From Arenicola marina (Eukaryota > Annelida > Polychaeta > Arenicolidae), in the NCBI GenBank assembly GCA_964019135.1, contig OZ025260.1, positions 12,704,254 through 12,768,253 of the forward strand: a stretch of DNA of 64,000 nucleotides, in the 5' to 3' direction. Below are positions 1-64,000 of the stretch, piece after piece (the first letter of the stretch is position 1; each line of letters begins with the position of its first letter). A program made the translations under genes and the position numbers. The notes beneath the pieces are model-generated. The model did not search any database. It had not been told where the DNA came from and worked only from the letters and a program-made list of their open reading frames with translations.

Positions 1-3000
1 CGATGATGTCACACACCTGACTATGCCCCTCTAGCTTTACACTCCAGAGGGACGATGATGTCACACACCTGACTATGCCCCTCTAGCTTTACACTCCAGC
101 GGGACGATGACGTCACACACCTGACTATGCCCCTCTAGCTTTACACTCCAGCGGGACGATGACGTCACACACCTGACTATGCCCCTCTAGCTTTACACTC
201 CAGAGGGACGATGACGTCACACACTTGACTATGCCCCTCTAGCTTTACACTCCAGCGGGACGATGACGTCACACACCTGACTATGCCCCTCTAGCTTTAC
301 ACTCCAGAGGGACGATGATGTCACACACCTGACTATGCCCCTCTAGCTTTACAATCCAGAGGGACGATGATGTCACACACCTGACTATGCCCCTCTAGCT
401 TTACACTCCAGAGGGACGATGACGTCACACACCTGACTATGCCCTCTAGTTTTACACTCCAGAGGGACGATGATGTCACACACCTGACTATGCCCCTCTA
501 GCTTTACACTCCAGCGGGACGATGACGTCACACACCTGACTATGCCCCTCTAGCTTTACACTCCAGCGGGACGATGACGTCACACACTTGACTATGCCCC
601 TCTAGCCTTACACTCCAGAGGGACGATGATGTCACACACCTGACTATGCCCCTCTAGCTTTACACTCCAGAGGGACGATGATGTCACACACCTGACTATG
701 CCCCTCTAGCTTTACACTCCAGAGGGACGATGACGTCACACACCTGACTATGCCCTCTAGCTTTACACTCCAGAGGGACGATGATGTCACACACCTGACT
801 ATGCCCCTCTAGCTTTACACTCCAGCGGGACGATGACGTCACACACCTGACTATGCCCCTCTAGCTTTACACTCCAGAGGGACGATGATGTCACACACCT
901 GACTATGCCCCTCTAGCTTTACACTCCAGAGGGACGATGATGTCACACACCTGACTATGCCCCTCTAGCTTTACACTCCAGCGGGACGATGACGTCACAC
1001 ACCTGACTATGCCCCTCTAGCTTTACACTCCAGCGGGACGATGACGTCACACACCTGACTATGCCCCTCTAGCTTTACACTCCAGAGGGACGATGACGTC
1101 ACACACTTGACTATGCCCCTCTAGCTTTACACTCCAGCGGGACGATGACGTCACACACCTGACTATGCCCCTCTAGCTTTACACTCCAGAGGGACGATGA
1201 CGTCACACACCTGACTATGCCCTCTTGCTTTACACTCCAGAGGGACGATGATGTCACACACCTGACTATGCCCCTCTAGCTTTACACTCCAGCGGGACGA
1301 TGACGTCACACACCTGACTATGCCCCTCTAGCTTTACACTCCAGAGGGACGATGATGTCACACACCTGACTATGCCCCTCTAGCTTTACACTCCAGAGGG
1401 ACGATGACGTCACACACCTGACTATGCCCTCTAGCTTTACACTCCAGAGGGACGATGATGTCACACACCTGACTATGCCCCTCTAGCTTTACACTCCAGC
1501 GGGACGATGACGTCACACACCTGACTATGCCCCTCGAGCTTTACACTCCAGAGGGACGATGATGTCACACACCTGACTATGCCCCTCTAGCTTTACACTC
1601 CAGCGGGACGATGACGTCACACCCCTGACTATGCCCCTCTAGCTTTGCACTCCAGCGGGACGATGACGTCACACACCTGACTATGCCCCTCTAGCTTTAC
1701 ACTCCAGAGGGACGATGACGTCACACACTTGACTATGCCCCTCTAGCTTTACACTCCAGCGGGACCATGACGTCACACACCTGACTATGCCCTCTAGCTT
1801 TACACTCCAGAGGGACGATGACGTCACACACCTGACTATGCCCCTCTAGCTTTACACTCCAGCGTGACGATGACGTCACACACCTGACTATGCCTCTCTA
1901 GCTTTACACTCAAGAGGGACGATGATGTCACACACCTGACTATGCCCCTCTAGCTTTACACTCCAGCGGGACGATGACGTCACACACCTGACTATGCCTC
2001 TCTAGCTTTACACTCCAGCGGGACGATGACGTCACACACCTGACTATGCCCCTCTAGCTTTACACTCCAGAGGGACGATGACGTCACACACTTGACTATG
2101 CCCCTCTAGCTTTACACTCCAGCGGGACGATGACGTCACACACCTGACTATGCCCTCTAGCTTTACACTCCAGAGGGACGATGACGTCACACACCTGACT
2201 ATGCCCCTCTAGCTTTACACTCCAGAGGGACGATGACGTCACACACCTGACTATGCCCCTCTAGCTTTACACTCCAGAGGGACGATGACGTCACACACCT
2301 GACTATGCCCCTCTAGCTTTACACTCCAGAGGGACGATGACGTCACACACCTGACTATGCCCCTCTAGCTTTACACTCCAGAGGGACGATGACGTCACAC
2401 ACCTGACTATGCCCCTCTAGCTTTACACTCCAGAGGGACGATGACGTCACACACCTGACTATGCCCCTCTAGCTTTACACTCCAGCGGGACGATGACGTC
2501 ACACACCTGACTATGCCCCTCTAGCTTTACACTCCAGAGGGACGATGACGTCACACACTTGACTATGCCCCTCTAGCTTTACACTCCAGCGGGACGATGA
2601 CGTCACACACCTGACTATGCCCCTCTAGCTTTACACTCCAGAGGGACGATGACGTCACACACCTGACTATGCCCTCTTGCTTTACACTCCAGAGGGACGA
2701 TGATGTCACACACCTGACTATGCCCCTCTAGCTTTACACTCCAGCGGGACGATGACGTCACACACCTGACTATGCCCCTCTAGCTTTACACTCCAGAGGG
2801 ACGATGATGTCACACACCTGACTATGCCCCTCTAGCTTTACACTCCAGAGGGACGATGACGTCACACACCTGACTATGCCCTCTAGCTTTACACTCCAGA
2901 GGGACGATGATGTCACACACCTGACTATGCCCCTCTAGCTTTACACTCCAGCGGGACGATGACGTCACACACCTGACTATGCCCCTCGAGCTTTACACTC

Positions 3001-4010
3001 CAGAGGGACGATGATGTCACACACCTGACTATGCCCCTCTAGCTTTACACTCCAGCGGGACGATGACGTCACACCCCTGACTATGCCCCTCTAGCTTTGC
3101 ACTCCAGCGGGACGATGACGTCACACACCTGACTATGCCCCTCTAGCTTTACACTCCAGAGGGACGATGACGTCACACACTTGACTATGCCCCTCTAGCT
3201 TTACACTCCAGCGGGACCATGACGTCACACACCTGACTATGCCCTCTAGCTTTACACTCCAGAGGGACGATGACGTCACACACCTGACTATGCCCCTCTA
3301 GCTTTACATTCCAGCGTGACGATGACGTCACACACCTGACTATGCCCCTCTAGCTTTACACTCAAGAGGGACGATGATGTCACACACCTGACTATGCCCC
3401 TCTAGCTTTACACTCCAGCGGGACGATGACGTCACACACCTGACTATGCCTCTCTAGCTTTACACTCCAGCGGGACGATGACGTCACACACCTGACTATG
3501 CCCCTCTAGCTTTACACTCCAGAGGGACGATGACGTCACACACTTGACTATGCCCCTCTAGCTTTACACTCCAGCGGGACGATGACGTCACACACCTGAC
3601 TATGCCCTCTAGCTTTACACTCCAGAGGGACGATGACGTCACACACCTGACTATGCCCCTCTAGCTTTACACTCCAGAGGGACGATGACGTCACACACCT
3701 GACTATGCCCCTCTAGCTTTACACTCCAGAGGGACGATGACGTCACACACCTGACTATGCCCCTCTAGCTTTACACTCCAGAGGGACGATGACGTCACAC
3801 ACCTGACTATGCCCCTCTAGCTTTACACTCCAGAGGGACGATGACGTCACACACCTGACTATGCCCCTCTAGCTTTACACTCCAGAGGGACGATGACGTC
3901 ACACACCTGACTATGCCCCTCTAGCTTTACACTCCAGAGGGACGATGATGTCACACACCTGACTATGCCCCTCTAGCTTTACACTCCAGCGGGACGATGA
4001 CGTCACACAC
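1..4010. repeat. 52-bp tandem array at the donor of exon w27
   Basis: About 77 copies of a 52-bp unit, continuing left of the window. In gene sense each unit holds GAGGGGCATAGTCAG then GTGTGTGACGTC, a near copy of the exon end GAGGGCATAGTTAG plus its donor. Copies vary at few sites (TGACGTCA/TGATGTCA, CAGAGGG/CAGCGGG, single-C deletions). Rare marker variants recur 1,452 bp apart, showing a higher-order duplication. Holds no gene. Confidence 0.97.
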
Positions 4011-4161
4011 CTAACTATGCCCTCGATCTTCTTCTTGTACTTGAGGTCGATCTTCTCCCTGTACTCTGGCCTCATTAACATGGCGGCGTAGCTGAAGGAC
4101 GAGTTGCGCAGGCCGGCTCGATGACACTCGATGACAGTAGAGGTCAGGATGGGCACGATAT
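4011..4161 (-). CDS. WDR19: WDR19 exon w27 (last in window), flanked by boundary arrays on both sides
   Basis: 151 nt, from ACGTCACAG to TTAG|GTGTGT. It reads (H)[39 protein letters not shown] then [10 protein letters not shown] plus split Arg, matching human to EGMVR. The acceptor side seeds the 57-bp array and the donor side the 52-bp array. The next exon (human RPDISEIEE onward) is left of the window. Confidence 0.97.
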
Positions 4162-7100
4162 CTGTGACGTGACAACATATATATCAGGAAATATTCATTA
4201 CAGCAGGATGGGCAAGGTATCGGTGACGTGGCAATATATATCCGGAAATATTCATTATAGCAGGATTGGCAAGGTATCGGTGATGTAGCAATATATATCA
4301 GGAAATATTCGTTACAGCAGGATGGGCAAGGTATCGGTGATGTGGCAATATATATCCGGAAATATTCATTATAGCAGGATTGGCAAGGTATCGGTGATGT
4401 AGCAATATATATCAGGAAATATTCGTTACAGCAGGATGGGCAAGGTATCGGTGATGTCGCAATACATATCAGGAAATATTCATTACAGCAATATGGACAA
4501 CGTATCGGTGATGTGGCAATATATATCAGGAAATATTCGTTATAGCAGGATGGGCAAGGTATCGGTGATGTGGCAATTTATATATCAGGAAATATTCGTT
4601 ATAGCAGGATGGGCAAGGTATCGGTGATGTGGCAATAGATATCAGGAAATATTCGTTACAGCAGGATGGGCAACGTATCGGTGATGTGGCAATATATATC
4701 AGGAAATATTCATTACAGCAATATGGGCAAGGTATCGGTGATGTGGCAATATATATCAGGAAATATTCGTTATTGCAGGATGGGTAAGGTATCGGTGATG
4801 TGGCAATTTACATATCAGGAAATATTCGTTACAGCAGGATGGGCAAGGTATCGGTGCTGTGGCAATATATATCAGGAAATATTCATTACAGCAAGATGGG
4901 CAAGGTATCGGTGATGTGGCAATATATATCAGGAAATATTCGTTATAGCAGGATGGGCAAGGTATCGGTGATGTGGCAATATATATCAGGAAATATTCAT
5001 TACAGCAATATGGGCAAGGTATCGGTGATGTGGCAATATATATCAGGAAATAGTCGTTACAGCAGGATGGGCAAGGTATCAGTGATGTGGCAATATATAT
5101 CAGGAAATATTCGTTACAGTAGGATGGGCAAGGTATCGGTGATGTGGCAATATATATCAGGAAATATTCATTACAGCAGGATGGGCAAGGTATCGGTGAC
5201 GTGGCAATATATATCAGGAAATATTCGTTACAGTAGGATGGGCAAGGTATCGGTGACGTGGCAATATATATCAGGAAATATTCATTACAGCAATATGGGC
5301 AAGGTATCGGTGATGTGGCAATATATATCAGGAAATATTCATTACAGCAAGATGGGCAAGGTATCAGTGATGTGGCAATATATATCAGGAAATATTCGTT
5401 ACAGTAGGATGGGCAAGGTATCGGTGACGTGGCAATATATATCAGGAAATATTCGTTACAGAAGGATGGGCAAGGTATCGGTGATGTGGCAATACATATC
5501 AGGAAATATTCATTACAGCAAGATGGGCAAGGTAATAAGTGATGTGGCAATATATATCAGGAAATATTCGTTACAGTAGGATGGGCAAGGTATCGGTGAC
5601 GTGGCAATATATATCAGGAAATATTCATTACAGCAATATGGGCAAGGTATCGGTGATGTGGCAATATATATCAGGAAATAGTCGTTACAGCAGGATGGGC
5701 AAGGTATCGGTGATGTGGCAATATATATCAGGAAATATTCGTTACAGCAGGATGGGCAAGGTATCGGTGATGTGGCAATATATATCAGGAAATATTCATT
5801 ACAGCAAGATGGGCAAGGTATCGGTGATGTGGCAATATATATCAGGAAATAGTCGTTACAGCAGGATTGGCAAGGTATCGGTGATGTGGCAATATATATA
5901 TCAGGAAATATTCGTTATAGCAGGATGGGCAAGGTATCGGTGATGTGGCAATTTATATATCAGGAAATATTCGTTACAGAAGGATGGGCAAGGTATCGGT
6001 GATGTGGCAATTTATATATCAGGAAATATTCATTACAGCAGGATTGGCAAGGTATCGGTGATGTGGCAATATATATATCAGGAAATAGTCGTTACAGCAG
6101 GATTGGCAAGGTATCGGTGATGTGGCAATATATATATCAGGAAATATTCGTTATAGCAGGATGGGCAAGGTATCGGTGATGTGGCAATTTATATATCAGG
6201 AAATATTCGTTACAGAAGGATGGGCAAGGTATCGGTGATGTGGCAATTTATATATCAGGAAATATTCGTTACAGAAGGATGGGCAAGGTATCGGTGATGT
6301 GGCAATATATATCAGGAAATATTCGTTACAGCAGGATGGGCAAGGTATCGGTGATGTGGCAATATATATCAGGAAATAGTCGTTACAGCAGGATGGGCAA
6401 GGTATCGGTGATGTGGCAATTTATATATCAGCAAATATTCGTTACAGCAGGATGGGCAAGGTATCGGTGATGTGGCAATTTATATATCAGGAAATATTCA
6501 TTACAGCAATATGGGCAACGTATCGGTGATGTGGCAATATATATCAGGAAATAGTCGTTACAGCAGGATGGGCAAGGTATCGGTGATGTGGCCATTTATA
6601 TATCAGCAAATATTCGTTACAGCAGGATGGGCAAGGTATCGGTGATGTGGCATAATATATATGAAAATATTATTTACAGTAGGAGGGGCAAGGTATCTCT
6701 GATATTATTATAAAACATAAAGAAAAACGGGCATGTCCCCTTTTGAAAAAAGCTTTATTTATTACAGTGGATCTTTCAACATGTGATGCCTCATTATGTT
6801 ACACCACCATATAGCGGACCATGAGACTGACAAGGACACAAGTGGCCCTGGTGCGCACACAAGTCGGACTTACGAGAGGGGAACTTGCTGATGTTGTTGG
6901 CCACTCGACACAACAGCCGGGCGCCTTTCAGATGGTCGCCTCGCTTGACGTGGATCTGGGGAAGACAGGCCAAGATGATGGTGTCAGACAAGGTGATGCT
7001 CAGACTACACGGGGGAAAGTAAGGCGTGCACGGTTAAGGGCTTAACCTTCACCGGTCATGTTCTTAGCTTCACCCTACCATCGTGACAACGCTACTAACC

Positions 7101-10100
7101 AGAAGGGGTGCGTTTGTCGGAGTGTGAGGCGCACCTTGCTCTAGTCACGCCAGCAAGGCGCCGTCGTCTCTTGGCAACATCGGGCCGCCGGCCGCGACTT
7201 TATGTATCGATGGGGACAGTTGGTTTAGTGTTGGTTGTATATTCAGGACGCTTTAACCAATTCTGGTCATATCTTGTCAATGGAAAAAGGAAGGGAAGAG
7301 CGGAGCCATGTCCCCAGGGGAACTCCCTACTCTTTGCAAAGAAGGACATGGGATCTTTATCCTGTGAACACGCAGACATGAACACAGTGGGGCTCGAACC
7401 ACCGATCCACGCGCCGTTAGACTCTCAGTTCGGCAGAGCGCTCAATGCGAGCGCCACTGTCCAACCCACTGAGCTATCGGGGCGGCCCCCGGTGGGGACG
7501 GCGTGACCTCTAGGACTAACCTTGACGAGGATGTAGCTGTGGAGGATGAGCAGGTTGTGAGCCATCTCCGACGGGATCTTGATCTTGTTTTTCTTCAGCT
7601 CCTGGTACATGCTGAACAACACGTCGTGCGCATTGCGGTAGTTACCTGGGGCAGACAAACGGAAATAAACGTCATGATGAAATGGGTTTTGATGAAACAT
7701 ACCCACAGAAGCAGACCTGTACAAGAGAGATCCCATTTGCCGAACTTTTGACCTGCGTTTGCTCCTCCTTGGGCCCTGGTTTATCCCATTTGCCTAACTC
7801 TGACCTGCGTTTGCTCCTCCCTGGGCCCTAGTTTATCCCATTTGCCTAACTCTGACCTGTGCTTTGCTCCTCCCTGGGCCCTGGTTTATCCCATTTGCCT
7901 AACACTGACCTGCGTTCTGCTCCTCCCTGGGCCCTAATTTATCCCATTTGCCTAACTGACATGTGTTTTGCTCCTCCTTGGGCGCTAGCTTATCCCATTT
8001 GCCTAATTCTGACCTGCGTTTTGCTCCTTCTTGGGCCCTAGCTTATCCCATTTGCCTAACTCTGACCTGCGTTTGTTCCCCGGCCCCTGGGCCCTGGTTT
8101 ATCCCATTTGCTTAACTCTGACCTGCGTTCTGCTCCTCCCTGGGCCCTGGTTTATCCCATTTGCCTAACTCTGACCTGTGTTTGCTCCTTCCTAGGCCCT
8201 GGTTTATCCCATTTGCCTACCTCTGACCTGCCTTTGCTCCTCCCTGGGCCCTGGTTTATTCCATTTGCCCAACTCTGACCTGCGTTCTGCTCCTCCTTGG
8301 GCCCTAGTTTATCCCATTTGCCTAACTCTGACCTGCGTTTTGCTCCTCCCTGGGCCCTGGTTTATTCCATTTGCCTAACTCTGACCTGCCTTTGCTCCTC
8401 CCTGGGCCCTGGTTTATTCCATTTGCCTAACTCTGATCTGCGTTCTGCTCCTCCTTGGGCCCTAGTTTGTCGCATTTGCTGCTCCCTGGGCCCTGGTTTA
8501 TTCCATTTGCCTAAATCTGACCTGCGTTCTGATCCTCCTTGGGCCCTAGTTTATCCCATTTGCTTAACTCTGACCTGCGTTTTGCTCCTCCTTGGGCCCA
8601 GGTTTATCCCATTTGCCTAAATCTGACTTGCGTTTGCTCCTCCCTGGGCCCTGGTTTATCCCATTTGCCTAACTCTGACCTGCGTTTGCTCCTCCCTGGG
8701 CCCTGGTTTATTCCATTTGCCTAACTCTGACCTGCGTTCTGCTCCTCCTTGGGCCCTAGTTTATCCGATTAGCCTAACTTTGACCTGCCCTTTGCTCCTC
8801 CCTGGGCCCTGGTTTATCCCATTTGCCTAACTCTGACCTGCGTTTTGCTCCTCCCTGGGCCCTGGTTTATTCCATTTGCCTAACTCCGATCTGCGTTTTT
8901 CTCCTCCCTGGGTCCTGGTTTATCCTATTTGCCTAACTCTGACCTGCGTTCTGCTCCTCCCTGGGCCCTGGTTTATTCCATTTGCCTAACTCCGATCTGC
9001 GTTTTTCTCCTCCCTGGGCCCTGGTTTATCCTATTTGCCTAACTCTGACCTGCGTTTTTCTCCTCCCTGGGCCTTGGTTTATCCCATTTGCCTAACTCTG
9101 ACCTGCCTATGCTCCTCTTTCTGGGCCCTGGTTTATTCCATTTGCCTAACTCCGATCTGCGTTTTTCTCCTCCCTGGGCCCTGGTTTATCCTATTTGCCT
9201 AACTCTGACCTGCGTTTTGCTCCTCCCTGGGCCCTAGTTTATCCCATTCGCCTAACTCTGACCTGCCTATGCTCCTCTTTCTGGGCCCTGATTTATTCCA
9301 TTTGCCTAACACTGACCGGCGTTCTGCTCCTCCTTGGGCCCTAGTTTATTCCATTTGCCTAACTCTGACCTGCGTTCTGCTCCTCCTTGGGCCCTAGTTT
9401 GTCGCATTTGCTCCTCCCTGGGCCCTGGTTTATTCCATTTGCCTAAATCTGACCTGCGTTCTGCTCTTCCTTGGGCCCTAGTTTATCCCATTTGCCTAAC
9501 TCTGATCTGCGTTCTGCTCCTCCTTGGGCCCTAGTTTATCCCATTTGCTTAACTCTGACCTGCGTTTTGCTCCTCCCTGGGCCCAGGTTTATCCCATTTG
9601 CCTAAATCTGACCTGCGTTTGCTCCTCCCTGGGCCCTGGTTTATCCCATTTGCCTAACTCTGACCTGCGTTTTGCTCCTCCCTGGGCCCTGGTTTATTCC
9701 ATTTGCCTAACTCCGATCTGCGTTTTTCTCCTCCCTGGGCCCTGGTTTATCTTATTTGCCTAACTCTGACCTGCGTTCTGCTCCTCCCTGGGCCCTAGTT
9801 TATTCCATTTGCCTAACTCCGATCTGCGTTTTTCTCCTCCCTGGGCCCTGGTTTATCCTATTTGCCTAACTCTGACCTGCGTTTTTCTCCTCCCTGGGCC
9901 CTGGTTTATCCCATTTGCCTAACTCTGACCTGCCTATGCTCCTCTTTCTGGGCCCTGGTTTATTCCATTTGCCTAAGTCCGATCTGCGTTTTTCTCCTCC
10001 CTGGGCCCTGGTTTATCCTATTTGCCTAACTCTGACCTGCGTTTTGCTCCTCCCTGGGCCCTAGTTTATCCCATTCGCCTAACTCTGACCTGCCTATGCT

Positions 10101-13100
10101 CCTCTTTCTGGGCCCTGATTTATTCCATTTGCCTAACACTGACCGGCGTTCTGCTCCTCCTTGGGCCCTAGTTTATTCCATTTGCCTAACTCTGACCTGC
10201 GTTCTGCTCCTCCTTGGGCCCTAGTTTGTCGCATTTGCTCCTCCCTGGGCCCTGGTTTATTCCATTTGCCTAAATCTGACCTGCGTTCTGCTCTTCCTTG
10301 GGCCCTAGTTTATCCCATTTGCCTAACTCTGATCTGCGTTCTGCTCCTCCTTGGGCCCTAGTTTATCCCATTTGCTTAACTCTGACCTGCGTTTTGCTCC
10401 TCCCTGGGCCCAGGTTTATCCCATTTGCCTAAATCTGACCTGCGTTTGCTCCTCCCTGGGCCCTGGTTTATCCCATTTGCCTAACTCTGACCTGCGTTTT
10501 GCTCCTCCCTGGGCCCTGGTTTATTCCATTTGCCTAACTCCGATCTGCGTTTTTCTCCTCCCTGGGCCCTGGTTTATCTTATTTGCCTAACTCTGACCTG
10601 CGTTCTGCTCCTCCCTGGGCCCTAGTTTATTCCATTTGCCTAACTCCGATCTGCGTTTTTCTCCTCCCTGGGCCCTGGTTTATCCTATTTGCCTAACTCT
10701 GACCTGCGTTTTTCTCCTCCCTGGGCCCTGGTTTATCCCATTTGCCTAACTCTGACCTGCCTATGCTCCTCTTTCTGGGCCCTGGTTTATTCCATTTGCC
10801 TAAGTCCGATCTGCGTTTTTCTCCTCCCTGGGCCCTGGTTTATCCTATTTGCCTAACTCTGACCTGCGTTTTGCTCCTCCCTGGGCCCTAGTTTATCCCA
10901 TTCGCCTAACTCTGACCTGCCTATGCTCCTCTTTCTGGGCCCTGATTTATTCCATTTGCCTAACACTGACCGGCGTTCTGCTCCTCCTTGGGCCCTAGTT
11001 TATTCCATTTGCCTAACTCTGACCTGCGTTCTGCTCCTCCTTGGGCCCTAGTTTGTCGCATTTGCTCCTTCCTGGGCCCTGGTTTATTCCATTTGCCTAA
11101 ATCTGACCTGCTTTCTGCTCCTCCTTGGGCCCTAGTTTATTCCATTTGACCTGCGTTCTGCTCCTCCTTGGGCCCTAGTTTATCCCATTTGCCTAACTCT
11201 GACCTGCGTTTTGCTCCTCCCTGGGCCCTAGTTTATTCCATTTGCCTAACTCTGACCTGCGTTTTGCTCCTCCCTGGCGATGATGATGGCAGTGCGCGCC
11301 GCCTCCCGGAACTGCTTCAGCGCCATGTACAGGCGAAACAGGTACTTGGCATCCTGAAACACAGCGCAAGCCAAGGTCAAGGCCGGGTCGTATACACACA
11401 AAGGGACGTTTTAGTTACACATGGGTCCTTATTAAATATTTAGAGTGTAGATACAACAATATTTATCATAACATCATATTTAATAGTCTTAAATCCCCCA
11501 AAATGTACAGTTAATATTTTGTATTTCAAGCACAATGTACATTTCTTATATCAAGAAATAAGATTATATGCGTATGTTGTAGTATAACCAATTACACGGG
11601 CCGTATTACCAGGGACAGATCGAGATGAAGGTGATATGTAATATCTCAAGGAGAGAGTGGGGACTCGGAAGTCAACATTTAGATGCATACGAACAAAAAA
11701 CAGGACGTTATATTGACCAACTAATTTTGACAGAGTTCACGACATAATCAAAGGCTGTACTGTACAGGAAGCTATAATGTACATCAATCTAACAATTGAA
11801 GCAGTCTGTCCTTGGACATCTCTTCATTCGCCTTGATAGTTATCACTTTTTTAACGATTATTTTATAAACTAAACTAAAAAAAATGTAGCGACCAAATCA
11901 TGTTCCAAAGCACAATATTGTACACAGGCAATTCGTAGAATTTTGTAAAATGCAGATGCAGGTCAGATAAATTGCTTCAATCAGTCTTGCCAAGAAGAGA
12001 AACAATGAACAACAATCTGAAAGAAAAAAAGAAATTTCCAGCGACAACCAGGGTTAAACATCTGCCAAATGGCGGGGAATGGATCAGTTTAGGCCGTTTT
12101 TGTACACATCATGTTTTGTGTTCATACCAGGGATAAACTGGGCCAAGGAACCCCCCGGGAAGAAGAAGGGTAAATGGATGAAACATGTCCCAGAGTAGGT
12201 TCCCGGCCCGGATTCGAACCCACGACCTGGTACACATCAAGGCTAATCACCTCCCACCTAAAACCTTCTGGCATAATGCTATGAATTCAATATGAAACCG
12301 ACGCCCGCGTACCGCCATTGTTATAGGCTTGTCAAGACAGTTCCACAGTAGATGATAGCCTAAATATGAAGAGTATATGTCAACTTCAATGATAAATTGA
12401 GCTTTGCACAATATAGCATAAATATGAAGATTATATGCCAACTTCAGGGTTGTATTGCTTTGCACACTTCTCACCACAATAACTTTATATACAAAAACAA
12501 CAACGAGTTTATCATTGAACCCATGCAAAAGTTTCATACGCAGCTGATGTAATGTACCGAGAAAGCCACTTTGTGGAGGTATATGGTCGGTCCTGCCCTA
12601 GATACGCCACCCTGGGCCCACCACACGACTGAACACACGACACACTGTATACTGATATTAATGTACACAGGGGGGGGGGGGGGGTCTCAAAGAGAGGTGC
12701 GTGACTATGCTACATAGTGCCATATATCACACATAGCGTACAACAGAACTCGGAAACGGAAATAAAGAAACAAAAAAACTAAACAAACGTAGCACACTTT
12801 GGCCTCTAAAGACGAAAGATATCCGAGGATTTTAGCATGGTACGAAAGTGAAACTTTAGTATCGAGCGTACGTCAATGCATGCACGAGCCCTTGGCGGTA
12901 TCTACAGGGGCTGCGGGATGTGTTTGTGTGGCGGGAGGATGGAGGGGGCAGGGGGGGGGGGGGCAGGTGGGTGGCACCTTTGGTATGCCATCGGGTTCTC
13001 CCATTAGGAACTCGATGAGTGCGTTAGTCAGCTGGTCGTTGTTGGCTCGGCCGATGGTCTCAATGGCCAGATCCATGGCGCGGTCATCGTCGTTGCTGAT

Positions 13101-16100
13101 TGGACAACGCAGGAAGTGTTGCAACGCCTGCAGACGCCAGCCGGACGCATGAAGGTCGCGAGAAGGTCAAATATCACACGATTCAAAAAGGGATAGGATA
13201 CATTTGAATTATGGCGTTGAAGCAGGTCATGCATAACCAGCGGACTTGAAGCAGTTGTTTCTGTGGGGCCTGCATTTGTTAGGTACGTATCCGAAGGACA
13301 TTCTGTCGACATTGAACCATGTGACCCTGGGAAAACAAATCCGGCGCAAATTAATGACTGAAAATAGAAGCAAATATTACAAATCCTGTATAAATTTCTC
13401 AATTGGGGAAAAAGTTCGCTTGGAACTTGGCTGCAACCGTCCTGAAAATCTTCAGCCTATAATAAATGATTTATTTGTGATTTCCGTTGAGCAGTCACTG
13501 CTGCGTTCTCAGGATCGGAATACTGAGTGACAAAAAAAGTCGTTATATAGTAGGAACGAGAGGGAGAACGTGGGGGCGGGGGGAGGGGTGGCACGGTGTG
13601 TGTAGGCGAGAGAGGACCTGGGGTGGGGGTAGGGGGTAGGGGCAGGGGGTGTGCTCACCTTGGGGTCGCCGTCGCTCTCGCCCATCAGGTGGTCAATGAG
13701 CATGCGCGTGAGGCTGTCGTCGCGTGCCTGGGCCACTGTCTCGATGGCCAAGGGCAGCGCCTCCCCCTCCTCCCGCCGGGAGCAGCGCACGAAGTGCTTC
13801 AGGGCCTGTCCGTGTGGAGGGGTGGAGGGGGTAGGGGAGCACCGCAAGGGCGATAGGTATGGTGGGTGGGGTTGGTACAGTAAAGGAACAGTATAGGTTG
13901 ATAAAGCCGTAAAGGTCTATGTGAGGATATGTGCGTGGGTATATATATAGGGTGACCATGGTTGATTGCCATGGAAGGTTAGTGCGCAGACGGCGGAGTC
14001 ACTTATTGGGTTAGATGACGGGGTAACGGCGGAGTCACTTATTGGGGTAGATGACGGGGTGGCGGCGGAGTCACTTATTGGGTTAGATGACGGGGTGACG
14101 GCGGAGTCACTTATTGGGGTAGATGACGGGGTGGCGGCCGAGACGAGGCGGGGTTCGAAGGGCAATTATAGTATATAGTCTCATTCAAAAACTCAGTTAT
14201 AGTCGACAGTAGAATGTTAATAACTTAATCCGAAACAGACGAACGAAAACACTTTAACCTATGAAGGTCTTGTCGCGTCGACGGCGTGGATATTCAAGAG
14301 TAGGGTGGAGTCAAGTCCCCGGGGTCGCCTCAAGTCCCCGGGGGTAACCTCAAGTCCCCGGGGTCGCCTCAAGTCCCCGGGGGTAACCTCAAGTCCCCGG
14401 GGGTAACCTCAAGTCCCCGGGGGTAACCTCAAGTCCCCGGGGGTAACCCCAAGTGCCCGGGGTAACCCCGATACCCATTTCGACACTTTTTACTTCACTC
14501 TGCCGGCAGAGGGAGCTCGTTCCTCACATCACCTCTGCCCCACGTCACCGCCCACCCCACGGTTGACCCCAACGGTCCTGGGGTCACGAATTGTTTCAGG
14601 TTTTTTTGTAGATTGAATATTGCATTTCTGATGCAATTTTTTTAAAAATTAGACATTCCGTTGTCGAATGATCACAACGGAAGAGTTAAGCGAGAAAATA
14701 TTTCAACATAACACGGGGCCAAAGTTAAAAACGCTTCACGCCTTTGATCTCGACCGCACCTCGACCGGGAAAGCAACATGGCTTCAAATTAATCAAACTC
14801 AAATGCATTCGTCAGGTATGGTACCAGTGGCACAGTAAATGCTAAACAGTTATGTATTTGATGCCAAAGTGCGAATTTATCTTCGATTAGATTAATTTCA
14901 ATTTTCGCGTATGAAGGATAATTCTGATGGTTAAATTTGACGTGGGGCAGAGGGACTATGGCGCAAGCGTAACGCCCTCTGCCTGGAGATCGTTTTTACT
15001 TATGAATGCCGTATCGCTTCAATGAATAGAGGCGGGTTAAGGTAGAGCGAAGGTTAACACTTGTACTCGTTTCGAAGAAGGAAATCTAATCTTTATCCTG
15101 CACGAGCACAACTATTTTACACAGTGGGGTGCGAACCCCCAACCTCCGGCACGATGGCTGGCCTGGCAGAGTGAACCCCTGACCTCCGGCACGATGGCTG
15201 GCCTGGCAGAGCCTACTCGACAAAGCCAAACGCGCTAACCATCAGACCATTGGGGTGGCTCACAGAGAGGCGCGAACCCCTGACCTCCGGCACGATGGCT
15301 GGCCTGGCAGAGTGAACACCTGACCTCCGGCACGATGGCTGGCCATGCAGAGTGAACCCCCGAACTCCGGCACGATGGCTGGCCTGGCAGAGCCTACTCG
15401 ACAGAGCCGAGCGCGCTAACCACAAGACCATTGGGGCGGCCCACAGGGGGCGCGAACCCCTGACCTCCGGCACGATGGCTGGCCTGGCAGAGTGAAGCCC
15501 CGAACTCCGGCACGACGGCTGGCCTGGCAGAGCCTATTCGACAGAGCTGAGCGCGCTAACCACAAGACCATTGGGGCGGCTCACATGGGGCGCGAACCCC
15601 TGACCTCCGGCACGATGGCTGGCCTGGCAGAGTGAACCCCTGACCTCCGGCACGATGGCTGGCCATGCAGAGTGAACCCCCGAACGCCGGCACGATGGCT
15701 GGCCTGGCAGAGCCTACTCGACAGGGCCGAGCGCGCTAACCACAAGACCATTGGGGCGGCCCACCCGGGGCGCGAACCCCTGACCTCTGGCACGATGGCT
15801 GGCCTGGCAGTGAACCCCCCACCTCCGGCACGATGGCTGGCCCGGCAGAGCCCACTCGACAGAGCAGAGCGCGCTAACCACCCGACCATTGGGTGTCCCT
15901 CTACAGTGATCTGCGCTGGCACAACGTGTTACAACGCATCCAAACACAGCCATTTAAAGTATCAATGCCTCTACTGATATCACTGTACGAATAAATGCAA
16001 CAAATACTAAACATTAAAACTGATCCACGATTTATCATTAAAATATACAATTAGTGTATGTCTTTTACCAACACGTCATTTAGGTCTTACTTTACATGTA

Positions 16101-19100
16101 CCTACAGAACATGTCATTTATATCTTACTTGACATGTACTTACAGAACACGTCATTTATGCCTTACTTTACATGTACTTACAGAACACGTCATTTATGTC
16201 TTACTTTACATGTACTTACAGAACACGTCATTTATGCCTTACTTTACATGTACTTACAGAACACGTCATATATGTCTTACTTTATATGTACTTACAGAAC
16301 ACGTCATTTATGTCTTACTTTACATGTACTTACAGAACACGTCATTTATGTCTTACTTTACATGTACTTACAGAACACGTCATTTATGCCTTACTTTACA
16401 TGTACTTACAGAACACGTCATTTATGTCTTACTTTACATGTACTTACAGAACACGTCATTTATGTCTTACTTTACATGTACTTACAGAACACGTCATTTA
16501 TGTCTTACTTTACATGTACTTACAGAACACGTCATTTATGTCTTACTTTACATGTACTTACAGAACACGTATTGTCAGTCAACTAAACTGATCAATAGTA
16601 AAAATGTGGTAAATTTTAAAGTTAAATTCAATAACATACCGCGGTGGATGACAAATTAAGATTATATGTCTACATGAGATGATCAAATAACTAAGTTTGG
16701 CTATGAAATCCTGCTACTAAGACAAAAAATCTTACCCGTGTGTACTGATTGCACAGGAGGAAAAACTTCCCAGACAGGAAGTGGTTCTTTTCATTCTCAA
16801 AGTAGAGGGCGATGCTTTGATAGTCTTCTGGAGTCGCATCGGGACCTGAAGATACAACCGGATTACAGTGTTAGGATCAATATATAATTCCTCCTGACTT
16901 GTCGGTAGGTTTAACGAAGACAAATCAACCTAGGAGGCTAATATTGCATTATGGATCAAACGCAAACCAGACAACGTCTAGTGCGTTGGCCACTCCTCCA
17001 TTTCAGTGAGTCCTGTGTGTGTGTGTCGGGGAGGCGCGGGGGTGGGTGGTGGTGGTACCTATGGTGTCGGCATAGGTCTCCATGTGACCGTGGGCCTGAG
17101 CCAGCTGGTCAGTATATGTATTGGGGGGGGGGGGGTACCTATGGTGTCGGCATAGGTCTCCATGTGACCGTGGGCCTGAGCCAGCTGGTTAGTATATGTA
17201 TTGGGGGGGGGGGGGTACCTATGGTGTCGGCATAGGTCTCCATGTGACCGTGGGCCTGAGCCAGCTGGTCAGTATATGTATTGGGGGGGGGGGGTACCTA
17301 TGATGTCGGCATAGGTCTCCATGTGACCGTGGGCCTGAGCCAGCTGGTCAGTATATGTATTGGGGCGGGGGGGTACCTATGATGTCGGCATAGGTCTCCA
17401 TGTGACCGTGGGCCTGAGCCAGCTGGTCAGTATATGGATTGGGGTGGGTAGGGGGGGTACCTATGATGTCGGCATAGGTCTCCATGTGACCGTGGGCCTG
17501 TGCCAGCTGGTCAGTATATGTATTGGGGGGGGGGGGGGTACCTATGATGTCGGCATAGGTCTCCATGTGACCGTGGGCCTGAGCCAGCTGGTCAGTATAT
17601 GTATTGGGGCGGGGGGGTACCTATGATGTCGGCATAGGTCTCCATGTGGCCGTGGGCCTGAGCCAGCTGGTCAGTATATGTATTGGGGGGGGGGGGGTAC
17701 CTATAATGTCGGCATAGGTCTCCATGTGACCGTGGGCCTGAGCCGGCTGGTCAGTATATGTATTGCGGGGGGGGGGGGGGTACCTATAATGTCGGCATAG
17801 GTCTCCATGTGACCGTGGGCCTGAGCCGGCTGGTCAGTATATGTATTGGGGGGGGGGGGGGGGTACCTATGATGTCGGCATAGGTCTCCATGTGACCGTG
17901 GGCCCGAGCCGGCTGGTCAGTATATGTATTGGGGGGGGGGGGGGTACCTATAATGTCGGCATAGGTCTCCATGTGACCGTGGGCCTGAGCCGGCTGGTCA
18001 GTATATGTATTGGGGGGGGGGGGGGGGTACCTATTATGTCGGCATAGGTCTCCATGTGACCGTGGGCCTGAGCCGGCTGGTCAGTATATGTATTGGGGGG
18101 GGGGGGGTACCTATGATGTCGGCATAGGTCTCCATGTGACCGTGGGCCTGAGCCAGCTGGTCAGTATATGTATTGAGGGGGGGGGGTACCTATAATGTCG
18201 GCATAGGTCTCCATGTGACCGTGGGCCTGAGCCAGCTGGTCAGTATATGTATTGGGGGGGGGGGGGGTACCTATGATGTCGGCATAGGTCTCCATGTGAC
18301 CGTGGGCCTCAGCCAGCTGGTCAGTATATGTATTGGGGGGGGGGGGGTACCTATGATGTCGGCATAGGTCTCCATGTGACCGTGGGCCTGAGCCGGCTGG
18401 TCAGTATATTTATTGAGGGGGGGGGGGGTACCTATAATGTCGGCATAGGTCTCCATGTGACCGTGGGCCTGAGCCGGCTGGTCAGTATATGTATTGGGGG
18501 GGGGGGGTACCTATGATGTCGGCATAGGTCTCCATGTGACCGTGGGCCTGAGCCAGCTGGAAGGCCTCGTCGTTACAGCGGGACAGAACCAGGAACTGAA
18601 TGGCGGAGGCGAAATCGTTCAGCTTCTGGAAGAACCTACAAACAACAGTAATACATGAACATTACAAAAAAAAAAGGTGGTTTGTTGGAAACAAGATTAG
18701 CATAGATCATCGTATGAATAGGGTAAAAGCAGCTTTCGAAAGCAAACAGCGGTTCGAAACTTATGGTTAACCAGACGAGAATACCATACGGGAACTTTCA
18801 ATATTGCATTGATGTAAACATTGATGTAAACAATAAGTCTTCTTGTTGTCGATCATCTTTTATTGCTGTTGTGAATATATCAACTGGACTTAGGTTATGA
18901 TATATCTATGTACCGCACTTTTATTTGGAAAAAAAAAAAAAAAAAAAAAAAAATACGGGAACTTTTAATTTATATAAAGTTTTTTGTGGCACTATTTTCA
19001 TAAAATATATCCCTGAAATTGTTGGCACTGTACCGTATTCTTTTAGGCGACAGCACATCACTATGATGACAGTCATATGGCACAGATCAGCCATAAGCGG

Positions 19101-22100
19101 GAATACATCATTACAAGGAAACAAGCCGCCGAGCCATCGTAGTGACCAGACGGACCGAGGCCAAAGCTACATACTTGGCCACCATTTTGGCGCCGTCTGT
19201 AGACTGTGTCTCCCGAACGATCCGAACAGCTTCCTCGGGATTCTGCAGGTGATCCAGGTTGATTCTGCAGATATAAAGGTCACGCTGACGATTATTACAA
19301 CATCCCGATTAAGATGGCTTCATTAGTCATCGTAACATTTCACATTCATATTGATGCCATTAATTCAATGGCATATTGATGTATGGCATATTGATGTATG
19401 GCATATTGATGTATGGCATATTGATGTACGGTATATTGATGTATGGCATATTGATGTATGGCATATTGATGTATGGCATATTGATGTACGGTATATTGAT
19501 GTACGTAATATTGATGTATGGCATATTGATGTACGGTATATTGATGTATGGCATATTGATGCATGGCATATTGATGTATGGCATATTGATGTATGGCATA
19601 TTGATGCATGGCATATTGATGTATGGGATATTGATGTATGGCATATTGATGTATGGCATATTGATGCATGGCATATTGATGTATGGCATATTGATGTACG
19701 GTATATTGATGTACGGTATATTGATGTACGGTATATTGATGTATGGCATATTGATGTACGGTATATTGATGTATGGCATATTGATGCATGGCATATTGAT
19801 GTATGGCATATTGATGCATGGCATATTGATGTATGGCATATTGATGTATGGCATATTGATGTATGGCATATTGATGTATGGCATATTGATGTATGGGATA
19901 TTGATGTATGGCATATTGATGCATGGCATATTGATGTATGGGATATTGATGTATGGCATATTGATGCATGGCATATTGATGTGTGGCATATTGATGTATG
20001 GCATATTGATGCATGGCATATTGATGTATGGGATATTGATGTATGGCATATTGATGTATGGCATATTAATGTATGGGATATTGATGTATGGCATATTGAT
20101 GTATGGCATATTGATGTATGGGATATTGATGTATGGCATATTGATGTATGGCATATTGATGTATGGCATATTGATGTGTGGCATATTGATGTATGGCATA
20201 TTGATGCATGGCATATTGATGTATGGGATATTGATGTATGGCATATTGATGCATGGCATATTGATGTACGGTATATTGATGTATGGCATATTGATGCATG
20301 GCATATTGATGTATGGGATATTGATGCATGGCATATTGATGTGTGGCATATTGATGTATGGCATATTGATGTATGGCATATTGATGTATGGGATATTGAT
20401 GTATGGCATATTGATGTATGGCATATTGATGTATGGCATATTGATGTATGGGATATTGATGTATGGGATATTGATGCATGGCATATTGATGTGTGGCATA
20501 TTGATGTATGGCATATTGATGTATGGCATATTGATGTATGGGATATTGATGTATGGGATATTGATGCATGGCATATTGATGTGTGGCATATTGATGTATG
20601 GCATATTGATGCATGGCATATTGATGTATGGCATATTGATGTATGGCATATTGATGTATGGCATATTGATGTATGGGATATTGATGCATGGCATATTGAT
20701 GTGTGGCATATTGATGTATGGCATATTGATGCATGGCATATTGATGTATGGGATATTGATGTATGGCATATTGATGTATGGCATATTGATGTATGGCATA
20801 TTGATGTATGGCATATTGATGTATGGGATATTGATGCATGGCATATTGATGTGTGGCATATTGATGTATGGCATATTGATGCATGGCATATTGATGTATG
20901 GCATATTGATGTATGGCATATTGATGTATGGCATATTGATGTATGGGATATTGATGTATGGGATATTGATGCATGGCATATTGATGTGTGGCATATTGAT
21001 GTATGGGATATTGATGCATGGCATATTGATGTGTGGCATATTGATGTATGGCATATTGATGTATGGCATATTGATGTATGGGATATTGATGTATGGGATA
21101 TTGATGCATGGCATATTGATGTGTGGCATATTGATGTATGGCATATTGATGTATGGCATATTGATGTATGGCATATTGATGTATGGCATATTGATGTATG
21201 GGATATTGATGCATGGCATATTGATGTGTGGCATATTGATGTATGGCATATTGATGCATGGCATATTGATGTATGGGATATTGATGCATGGCATATTGAT
21301 GTGTGGCATATTGATGTATGGCATATTGATGTATGGCATATTGATGTACGGCATATTGATGTGTGGCATATTGATGTATGGCATATTGATGCATGGCATA
21401 TTGATGTATGGGATATTGATGTATGGCATATTGATGTATGGCATATTGATGTATGGCATATTGATGTATGGCATATTGATGTATGGGATATTGATGTATG
21501 GCATATTGATGTATGGGATATTGATGTATGGCATATTAATGATTGCCATTTTGATGTATGGCATATTAACTGTATTGAGTTAATTAAATTGAATTACATT
21601 AGGAATGAAAAAAAAATACGATACCATGAATATATTAAAAGAAATATGGATAATGTCATGGTTGTTTCCGACATTGAAGAACCGCTTAAATATGGCAATA
21701 TGAGCGAGATAAAAAGACGAGCAGGACCCCGAGGCGGCGCCGCTTGACATGAGCAAGTACAGGACCCCGAGGCGGCGCCGCTTGACCAGTTGTACAACCG
21801 CTTTACGGGTTACTGATTCCTGTAGAAACCACAGTCTTTACAAGTGATGACGACATGAGCAAGTACAGGACCCCGAGGCGGCGCCGCTTGACCAGTTGTA
21901 CAACCGCTTTACGGGTTACCGATTCTGTAGATTCTTTGCAACGCGGCGTTCAGATGACTACCAACCTGATGACGTTGTCCCAGTCCTTGGCGCTGGCGTA
22001 CGCCATAGCCGCGTCCTTGAAACGTCCTTCAGCCTCCTTGGCACGTGCGTACTGACCATGGATCTTCAGAGAGGTCACCTTGGGAAGCAACTCGCCAACC

Positions 22101-25100
22101 TTCGTCCTATAACAGATAGGACACGGATATGTTGTGACAAGGCAATACAGAAACTGTCCGCCCCAAAAGGTGAGCTACGTCCATCACTTCAAGGAACGAC
22201 CAGCGATGTTATCACTTCAGTGATACAGTCTACGGTGTAGTAGTTACAATTTACAATGATACACATGGACTGATCTATTTATAATTACTAGAGGCATTAA
22301 TATAGTATTTTTTACTCTTGTCAAACAGTAAATAAATATAGTTTACACACAAAGACACCATTTATTTAAATGTTATAGTGAGATGTAACGAAACACGGCG
22401 CAGGTAGATTATTATATGACAGACCCTTCCCGCCATACGGCCTCATGGATGGTTGGTTGGTTGGTTATTCACGACGCTTTAACCACTTTTGGTCATATCG
22501 CGTCAATGGGAGAAGGAACGGAGAGTGGAGCCATGTCCCCGGGGGTAACCCCCTACTCTGTTCGAAGAAAGACATGGGATCTTTATCCTGCGACCACACA
22601 GAAATGGCCACAGCGGGGCTCGAACCATCGATCCACGTGCCGTTATGCTCTCAGGTGACCAGAGCACTCAATGCGAGCGCTCTAGCCAACTGAGCTACCG
22701 CGCCGGCCCCCGGCCTCATGGAAGACCATTAACTAAATCGGCGGACAATAGACAGCGCCACGTACCAGTTCTTGGACCTGATATAGACCGCTGCCGCCTT
22801 GTCGTAGTATCCACCTTTCTCATACAACATGGCGGCCTCGGCCCATTGCTGAAACACCCAAAAAACAAATCAAATTGTTGACCAACCGCCATTAAACATT
22901 ATTGGAATTTTTCGTTAATGTTGTTTACTTTTTTAGGTACTTACATTAGTTGAACCGATATTTCTTATAGTACCAGGTTCTAGAACCTTGATATACATGT
23001 CCCTCAAAAGACTACGTAAATAGCATGCAGCGCTGTCTTTAGCATATTCGGTTCTGACAGGTTTTTATGTAACAGTATATATACAACAAAAACGTGCCTC
23101 ACGATGGAGAATTCCATATTATCTTCAGAAAGAGTCTGTATATATACTGGCACGATACACTGAGGTTTTTTTTAAATGTCAAAACACACAATGCAATACC
23201 CATCTTTGTAAATTTGTTAGTCAGCATATCCATGCGTACGGAAGCGTATACAGGACCTGGTGACAAAAAGACAATTCGTACTTACACTTCATGCTTTTCT
23301 TCACCATGTCCTATATACACTTCGATACATGCGGCTTAAGTTTACGCATTATAACTTCGTGATAAGCCGGATATACCCAACGCAGATCTAGTGTGAAATA
23401 GTTCCGACAGTAAGTACTCTGTTCAAAGTAGCGAGGCCTTTCTCACCTTCATTGACTCCAATATGGCGGCGCAGTCCTTTTTCAGCGCCTTGCTCGGCAT
23501 CTTCACGGCCATAGCAACGCCCCTGACAACATACCAGGGCCCGACTCATATGTTAAAGGGAAAGATCTCTTTATATATTATGTTGTCAATATATATTCTT
23601 TAAACCGCCAGACCTGGACTACCGTAGCGAGTTCATGCGGTGTGCATGTGCAGCAACTATTTATAGAAACACAGTGGCGGTTCTTGGGTACAAGGGTATA
23701 CTGTAACATAGGACAATGAACTCCGAAATGAATAAGTTAAAGCTATGCTTTGGTTTATGATGGGTTGGTTAGAGAAGGACTGTCACGTCAGTGGGCAGAG
23801 TCAGAAAGGGTAGACATGCATAATGTATTGGTTCGAGTCTTGGTTTAGGCGAGGAAAGGACAGGAGATGTGTGCTGAGGCAAACCCGTCTCATGCGAGGA
23901 GCAATGTCATTGCAGTTTCTCGCACGACCCGTACTCAAAACTTCACCCGGAGAGATAACAAATGGATACTTTTTCGAAAGTACCCAGTCCGAGAGTACGA
24001 GACCTGGTGTCACAATGGGCCGCAGCCAAGTGAGTGCGAGAATAAAAGACATCAGGTCTCCGAGCCGACTGACCTCCTAATATCGCCCAACCGAATGGAC
24101 ATCCGGGCCACGCCGGCTGCGCACGACTCGTCGTGGTCTCGCTGAGCCTCCTCTCGCGTGATTCCCTTCTCGTAGTGGGACAGCGCGTTGCCATAGTCAC
24201 CAGTGAACTCCAGTTGCTGGGCGTACTCCTTGGAGATGTAGGGGATCTGGTCCGGTGCCAGGGCCTTGGCCAGCTGCAGGGCCGCGTCCCAGTGCAGCAG
24301 ATCCCGACGCATCTGGAGCGATCCAGACAGATGATGCAGAGATACAACGGATTGAGGCGGAGTCGTCAGCATTCACACGCTGCTAGTCTGTAGCTTACCA
24401 ACTGAGCTAAGGAGGCTCTCTTGGGTCTTATGAGTACTATTTAACATATATATATATATATCTACAGGTATAGGTCACATGGATATGGGGTGGTATGGCT
24501 GCAGCAATCAGTCGGAGATGAAACTCGATTCCTCACTCAATATGAACAAACTCTAAAATACAGTGCTTTTCAAAACTGGTGCACATCAGTCTCCTCAAGT
24601 AGTAAACTAAGTACATATTAATACCTTTAAATCAACATTGACACCTGAACTGTACATAGATGTGTTAAAAGTATAGATCGGCGCTGACAAGGTTCTGGTG
24701 TTCGGCTCACAGATATGCAATTGACTCTGGTCGATATGAAAATGTTCCTAGGGAGACGCGTCTTTGTAAATAGTGCGTGAGTCGAGGTTTACATTCCATA
24801 GAAGATGAATTTCATGTTTTTTGCCAATGCCCATTGTATGAAAAGTTAAGAAAAGCACATATAGATGTAACTTACCGATCGAATAACTCTTCACTACTTT
24901 TCGTTAAATTGATGAAATCCCACAATAAGCAAGAAATACTGAACTTATCTATTTATTTATACAAGGCAGAAACATTGCAAACAAACGTGGAAATTTAAAA
25001 CTGTATATATCCTGTTACACCGTATTAATTATGTTATAACCCTGTATGTACTATGGGCCTGATGGCCAGAGGCTAGCCCAGTGAACTTGACCCTTCTGAC

Positions 25101-28100
25101 AACAAGCTGATAGGCAGAAGGGTCAAGCAATACACATGGTTAAAAACGTAGTAATGCATAACCAAGCTCACTTCGATGAATGATTGTCGATTATGACAAC
25201 GAGCCTACCTCTCCAAATCGCCTCGACCCTCTTCTTTACACATTACTTGGACCCTAGGATGCATTCATTTTAAAGTTTGCTCTCTATTACTTGCACATGA
25301 TTGATATTTTCATCGGTTGTTAACGGCTTTCCTCTCTGACGCTTCAAATTTGACAAGGCAATAAAACAGACATCATCCGCATGGCGGCGCCGCTAGTTGC
25401 GTCAAAAACGCACGCACGACTATAGACACACAACGAGAATTAGTGGCGCCGCCATACGGAAGCTGTCGGGTGTATTGCCTGATGTCAACAAACGAGCCGC
25501 GGCAACCGCCTAGAAAAATTTGAAGCGGCACGGAGGGAAACCGTTAACGACCGACGAAAATATCATTGATGTGCAAGAAGTAGAGAGCAAACTTCAAAAT
25601 GAATGCATCCTATGGTCCAAGTAATGTCTAAAGAAGAGGGTCGAGGCGATTAGGAGAGGTAGGTTTGTCGTCATAATCGACAATCATTCATCGAAGCGAG
25701 CTGGGTGATGCAATGCTACTTCTTTGACCGTGTGTATGGCATGGCCCTTACACCCCCGTTAGGGTTGAGGTCGTGAGGGTCATGCGTCAGGGCTAGCCAG
25801 AGGCCAGGAAGAGGTTCTATCTATATATATCTACAGGTATAGGTCACTCACATCTAGGGCAGTCCGTGGGTAGCCAGAGGTCAGGAAGAGGTCCTATCTA
25901 TATATATATACAGGTATAGGTCACTCACATCTAGGGCGGCCCGTGGGTAGCCAGAGGCCAGGAAGAGGTTCTATCTATATATATCTACAGGTATAGGTCA
26001 CTCACATCTAGGGCAGCCCGTGGGTAGCCAGAGGCCAGGAAGAGGTTCTATCTATATATATCTACAGGTATAGGTCACTCACATCTAGGGCGGCCCGTGG
26101 GTAGCCAGAGGCCAGGAAGAGGTCCTATCTATATATATATACAGGTATAGGTCACTCACATCTAGGGCAGCCCGTGGGTAGCCAGAGGCCAGGAAGAGGT
26201 TCTATCTATATATATCTACAGGTATAGGTCACTCACATCTAGGGCAGCCCGTGGGTAGCCAGAGGCCAGGAAGAGGTTCTATCTATATATATCTACAGGT
26301 ATAGGTCACTCACATCTAGGGCGGCCCGTGGGTAGCCAGAGGCCAGGAAGAGGTCCTATCTATATATATATACAGGTATAGGTCACTCACATCTAGGGCA
26401 GCCCGTGGGTAGCCAGAGGCCAGGAAGAGGTTCTATCTATATATATCTACAGGTATAGGTCACTCACATCTAGGGCGGCCCGTGGGTAGCCAGAGGCCAG
26501 GAAGAGGTTCTATCTATATATATATACAGGTATAGGTCACTCACATCTAGAGCGGCCCGTGGGTAGCCAGAGGCCAGGAAGAGGTCCTATCTATATATAT
26601 CTACAGGTATAGGTCACTCACATCTAGAGCGGCCCGTGGGTAGCCAGAGGCCAGGAAGAGGTCCTATCTATATATATCTACAGGTATAGGTCACTCACAT
26701 CTAGAGCGGCCCGTGGGTAGCCAGAGGCCAGGAAGAGGTCCTATCTATATATATATACAGGTATAGGTCACTCACATCTAGGGCGGCCCGTGGGTAGCCA
26801 GAGGCCAGGAAGAGGTCCTATCTATATATATCTACAGGTATAGGTCACTCACATCTAGGGCGGCCCGTGGGTAGCCAGAGGCCAGGAAGAGGTCCTGCCC
26901 CATGTTAAAGTCCTCCAGGAACATGGCTACATATCCCGCCAACAGGTTCCGGTCCTCTATGTTCTGAAACCACGCCAAACAATCCATTGACACATAGGAC
27001 GCGGGGAGTGAGTGTCCAAGTATCAATCTTTGAACAGGTATCAGCAGTGTAATCAAATGACTAGCTTCTTGAATAGATGGCAAGTGACGGTTAAAAAATA
27101 GTTCATGTTTTAAAAATATAGCATCATTCGTAACAAAGCGACAAGACTGAACGGTTTGAACATAATGAACTGACCTTGACTCCCTGGAGTGACATCACCA
27201 TGCCAACGTCCCCAATCTGCCGGTACACGCGTATGGCTGGAAAACAGCGACAATATATTAAATATTATTCCTTATTTTGGTACCCTTTTTCTTCTTCAAA
27301 TATGACCCAGGAATTACGCCCGAACTACATCTTAAAAATAACTGTCGTTTAATCTGACAATTATAGCTCATGTCTTTCGACGAGTTATTGGCTTTAAGAT
27401 GTAACTATAGCCACATATGTGACCCCTAAAAGAAGATGTAACACCCATGGGATGAAATGTCTATGTGACCTCACCGAAGTCTATCTCTAGCTGCTGCAGC
27501 GCCGCTCTGCCCAGAGCCACCCAGCTGTCTGTGTCATTGAGCACGAGGCTACAGTACTGCCAGGCCGCCTTGAACCTATAAGAGGGATAGACGAAGTGTG
27601 TGTGGGGTGACGGGCGGGCATTGGTATTAACCTGTCAGCATCTCGACACAATCAGCGGTCTTTTCAACAGCTCGTGATTAATCTTGTATTTCTTGTATTA
27701 AAAGCTAGATGGTGAATAATTGGTGTTACAGTGAGCATCTCGACACAATCAGCGGTCTTTGCAACAGCTCGCGATTAATCTTGTATTTCTTGTATTAAAA
27801 GCTAGATGGTGAATAATTGGTGTTACAGAGGCGTGAATTATACATCACTGTTACTTCTATAGCTGACATAAAACCTTCTTTTATGATCGCCGTTTTACGA
27901 CAAAAATACTAAAGGAGCACCAACCTCTTTAAAACAATGGATTTCTCAATGCAGGATTTGAGCTGGAATTAAGACAACAAACAAGACATTATTAGCTTAT
28001 CATGCACATTGGGCGAAAAACGATTCTATTGGTAAAGCATTAGGGCGATACTCAAATAAGTACTAAGGGGTATTCTATCGATAACGCAGTATGGCGATAC

Positions 28101-31100
28101 TCAAATAAGTACTAAGGTCTATTCTATTGGTTGTAACGCAGTATGGCGATACTCAAATAAGTACTAAGATCTATTCTATTGGTTGTAACGCAGTATGGCG
28201 ATACTCAAATAAGTACTAAGGGCTATTCTATTGGTAAAGCATTAGGGCGATACTCAAATAAGTACTAAGGGCTATTCCATTGGTAAAGCATTAGGGCGAT
28301 ACTCAAATAAGTACTAAGGGCTATTCTATTGGTAAAGCATTAGGGCGATACTCAAATAAGTACTAAGGGCTATTCTATTGGTAAAGCATTAGGGCGATAC
28401 TCAAATAAGTACTAAGGGCTATTCCATTGGTAAAGCATTAGGGCGATACTCAAATAAGTACTAAGGGCTATTCCATTGGTAAAGCATTAGGGCGATACTC
28501 AAATAAGTACTAAGGGCTATTCTATTGGTAAAGCATTAGGGCGATACTCAAATAAGTACTAAGGGCTATTCTATTGGTAAAGCATTAGGGCGATACTCAA
28601 ATAAGTACTAAGGGCTATTCTATTGGTAAAGCATTAGGGCGATACTCAAATAAGTACTAAGGGCTGTTCCATTGGTAAAGCATTAGGGCGATACTCAAAT
28701 AAGTACTAAGGGCTATTCTATTGGTAAAGCATTAAAGCGATACTCAAATAAGTACTAAGGGCTATTCTATTGGTAAAGCATTAGGGCGATACTCAAATAA
28801 GTACTAAGGGCTATTCTTTCAAGCCCTCGGGCCAAGAGCATTTTCCAACAACTGATGGCTTGTAACACATGATGCTTATAGTGATAAAGACGGTTACATG
28901 ATCAACGGAGTCGCTGAGACTGTTGATCAATGTCAGGACGCCAACCCGACTGGACATAGTACAGTATTGCCTGCTAGCTGGCAATCCCTTACCAAATACG
29001 AGCTTGCACAGAACAAATTGTGAAAGAAGCGTCCCTTGTATAGATCTGGGTACATCACGTGTCGCATGCGATAGCTGCCAGGAACGAGATTCTCACCTCC
29101 TCTCGCGAGAGGTTCTGCGGGTTGTCTGAGAAGGTGTGGCTCTCGAGCGTGACGTTGACGACTTTGCCGCTAGAGGTCTGCAGGGTGACCTCGCCGTTGT
29201 GGAGCAGCAGGGGAACCTGTCCATAAGGCAGCTGGGTGGTGCCGGCCAGGATCACCTGGGACCCTGTATAACACAACACGAGGGGTCAGCTGGGTGGTGC
29301 CGGCCAGGATCACCTGGGACCCTGTATCACACAACACGAGGGGTCAGCTGGGTGGTGCCGGCCAGGATCACCTGGGTCCCTGTATCACACAACACGAGGG
29401 GTCAGCTGGGTGGTGCCGGCCAGGATCACCTGGGACCCTGTATCACACAACACGAGGGGTCAGCTGGGTGGTGCCGGCCAGGATCACCTGGGACCCTGTA
29501 TCACACAACACGAGGGGTCAGCTGGGTGGTGCCGGCCAGGATCACCTGGGACCCTGTATCACACAACACGAGGGGTCAGCTGGGTGGTGCCGGCCAGGAT
29601 CACCTGGGACCCTGTATCACACAACACGAGGGGTCAGCTGGGTGGTGCCGGCCAGGATCACCTGGGGCCCTGTATCACACAACACGAGGGGGCAGCTGGG
29701 TGATGCCGGCCAGGGTCACCTGGGACCCTGTATCACACAACACGAGGGTTCAGCTGGGTGGTGCCGGCCAGGATCACCTGGGACCCTGTATCACATAACA
29801 CGAGGGGTCAGCTGGGTGGTGCCGGCCAGGATCACCTGGGACCCTGTATCACACAACACGAGGGGTCAGCTGGGTGGTGCCGGCCAGGATCACCTGGGAC
29901 CCTGTATCACATAACACGAGGGGTCAGCTGGGTGGTGCCGGCCAGGAGCACCTGGGACCCTGTATCACACAACACGAGGGGTCAGCTGGGTGGTGCCGGC
30001 CAGGATCACCTGGGACCCTGTATCACACAACACGAGGGGTCAGCTGGGTGGTGCCGGCCAGGATCACCTGGGACCCTGTATCACACAACACGAGGGGTCA
30101 GCTGGGTGGTGCCGGCCAGGATCACCTGGGACCCTGTATCACACAACACGAGGGGTCAGCTGGATGGTGCCGGCCAGGATCACCTGGGACCCTGTATCAC
30201 ACAACACGAGGGGTCAGCTGGGTGGTGCCGGCCAGGATCACCTGGGACCCTGTATCACACAGCACGAGGGGTCAGCTGGGTGGTGCCGGCCAGGATCACC
30301 TGGGACCCTGTATCACACAACACGAGGGGTCAGCTGGGTGGTGCCGGCCATGATCACCTGGGACCCTGTATCACACAACACGAGGGGTCAGCTGGGTGAT
30401 GCCGGCCAGTATCACCTGGGACCCTGTATCACACAACACGAGGGGTCAGCTGGGTGGTGCCGGCCAGGATCACCTGGGACCCTGTATCACACAACACGAG
30501 GGGTCAGCTGGGTGGTGCCGGCCAGTATCACCTGGGACCCTGTATCACACAACACGAGGGGTCAGCTGGGTGGTGCCGGCCAGGATCACCTGGGACCCTG
30601 TATCACACAACACGAGGGGTCAGCTGGGTGGTGCCGGCCAGGATCACCTGGGACCCTGTATCACACAACACGAGGGGTCAGCTGGGTGATGCCGGCCAGG
30701 GTCACCTGGGACCCTGTATCACACAACACGAGGGGTCAGCTGGGTGGTGCCGGCCAGGATCACCTGGGACCCTGTATCACACAACACGAGGGGTCAGCTG
30801 GGTGGTGCCGGCCAGGATCACCTGGGACCCTGTATCACACAACACGAGGGGTCAGCTGGGTGATGCCGGCCAGGATCACCTGGGACCCTGTATCACACAA
30901 CACGAGGGGTCAGCTGGCAAATTATACACTACAGGATATAGGACAACTGTCACTCCCGCAAACTAGAATGAAGTCGGTATCATGATATGTATAATATATC
31001 AGTAAACATATATCGATAATCCTATCTCTAGGTTAAGCAAATAGTTTGTGTCTTTTAAATTACTTGAAGCCGGTATAAATTGCTATCATCGTTAGGACTT

Positions 31101-34100
31101 GCAACAGAAAGGAGTTCAAAATAAAACACGTAAGGTTGGTTGGTTGTATATTCAGGACGCTTTATCGACTTTTAGTCATGTCGCGTCAATGGGAGAAGGA
31201 AGGGAGAGTGGAGCCACGTCCCCGGGGGTAATCCCCTACTCTTTACGTAGAAGGACATGGGATCTTTATCATGCGACCACACAGACATGGCCACAGCGGT
31301 ACGCGAACCACCGGCGAAAGGCGAGCGATCTAACCAACTGAGCTACCGGGCCGGTCCAGAATGTCCAAGCCCACCAATAGTGCACTGCGTACACCGATGT
31401 GTACAAGGCATCGTGCAATCGATCGGTGTACAACATAAACACCGTGTTGCATTGATGGAAACCGTTCATCTGTTCTTATTCTATATCAGGTGTTAAGTAT
31501 GGGCTGCTTATCATCAACATGCAATAGCTCTGAAGCAACTAAATATTCTTAATTAAGTTCTAATATATGGTAAAGACGAACTGTAAAACAACATTGAGAT
31601 ACGCGGCTTTAAATCATCGACATATAGGTTTTTTCAAACAATGGAACATTTTTTGATATTTCCGGTCGTCAAAAATGGAATAAACATCATCACTAAGTAC
31701 AGTCTCAAACCTTGGATATTATCGAAGAAAAAATCTTCAATCTCTTCTTCCATTTCTTCCATCACTGACAAGAGTTGGAACCAGTTTGAGCAGTGACCGG
31801 TAGGCCGCATAACATACGTACTGTACAGTACTGTAGTGAGGTTATCTATATATCCTTTATACCAGGGTAAGCATGCTTTGACACAACCTATTCGTGCATT
31901 AATTTATCAACACACATATAAACTCACTCGCGCATTGTTCGCACTCGGACAATGCCTGCTCCAACAAGGAGTTAATAGTGAATATTTACAATACAAGTTA
32001 CGTAAGTTTACACCAAATTATCATTTGTAACCATAATACACGCTGTGTCACAATCTACCGTGTAACAACTATCACAAAATCTATGGTGTCCCAGGCAACC
32101 AACATCGTGCTCAAACAAACTTAATTACAGCTACATATACCAGATAATATGAACAGCATCGTTTATATGGCAATGGCCAACAGAAAATAGGTGGAAAATA
32201 GCAGAAAGGTGGTTATGTACATACAATTAAAACAATTTGATCCATTCCGCGAAACCTCTTATAACTTAAATCGCATAAACGTGCAATTTTACGCCATCTT
32301 CACACGATCATGTATATCCCACAAAATGTGCGCCCTATTTCATGCAGTACTTAGCCATAAAGATAAGCCCCCGGGGCGTCTACCTTCAGTATTGGTACCA
32401 TGGTCTCCACTTTCTGGGGGTCTGAAACTATCTCGCTTGCAACGATCCTTACACACTATACACAGAATCAGGAACAGAAAAAAAAGAGACACGAATTAGC
32501 AAACGTAGTAGATCAGATAAGTTATATAAAGCAGATGTTTAAGGATTGCATAAAAGAGTAATTGCTTCATACATATTAGGAGAAAGATGAAAAAAACTCT
32601 TTCCCACAGAAAGCAAGGGTTGTGAAATAACAAAGCGCAAAGCGATGTTGTACTAAAGATTATCAAGTCTTCTTCATATAGAAAACCGGTCTGTCAGGGT
32701 AGGAACAGGATTTTGGAAGAAAAAATAAGCAGTTGATGACAACGACGGCTAGAAGTACCAGAACTTACCTTTCACACTTTCTCTACAGTACACATACGTG
32801 TAGATTTTCTCATCATCGTATGTGATGAAGACACCCTGGAAAATATTAGATGTTAGACAAAAACTTCACAGGCATATTGTATCCGGACACGATAGACATT
32901 ATATTATAGATATGTTGAATCTCATCGTGTATGACCTCTCCCAATAGAGGGCGTTATAATGGATGGTCGTGCGAAATTCAATCTCACAGTTATTTTATTA
33001 TTAGACAATTAAATACACCAGTTGATTAATATGTTTCATTAGATACACAAAAACTTCATAAAATCAACGTAAGATTATAATTTTCTAAAGTGTACTGATG
33101 GATACAAGAAACCTGACAGCTGAAATGGTACCCAGGTTTGTCCTCCCCTACCCCCACCACCTCCGTTGCTGTTTTTGCGTTGGTTATAACGCATTCACTT
33201 TCTGGTTGTGTATCCCCATGAAGAAAGATCTGGTTGTGTATCTCCATAAAGAAAGATCTAACAATATCTGGCCCGCCCGGCCATACAGCTGCTCGGAGTA
33301 AGTCATTGTATGATCTACGGAATACCAGACCTTACCCTGTCGAGCGGCCAGTTTTCCCAGAGTACACCGCGGGTCGTGGGAGAGAACTGCGGTACCTCCA
33401 CCGTGTTGTCATTAACCTGAAGGCACAGAGTACGAGACATCATCGCCACATTAACATCACAGCTGTGACTATACGTGTAGCCACGAACAAAATACTTCGG
33501 GTTATTAGGTCACGAACACTGGATCGGTAAGGACTCCACTTACATAGTAAGTACGTCATAACCACAGACAAGTGTCATACTTCTGAAAGTGAAGGCGACA
33601 GACATTTCATCTCCAACCGCTGGAGCTGAAAACAATTTCTTAACGACCAAGCCCATTTCTACGAATCTACATATCTTGACGACAAGGAACTTCACGAGAC
33701 GACTGACTTCTTCTTGTTTCACTACACCCAAATATTGATGAAAATGACATGCCACATATTAGATACAACGTTTCACTATTCTGTATCTATACTTCACTGT
33801 GGCAAGCTTTGCCACTTGCTATCACGGTACAATCCCTGAGGATTGACAAGTCGTGACCCCAGGGACCTAGATCTATCGCCTTCTAGAGATACACGGTTAC
33901 GATACGTCCAAGGTACGAACCGGGTTGTAGACGAAGCCATCGTTCTTATCGTCCACGAAGACGAGCCTGGTGCCGCTTGGGTCGGGGTAGAGCTTCTTCA
34001 CGCCGACCACGTGGCGGAACTCGTTCACAAACTGCCAGTCCTCGATGAAGAAGTAGTAAATGCCGCCACTCTGCAGAAAACAACTCAATGGTATACCGCA

Positions 34101-37100
34101 GGGGTAGCTGTGGCTATTAGTGGTCTCATACTTCATTAAACACCAGGTCCAGGTCAATGGTATACCGCAGGGGTAGCTGTGGCTATTAGTGGTCTCATAC
34201 TTCATTAAACTCCAGGTCCAGGTCAATGGTATACCGCAGGGGTAGCTGTGGCTATTAGTGGTCTCATACTTCATTAAACTCCAGGTCCAGGTCAATGGTA
34301 TACCGCAGGGGTAGCTGTGGCTATTAGTGGTCTCATACTTCATTAAACTCCAGGTCCAGGTCAATGGCATACCGCAGAGGTAGCTGTGGCTATTAGTGGT
34401 CTCATACTTCATTAAACTCCAGGTCCAGGTCAATGGCATACCGCAGGGGTAGCTGTGGCTATTAGTGGTCTCATACTTCATTAAACTCCAGGTCCAGGTC
34501 AATGGTATACCGCAGGGGTAGCTGTGGCTATTAGTGGTCTCATACTTCATTAAACTCCAGGACCAGGTCAATGGTATACCGCAGGGGTAGCTGTGGCTAT
34601 TAGTGGTCTCATACTTCATTAAACTCCAGGACCAGGTCAATGGTATACCGCAGGGGTAGCTGTGGCTATTAGTGGTCTCATACTTCATTAAACTCCAGGT
34701 CCAGGTCAATGGCATACCGCAGGGGTAGCTGTGGCTATTAGTGGTCTCATACTTCATTAAACTCCAGGACCAGGTCAATGGTATACCGCAGGGGTAGCTG
34801 TGGCTATTAGTGGTCTCATACTTCATTAAACTCCAGGTCCAGGTCAATGGTATACCGCAGGGGTAGCTGTGGCTATTAGTGGTCTCATACTTCATTAAAC
34901 TCCAGGTCCAGGTCAATGGTATACCGCAGGGGTAGCTGTGGCTATTAGTGGTCTCATACTTCATTAAACTCCAGGTCCAGGTCAATGGTATACCGCAGGG
35001 GTAGCTGTGGCTATTAGTGGTCTCATACTTCATTAAACTCCAGGTCCAGGTCAATGGTATACCGCAGGGGTAGCTGTGGCTATTAGTGGTCTCATACTTC
35101 ATAAAACTCCAGGTCCAGGTCAATGGTATACCGCAGGGGTAGCTGTGGCTATTAGTGGTCTCATACTTCATTAAACTCCAGGACCAGGTCAATGGTATAC
35201 CGCAGGGGTAGCTGTGGCTATTAGTGGTCTCATACTTCATTAAACTCCAGGTCCAGGTCAATGGCATACCGCAGGGTAGCTGTGGCTATTAGTGGTCTCA
35301 TACTTCATAAAACTCCAGGTCCAGGTCAATGGTATACCGCAGGGGTAGCTGTGGCTATTAGTGGTCTTATACTTCATTAAACTCCAGGTCCAGGTCAATG
35401 GTATACCGCAGGGGTAGCTGTGGCTATTAGTGGTCTCATACTTCATTAAACTCCAGGTCCAGGTCAATGGTATACCGCAGGGGTAGCTGTGGCTATTAGT
35501 GGTCCCATACTTCATTAAACTCCAGGTCCAGGTCAATGGTATACCACAGGGGTAGCTGTGGCTATTAGTGGTCTCATACTTCATTAAACTCCAGGTCCAG
35601 GTCAATGGTATACCGCAGGGGTAGCTGTGGCTATTAGTGGTCTCATACTTCATTAAACTCCAGGTCCAGGTCAATGGTATACCGCAGGGGTAGCTGTGGC
35701 TATTAGTGGTCTCATACTTCATTAAACTCCAGGTCCAGGTCAATGGTATACCGCAGGGGTAGCTGTGGCTATTAGTGGTCTCATACTTCATTAAACTCCA
35801 GGTCCAGGTCCAAGACATTAATCCCAATATATTACTTCATCAAAATAGAATACCCGTTAATTTTTTGGGGAAGCACTATTATAATTATTCACCATTATCC
35901 CATATGACGCGCTAAAGCATCAAGGAATACTCAACGGCGATCGTTCGACGTTTCCTGACGTAAATTGAGGTTCCCGTTTGAAGGGCTAGTGCGCTGTACG
36001 CATGAGACCGGCAGTCATGATATCCCTTTCGTTAAAATACTATTCCAGATACCATGAATTCAACAAATCGTACTGCTGCAAGTTGCCTCCTTTCTCAAAG
36101 ATGTCAATTTATCTAAATATCTACATAAACACTTCACCTGTCTATATTTAGCGTGATCAACAATTAAACTGGAACCTGCATCTACGTCACTTGGCGCGAA
36201 GATTACGACTTTGATCGTTCAGAGTTTGATGCCAGAGTTTGTTCAGAATTTGTGACTAATACGCGCCACACGTTCCTATAGGCCATATTTTTTGCATAAC
36301 CACCCAGATTGCTTTAATATTTACTCTTCTATGGGTTTATTATATTAATTTTACCAAATAATTTACCCAGAAACTGGCCTTTAAGCCTAGTGCATCAGGT
36401 CTTATACATATCTCATCTAATGACAATGAAACTCCCCCACACTTGTAAGACACAAACTAATAACGCCATATATGTGTGGGCAAGACACAGAGTGAAATAT
36501 TAATGCGGACCACATATTTCGGACGATGAATGGATTAGTGTCGAGTAACCTCTGTAAACACACGGGCCAAACGGGGCCAAACGGGGCCAAACGGGGCCAA
36601 GCGAGTTTTGTTTAAAGAAAATAATGAGCATTAAAGTGCCTCAAGGGTTTACACATATTAGTAAACATTAAAGTGCCTCAAGGGTTTACACATAACAGTT
36701 AACATTGAGCGCCTCAAGGTTTTACACATAACAGTAAACATTGAGCGCCTCAAGGTTTTACACATAACAGTAAACATTGAGCGCCTCAAGGTTTTACACA
36801 TAACAGTTAACATTGAGCGCCTCAAAGTTTTACACATAACAGTAAACATTGAGCGCCTCAAGGTTTTACACATAACAGTAAACATTGAGCGCCTCACGTC
36901 GGTGCCGTAGATGAGGAAGTCCTGCGTCATGTCGTGACACGTGATCCTGTGATCCATGTGCTCCTTGTCCGGGAACAGCTTGGTGTCCCTCTCGTCAGAC
37001 AGACCGGCGTCCCCCTCGATCTGACAATTGCCAAACATGGCGTCATATTGCGAGAGCGACAATGTGAAATAAAGACGATACCTGCTTGGTGTAATATTAA

Positions 37101-40100
37101 TATAGAATGTAAAACAATTATACAGAACAAAATATATGAAGGAACAGAGTGGTATTGCAACCGGCAGTAAATCACTTGCTATACTGTCTAGGTTACAGTA
37201 GCAGTTTGGAATAGTTCTTTGGCAGGTACCTTTATGAGTTTCCCGATAGTTGTGTCTTTGAGGCTGAAATTCGGACTGAAAATGGACCGCCTTCATGTTG
37301 CCATCGACGTAGAGTTCAGGCTGGCGCAGTCATAAAGTTAATACTACTTGATAGATATGGAATGATCTACTTCTAAACATACGGGAAAGCCAGACTTGTT
37401 TATTTTTATCAGTTTGACAGTAACTATAGACAAATTTGTTAAAACAATTTAAGCATTCCGCGCCAAGGGCCCCGACGGATATGATGTTTTGTAGTGCATG
37501 CCTGGGGTTTGCACTATGTACAGTACATGTAGAATTATGGCCAGTGATAGTCTGCACTCGTTCACATATTTTTAGACAATTCTCCTCGGTGTCGCAACAA
37601 GAATCACTCGACGAAATCCGCCGCCTAAACGGACGTTTTGCATCCAATACGTGACGTCATATTTTAATATTTCGCGAGTTATCGATTGGTGTGACTTAAC
37701 GACTCGGTCTCCCCATCCTGGTGCGTTACATCGTTGACGAACAAAAGAGGTTATATTTGTTCTTATATGCGTATATTTTCCTTCGCTTGGAGGTTTTTAA
37801 TGTTCGTGTAAGTTCTTTCGGCGTTCGTCTCCACAGTTGAAACTCCATTGACGCATTATTTGCTTGAGGCCGCCTGGGATCTAATGAAAGCTAAACGTGT
37901 TTATATACAATGTAGCCGCGGCAACTTACCATGTGCAGGTTGACTTTGCCCTCGAAGCTGACTGCGGCGTAGTCTGTGTTCATCTTGCACGACTGGACCG
38001 TGCCCAGGTACTCCCTATCCTTGAGCTTCTCGGGACCTACACACACAGGACATGGGTAGAGCGACTAGTGTTTAGGGCCAGCTCTTTGAACACATAGAAT
38101 AAACTAGTCTTGGTTTCACAAACATTGAAAATATAGCAAGTGACAAGAGTGACTGTAATAATAATAATAATAATAATCTTTATTGCCATGAAGAGTACAC
38201 AAATCAAGATAATACCGAACTGGTTGGCAAGGAGCAGAAGCCGAGGCTTATTCGCTCAAAAAAAAATATATAATAAATAAAAATGAATAAAAAAATAACT
38301 CAAAACAACAACAAAAAACAGGAACATGGAACGGTAGTACAGCAATCTAGATAATATCGATTTGGCCCAATCGTTGCACTATAATAGTTCTTTCTTTCTA
38401 TTAACTCAGTAACATATATGATTATATTGTGATGGCTAGTTACACATTAAATTAACATTAGTTAAATTACTCGTATCAATTATATTTAACAAACTATTCT
38501 TAGTATTTCTCTTAAAAAGGTGAAGCGATGATTGAAAGTTTACCTTACCAAACCATTTATTAAAAATATATATCCCATTATATACTGTATTGTAACCCAG
38601 ATTCTGTTGTTCATACCCCACACACTGGGGGAGACCTACCTGTGTCATTACGGCCGTAGAACCAGGCCATGTTGTTCATGCCCCACACACTGGGGGAGAC
38701 CTACCTGTGTCATTGAGGCCGTAGAACCAGGCCATGTTGTTCATGCCCCACACACTGAGGGAGACCTACCTGTGTCATTGAGGCCGTAGAACCAGGCCAT
38801 GTTGTTCATGCCCCACACACTGAGGGAGACCTACCTGTGTCATTGGGGCCGTAGAACCAGGCCATGTCGTTCATGCCCCACACACTGGGGGAGACCTACC
38901 TGTGTCATTACGGCCGTAGACCCAGGCCATGTTGTTAATGCCCCACACACTGAGGGATACCTACCTGTGTCATTGAGGCCGTAGAACCAGGCCATATTGT
39001 TCATGCCCCACACACTGGGGGAGACCTACCTGTGTCATTACGGCCGTAGAACCAGGCCATATTGTTCATGCCCCACACTGGGGGAGACCTACCTGTGTCA
39101 TTGAGGCCGTAGAACCAGGCCATGTTGTTCATGCCCCACACACTGGGGGAGACCTACCTGTGTCATTGGGGCCGTAGAACCAGGCCATGTTGTTCATGCC
39201 CCACACACTGGGGGAAACCTACCTGTGTCATTGGGGCCGTAGAACCAGGCCATGTTGTTCATGCCTCACACACTGGGGAAGACCTACCTGTGTCATTGGG
39301 GCCGTAGAACCAGGCCATGTTGTTCATGCCTCACACACTGGGGGAGACCTAGCTGTGTCATTGGGGCCGTAGAACCAGGCCATGTTGTTCATGCCTCACA
39401 CACTGGGGAAGACCTACCTGTGTCATTGGGGCCGTAGAACCAGGCCATGTTGTTCATGCCCCACACACTGGGGGAGACCTACCTGTGTCATTGAGGCCGT
39501 AGAAACAGGCCATGTTGTTCATGCCACACACACTGGGGGAGACCTACCTGTGTCATTACGGCCGTAGAACCAGGCCATATTGTTCATGCCCCACACACTG
39601 GGGGAGACCTACCTGTGTCATTGAGGCCGTAGAACCAGGCCATGTTGTTCATGCCCCACACACTGGGGGAGACCTACCTGTGTCATTGGGGCCGCAGAAC
39701 CAGGCCATGTTGTTCATGCCTCACACACTGGGGGAGACCAACCTGTGTCATTGGGGCCGTAGAACCAGGCCATGTTGTTCATGCCCCACACACTGGGGGA
39801 GACCTACCTGTGTCATTACGGCCGTAGAACCAGGCCATATTGTTCATGCCCCACACACTGGGGGAGACCTACCTGTGTCATTGGGGCCGTAGAACCAGGC
39901 CATGTTGTTCATGCCCCACACACTGGGGGAGACCTACCTGTGTCATTGGGGCCGTAGAACCAGGCCATGTTGTTCATGCCTCACACACTGGGGGAGACCT
40001 ACCTGTGTCATTGGGGCCGTAGAACCAGGCCATGTTGTTCATGCCCCACACACTGGGGGAGACCTACCTGTGTCATTGAGGCCGTAGAACCAGGCCATCT

Positions 40101-43100
40101 TGTTCATGCCCCACACACTGGGGAAGACCTACCTGTGTCATTGGGGCCGTAGAACCAGGCCATGTTGTTCATGCCTCACACACTGGGGGAGACCTACCTG
40201 TGTCATTGGGGCCGTAGAAACAGGCCATGTTGTTCATGCCCCACACACTGGGGGAGACCTACCTGTGTCATTGAGGCCGTAGAAACAGGCCATGTTGTTC
40301 ATGCCACACACACTGGGGGAGACCTACCTGTGTCATTACGGCCGTAGAACCAGGCCATATTGTTCATGCCCCACACACTGGGGGAGACCTACCTGTGTCA
40401 TTGAGGCCGTAGAACCAGGCCATGTTGTTCATGCCCCACACACTGGGGGAGACCTACCTGTGTCATTGGGGCCGCAGAACCAGGCCATGTTGTTCATGCC
40501 TCACACACTGGGGGAGACCAACCTGTGTCATTGGGGCCGTAGAACCAGGCCATGTTGTTCATGCCCCACACACTGGGGGAGACCTACCTGTGTCATTACG
40601 GCCGTAGAACCAGGCCATATTGTTCATGCCCCACACACTGGGGGAGACCTACCTGTGTCATTGGGGCCGTAGAACCAGGCCATGTTGTTCATGCCCCACA
40701 CACTGGGGGAGACCTACCTGTGTCATTGGGGCCGTAGAACCAGGCCATGTTGTTCATGCCTCACACACTGGGGGAGACCTACCTGTGTCATTGGGGCCGT
40801 AGAACTAGGCCATGTTGTTCATGCCCCACACACTGGGGGAGACCTACCTGTGTCATTGAGGCCGTAGAACCAGGCCATCTTGTTCATGCCCCACACACTG
40901 AGGGAGACCACCTGTGTCATTGAGGCCGTAGAACCAGGCCATGTTGTTAATGCCCCACACACTGAGGGATACCTACCTGTGTCATTACGGCCGTAGAACC
41001 AGGCCATGTTGTTCATGCCCCACACACTGGGGGAGACCTACCTGTGTCATTGAGGCCGTAGAACCAGGCCATATTGTTTATGCCCCACACACTGGGGGAT
41101 ACCTACCTGTGTCATTGAGGCCGTAGAACCAGGCCATATTGTTCATGCCCCACACACTGGGGGAGACCAACCTGTGTCATTGAGGCCGTAGAAACAGGCC
41201 ATGTTGTTCATGCCCCACACACTGGGGGAGACCTACCTGTGTCATTACGGCCGTAGAACCAGGCCATATTGTTCATGCCACAAACACTGAGGGAGACCTA
41301 CCTGTGTCATTACGGCCGTAGAACCAGGCCATATTGTTCATGCCCCACACACTGGGGGAGACCTACCTGTGTCATTGAGGCCGTAGAACCAGGCCATGTT
41401 GTTCATGCCCCACACACTGGGAGAGACCTACCTGTGTCATTGGGGCCGCAGAACCAGGCCATGTTGTTTATGCCTCACACACTGGGGGAGACCTACCTGT
41501 GTCATTGGGGCCGTAGAACCAGGCCATGTTGTTCATGCCCCACACACTGGGGGAGACCTACCTGTGTCATTGGGGCCGTAGAACCAGGCCATGTTGTTCA
41601 TGCCCCACACACTGGGGGAGACCTACCTGTGTCATTGGGGCCGTAGAACCAGGCCATGTTGTTCATGCCTCACACACTGGGGGAGACCAACCTGTGTCAT
41701 TGGGGCCGTAGAACCAGGCCATGTTGTTCATGCCCCACACACTGGGGGAGACCTACCTGTGTCATTGAGGCCGTAGAACCAGGCCATGTTGTTCATGCCC
41801 CACACACTGGGGGAGACCTACCTGCGTCACTGAGGCCGTAGAACCAGGCCATGTTGTTCATGCCCCACACACTGGGGGAGACCTACCTGTGTCATTGAGG
41901 CCGTAGAACCAGGCCATGTTGTTCATGCCCCACACACTGGGGGAGACCTACCTGCGTCACTGAGGCCGTAGAACCAGGCCATGTTGTTCATGCTCCACAC
42001 ACTGGGGGACACCTACCTGTGTCATTGAGCCCGTAGAACCAGGCCATGTTGTTCATGCCCCACACACTGAGGGAGACCTACCTGTGTCATTGAGGCCGTA
42101 GAACCAGGCCATGTTGTTCATGCCACACACACTTGGGAAGACCTACCTGTGTCATTACGGCCGTAGAACCAGGCCATATTGTTCATGCCCCACACACTGG
42201 GGGAGACCTACCTGTGTCATTGAGGCCGTAGAACCAGGCCATGTTGTTCATGCCCCACACACTGAGGGAGACCTACCTGTGTCATTGAGTCCGTAGAACC
42301 AGGCCATGTTGTTCATGCCCCACACACTGGGGGACACCTACCTGTGTCATTGAGGCCGTAGAACCAGGCCATGTTGTTCATGCCCCACACGCTGGGGGAG
42401 ACGTACCTGTGTCATTGAGGCCGTAGAACCAGGCCATGTTGTTCATGCCGCACACGCTGGGGGAGACCTACCTGTGTCATTGAGGCCGTAGAACCAGGCC
42501 ATGTGGTTCATGCCTCACACACTGGGGGAGACCTACCTGTGTCATTGAGGCCGTAGAACCAGGCCCTGTTGTTCATGCCTGTGACGAGGTGGAAGGGCCC
42601 GAGGCCGATGAAGGCTGGTTCCACATCTGTTTGTACCGTCAGAGCACCCTCCTGTAGAACGACAATTAATAACATTTAAGGGTTACTTGAAGGACACAGT
42701 AAACTATAACGGCCATATCAAGACGGAGGAGCTTAGCTACCTCAAGTGGTAAGCGGACTCAGCTGCAGCCCAACAGATCAGCAGTTTAAGAAATGTAAAA
42801 CCTACATCTCGGGAAAGTTCCCTTAAGCTGTATTTTCAGGGTTCACATAGGCAAGGTTCCATCAAATTCAAAGCACTAGAAAAATTCAAGGACTTTTCAC
42901 GGAAATTTTTTACTTTCTCTGCTCTATTTTAAGCATACAAATAACAAAACTTGGGACTACATTTTATGTATACAATCTTTGATATGCGGAAATAAGGAAT
43001 GACAACGAGAAGGCAGTGTCCACGTTTATTTATTACCAACCAACAGCATTTATTGGCGTTAATCACTTTACTTTTATTAATTGCTACTTTTTCAATTCAG

Positions 43101-46100
43101 CCAGCTTTTGTTCGATTTTTTCTTGGGTCTTTGCCAGTGTTCGGTCCAGTTTAAAATCAATCTCTTTTCATGGTAACTGCCCTAGTTTTAAGCAAATTCA
43201 AGTACATTGAATCGACTTCAACGCCCATTTCTGTTTTTATGACCTTTTCCAGGCATCAGTCAAAATTTAAGCCCTTTTCAAGCCTGTGCGCACCCTGATT
43301 TTATTTTTCCGGGATGTTCCTTGACCCAAAATGGGCTTGATGTGCACAAGGCACGATTATATCATTTAATGCTTGCGACAACAGAGAAATTAGGGTAAGT
43401 TAGTGACTTCTAAAGAGACGACGTCTGACCTATTAATCGATCATTCATTTTCGATGGCCTCGTAAAAATATATAACATTACATCACACTATTTCAGAAAT
43501 AAATCATGACAGGCTTGTTAAATCGACCCATGGGAAAACTGGCAAGATCGAAGTGGATTGGTTTCAATACAACGACGCTAAAATACGCAATAGAGCGCAT
43601 GATCTGCGGTCAGCGCCTATATCTTATGGTTGCCACATGGACTCCTATCCATGTATCACGGCATCGGAGACCCGACCCCAAGTGACCACATCATAATATA
43701 GGAATAATACTGCATATATTCCTGAATATCGACATACACGTTATCCAGATATTGTCATAAATACTTCACAATACCGCGACTACACTCTAAGAACCAAACA
43801 ACGGAACGCATTTGAAACAGGAGATAACTATTAAGAATAATACATAGTTACGAGACTAACATTATCAGTCGCGAGCGAAAATATGAAATAAATACGGTAA
43901 CTGCCTAGCGTAATATATAATACAGTAAGTAAAACATTTAAAGAGAACACAACTAAATAACTGAATGAACAGAATATTTCTACTGCCAGTAAATCAGATG
44001 ATATACTAAGATGCGGCAGCTTAAGTTTTAAATAGTTTCTTGACAGGTACCTTCATGAGTTTCCCGATAATTGTGTCCTTCAAGCTAAATTTGGACTGAA
44101 AATTGACCACCTTAAAGTTGCCATCGACGTAAAGAGTTCAGGCTTACTCGATAGCTCACTCTCAAAGGAACAAAGAAATTTTTTGGTTTTATATTACATA
44201 TGTAATATTTACACAATTGTAGCGTATTGATTTAGAATTAAACTTGAAAACATAAGTGACGTCATGTTTCGCAGTGACGTCATCATTGTCCATTTTCTGT
44301 TGCATGTGATCCTGCGAGATCATTTTTATAAGTGATGCCTTTATTGTTATTTGCACGTTGTACAATTGTCATTTAATGTCACATCGATTAGTGACGGCAC
44401 TCCCCAACATTTACCTGTTGTATATGACCTCGACATCACTTTAATCAATGACGTCATCACTGCCTTTTACCTGTTGTATAATTGCCCCTTAAAGGAAGCC
44501 GCCAGCCTGGCCTCTAACGCTGCTTTACCGATTCATATAGTACCCAAGTGTCTATCCTCAAAAGTACAGCATTTCCCGTCCTGTGTGTAGCTCACAGTAA
44601 AATTTAGAAGTGACCGCCAGCCACGATGTTGCCGCTTAACCAGGCGGCAGCCCTTTTTGGAGGTGTGTCCGCGATTGACCAACCAGGAGGCGATACTCTA
44701 ATTATATTTAAATCGGAAATGACGCCTACTGTGTGAGCAAAACAAGAGCGCGTGATCATCGTTAATATAAACAGCTGCGAATCTAACTCCAATTGTGGCC
44801 ATTTTTGCAGGAGACAAACGTCGCCAGACGTATATCAATTTGTCTGGATGGTATTTTCCATGACACATTAAGATCGCGGTCTACTGCGCGGTTTGAAACT
44901 GCCGCAATTCATCCGTAAAAATTACATCCATCAGTGACATCATCTCCGCCCATTACCTGCTGTATGCGGTCCTGCAGCGTCACCTCCAGAAGTGACGTCA
45001 TCACCGCCCATTACCTGTTGTATGTGGTCCTGCAGCGTCACCTCCAGCAGTGACGTCATCTCCGCCCATTACCTGCTGTATATGGTCCTGCAGCGTCACC
45101 TCCAGCAGTGACGTCATCACCGCCCATTACCTGCTGTATATGGTCCTGCAGCGTCACCTCCAGCAGTGACGTCATCTCCGCCCATTACCTGCTGTATGTG
45201 GTCCTGCAGCGTCACCTCCAGCAGTGACGTCATCACCGCCCATTACCTGCTGTATGTGGTCCTGCAGCGTCACCTCCAGCAGTGACGTCATCACCGCCCA
45301 TTACCTGCCGTATGTGGTCCTGCAGCGTCACCTCCAGCAGTGACGTCATATCCGCCCATTACCTGCTCTATATGATCCCGACATCACCTCCAGCAGTGAC
45401 GTCATCACCGCCCATTACCTGCTGTATATGGTCCTGCAGCGTCACCTCCAGCAGTGACGTCAGGTAGGCGAGGCGGGTGTGGTAGGCCGCTCCTAGGATG
45501 GGCAGCTTGGTGAGGTAGACGTGGAGGCTGCCCTTAGGGGTGGACACGGCCAGCAGCTGTCCGTCGTCCGTCCACTCGATGCGGTCCAGGGAGCGCTCCT
45601 CATCCAGGGTGATGATGGCGTAGATCTCCTTCGGGTCAGACAGGTCGTGTATCTTGACGCTACAGAAGCGGGGTCGCACAACAGTACGGCACATTTTTAA
45701 TACTATTTATAATATTTAATATATGGACATTTAAATGGAATTTGAACTAAGCAGGGGACAAGCGAGGTCGCAGATATTTATATCGAAACACTGGTAGAAC
45801 AATGAACCTTGAACTAACAGGGATAGATTTATGTTACGTTTTTGGTCGCTTTATCTAGTTAGCGGATTCATAGTTTGTAGTAAAGCGCCGAAATCGTGCC
45901 TTGACTCTGCTCGATATACATCGGCAGCCTTCACACCCAAACAATACCCCCCCCCCGCCCCCACCCACCAATAATCCCGGAATAGTATTTAGATGTATCG
46001 ATACGTATCTATACATATTACCACTACAACTTTTCAAAAACCAAATGCAGAAATCTTCCGTCTCCTATGAAAATAATAATTCAAAAACAAGCCAATCGGT

Positions 46101-47333
46101 GGGACGGCCTGAACTAATCTTCCCATTATATTATTCTTAGAATCACAGATTACGATCGAGGATTTTGTTCTCATAAAGTGACGACCGTGCGGACACCACA
46201 TTTTGTAGCGACGGAGTTGTTGCCATCAGTAAATGCAAAAAAGAATACAGTTTCCAAGACTGAGCTAGCCAGCCTTCATAGCGACGGGTGGCGTTTGAAT
46301 GCGCCTGCTTCCGAACTCACGAAACCCATTCAGCCAAATGTGTGGGAACTGCTGGTCCAACGTTAGTTTTTTGTTGAAATTGTAACTTTAACATTAGACA
46401 GCTTGGAGCGGATTTGGGAGGCGGGACTGACCAGTTGTCGCCGGCAGACGCAGCCTTGTTCAGCGAGGTGGAGACGGCGACACCAGCTAGGTTGTCCTTG
46501 TGGTTCCTCGCTTGGAACAATTCCTAAAAAATAATTATTATAAATATAATATAATTATAAATTATTTTCACGACAAAAGTATATTATTATTGGGGCTTAA
46601 TTTATGCATACGCAACGTTATCAGTGATTCTGTAAGGAGTAGACCTCCATGTCATACACAAATATGTAAAAGAGTAACTGTTAAGAGGCAAAATGTTCAT
46701 ACACTGATACCCATTGATAAGAACATGCTACACTGCTCTGGATGTACATGGTGATTGCGCGTGACCGGAAAGCCGTCTCAAACGAGCTGTACGACATTTT
46801 ATAATGGCTGCTGGGATCTGTACTTGACATACCTGTCCAATTTCTTTCAGGTGAGTGGAGATGACTACAAAGTAGCCGTTGGAGAACCCGATCATAACAT
46901 AACCGTCGCCGAACCTATAGAGGAAAATCCACCTCTTAGGATAATTTAATTACGTAAACTTAAGCCAACTGTATATAATTATTCGAATTATTAAAGGCTG
47001 GCCTACTCCATGGTCTGCGATGGAGTAACATTGTTCGAATGCCAATATATAATATTTCTTTGCTGATCCTTCCCATGTGTACTTCGCTGTTGGGAATAGC
47101 GGACATATAAGTGATATATATATAAACACATATCTTTAATAAGCCACATGTATGTGCAGTGTTTCTGGGAGGCCTACTAAAGAAGCACATGGACAGATTG
47201 TTAGACGCCAGGTGACGCACCATTTATAGGCATTGATGCTCCCGTATCGCTGCTGAAAGGCCAACTCTATCGGGTTCTCTGCGTCGTTGATATTATACAG
47301 GAATAGCGTCTTCTGGCCAATGATGACGCTTAT
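4011..47333 (-). CDS. WDR19: WDR19 (IFT144), internal part, 28 exons (two of them homologous alternatives)
   Basis: WDR19/IFT144 is a subunit of the intraflagellar transport A complex (with IFT140, IFT122, WDR35, TTC21B and IFT43). It works in cilia in retrograde transport and in admitting membrane receptors. I recognised it by translating the minus strand exon by exon; almost every block aligns with the human protein as I remember it, e.g. [11 protein letters not shown]-like, FVx[48 protein letters not shown] and [12 protein letters not shown]. All exons have AG acceptors and GT donors, and codon phases join without a break. Using one of the two homologous exons at 12978-13805, the joined exons give about 3,116 nt (1,038 codons), matching the ~1,040 human residues covered. 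Exons w1-w11 are WD40 beta-propeller; w12-w27 are TPR-like alpha-solenoid. The 5' exons should lie beyond 64,000, and the C-terminal cysteine-rich exons left of base 1. No start codon, promoter or poly(A) site is in the window. Confidence 0.97.
4145..6700. repeat. 57-bp tandem array across the acceptor of exon w27
   Basis: About 44 copies of a 57-bp unit. In gene sense the unit carries CACCGATACCTTGCCCATCC where the exon border reads CACAG|ATATCGTGCCCATCC. The array is thus a diverged copy of the intron end plus first 17 exonic bases, with the AG acceptor turned to CG in the copies. As 57 is a multiple of three, frames stay open for up to 264 codons; these are not genes. Confidence 0.95.
6874..6955 (-). 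CDS. WDR19: WDR19 exon w26
   Basis: 82 nt, from TTCCCCAG to TCTC|GTAAGT. It reads [20 protein letters not shown] then NISKFPS, matching human [27 protein letters not shown]. The last C starts the His codon completed by w27. Confidence 0.97.
7218..7490 (-). mobile_element. tRNA-derived SINE, copy 1
   Basis: On the minus strand the head reads GGGGCCGCCCCGATAGCTCA then GTGGGTT..., and GGTTCGAGCCCC follows, like tRNA A and B boxes. The body contains GATCCCATGTCCTTCTTTGC and the tail ends near CAACC. Flanks GATGGGGAC (left) and GGTGGGGAC (right) look like a 9-bp target-site duplication with one change. Lies in the intron between w25 and w26, in gene orientation. Confidence 0.85.
7521..7645 (-). 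CDS. WDR19: WDR19 exon w25
   Basis: 125 nt, from TGCCCCAG to AAG|GTTAGT. It reads (G)[19 protein letters not shown] then [20 protein letters not shown] and VK, almost identical to human. Confidence 0.98.
7733..11276. repeat. 53-bp tandem array across the donor of exon w24
   Basis: About 67 copies. In gene sense each unit has CCAGGGAGGAGCAAAACGCAG followed by GTCAGAGTTAGG, the exon end plus donor. Some copies read CGCAGAT, losing the GT. A marker (TTTGTCGC) recurs at 9398, 10225 and 11052, an exact 827-bp higher-order period. Confidence 0.97.
11257..11353 (-). CDS. WDR19: WDR19 exon w24; 3' end copied in a 53-bp array
   Basis: 97 nt, from GTTTCAG to GCAG|GTCAGA. It reads [20 protein letters not shown] then [12 protein letters not shown], matching human [32 protein letters not shown]. 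Its last ~21 nt and donor are the seed of the array at 7733-11276. Confidence 0.97.
11354..12977. other. Intron between w23b and w24
   Basis: Mostly unique AT-rich sequence. Holds the tRNA-like fragment at 12130-12262, a 17-G run near 12671 and a G-rich tract beside exon w23b (about 12940-12970). No further exon seen. Confidence 0.7.
12130..12262 (-). mobile_element. tRNA-like SINE fragment
   Basis: On the minus strand, GGTGGGAGGTGATTAGCCTT, then GTGGGTTCGAATCCGGGCC, a good B-box match. A different family from the three SINEs above. Too diverged for a working tRNA. Ends uncertain. Confidence 0.55.
12978..13127 (-). CDS. WDR19: WDR19 exon w23b, homologous to w23a
   Basis: 150 nt (50 codons), phase 0 at both ends, from GTCTGCAG to AAG|GTGCCA (weak donor). 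It reads [40 protein letters not shown] then [10 protein letters not shown]. It is about half identical to w23a, and by eye closer to the human block (CP, NQLI, DGMPK). The intron on its 3' side starts with a C-rich run, as does that of w23a. Probably an alternative, perhaps mutually exclusive, exon. Use of both in one mRNA would keep frame. Confidence 0.88.
13659..13805 (-). CDS. WDR19: WDR19 exon w23a, homologous to w23b
   Basis: 147 nt (49 codons), phase 0 at both ends, from a pyrimidine-rich tract ending ACAG to AAG|GTGAGC (good donor). It reads [40 protein letters not shown] then MGESDGDPK. Human has one such block (ALKHFLKCP...[20 protein letters not shown]). Here two tandem exons cover it; this one has the stronger splice sites. 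Selection looks intact (no stops). Confidence 0.9.
13992..14136. repeat. 36-bp tandem repeat, 4 copies
   Basis: Units starting GCGGAGTCACTTATTGGG and ending GACGGGGTAACG or GGTGGCG, in the intron between w22 and w23a. Not near a splice site. Confidence 0.9.
14311..14467. repeat. 19-20-bp GC-rich tandem repeat
   Basis: About eight to nine copies of TCAAGTCCCCGGGGGTAACC and a GTCGCC variant. Each carries CCCGGG. Intronic. Confidence 0.9.
14490..14999. mobile_element. MITE-like element with ~60-bp terminal inverted repeats
   Basis: The segment near 14490-14549 (ending ACCTCTGCCCCACGTCA) matches the reverse complement of 14938-14999 (TGACGTGGGGCAGAGGG...CCTCTGCC) at roughly 70 percent by eye. 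Between them is ~390 bp of AT-rich sequence with no open frame. This is the structure of a non-autonomous DNA transposon. The superfamily cannot be named; ends are approximate. Confidence 0.6.
15130..15893 (-). repeat. Tandemly arrayed tRNA-like (SINE-derived) units
   Basis: Repeated blocks of CCTGACCTCCGGCACGATGG plus a longer block ending GCTAACCACAAGACCATTGG. On the minus strand this gives TGGTCTTGTGGTTAGCGCGC near the start and GGGTTCGCGCCCC later, resembling the A and B boxes of a tRNA promoter. No intact tRNA gene is formed. I read it as a tRNA-derived SINE whose parts have been amplified in tandem. Confidence 0.65.
16071..16570. repeat. 38-bp tandem repeat, ~13 copies
   Basis: Unit TTACAGAACACGTCATTTAT followed by GTCTTACTTTACATGTAC. 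Lies in the intron after exon w22, 166 bp from its donor, and does not include it. All frames are open because the unit lacks stops on the plus strand. Confidence 0.95.
16736..16845 (-). CDS. WDR19: WDR19 exon w22
   Basis: 110 nt, from ATCTTCAG to CGG|GTAAGA. It reads [20 protein letters not shown] then [16 protein letters not shown], matching human [32 protein letters not shown]. It ends in phase 0, so it can join either w23a or w23b. Confidence 0.97.
17043..18560. repeat. ~77-bp array with variable poly-G tract across the donor of exon w21
   Basis: Nineteen copies, the right-most being the exon itself. In gene sense each has CAGCTGGCTCAGGCCCACGG...GACATCATAG then GTACC and a run of 9-16 C, then AATACATATACTGAC. 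Length differs between units mainly in the homopolymer. Variants CAGC/CCGG and GAT/AAT/TAT are scattered. Most copies keep the donor GT. Confidence 0.97.
18511..18635 (-). CDS. WDR19: WDR19 exon w21; 3' end copied in a poly-G array
   Basis: 125 nt, from TTTGTAG to ATAG|GTACCC. It reads [20 protein letters not shown] then [20 protein letters not shown] and I, matching human [25 protein letters not shown]...KMEIYADIIG. The last ~46 coding nt are repeated with their donor ~18 more times at 17043-18510. The donor is followed at once by a C-run. Confidence 0.97.
18929..18953. repeat. Poly-A run
   Basis: About 25 A residues in the intron between w20 and w21. No clear retrotransposon body precedes it. 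Length in the assembly may be unreliable. Confidence 0.8.
19175..19264 (-). CDS. WDR19: WDR19 exon w20
   Basis: 90 nt, from ATCTGCAG to AA|GTATGT. It reads [20 protein letters not shown] then STDGAKMVA, matching human [29 protein letters not shown]. Confidence 0.97.
19366..21570. repeat. 15-bp minisatellite, ~147 copies
   Basis: Unit GTATGGCATATTGAT with GCATGG, GTGTGG, GTACGG and GGATATT variants, in the intron between w19 and w20. A 15-bp unit with few stops keeps several frames open on both strands (up to 798 codons, e.g. WHIDV repeats). This is not coding. It starts ~100 bp from exon w20 and includes no splice site. Confidence 0.97.
21723..21923. repeat. Short GC-rich direct repeats beside exon w19
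   Basis: CAGGACCCCGAGGCGGCGCC occurs three times (about 21723, 21762, 21867). The last two copies extend through CAGTTGTACAACCGCTTTAC. They lie 40 bp past the exon donor. No function visible. Confidence 0.85.
21966..22106 (-). CDS. WDR19: WDR19 exon w19
   Basis: 141 nt, from GTTATAG to AG|GTTGGT. It reads [20 protein letters not shown] then [20 protein letters not shown] and DWDNVI, matching human [32 protein letters not shown]. Confidence 0.96.
22450..22710 (-). mobile_element. tRNA-derived SINE, copy 2, with 12-bp target-site duplication
   Basis: Same family as at 7218. The minus-strand head GGGGCCGGCGCGGTAGCTCA leads to GGTTCGAGCCCC; the tail is (AACC)n. The direct repeat CGGCCTCATGGA at 22438-22449 and 22711-22722 exactly brackets it, giving a 261-bp body. 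The intact duplication suggests a fairly young insertion. Confidence 0.93.
22766..22848 (-). CDS. WDR19: WDR19 exon w18
   Basis: 83 nt, from GTTTCAG to TG|GTACGT. It reads [20 protein letters not shown] then VYIRSKN plus split Trp, matching human [28 protein letters not shown]. Confidence 0.97.
22849..23446. other. Intron between w17 and w18
   Basis: Unique AT-rich sequence. No repeat, RNA gene or convincing open frame found. Confidence 0.7.
23447..23522 (-). CDS. WDR19: WDR19 exon w17
   Basis: 76 nt, from GTTGTCAG to AAG|GTGAGA. It reads [20 protein letters not shown] then LESMK, matching human [25 protein letters not shown]. Confidence 0.96.
23523..24073. other. Intron between w16 and w17
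   Basis: Unique sequence. A weak tRNA-like stretch near 23790-23840 (TTGGTTCGAGTC) is not strong enough to call. Nothing else seen. Confidence 0.6.
24074..24312 (-). CDS. WDR19: WDR19 exon w16
   Basis: 239 nt, from GCTCCAG to AG|GTCAGT. It reads [79 protein letters not shown]. It is the best-conserved block of the gene (TPR region). Confidence 0.98.
24371..24422 (-). mobile_element. tRNA-like fragment
   Basis: Minus strand GAGAGCCTCCTTAGCTCAGT then TGGTAAGCTACAGACTAGCA, resembling the 5' half of a tRNA or SINE head. No 3' half found, so not called as a tRNA gene. Confidence 0.5.
24695..25062 (+). mobile_element. 3' end of a LINE retrotransposon (reverse-transcriptase C-terminus)
   Basis: The plus strand reads [20 protein letters not shown], then after an in-frame [33 protein letters not shown], ending in a stop near 24998. 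The pattern E-(D/E)-E-x-H-x-x-x-x-C-P-x-(Y/F) after a short Cys-rich lead is typical of the C-terminal tail of non-LTR reverse transcriptases. Only the last ~100 codons and the 3' UTR remain; it is dead. It lies in the intron between w15 and w16, opposite to the gene. Confidence 0.75.
25070..25796. mobile_element. Large foldback (palindromic) element
   Basis: The left arm (25070-~25400) and right arm (~25450-25796) are imperfect inverted repeats over more than 300 bp each: CGATGAATGATTGTCGATTA on the left faces TAATCGACAATCATTCATCG on the right, and TGCTCTCTATTACTTGCACA faces TGTGCAAGAAGTAGAGAGCA. The centre holds GGCGGCGCCGC...GGCGCCGCC. No coding capacity. It looks like a foldback-type DNA transposon; the family cannot be named. 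Confidence 0.8.
25790..26893. repeat. 77-bp array across the donor of exon w15
   Basis: Fourteen copies including the exon. In gene sense: CCTCTTCCTGGCCTCTGGCT...GCCCTAGAT then GTGAGTGACC and an AT-rich tail TAGATATATATAGATAGG. Copies keep the strong GTGAGT donor and vary at GCGGCC/GCAGCC. Confidence 0.97.
26853..26963 (-). CDS. WDR19: WDR19 exon w15; 3' end copied 14 times in a 77-bp array
   Basis: 111 nt (37 codons), from GTTTCAG to GAT|GTGAGT. It reads [20 protein letters not shown] then [17 protein letters not shown], matching human IEDYNLLAGHLAMF...DLYLASSCPIAALE. About 40 coding nt and the donor are in the repeat unit of 25790-26893. Confidence 0.97.
27175..27236 (-). CDS. WDR19: WDR19 exon w14
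   Basis: 62 nt, from TTTTCCAG to AAG|GTCAGT. It reads (A)[20 protein letters not shown], matching human [21 protein letters not shown]. Confidence 0.97.
27475..27575 (-). CDS. WDR19: WDR19 exon w13
   Basis: 101 nt, from CTTATAG to TTCG|GTGAGG. It reads [20 protein letters not shown] then [13 protein letters not shown], matching human [32 protein letters not shown]. Start of the helical solenoid. Confidence 0.96.
27637..27830. repeat. 97-bp tandem duplication
   Basis: Two near-identical copies starting AGCATCTCGACACAATCAGC at 27637 and 27734, in the intron between w12 and w13. Confidence 0.85.
27925..27962 (-). CDS. WDR19: WDR19 exon w12 (small)
   Basis: 38 nt, from AATTCCAG to AAGAG|GTTGGT. 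It reads [12 protein letters not shown] plus a split Arg, matching human LRPMLAQNLMLKRF. Called because it fits the phase gap between w11 and w13 exactly. Too short to show up as an open frame on its own. Confidence 0.92.
28026..28816. repeat. 49-bp tandem array, ~16 copies
   Basis: Unit ATTGGTAAAGCATTAGGGCG then ATACTCAAATAAGTACTAAG, in the intron between w11 and w12. The first copies at the left are the most diverged (TTGTAACGCAGTATGGCG). It does not touch a splice site. Confidence 0.95.
29097..29263 (-). CDS. WDR19: WDR19 exon w11; 5' end copied in a 58-bp array
   Basis: 167 nt, from TTATACAG to GAG|GTGAGA. It reads [40 protein letters not shown] then [15 protein letters not shown], matching human KVILAGSTKVP...PLLLYNGELTCQTQSGKV. 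The acceptor and first 35 coding nt are inside the repeat unit of the upstream array. This exon ends the second propeller. Confidence 0.97.
29229..30915. repeat. 58-bp array across the acceptor of exon w11
   Basis: About 29 copies. In gene sense each unit is GTTGTGTGATACAG then GGTCCCAGGTGATCCTGGCC...CAGCTG (first 35 exon bases), then ACCCCTCGT. Tens of intact-looking AG acceptors therefore lie upstream of the true one. The unique exon sequence (CTGCCTTATGG) continues only after the last copy. Confidence 0.97.
30916..32768. other. Intron between w10 and w11, non-array part
   Basis: Contains the SINE at 31132-31357. The rest (31358-32768) is unique AT-rich sequence in which I see no gene. Confidence 0.7.
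31132..31357 (-). mobile_element. tRNA-derived SINE, copy 3 (internally deleted head)
   Basis: Same family: GGACCGGCCCGGTAGCTCAG at the right end on the minus strand, body GATCCCATGTCCTTCT, tail (AACC)n. The tRNA-like part is shortened between the A and B boxes compared with copies 1 and 2. No clear target-site duplication. Confidence 0.85.
32769..32835 (-). CDS. WDR19: WDR19 exon w10
   Basis: 67 nt, from TTTTCCAG to AAAG|GTAAGT. It reads [20 protein letters not shown] then VK, matching human [20 protein letters not shown]. It ends one base into a Gly codon finished by w11. Confidence 0.97.
32836..33335. other. Intron between w9 and w10
   Basis: About 500 bp, AT-rich. A short direct repeat AAGAAAGATCTGGTTGTGTA / AAAGAAAGATCT occurs near 33222-33260. 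Nothing else seen. Confidence 0.7.
33336..33416 (-). CDS. WDR19: WDR19 exon w9
   Basis: 81 nt (27 codons), from CCTTCAG to AGG|GTAAGG. It reads [20 protein letters not shown] then ENWPLDR, matching human [27 protein letters not shown]. Confidence 0.97.
33417..33920. other. Intron between w8 and w9
   Basis: About 500 bp of unique sequence without a recognisable feature. Confidence 0.7.
33921..34070 (-). CDS. WDR19: WDR19 exon w8
   Basis: 150 nt (50 codons), from TTTTCTGCAG to CCG|GTTCGT. The donor is non-consensus at +3 but has G at +5. It reads [40 protein letters not shown] then [10 protein letters not shown], nearly the human sequence. A 69-bp array ends 12 bp upstream of the acceptor. 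Confidence 0.97.
34082..35813. repeat. 69-bp array abutting the acceptor of exon w8
   Basis: About 25 copies. Ends 12 bp before the TTTTCTGCAG acceptor; the unit does not include the AG. In gene sense it carries CCACTAATAG, which resembles a branch point. As 69 is a multiple of three, a frame of 456 codons stays open; this is not a gene. One copy near 35270 has a one-base deletion. Confidence 0.96.
35814..36562. other. Unique part of the intron between w7 and w8
   Basis: About 750 bp, AT-rich, no repeat or gene recognised. Confidence 0.7.
36563..36602. repeat. 11-bp short tandem repeat
   Basis: Four copies of AACGGGGCCAA-type sequence, just left of the 36-bp array. Confidence 0.85.
36628..36897. 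repeat. 36-bp array starting at the donor of exon w7
   Basis: About 7.5 copies of GAGCGCCTCAAGGTTTTACA then CATAACAGTAAACATT. The exon-proximal copy begins inside the donor (GTGAGGCGCTC). Other copies read TTGAGGCGCTC and so lack the GT. Left-most copies are more diverged (AAAGTGCCTC). Confidence 0.93.
36898..37020 (-). CDS. WDR19: WDR19 exon w7
   Basis: 123 nt (41 codons), from TTGTCAG to GAC|GTGAGG. It reads [40 protein letters not shown] then D, matching human ERETRLFP...[17 protein letters not shown] 36-bp repeat begins at the donor. It stays open in this frame for about 80 codons, which is read-through of intron, not extra exon. Confidence 0.97.
37051..37320. repeat. Dispersed repeat, copy 1
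   Basis: About 270 bp in the intron between w6 and w7 that matches 43871-44143 over its whole length at perhaps 75 percent by eye (shared CATGAGTTTCCCGATAATTG-like and TTGCCATCGACGTA blocks). On the minus strand the 3' part reads like protein but is not part of WDR19. Origin unknown. Confidence 0.75.
37321..37929. other. Unique part of the intron between w6 and w7
   Basis: About 600 bp. Short frames on both strands resemble no family I know. Confidence 0.65.
37930..38036 (-). CDS. WDR19: WDR19 exon w6
   Basis: 107 nt, from a GTGTGTAG acceptor to ATG|GTAAGT. Two bases complete the Gly codon split in w5. It reads [20 protein letters not shown] then [15 protein letters not shown], matching human KKLKDMEYLGTVAS...DYAAALFEGKVQLHL (second propeller). 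Confidence 0.97.
38155..38330 (-). mobile_element. Possible LINE/SINE 3' tail ending in (ATT)n
   Basis: On the minus strand CTTCATGGCAATAAAGATTA is followed by an (ATT)n microsatellite at 38158-38179, the usual 3' end of CR1-like elements. The sequence to the right (to ~38590) is AT-rich with a short frame that I do not recognise. Confidence 0.5.
38598..42577. repeat. 65-bp array across the donor of exon w5
   Basis: About 61 copies. In gene sense the unit is ATGAACAACATGGCCTGGTT...CAATGACACAG (40 exon bases) then GTAGGTCTCCCCCAGTGTGT and GGGGC (25 intron bases). An exact block recurs 780 bp apart (39512-39892 and 40292-40672), 12 units. Confidence 0.97.
42537..42651 (-). CDS. WDR19: WDR19 exon w5; 3' end copied ~60 times in a 65-bp array
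   Basis: 115 nt, from CTACAG to ACAG|GTAGGT. It reads [38 protein letters not shown]. The match to human VDVEPNFVAVG and GMNNRAWFY fixes this as the true exon. The array copies encode MNNMAWFY, so the Arg is kept only here. Confidence 0.97.
42837..43297. mobile_element. hAT-like MITE
   Basis: Begins CAGGGTTCACATAGGC and ends with the inverse GCCTGTGCGCACCCTG: imperfect 16-bp terminal inverted repeats starting CAGGGT, as in many hAT elements. Inside are repeats of TTCAAGGACTTTTC-like sequence. 461 bp, no transposase. ATTTT flanks both sides, so the target-site duplication is unclear. Confidence 0.65.
43298..43870. other. Unique part of the intron between w4 and w5
   Basis: About 570 bp without a recognised feature. 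The stretch 44501-44934 is likewise plain. Confidence 0.65.
43871..44143. repeat. Dispersed repeat, copy 2
   Basis: Partner of 37051-37320. On the minus strand it can be read [20 protein letters not shown] then KLMK, ending AAG|GTACCTG, a donor-like border. Could be a piece of an unrecognised exon carried in a transposable element; I do not recognise the family. Confidence 0.75.
44255..44500. repeat. Decayed copies of the exon w4 boundary repeat
   Basis: Degenerate blocks such as CAGTGACGTCATCATTGTCC, TTTACCTGTTGTATATGACC and CAATGACGTCATCACTGCC echo the unit of the array 450 bp to the right, with many changes and indels. I read them as older copies of the same array. Nothing else is visible here. 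Confidence 0.7.
44935..45459. repeat. 58-bp array across the donor of exon w4
   Basis: About nine copies including the exon. In gene sense: GTCACTGCTGGAGGTGACGC...ATACAGCAG (40 exon bases) then GTAATGGGCGGTGATGAC. Each copy carries TGACGTCA or a close variant. Confidence 0.96.
45419..45659 (-). CDS. WDR19: WDR19 exon w4; 3' end copied in a 58-bp array
   Basis: 241 nt, from CTGTAG to CAG|GTAATG. It reads [60 protein letters not shown] then [12 protein letters not shown], close to human throughout. The last 40 coding nt and the donor belong to the repeat unit of the array at 44935-45459. The exon itself contains TGACGTCA within the Leu-Thr-Ser codons. Confidence 0.97.
45660..46431. other. Intron between w3 and w4
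   Basis: Unique sequence with a C-rich tract near 45947-45965. No exon or element recognised. Confidence 0.7.
46432..46523 (-). CDS. WDR19: WDR19 exon w3
   Basis: 92 nt, from TTTTTAG to TG|GTCAGT. It reads [20 protein letters not shown] then [10 protein letters not shown]; the split TG joins C of w4 to give the conserved Cys of GDNC. The donor GTCAGT is acceptable. Confidence 0.96.
46833..46914 (-). CDS. WDR19: WDR19 exon w2
   Basis: 82 nt between CTATAG and CAG|GTATGT. The first base completes the Trp codon split from w1. It reads [20 protein letters not shown] then HLKEIGQ, matching human [21 protein letters not shown], a propeller blade. Confidence 0.96.
47221..47333 (-). CDS. WDR19: WDR19 exon w1
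   Basis: 113 nt, starting in phase 0 after an AATAG acceptor and ending TG|GTGCGT. It reads [15 protein letters not shown]...NPIELAFQQ...AYKW, matching human ISVVLGKKTLFF...EFQQ...YNW in the first beta-propeller. It is the most 5' exon found; upstream lies only repeat, the assembly gap and one short unique stretch. Confidence 0.95.
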
Positions 47334-47460
47334 CTATTGGGATATACATAAGTATACAATGGTCATCTTGATAATGTATAATGATTATCATCGACTAAAT
47401 GACGAAACCACAAGACAAACACGACATAATACTTAAAGCGAAGAAATGAAAGAAGTGTTA

Positions 47461-50400
47461 ATCTTGGAGGTATCATAGTATTGGACTCGGGTGTGTCGAT
47501 GTGAAGGGTCTTGGAGGTATCATAGTATTGGCCTCGGGTGTGTCGATGTGAAGGGTCTTGGAGGTATCATAGTATTGGCCTCGGGTGTGTCGATGTGAAG
47601 GGTCTTGGAGGTATCATAGTATTTGCCTCGGGTGTGTCGAGGTGAAGGGTCTTGGAGGTATCATAGTATTGGCCTCGGGTGTGTCGATGTGAAGGGTTTG
47701 GAGGTATCATAGTATTTGCCTCGGGTGTGTCGATGTGAAGGGTCTTGGAGGTATCATAGTATTGGCCTCGGGTGTGTCGATGTGAAGGGTCTTGGAGGTA
47801 TCATAGTATTGGCCTCGGGTGTGTCGATGTGAAGGGTCTTGGAGGTATCATAGCATTTGCCTCGGGTGTGTCGATGTGAAGGGTCTTGGAGGTATCATAG
47901 TATTGGCCTCGGGTGTGTCGATGTGAAGGGTCTTGGAGGTATCATAGTATTGGCCTCGGGTGTGTCGCTGTGAAGGGTCTTGGAGGTATCATAGTATTGG
48001 CCTCGGGTGTGTCGATGTGAAGGGTCTTGGAGGTATCATAGTATTGGCCTCGGGTGTGTCGATGTGAAGGGTCTTGGAGGTATCATAGTATTGGCCTCGG
48101 GTGTGTCGATGTGAAGGGTCTTGGAGGTATCATAGTATTGGCCTCGGGTGTGTCGATGTGAAGGGTCTTGGAGGTATCATAGTATTTGCCTCGGGTGTGT
48201 CGCTGTGAAGGGTCTTGGAGGTATCATAGTATTTGCCTCGGGTGTGTCGCTGTGAAGGGTCTTGGAGGTATCATAGTATTTGCCTCGGGTGTGTCGCTGT
48301 GAAGGGTCTTGGAGGTATCATAGTATTTGCCTCGGGTGTGTCGATGTGAAGGGTCTTGGAGGTATCATAGTATTGGCCTCGGGTGTGTCGATGTGAAGGG
48401 TCTTGGAGGTATCATAGTATTTGCCTCGGGTGTGTCGATGTGAAGGGTCTTGGAGGTATCATAGTATTGGCCTCGGGTGTGTCGATGTGAAGGGTCTTGG
48501 AGGTATCATAGTATTTGCCTCGGGTGTGTCGATGTGAAGGGTCTTGGAGGTATCATAGTATTTGCCTCGGGTGTGTCGATGTGAAGGGTCTTGGGAGGTA
48601 TCATAGTATTGGCCTCGGGTGTGTCGATGTGAAGGGTCTTGGAGGTATCATAGTATTGGCCTCGGGTGTGTCGATGTGAAGGGTCTTGGAGGTATCATAG
48701 TATTGGCCTCGGGTGTGTCGATGTGAAGGGTCTTGGAGGTATCATAGTATTGGCCTCGGGTGTGTCGATGTGAAGGGTCTTGGAGGTATCATAGTATTTG
48801 CCTCGGGTGTGTCGATGTGAAGGGTCTTGGAGGTATCATAGTATTGGCCTCGGGTGTGTCGATGTGAAGGGTCTTGGAGGTATCATAGTATTGGCCTCGG
48901 GTGTGTCGATGTGAAGGGTCTTGGAGGTATCATAGTATTTGCCTCGGGTGTGTCGATGTGAAGGGTCTTGGAGGTATCATAGTATTGGCCTCGGGTGTGT
49001 CGATGTGAAGGGTCTTGGAGGTATCATAGTATTGGCCTCGGGTGTGTCGATGTGAAGGGTCTTGGAGGTATCATAGTATTGGCCTCGGGTGTGTCGATGT
49101 GAAGGGTCTTGGAGGTATCATAGTATTGGCCTCGGGTGTGTCGATGTGAAGGGTCTTGGAGGTATCATAGTATTTGCCTCGGGTGTGTCGATGTGAAGGG
49201 TCTTGGAGGTATCATAGTATTTGCCTCGGGTGTGTCGATGTGAAGGGTCTTGGAGGTATCATAGTATTTGCCTCGGGTGTGTCGATGTGAAGGGTCTTGG
49301 AGGTATCATAGTATTGGCCTCGGGTGTGTCGATGTGAAGGGTCTTGGAGGTATCATAGTATTTGCCTCGGGTGTGTCGATGTGAAGGGTCTTGGAGGTAT
49401 CATAGTATTTGCCTCGGGTGTGTCGATGTGAAGGGTCTTGGAGGTATCATAGTATTGGCCTCGGGTGTGTCGATGTGAAGGGTCTTGGAGGTATCATAGT
49501 ATTGGCCTCGGGTGTGTCGATGTGAAGGGTCTTGGAGGTATCATAGTATTGGCCTCGGGTGTGTCGATGTGAAGGGTCTTGGAGGTATCATAGTATTGGC
49601 CTCGGGTGTGTCGATGTGAAGGGTCTTGGAGGTATCATAGTATTGGCCTCGGGTGTGTCGATGTGAAGGGTCTTGGAGGTATCATAGTATTGGCCTCGGG
49701 TGTGTCGATGTGAAGGGTCTTGGAGGTATCATAGTATTGGCCTCGGGTGTGTCGATGTGAAGGGTCTTGGAGGTATCATAGTATTGGCCTCGGGTGTGTC
49801 GATGTGAAGGGTCTTGGAGGTATCATAGTATTGGCCTCGGGTGTGTCGATGTGAAGGGTCTTGGAGGTATCATAGTATTGGCCTCGGGTGTGTCGATGTG
49901 AAGGGTCTTGGAGGTATCATAGTATTGGCCTCGGGTGTGTCGATGTGAAGGGTCTTGGAGGTATCATAGTATTTGCCTCGGGTGTGTCGATGTGAAGGGT
50001 CTTGGAGGTATCATAGTATTTGCCTCGGGTGTGTCGATGTGAAGGGTCTTGGAGGTATCATAGTATTTGCCTCGGGTGTGTCGATGTGAAGGGTCTTGGA
50101 GGTATCATAGTATTGGCCTCGGGTGTGTCGATGTGAAGGGTCTTGGAGGTATCATAGTATTTGCCTCGGGTGTGTCGATGTGAAGGGTCTTGGAGGTATC
50201 ATAGTATTTGCCTCGGGTGTGTCGATGTGAAGGGTCTTGGAGGTATCATAGTATTTGCCTCGGGTGTGTCGATGTGAAGGATCTTGGAGGTATCATAGTA
50301 TTTGCCTCGGGTGTGTCGATGTGAAGGGTCTTGGAGGTATCATAGTATTTGCCTCGGGTGTGTCGATGTGAAGGGTCTTGGAGGTATCATAGTATTAGTC

Positions 50401-53400
50401 TCGGGTGTGTCGATGTGAAGGGTCTTGGAGGTATCCTAGTATTGGCCTCGGGTGTGTCGATGTGAAGGGTCTTGGAGGTATCATAGTATTGGCCTCGGGT
50501 GTGTCGATGTGAAGGGTCTTGGAGGTATCATAGTATTTGCCTCGGGTGTGTCGATGTGAAGGGTCTTGGAGGTATCATAGTATTTGCCTCGGGTGTGTCG
50601 ATGTGAAGGGTCTTGGAGGTATCATAGTATTGGCCTCGGGTGTGTCGATGTGAAGGGTCTTGGAGGTATCATAGTATTTGCCTCGGGTGTGTCGATGTGA
50701 AGGGTCTTGGAGGTATCATAGTATTTGCCTCGGGTGTGTCGATGTGAAGGGTCTTGGAGGTATCATAGTATTGGCCTCGGGTATGTCGATGTGAAGGGTC
50801 TTGGAGGTATCATAGTATTTGCCTCGGGTGTGTCGATGTGAAGGGTCTTGGAGGTATCATAGTATTTGCCTCGGGTGTGTCGATGTGAAGGGTCTTGGAG
50901 GTATCATAGTATTGGCCTCGGGTGTGTCGATGTGAAGGGTCTTGGAGGTATCATAGTATTGGCCTCGGGTGTGTCGATGTGAAGGGTCTTGGAGGTATCA
51001 TAGTATTGGCCTCGGGTGTGTCGATGTGAAGGGTCTTGGAGGTATCATAGTATTTGCCTCGGGTGTGTCGATGTGAAGGGTCTTGGAGGTATCATAGTAT
51101 TGGCCTCGGGTGTGTCGATGTGAAGGGTCTTGGAGGTATCATAGTATTTGCCTCGGGTGTGTCGATGTGAAGGGTCTTGGAGGTATCATAGTATTGGCCT
51201 CGGGTGTGTCGATGTGAAGGGTCTTGGAGGTATCATAGTATTGGCCTCGGGTGTGTCGATGTGAAGGGTCTTGGAGGTATCATAGTATTGGCCTCGGGTG
51301 TGTCGATGTGAAGGGTCTTGGAGGTATCATAGTATTGGCCTCGGGTGTGTCGCTGTGAAGGGTCTTGGAGGTATCATAGTATTGGCCTCGGGTGTGTCGA
51401 TGTGAAGGGTCTTGGAGGTATCATAGTATTGGCCTCGGGTATGTCGATGTGAAGGGTCTTGGAGGTATCATAGTATTGGCCTCGGGTGTGTCGATGTGAA
51501 GGGTCTTGGAGGTATCATAGTATTGGCCTCGGGTGTGTCGATGTGAAGGGTCTTGGAGGTATCATAGTATTGGCCTCGGGTGTGTCGATGTGAAGGGTCT
51601 TGGAGGTATCATAGTATTGGCCTCGGGTGTGTCGATGTGAAGGGTCTTGGAGGTATCATAGTATTGGCCTCGGGTGTGTCGATGTGAAGGGTCTTGGAGG
51701 TATCATAGTATTGGCCTCGGGTGTGTCGATGTGAAGGGTCTTGGAGGTATCATAGTATTGGCCTCGGGTGTGTCGATGTGAAGGGTCTTGGAGGTATCAT
51801 AGTATTTGCCTCGGGTGTGTCGATGTGAAGGGTCTTGGAGGTATCATAGTATTGGCCTCGGGTGTGTCGATGTGAAGGGTCTTGGAGGTATCATAGTATT
51901 GGCCTCGGGTATGTCGATGTGAAGGGTCTTGGAGGTATCATAGTATTGGACTCGGGTGTGTCGATGTGAAGGGTCTTGGAGGTATCATAGTATTGGCCTC
52001 GGGTGTGTCGATGTGAAGGGTCTTGGAGGTATCATAGTATTGGCCTCGGGTGTGTCGATGTGAAGGGTCTTGGAGGTATCATAGTATTGGCCTCGGGTGT
52101 GTCGATGTGAAGGGTCTTGGAGATATCATAGTATTGGCCTCGGGTGTGTCGATGTGAAGGGTCTTGGAGGTATCATAGTATTGGCCTCGGGTGTGTCGAT
52201 GTGAAGGGTCTTGGAGGTATCATAGTATTGGCCTCGGGTGTGTCGATGTGAAGGGTCTTGGAGGTATCATAGTATTTGCTTCGGGTGTGTCGATGTGAAG
52301 GGTCTTGGAGGTATCATAGTATTGGCCTCGGGTGTGTCGATGTGAAGGGTCTTGGAGGTATCATAGTATTGGCCTCGGGTGTGTCAATGTGAAGGGTCTT
52401 GGAGGTATCATAGTATTGGCCTCGGGTGTGTCGATGTGAAGGTCTTGGAGGTATCCATAGTATTGGCCTCGGGGTGTGTCGATGTGAAGGGTCTTGGAGG
52501 TATCATAGTATTGGCCTCGGGTGTGTCAATGTGAAGGGTCTTGGAGGTATCATAGTATTGGCCTCGGGTGTGTCAATGTGAAGGGTCTTGGAGGTATCAT
52601 AGTATTGGCCTCGGGTGTGTCGATGTGAAGGGTCTTGGAGGTATCATAGTATTGGCCTCGGTGTGTCAATGTGAAGGGTCTTGGAGGTATCATAGTATTG
52701 GCCTCGGGTGTGTCGATGTGAAGGGTCTTGGAGGTATCATAGTATTGGCCTCGGGTGTGTCAATGTGAAGGGTCTTGGAGGTATCATAGTATTGGCCTCG
52801 GGTGTGTCAATGTGAAGGGTCTTGGAGGTATCATAGTATTGGCCTCGGGTGTGTCAATGTGAAGGGTCTTGGAGGTATCATAGTATTGGCCTCGGGTGTG
52901 TCAATGTGAAGGGTCTTGGAGGTATCATAGTATTGGCCTCGGGTGTGTCGATGTGAAGGGTCTTGGAGGTATCATAGTATTGGCCTCGGGTGTGTCAATG
53001 TGAAGGGTCTTGGAGGTATCATAGTATTGGCCCTCGGGTGTGTCGATGTGAAGGGTCTTGGAGGTATCATAGTATTGGCCTCGGGTGTGTCAATGTGAAG
53101 GGTCTTGGAGGTATCATAGTATTGGCCTCGGGTGTGTCGATGTGAAGGGTCTTGGAGGTATCATAGTATTGCCTCGGTGTGTCGATGTGAAGGGTCTTGG
53201 AGGTATCATAGTATTGGCCTCGGGTGTGTCGATGTGAAGGGTCTTGGAGGTATCATAGTATTGGCCTCGGGTGTGTCGATGTGAAGGGTCTTGGAGGTAT
53301 CATAGTATTGGCCTCGGGTGTGTCGATGTGAAGGGTCTTGGAGGTATCATAGTATTTGCCTCGGGTGTGTCGATGTGAAGGGTCTTGGAGGTATCATAGT

Positions 53401-53614
53401 ATTGGCCTCGGGTGGGTCGATGTGAAGGGTCTTGGAGGTATCATAGTATTTGGCCTCGGGTGTGTCAATGTGAAGGGTCTTGGAGGTATCATAGTATTGG
53501 CCTCGGGTGGGTCGATGTGAAGGGTCTTGGAGGTATCATAGTATTGGCCTCGGGTGTGTCGATGTGAAGGGTCTTGGAGGTATCATAGTATTGGGCCTCG
53601 GGTGTGTCAATGTG
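47461..53614. repeat. 47-bp array, ~131 copies, running into the assembly gap
   Basis: Unit GGTGTGTCGATGTGAAGGGT then CTTGGAGGTATCATAGTATT and GGCCTCG. Starts ~130 bp upstream of exon w1 but does not include its acceptor. Main variants are TTTGCC/TTGGCC, TCGATG/TCGCTG and TCAATG. Variants with TCAATG and one-base indels are concentrated in the last ~1.2 kb before the gap. Confidence 0.97.
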
Positions 53615-53814
53615 NNNNNNNNNNNNNNNNNNNNNNNNNNNNNNNNNNNNNNNNNNNNNNNNNNNNNNNNNNNNNNNNNNNNNNNNNNNNNNNNNNNNNN
53701 NNNNNNNNNNNNNNNNNNNNNNNNNNNNNNNNNNNNNNNNNNNNNNNNNNNNNNNNNNNNNNNNNNNNNNNNNNNNNNNNNNNNNNNNNNNNNNNNNNNN
53801 NNNNNNNNNNNNNN
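53615..53814. other. Assembly gap, exactly 200 N
   Basis: A run of 200 N, probably a placeholder of arbitrary size, at the edge of the 47-bp array. True content and length are unknown; more array is likely. Confidence 0.99.
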
Positions 53815-54187
53815 GAGAAAAGTGAGCCTCAGTTGGGCTAGAGCTATCATAGGTACCGGATCTCTCCATAAAGCATATTGAAGATATATATAGATACAAT
53901 TATGGTTGGTTTTAGTGGGATGATTTGACAAGAATTTTCAGGGTCAAGGAATCATGGCCTTGGAGGTACGTACCCCAAACGTGTTTTCCAGTTAAAAAGT
54001 GTGATCTTTAGCAGCCCCAAATATATGCCTACATTGTCAATGGCCACCCTGTTGATCAGAAAATCACTCTTCCACAAGAAGGGTGCCCCACCCCCCACCA
54101 CCCTATACAGGTATACAAGGTAAGAACTGATGTAGATCTTCACCTCAGACAATAAAGGGCGTAATAAAGCTAGACTTTGACAATCGA
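53815..54187. other. Unique intron stretch between two arrays
   Basis: About 370 bp of non-repeated sequence. I translated the minus strand looking for the exon upstream of w1 and found nothing resembling WDR19. Short open frames only. Confidence 0.7.
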
Positions 54188-57100
54188 GTATTGGAGAGAG
54201 GTTTGGATGGGCGGAGTATCGGAGGGGGGTTTGGGTGGGCGGAGTATCGGAGGGGGGTTTGGGTGGGCGGAGTATCGGAGGGGGGTTTGGGTGGGCGGAG
54301 TATCGGAGACGGGTGTGGGTGGGCGGAGTATCGGAGGGGGGTGTGGATGGGCGGAGTATCGGAGAGGGGTGTGGGTGGGCAGAGTATCGGAGACGGGTGT
54401 GGGTGGGCGGAGTATCGGAGGGGGGTGTGGATGGGCGGAGTATCGGAGAGAGGTTTGGGTGGGCGGAGTATCGGAGAGAGGTGTGGGTGGGCGGAGTATC
54501 GGAGGGGGGTGTGGGTGGGCGGAGTATCGGAGAGGGGTTTGGGTGGGCGGAGTATCGGAGACGGGTGTGGGTGGGCGGAGTATCGGAGGGGGGTGTGGAT
54601 GGGCGGAGTATCGGAGAGGGGTGTGGGTGGGCGGAGTATCGGAGACGGGTGTGGGTGGGCGGAGTATCGGAGGGGGGTGTGGATGGGCGGAGTATCGGAG
54701 AGAGGTTTGGGTGGGCGGAGTATCGGAGAGAGGTGCGGGTGGGCGGAGTATCGGAGGGGGGTGTGGGTGGGCGGAGTATCGGAGAGGGGTTTGGGTGGGC
54801 GGAGTATCGGAGACGGGTGTGGGTGGGCGGAGTATCGGAGGGGGGTGTGGATGGGCGGAGTATCGGAGGGGGGTGTGGGTGGGCGGAGTATCGGAGGGGG
54901 GTGTGGATGGGCGGAGTATCGGAGGGGGGTGTGGATGGGCGGAGTATCGGAGAGGGGTGTGGATGGGCGGAGTATCGGAGAGGGGTTTGGGTGGGCGGAG
55001 TATCGGAGGGGGGTGTGGATGGGCGGAGTATCGGAGGGGGGTGTGGGTGGGCGGAGTATCGGAGGGGGGTGTGGATGGGCGGAGTATCGGAGGGGGGTGT
55101 GGATGGGCGGAGTATCGGAGAGGGGTGTGGGTGGGCGGAGTATTGGAGAGAGGTTTGGGTGGGCGGAGTATCGGAGAGAGGTGTGGGTGGGCGGAGTATC
55201 GGAGGGGGGTGTGGGTGGGCGGAGTATCGGAGAGGGGTTTGGGTGGGCGGAGTATCGGAGACGGGTGTGGGTGGGGGGAGTATCGGAGGGGGGTGTGGAT
55301 GGGCGGAGTATCGGAGGGGGGTGTGGGTGGGCGGAGTATCGGAGGGGGGTGTGGATGGGCGGAGTATCGGAGAGGGGTGTGGGTGGGCGGAGTATTGGAG
55401 AGAGGTTTGGGTGGGCGGAGTATCGGAGAGAGGTGTGGGTGGGCGGAGTATCGGAGGGGGGTGTGGGTGGGCGGAGTATCGGAGAGGGGTTTGGGTGGGC
55501 GGAGTATCGGAGACGGGTGTGGGTGGGCGGAGTATCGGAGGGGGGTGTGGATGGGCGGAGTATCGGAGGGGGGTGTGGGTGGGCGGAGTATCGGAGGGGG
55601 GTGTGGATGGGCGGAGTATCGGAGGGGGGTGTGGATGGGCGGAGTATCGGAGGGGGGTGTGGGTGGGCGGAGTATCGGAGGGGGGTGTGGATGGGCGGAG
55701 TATCGGAGGGGGGTGTGGATGGGCGGAGTATCGGAGAGGGGTGTGGGTGGGCGGAGTATCGGAGAGAGGTTTGGGTGGGCGGAGTATCGGAGAGAGGTGT
55801 GGGTGGGCGGAGTATCGGAGGGGGGTGTGGGTGGGCGGAGTATCGGAGAGGGGTGTGGATGGGCGGAGTATCGGAGGGGGTGTGGATGGGCGGAGTATCG
55901 GAGAGGGGTGTGGATGGGCGGAGTATCGGAGGGGGGTGTGGGTGGGCGGAGTATCGGAGGGGGGTGTGGATGGGCGGAGTATCGGAAGGGGGTGTGGATG
56001 GGCGGAGTATCGGAGGGGGGTGTGGATGGGCGGAGTATCGGAGAGGGGTGTGGGTGGGCGGAGTATCGGAGAGGGGTGTGGATGGGCGGAGTATCGGAGG
56101 GGGGTGTGGATGGGCGGAGTATCGGAGAGGGGTGTGGATGGGCGGAGTATCGGAGGGGGGTGTGGATGGGCGGAGTATCGGAGAGGGGTGTGGATGGGCG
56201 GAGTATCAGAGGGGGGTGTGGGTGGGCGGAGTATCGGAGGGGGGTGTGGGTGGGCGGAGTATCGGAGAGGGGTGTGGATGGGCGGAGTATCGGAGGGGGG
56301 TGTGGATGGGCGGAGTATCGGAGAGGGGTGTGGATGGGCGGAGTATCGGAGGGGGGTGTGGGTGGGCGGAGTATCGGAGGGGGGTGTGGATGGGCGGAGT
56401 ATCGGAGGGGGGTGTGGATGGGCGGAGTATCGGAGAGGGGTGTGGGTGGGCGGAGTATCGGAGAGAGGTTTGGGTGGGCGGAGTATCGGAGAGAGGTGTG
56501 GGTGGGCGGAGTATCGGAGGGGGGTGTGGGTGGGCGGAGTATCGGAGAGGGGTTTGGGTGGGCGGAGTATCGGAGACGGGTGTGGGTGGGCGGAGTATCG
56601 GAGGGGGGTGTGGATGGGCGGAGTATCGGAGGGGGGTGTGGGCGGGCGGAGTATCGGAGGGGGTGTGGATGGGCGGAGTATCGGAGGGGGGTGTGGATGG
56701 GCGGAGTATCGGAGAGGGGTGTGGATGGGCGGAGTATCGGAGAGGGGTTTGGGTGGGCGGAGTATCGGAGACGGGTGTGGGTGGGCGGAGTATCGGAGCG
56801 GGGTGTGGATGGGCGGAGTATCGGAGGGGGGTGTGGGTGGGCGGAGTATCGGAGGGGGGTGTGGATGGGCGGAGTATCGGAGGGGGGTGTGGATGGGCGG
56901 AGTATCGGAGAGGGGTGTGGGTGGGCGGAGTATTGGAGAGAGGTTTGGATGGGCGGAGTATCGGAGAGAGGTTTGGATGGGCGGAGTATCGGAGAGAGGT
57001 TTGGGTGGGCGGAGTATTGGAGAGAGGTTTGGATGGGCGGAGTATCGGAGGGGGGTGTGGATGGGCGGAGTATCGGAGAGGGGTGTGGATGAGCGGAGTA

Positions 57101-60100
57101 TCGGAGAGGGGTGTGGGTGGGCGGAGTATTGGAGAGAGGTTTGGTCGGGCGGAGTATCGGAGAGGGGTGTGGATGGGCGGAGTATCGGAGGGGGGTGTGG
57201 ATGGGCGGAGTATCGGAGAGAGGTTTGGGTGGGCGGAGTATCGGAGAGAGCTTTGGATGGGCGGAGTATCGGAGGGGGGTGTGGATGGGCGGAGTATCGG
57301 AGAGAGGTGTGGATGGGCGGAGTATCGGAGGGGGGTGTGGATGGGCGGAGTATCGGAGAGAGGTTTGGGTGGGCGGAGTATCGGAGAGAGGTTTGGATGG
57401 GCGGAGTATCGGAGGGGGGTGTGGATGGGCGGAGTATTGGAGAGAGGTTTGGATGGGCGGAGTATCGGAGAGGGGTGTGGATGGGCGGAGTATCGGAGAG
57501 GGGTGTGGATGGGCGGAGTATCGGAGGGGGGTGTGGGTGGGCGGAGTATCGGAGGGGGGTGTGGATGGGCGGAGTATCGGAGGGGGGTGTGGATGGGCGG
57601 AGTATCGGAGGGGGGTGTGGATGGGCGGAGTATCGGAGAGGGGTGTGGGTGGGCGGAGTATCGGAGAGGGGTGTGGATGGGCGGAGTATCGGAGGGGGGT
57701 GTGGATGGGCGGAGTATCGGAGGGGGGTGTGGATGGGCGGAGTATCAGAGAGGGGTGTGGGTGGGCGGAGTATCGGAGAGAGGTTTGGGTGGGCGGAGTA
57801 TCGGAGAGAGGTGTGGGTGGGCGGAGTATCGGAGGGGGGTGTGGGTGGGCGGAGTATCGGAGAGGGGTTTGGGTGGGCGGAGTATCGGAGACGGGTGTGG
57901 GTGGGCGGAGTATCCGAGGGGGGTGTGGATGGGCGGAGTATCGGAGGGGGGTGTGGGTGGGCGGAGTATCGGAGGGGGGTGTGGATGGGCGGAGTATCGG
58001 AGGGGGGTGTGGATGGGCGGAGTATCGGAGAGGGGTGTGGATGGGCGGAGTATCGGAGAGGGGTTTGGGTGGGCGGAGTATCGGAGACGGGTGTGGGTGG
58101 GCGGAGTATCGGAGAGAGGTTTGGGTGGGCGGAGTATCGGAGACGGGTTTGGGTGGGCGGAGTATTGGAGAGAGGTTTGGGTGGGCGGAGTATCGGAGAC
58201 GGGTTTGGGTGGGCGGAGTATTGGAGAGGGGTGTGGATGGGCGGAGTATCGGAGAGAGGTTTGGATGGGCGGAGTATTGGAAAGAGGTTTGGGTGGGCGG
58301 AGTATCGGAGACGGGTGTGGGTGGGCGGAGTATCGGAGGGGGGTGTGGATGGGCGGAGTATCGGAGAGAGGTTTGGATGGGCGGAGTATCGGAGGGGGGT
58401 GTGGATGGGCGGAGTATCGGAGGGGGGTGTGGATGGGCGGAGTATTGGAGAGAGGTTTGGGTGGGCGGAGTATTGGAGAGAGGTTTGGGTGGGCGGAGTA
58501 TCGGAGGGGGGTGTGGATGGGCGGAGTATTGGAGAGAGGTTTGGATGGGCGGAGTATTGGAGAGAGGTTTGGATGGGCGGAGTATCGGAGGGGGGTGTGG
58601 ATGGGCGGAGTATCGGAGAGAGGTTTGGATGGGCGGAGTATCGGAGGGGGGTGTGGATGGGCGGAGTATCGGAGCGAGGTGTGGATGGGCGGAGTATCGG
58701 AGAGAGGTTTGGATGGGCGGAGTATCGGAGACGGGTGTGGGTGGGCGGAGTATCGGAGGGGGGTGTGGATGGGCGGAGTATTGGAGAGAGGTTTGGATGG
58801 GCGGAGTATTGGAGAGGGGTTTGGATGGGCGGAGTATCGGAGGGGGGTGTGGATGGGCGGAGTATCGGAGAGAGGTTTGGATGGGCGGAGTATCGGAGGG
58901 GGGTGTGGATGGGCGGAGTATTGGAGAGAGGTGTGGATGGGCGGAGTATCGGAGAGAGGTTTGGATGGGCGGAGTATCGGAGACGGGTGTGGGTGGGCGG
59001 AGTATCGGAGGGGGGTGTGGATGGGCGGAGTATCGGAGAGAGGTTTGGGTGGGCGGAGTATCGGAGGGGGGTGTGGATGGGCGGAGTATTGGAGAGAGGT
59101 TTGGATGGGCGGAGTATCGGAGAGGGGTGTGGATGGGCGGAGTATCGGAGAGAGGTTTGGATGGGCGGAGTATCGGAGAGGGGTGTGGATGGGCGGAGTA
59201 TCGGAGAGAGGTTTGGATGGGCGGAGTATCGGAGGGGGGTGTGGATGGGCGGAGTATTGGAGAGAGGTTTGGGTGGGCGGAGTATCGGAGGGGGGTGTGA
59301 ATGGGCGGAGTATCGGAGAGGGGTGTGGGTGGGCGGAGTATCGGAGACGGGTTTGGGTGGGCGGAGTATTGGAGAGGGGTGTGGATGGGCGGAGTATCGG
59401 AGGGGGGTGTGGGTGGGCGGAGTATTGGAGAGGGGTTTGGGTGGGCGGAGTATTGGAGAGAGGTTTGGGTGGGCGGAGTATCGGAGAGGGGTTTGGATGG
59501 GCGGAGTATCGGAGAGGGGTGTGGGTGGGCGGAGTATTGGAGAGAGGTTTGGATGGGCGGAGTATTGGAGAGAGGTTTGGATGGGCGGAGTATTGGAGGG
59601 GGGTGTGGATGGGCGGAGTATCGGAGAGAGGTTTGGATGGGCGGAGTATCGGAGAGGGGTGTGGATGGGCGGAGTATCGGAGAGAGGTTTGGATGGGCGG
59701 AGTATCGGAGAGGGGTGTGGATGGGCGGAGTATCGGAGAGAGGTTTGGATGGGCGGAGTATCGGAGGGGGGTGTGGATGGGCGGAGTATTGGAGAGAGGT
59801 TTGGGTGGGCGGAGTATCGGAGGGGGGTGTGAATGGGCGGAGTATCGGAGAGGGGTGTGGGTGGGCGGAGTATCGGAGACGGGTTTGGGTGGGCGGAGTA
59901 TTGGAGAGGGGTGTGGATGGGCGGAGTATCGGAGGGGGGTGTGGGTGGGCGGAGTATTGGAGAGGGGTTTGGGTGGGCGGAGTATTGGAGAGAGGTTTGG
60001 GTGGGCGGAGTATCGGAGAGGGGTTTGGATGGGCGGAGTATCGGAGGGGGGTGTGGGTGGGCGGAGTATTGGAGAGGGGTTTGGGTGGGCGGAGTATTGG

Positions 60101-63100
60101 AGAGAGGTTTGGGTGGGCGGAGTATCGGAGAGGGGTTTGGATGGGCGGAGTATCGGAGAGGGGTGTGGGTGGGCGGAGTATTGGAGAGAGGTTTGGATGG
60201 GCGGAGTATTGGAGAGAGGTTTGGATGGGCGGAGTATTGGAGGGGGGTGTGGATGGGCGGAGTATCGGAGAGAGGTTTGGATGGGCGGAGTATTGGAGAG
60301 AGGTTTGGATGGGCGGAGTATTGGAGGGGGGTGTGGATGGGCGGAGTATTGGAGAGAGGTTTGGGTGGGCGGAGTATGGGAGGGGGGTGTGGATGGGCGG
60401 AGTATCGGAGGGGGGTGTGGGTGGGCGGAGTATTGGAGAGAGGTTTGGATGGGCGGAGTATTGGAGGGGGTGTGGATGGGCGGAGTATCGGAGGGGGGTG
60501 TGGGTGGGCGGAGTATTGGAGAGAGGTTTGGATGGGCGGAGTATTGGAGGGGGGTGTGGATGGGCGGAGTATCGGAGGGGGGTGTGGATGGGCGGAGTAT
60601 TGGAGAGAGGTTTGAATGGGCGGAGTATTTGAGAGAGGTTTGGGTGGGCGGAGTATTGGAGAGAGGTTTGGATGGGCGGAGTATTGGAGAGAGGTTTGGG
60701 TGGGCGGAGTATCGGAGGGGCGTGTGGATGGGCGGAGTATCGGAGGGGGGTGTGGGTGGGCGGAGTATCGGAGGGGGGTGTGGGTGGGCGGAGTATCGGA
60801 GGGGGGTGTGGGTGGGCGGAGTATCGGAGGGGGGTGTGGGTGGGCGGAGTATCGGAGGGGTGTGGGTGGGCGGAGTATTGGAGGGGGGTGTGGATGGGCG
60901 GAGTATCGGAGAGGGGTGTGGATGGGCGGAGTATCGGAGGGGGGTGTGGATGGGCGGAGTATTGGAGAGAGGTTTGGGTGGGCGGAGTATCGGAGAGGGG
61001 TGTGGGTGGGCGGAGTATCGGAGGGGGGTGTGGATGGGCGGAGTATTGGAGAGAGGTTTGGATGGGAGGGGGTGTGGGTGGGCGGAGTATCGGAGGGGCG
61101 TGTGGGTGGGCGGAGTATCGGAGGGGGGTGTGGGTGGGCGGAGTATCGGAGGGGGGTGTGGGTGGGCGGAGTATCGGAGGGGGGTGTGGGTGGGCGGAGT
61201 ATCGGAGGGGTGTGTGGGTGGGCGGAGTATTGGAGAGGGGTGTGGGTGGGCGGAGTATCGGAGGGGGGTGTGGGTGAGCGGAGTATCGGAGGGGGGTGTG
61301 GGTGGGCGGAGTATCGGAGACGGGTGTGGGTGGGCGGAGTATCGGAGGGGGGTGTGGATGGGCGGAGTATCGGAGAGGGGTTTGGGTGGGCGGAGTATCG
61401 GAGACGGGTGTGGGTGGGCGGAGTATCGGAGGGGGGTGTGGATGGGCGGAGTATCGGAGAGGGGTTTGGGTGGGCGGAGTATCGGAGACGGGTGTGGGTG
61501 GGCGGAGTATCGGAGGGGGGTGTGGATGGGCGGAGTATTGGAGAGGGGTGTGGGTGGGCGGAGTATCGGAGGGGGGTGTGGGTGGGCGGAGTATTGGAGA
61601 GGGGTGTGGTGGGCGGAGTATTGGAGGGGGTGTGGGTGGGCGGAGTATTGGAGGGGGTGTGGGTGGGCGGAGTATCGGAGGGGGGTGTGGGTGGGCGGAG
61701 TATCGGAGGGGGGTGTGGGTGGGCGGAGTATTGGAGGGGGTGTGGATGGGCGGAGTATCGGAGGGGGGTGTAGATGGGCGGAGTATCGGAGGGGGGTATG
61801 GATGGGCGGAGTATTGGAGAGGGGTTTGGGTGGGCGGAGTATCGGAGACGGGTGTGGGTGGGCGGAGTATCGGAGGGGGGTGTGGATGGGCGGAGTATCG
61901 GAGGGGGGTGGGGGTGGGCGGAGTATTGGAGAGGGGTGTGGGTGGGCGGAGTATTGGAGGGGGTGTGGGTGGGCGGAGTATCGGAGCGGGGTGTGGGTGG
62001 GCGGAGTATCGGAGACGGGTGTGGGTGGGCGGAGTATCGGAGGGGGGTGTGGATGGGCGGAGTATCGGAGGGGGGTGTGGGTGGGCGGAGTATTGGAGAG
62101 GGGTGTGGGTGGGCGGAGTATTGGAGGGGGTGTGGGTGGGCGGAGTATCGGAGGGGGGTGTGGGTGGGCGGAGTATCGGAGACGGGTTTGGGTGGGCGGA
62201 GTATTGGAGAGGGGTGTGGATGGGCGGAGTATCGGAGGGGGGTGTGGGTGGGCGGAGTATCGGAGGGGGGTGTGGATGGGCGGAGTATTGGAGAGGGGTG
62301 TGGGTGGGCGGAGTATTGGAGGGGGTGTGGGTGGGCGGAGTATCGGAGGGGGGTGTGGGTGGGCGGAGTATTGGAGAGGGGTGTGGGTGGGCGGAGTATT
62401 GGAGGGGGTGTGGGTGGGCGGAGTATCGGAGGTGGGTGTGGGTGGGCGGAGCATCGGAGACGGGTTTGGGTGGGCGGAGTATTGGAGAGGGGTGTGGGTG
62501 GGCGGAGTATCGGAGACGGGTGTGGGTGGGCGGAGTATCGGAGGGGGGTGTGGATGGGCGGAGTATCGGAGGGGGGTGTGGGTGGGCGGAGTATTGGAGA
62601 GGGGTGTGGGTGGGCGGAGTATTGGAGGGGGTGTGGGTGGGCGGAGTATCGGAGGGGGGTGTGGGTGGGCGGAGTATCGGAGACGGGTTTGGGTGGGCGG
62701 AGTATTGGAGAGGGGTGTGGATGGGCGGAGTATCGGAGGGGGGTGTGGGTGGGCGGAGTATTGGAGAGGGGTTTGGGTGGGCGGAGTATCGGAGACGGGT
62801 TTGGGTGGGCGGAGTATTGGAGAGGGGTGTGGATGGGCGGAGTATCGGAGGGGGGTGTGGGTGGGCGGAGTATTGGAGAGGGGTGTGGGTGGGCGGAGTA
62901 TTGGAGGGGGTGTGGGTGGGCGGAGTATCGGAGGGGCGTGTGGGTGGGCGGAGTATCGGAGGGGGGTGTGGGTGGGCGGAGTATCGGAGGGGGGTGTGGG
63001 TGGGCGGAGTATCGGAGGGGGGTGTGGGTGGGCGGAGTATCGGAGGGGTGTGTGGGTGGGCGGAGTATTGGAGAGGGGTGTGGGTGGGCGGAGTATCGGA

Positions 63101-64000
63101 GGGGGGTGTGGGTGAGCGGAGTATCGGAGGGGGGTGTGGGTGGGCGGAGTATTGGAGAGGGGTGTGGGTGGGCGGAGTATTGGAGGGGGTGTGGATGGGC
63201 GGAGTATCGGAGGGGGGTGTGGGTGGGCGGAGTATCGGAGGGGGGTGTGGGTGGGCGGAGTATCGGAGGGAGGTGTGGGTGGGCGGAGTATTGGAGAGGG
63301 GTGTGGTGGGCGGAGTATTGGAGGGGGTGTGGGTGGGCGGAGTATCGGAGGGGGGTGTGGGTGGGCGGAGTATTGGAGAGGGGTGTGGGTGGGCGGAGTA
63401 TCGGAGGGGGGTGTGGGTGGGCGGAGTATTGGAGAGGGGTGTGGTGGGCGGAGTATTGGAGGGGGTGTGGGTGGGCGGAGTATTGGAGGGGGTGTGGGTG
63501 GGCGGAGTATCGGAGGGGGGTGTGGGTGGGCGGAGTATCGGAGGGGGGTGTGGGTGGGCGGAGTATCGGAGGGGGGTGTGGGTGAGCGGAGTATCGAAGG
63601 GGGGTGTGGGTGGGCGGAGTATTGGAGAGGGGTGTGGGTGGGCGGAGTATTGGAGGGGGTGTGGATGGGCGGAGTATCGGAGGGGGGTGTGGGTGGGCGG
63701 AGTATCGGAGGGGGGTGTGGGTGGGCGGAGTATTGGAGGGGTGTGTGGGTGGGCGGAGTATCGGCGGGGGGTGTGGGTGGGCGGAGTATTGGAGGGGGGT
63801 GTGGGTGGGCGGAGTATCGGCGGGGGGTGTGGGTGGGCGGAGTATTGGAGGGGGGTGTGAGTGGGTGGAGTATCGGCGGGGTGTGTGGGTGGGCGGAGTA
63901 TCGGCGGGGTGTGTGGGTGGGCGGAGTATTGGAGGGGGGTGTGAGTGGGTGGAGTATCGGCGGGGTGTGTGGGTGGGCGGAGTATCGGCGGGGTGTGTGG
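54188..64000. repeat. 28-bp G-rich array, ~350 copies, running off the right edge
   Basis: Unit GGCGGAGTATCGGAGGGGGG then TGTGGATG or TGTGGGTG. Variants include TTGGAGAG, CGGAGACG and AGAGGTTTGG. A block recurs 532 bp (19 units) apart near 59301 and 59833. The plus-strand unit has no stop in any frame, so three frames run open for up to 2,974 codons and the minus strand for 1,569; none is a gene. Toward 63.7-64 kb copies switch to CGGCGGGG variants. Confidence 0.97.

Follow-up and report, generated by a model that had tools for sequence, protein, structure and literature searches.

Minisatellite arrays across eight splice junctions of a WDR19 gene: a rich new case of the kind known as amphioxus mirages and chicken exon stuttering

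Why do so many splice junctions of a single gene lie inside the repeat units of minisatellites? The gene is WDR19 in a 64,000-nucleotide stretch of Arenicola marina DNA (the window, in which all positions below are counted). Tandem arrays occupy some 65% of the window and, between the outer WDR19 junctions, 21,861 of the 43,323 nt. An earlier note on this DNA had named ten array edges at splice junctions and suggested that the junctions, or R-loops or pausing there, nucleate tandem amplification. We prefer another explanation, to which we give a probability of roughly 0.65: tandem duplications across junctions were favoured by GC-rich sequence, expanded as ordinary minisatellites, and have been tolerated through the preference of splicing for the exon-proximal site.

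The WDR19 gene and the arrays at its junctions

The gene (WDR19/IFT144) was modelled on the minus strand by tblastn with GT/AG and phase fitting, giving 28 exons between 47333 and 4011, a count that takes in two versions of exon 23 (23a and 23b). The query was human WDR19, which aligns with PDB 8fgw_C over residues 1-1342. Phase and local sequence served to fit the splice sites; 6 of the 25 junctions were settled by reading the sequence, and a 38-nt exon at 27962-27925 was located in the same way. One frame of the predicted mRNA is open throughout, over 1038 codons if exon 23a is used and 1039 if 23b is, and the 23a version aligns end to end and is collinear with human residues 202-1238. Human residues 1-201 and 1239-1342 found no placement within the window, and their exons presumably lie outside it. 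The exons measure 38-241 nt (median 111), and the map reproduces both the numbering w1-w27 and the 56 junction ends of the earlier note. No tRNA genes were found in the window, nor any Rfam match at the gathering threshold over 11300-47400.

TRF arrays were compared with this exon map, and the register between exon and unit was obtained by wraparound alignment for ten arrays. All ten junctions named before were recovered. At eight of them the junction lies inside the unit, namely at the donors of w27, w24, w21, w15, w5 and w4 and at the acceptors of w27 and w11; these spanning units are 52-80 bp long and present in 9.3-77.5 copies. They form tandem arrays of minisatellite-size units in introns, and the boundary falls within the unit, as in an amphioxus mirage, in 8 of the 10 aligned and 8 of the 21 counted arrays. 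An exon edge with its splice site has been copied through the adjacent intron, as in chicken exon stuttering. The remaining 11 of the 21 neither span nor nearly abut a junction.

All exons and arrays given here are on the minus strand. Exon w27 (4011..4161) carries a junction-spanning array at either side: a 52-bp array of 77.5 copies across its donor (1..4030, 20 exon bases), which runs off the window, and a 57-bp array across its acceptor (4145..6703, 17 exon bases), where AG is absent in 43 of 44 decoys, that is, copies of the true site. The donor of w24 (11257..11353) is spanned by a 53-bp array (7730..11277, 21 exon bases, GT in 51/64 decoys), that of w21 (18511..18635) by an 80-bp array (17044..18560, 50 exon bases, GT in 18/18) and that of w15 (26853..26963) by a 77-bp array (25790..26896, 44 exon bases, GT in 13/13). 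A 58-bp array crosses the acceptor of w11 (exon 29097..29263, array 29229..30917, 35 exon bases, AG in 28/28). Finally, the donors of w5 (42537..42651) and w4 (45419..45659) lie in a 65-bp array (38605..42579, 43 exon bases, GT in 59/60) and a 58-bp array (44924..45462, 44 exon bases, GT in 8/8), respectively. The composite nature of the units was thus correctly described before, though not their proportions: 17-50 exon bases and 14-40 intron bases were measured against the 14-46 and 18-60 claimed.

Two further arrays had been said to abut junctions. This holds for the 36-bp array at 36611..36896, which starts at intron +2 of donor w7, 1 nt away from the junction, and whose consensus has TT at the place of the true donor's GT. 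It is a loose description of the 69-bp array at 34085..35810, which ends 14 nt upstream of acceptor w8 and leaves the AG and the adjacent pyrimidine-rich stretch outside.

In six of the eight spanning arrays the exon-side copy agrees with the array consensus at 96-100%, a level that derivation from the exon edge would predict. The arrays at w27 reach 86% and 90%, and among the eight only these two have the exon-side copy as their most diverged one; for the globin mirages of amphioxus, the boundary copy was reported to be exempt from homogenisation. The seven spanned introns that can be measured are now 1,665-4,500 nt long, and three of them shrink to only 116, 210 and 228 nt when the arrays are collapsed.

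Could the arrays be artefacts of assembly? A 200-bp N gap at 53615-53814 adjoins an array, and the draft-genome version of one globin mirage seemed aberrantly assembled (PMC3087553). The copies in the present arrays, however, differ among themselves and show higher-order periodicity, for example at 363 and 160 bp, and eight separate arrays meet the true junctions of a fully open gene. The authors of the chicken study, moreover, went back to raw nanopore reads and confirmed the general structure for PHF8 (PMC12954441). We regard an artefact as very improbable, although the copy numbers may not be exact.

Excess over chance and the question of hotspots

The earlier note had held chance overlap to be unlikely, with the junctions taken as points in 43 kb. 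We replaced this by the placement of founder units: the null concerns the position of the founder, each array being collapsed to one unit, which gives 22,977 nt with 3,266 nt of exon. The array at 54186-64000 and a 25-base poly-A run were left out of the counts, and overlapping TRF rows were merged by hand. Four sets were used: all 21 arrays, 17 (length at least 100, at least 3 copies), 16 (period at least 30, at least 3 copies) and 15 (length at least 250).

With uniformly placed founders, 2.03-2.59 spanning arrays are expected against the 8 observed (P 0.00026-0.0021 over the four sets; 2.59, P 0.0021 for all 21 and 2.22, P 0.00062 for the 17), and circular shifts of two sets gave means of 2.06-2.40 (P 0.0022-0.0025). 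Exons are richer in GC than the collapsed introns (0.571 against 0.413), and GC-matched founders raise the expectation to 3.33-4.06 (P 0.0044-0.025 over the four sets; 4.06, P 0.025 for the 21 and 3.84, P 0.016 for the 17), so that composition accounts for part of the excess. Placement within each array's own intron, where the first array was given probability 1 because its intron is cut by the window, leads to 3.63-4.44 (P 0.0028-0.023 over the four sets; 4.44, P 0.023 and 3.72, P 0.0042 for the same two). The excess, about 1.8- to 3.9-fold in one gene and by a post hoc test, is real but modest. The earlier argument from chance was therefore too strong, since a fair null already gives about 2 to 4.4 arrays.

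In addition, the centres of all eight units lie within 15 nt of the junction. Under uniform overlap P is 0.004 (maximum) and 0.019 (mean) for such clustering, and when 10 intron bases are required at donors and 23 at acceptors, P becomes 0.014 and 0.060; the clustering is suggestive only, the 15-nt cut-off having been chosen after the data were seen. Non-spanning arrays were not significantly near junctions, either as 13 arrays (KS P 0.12) or as 11 after removal of the two near-abutting ones (P 0.27).

These figures bear on a rival in which junctions are hotspots that nucleate tandem duplication, whether by bound splicing machinery, by pausing of the polymerase, by conflict between transcription and replication or by R-loops. 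It gains from the eight arrays observed where matched nulls expect 3.33-4.44, from the closeness of the unit centres (P 0.004-0.014 for the maximum and 0.019-0.060 for the mean) and from the further array beginning 1 nt from donor w7. The same excess after matching (P 0.0028-0.025) and the same clustering count against purely random founders, which predict neither. On the other hand, the excess is only about twofold once matched, the non-spanning arrays keep no significant closeness to junctions, and the border figure reported for chicken may, we infer, be partly geometry. The R-loop version, as proposed before, gains no support from polarity, because coding-strand GC skew is positive in four units and negative in four, with no common sign. 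Junction hotspots therefore seem to us possible and rather doubtful. Slightly less probable still is a bolder combination, in which junctions would be preferred nucleation points, mirages and avian exon stuttering would be one process, and the survival of arrays would be filtered by transcription order, with donor decoys intact and acceptor decoys weak, dead or outside the unit.

The direction of growth does not decide the matter. The arrays do extend only into the intron, as had been noticed, and this is a consequence of geometry rather than a clue to mechanism. A duplication across a donor joins the full exon to the first copy, and one across an acceptor joins it to the last, so the extra copies are intronic if the exon-proximal site is used. 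Since any duplication across a junction places its extra copies on the intron side of that site, the direction carries no mechanistic information.

Decoy splice sites and their tolerance

From the sequence of the arrays, splicing would have to pick the true site among up to 78 near-copies. In the six donor arrays, GT is kept in 224 of the 240 decoys, 134 decoys are identical to the true 9-mer, and 204 of the 240 equal or exceed the score of the true donor on a simple matrix derived from the 27 other donors of the gene; in the w27 donor array 67 of the 77 outscore it. In the two acceptor arrays AG is kept in 29 of 72 decoys (1/44 in w27 and 28/28 in w11), and none of the 72 reaches the true-site score. 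As copies within an array are not independent, this is a contrast of six arrays with two. The near-abutting w7 and w8 arrays carry no copy of a GT or AG splice site. A filter set by the order of transcription or by exon definition would fit the contrast between donors and acceptors, without being proved by it.

Of the eight unit lengths, seven cannot be divided evenly by three, so that a decoy one unit off would shift the frame. Read-through at the true donor reaches an in-frame stop after 11-51 nt of intron in 5 of the 6 donor arrays and after 100 nt for w27, and starts at the first three upstream acceptor copies of w27 and w11 meet a stop in all six cases. With such shifts and stops, accurate choice of the exon-proximal site should matter.

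How could such arrays have arisen and persisted? According to the explanation that we prefer, a short tandem duplication of 52-80 bp would have straddled a junction by happenstance, such founders being favoured in GC-rich sequence, for example at exon edges. Unequal exchange or slippage may then have expanded and homogenised the arrays to about 9 to 78 copies. They would be tolerated because every extra copy is intronic and splicing prefers the exon-proximal site. A true donor is transcribed before its decoys and lies closest across the exon. The decoys of an acceptor are transcribed ahead of it, and arrays would survive there if their decoys are weaker or dead; this acceptor side of the explanation rests on two arrays.

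The lengths of the spanned introns and of the exons suit exon definition. Carranza et al. (2022, PMC9225289) report that long flanking introns, at similar strengths, favour the site nearest across the exon, and short flanking introns the one nearest across the intron. At 3' sites the overall preference for the upstream site was reduced, not plainly reversed, with long introns, which makes upstream acceptor decoys the more dangerous kind and agrees with the donor/acceptor contrast seen here. Two findings of that report count against the explanation: this preference at 3' sites, and the dominance of the stronger 5' site in 86% of events, where most w27 decoys outscore the true donor. A young array may also have been riskier than a long one, given the three host introns of 116-228 nt before expansion. 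In amphioxus, the Adh3 and globin mirages were described as leaving regular splicing undisturbed (PMC3087553).

A functional role for the arrays, with decoy donors recruiting U1 snRNP along long introns or tuning WDR19 splicing, would draw on the 224 intact GTs. Variation in the exon-derived part of the units is nevertheless not lower than in the intron part (Wilcoxon P 0.38), which gives no sign of selection keeping the decoys intact. GT has been lost in 13 of the 64 w24 decoys and AG in nearly all of the w27 acceptor decoys, and the near-abutting pair does without any splice-site copy. We therefore consider such a role improbable, though less so than an assembly artefact.

Amphioxus mirages, exon stuttering and the scope of the case

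The arrays had been likened to mirages, rightly so, since published descriptions give the same anatomy (PMC3087553, PMC3902484). According to these papers, amphioxus mirages occur at Adh3, the globins BflGb6 and BflGb9, TnC and PGBD5. As in WDR19, their unit contains an exon-intron boundary, donor or acceptor, the copies are intronic, and AG/GT is kept in many copies. They differ in scale: WDR19 has eight spanning arrays in one gene, with about 9-78 copies each, whereas the BflGb6 mirage was reported with units of 150-160 bp, 6 in one haplotype and 3 in another, BflGb9 with a 157-bp duplicate, and Adh3 with units of 10-72 bp (PMC3087553).

Exon stuttering was reported in chicken for 236 introns of 115 genes, 190 of the 236 on GC-rich dot chromosomes (PMC12954441, 2026). 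Similarly to WDR19, an exon edge and its splice site are copied through the neighbouring intron and the coding exons stay intact. The exon part, 20-187 bp with a median of 36 in chicken, compares with 17-50 in WDR19, and the 1-44 copies (median 4) with up to 77.5. The GC-rich setting of the dot chromosomes, as reported there, is not matched, the collapsed WDR19 introns having 41% GC and the exons 57%. The chicken paper calls the phenomenon novel and names gerbil genes as a further case; a term search of PMC12954441 found no 'mirage', and 'amphioxus' only in a cited title.

Extra splice signals brought into a gene by tandem duplication also recall the model of intron gain from duplicated AG/GT proto-splice sites, cited in PMC3087553. 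In WDR19, unlike in that model, no new intron was seen, and the joined exons form one frame that is collinear with human WDR19.

WDR19 is a rich new case of the kind known from amphioxus mirages and chicken exon stuttering. What appears new is the presence of eight spanning arrays in one gene and the donor/acceptor contrast among decoys, the latter with two acceptor arrays only. Each array is a natural splicing experiment, in which a conserved gene sets up to 77 decoys, many of them scoring at least as high as the true site, against that site. If RNA shows use of the exon-proximal site only, this would count as in vivo evidence that exon-centred pairing outweighs site strength, and would tie the scattered amphioxus reports to the newly described avian instability.

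Some smaller observations concern the units themselves. The register excess at the ends of the ten aligned arrays, considered as a sign of founding microhomology, ranges from 2 to 65 bases and is not interpretable. In a search for orphan mirages with 19 units at E 0.05, no unit matched another array or any exon. The w4 and w15 units have partial matches in their own introns outside their own arrays, and the other out-of-array matches are short (14-16 nt) and lie in unique sequence. Strict G-quadruplex motifs number 11 in the window, three of them within the w21 array.

Two versions of WDR19 exon 23

Two versions of exon 23 were mapped in WDR19/IFT144 on the minus strand, one of 49 codons at 13805-13659 and the other of 50 codons at 13127-12978, separated by a gap of 531 nt. 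They are 52% identical to each other and 59% and 56% identical to human, respectively. Each has its own AG and GT and is in frame, and the reading frame is preserved by either version. The two are likely a mutually exclusive exon pair within IFT144.

Other repeats in the window

A nested repeat with periods of 40, 140, 180 and 320 bp lies at 15120-15893. Derivation from a tRNA was suspected by eye; ARAGORN found no tRNA gene in the whole window, and Rfam gave no match at the gathering threshold in 11300-47400, this repeat included in both searches. The w19-w20 intron carries a 2.2-kb array of a 15-bp unit (19368-21567), which has no link to any WDR19 splice junction. TRF placed a 47-bp array at 47462-53614, and because a 200-bp N run (53615-53814) immediately follows it, these coordinates are the assembled extent and the real length may differ. 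A 28-bp-unit array, G-rich on the plus strand, occupies 54186-64000 and continues past the window edge, so that 9.8 kb is the part inside.

Unit matches outside the arrays

Partial matches to the repeat units spanning the donors of exons w4 and w15 were found in the same introns but outside the arrays (44271-44285, 44449-44479 and 24453-24478), and are possibly remnants of older or longer arrays.
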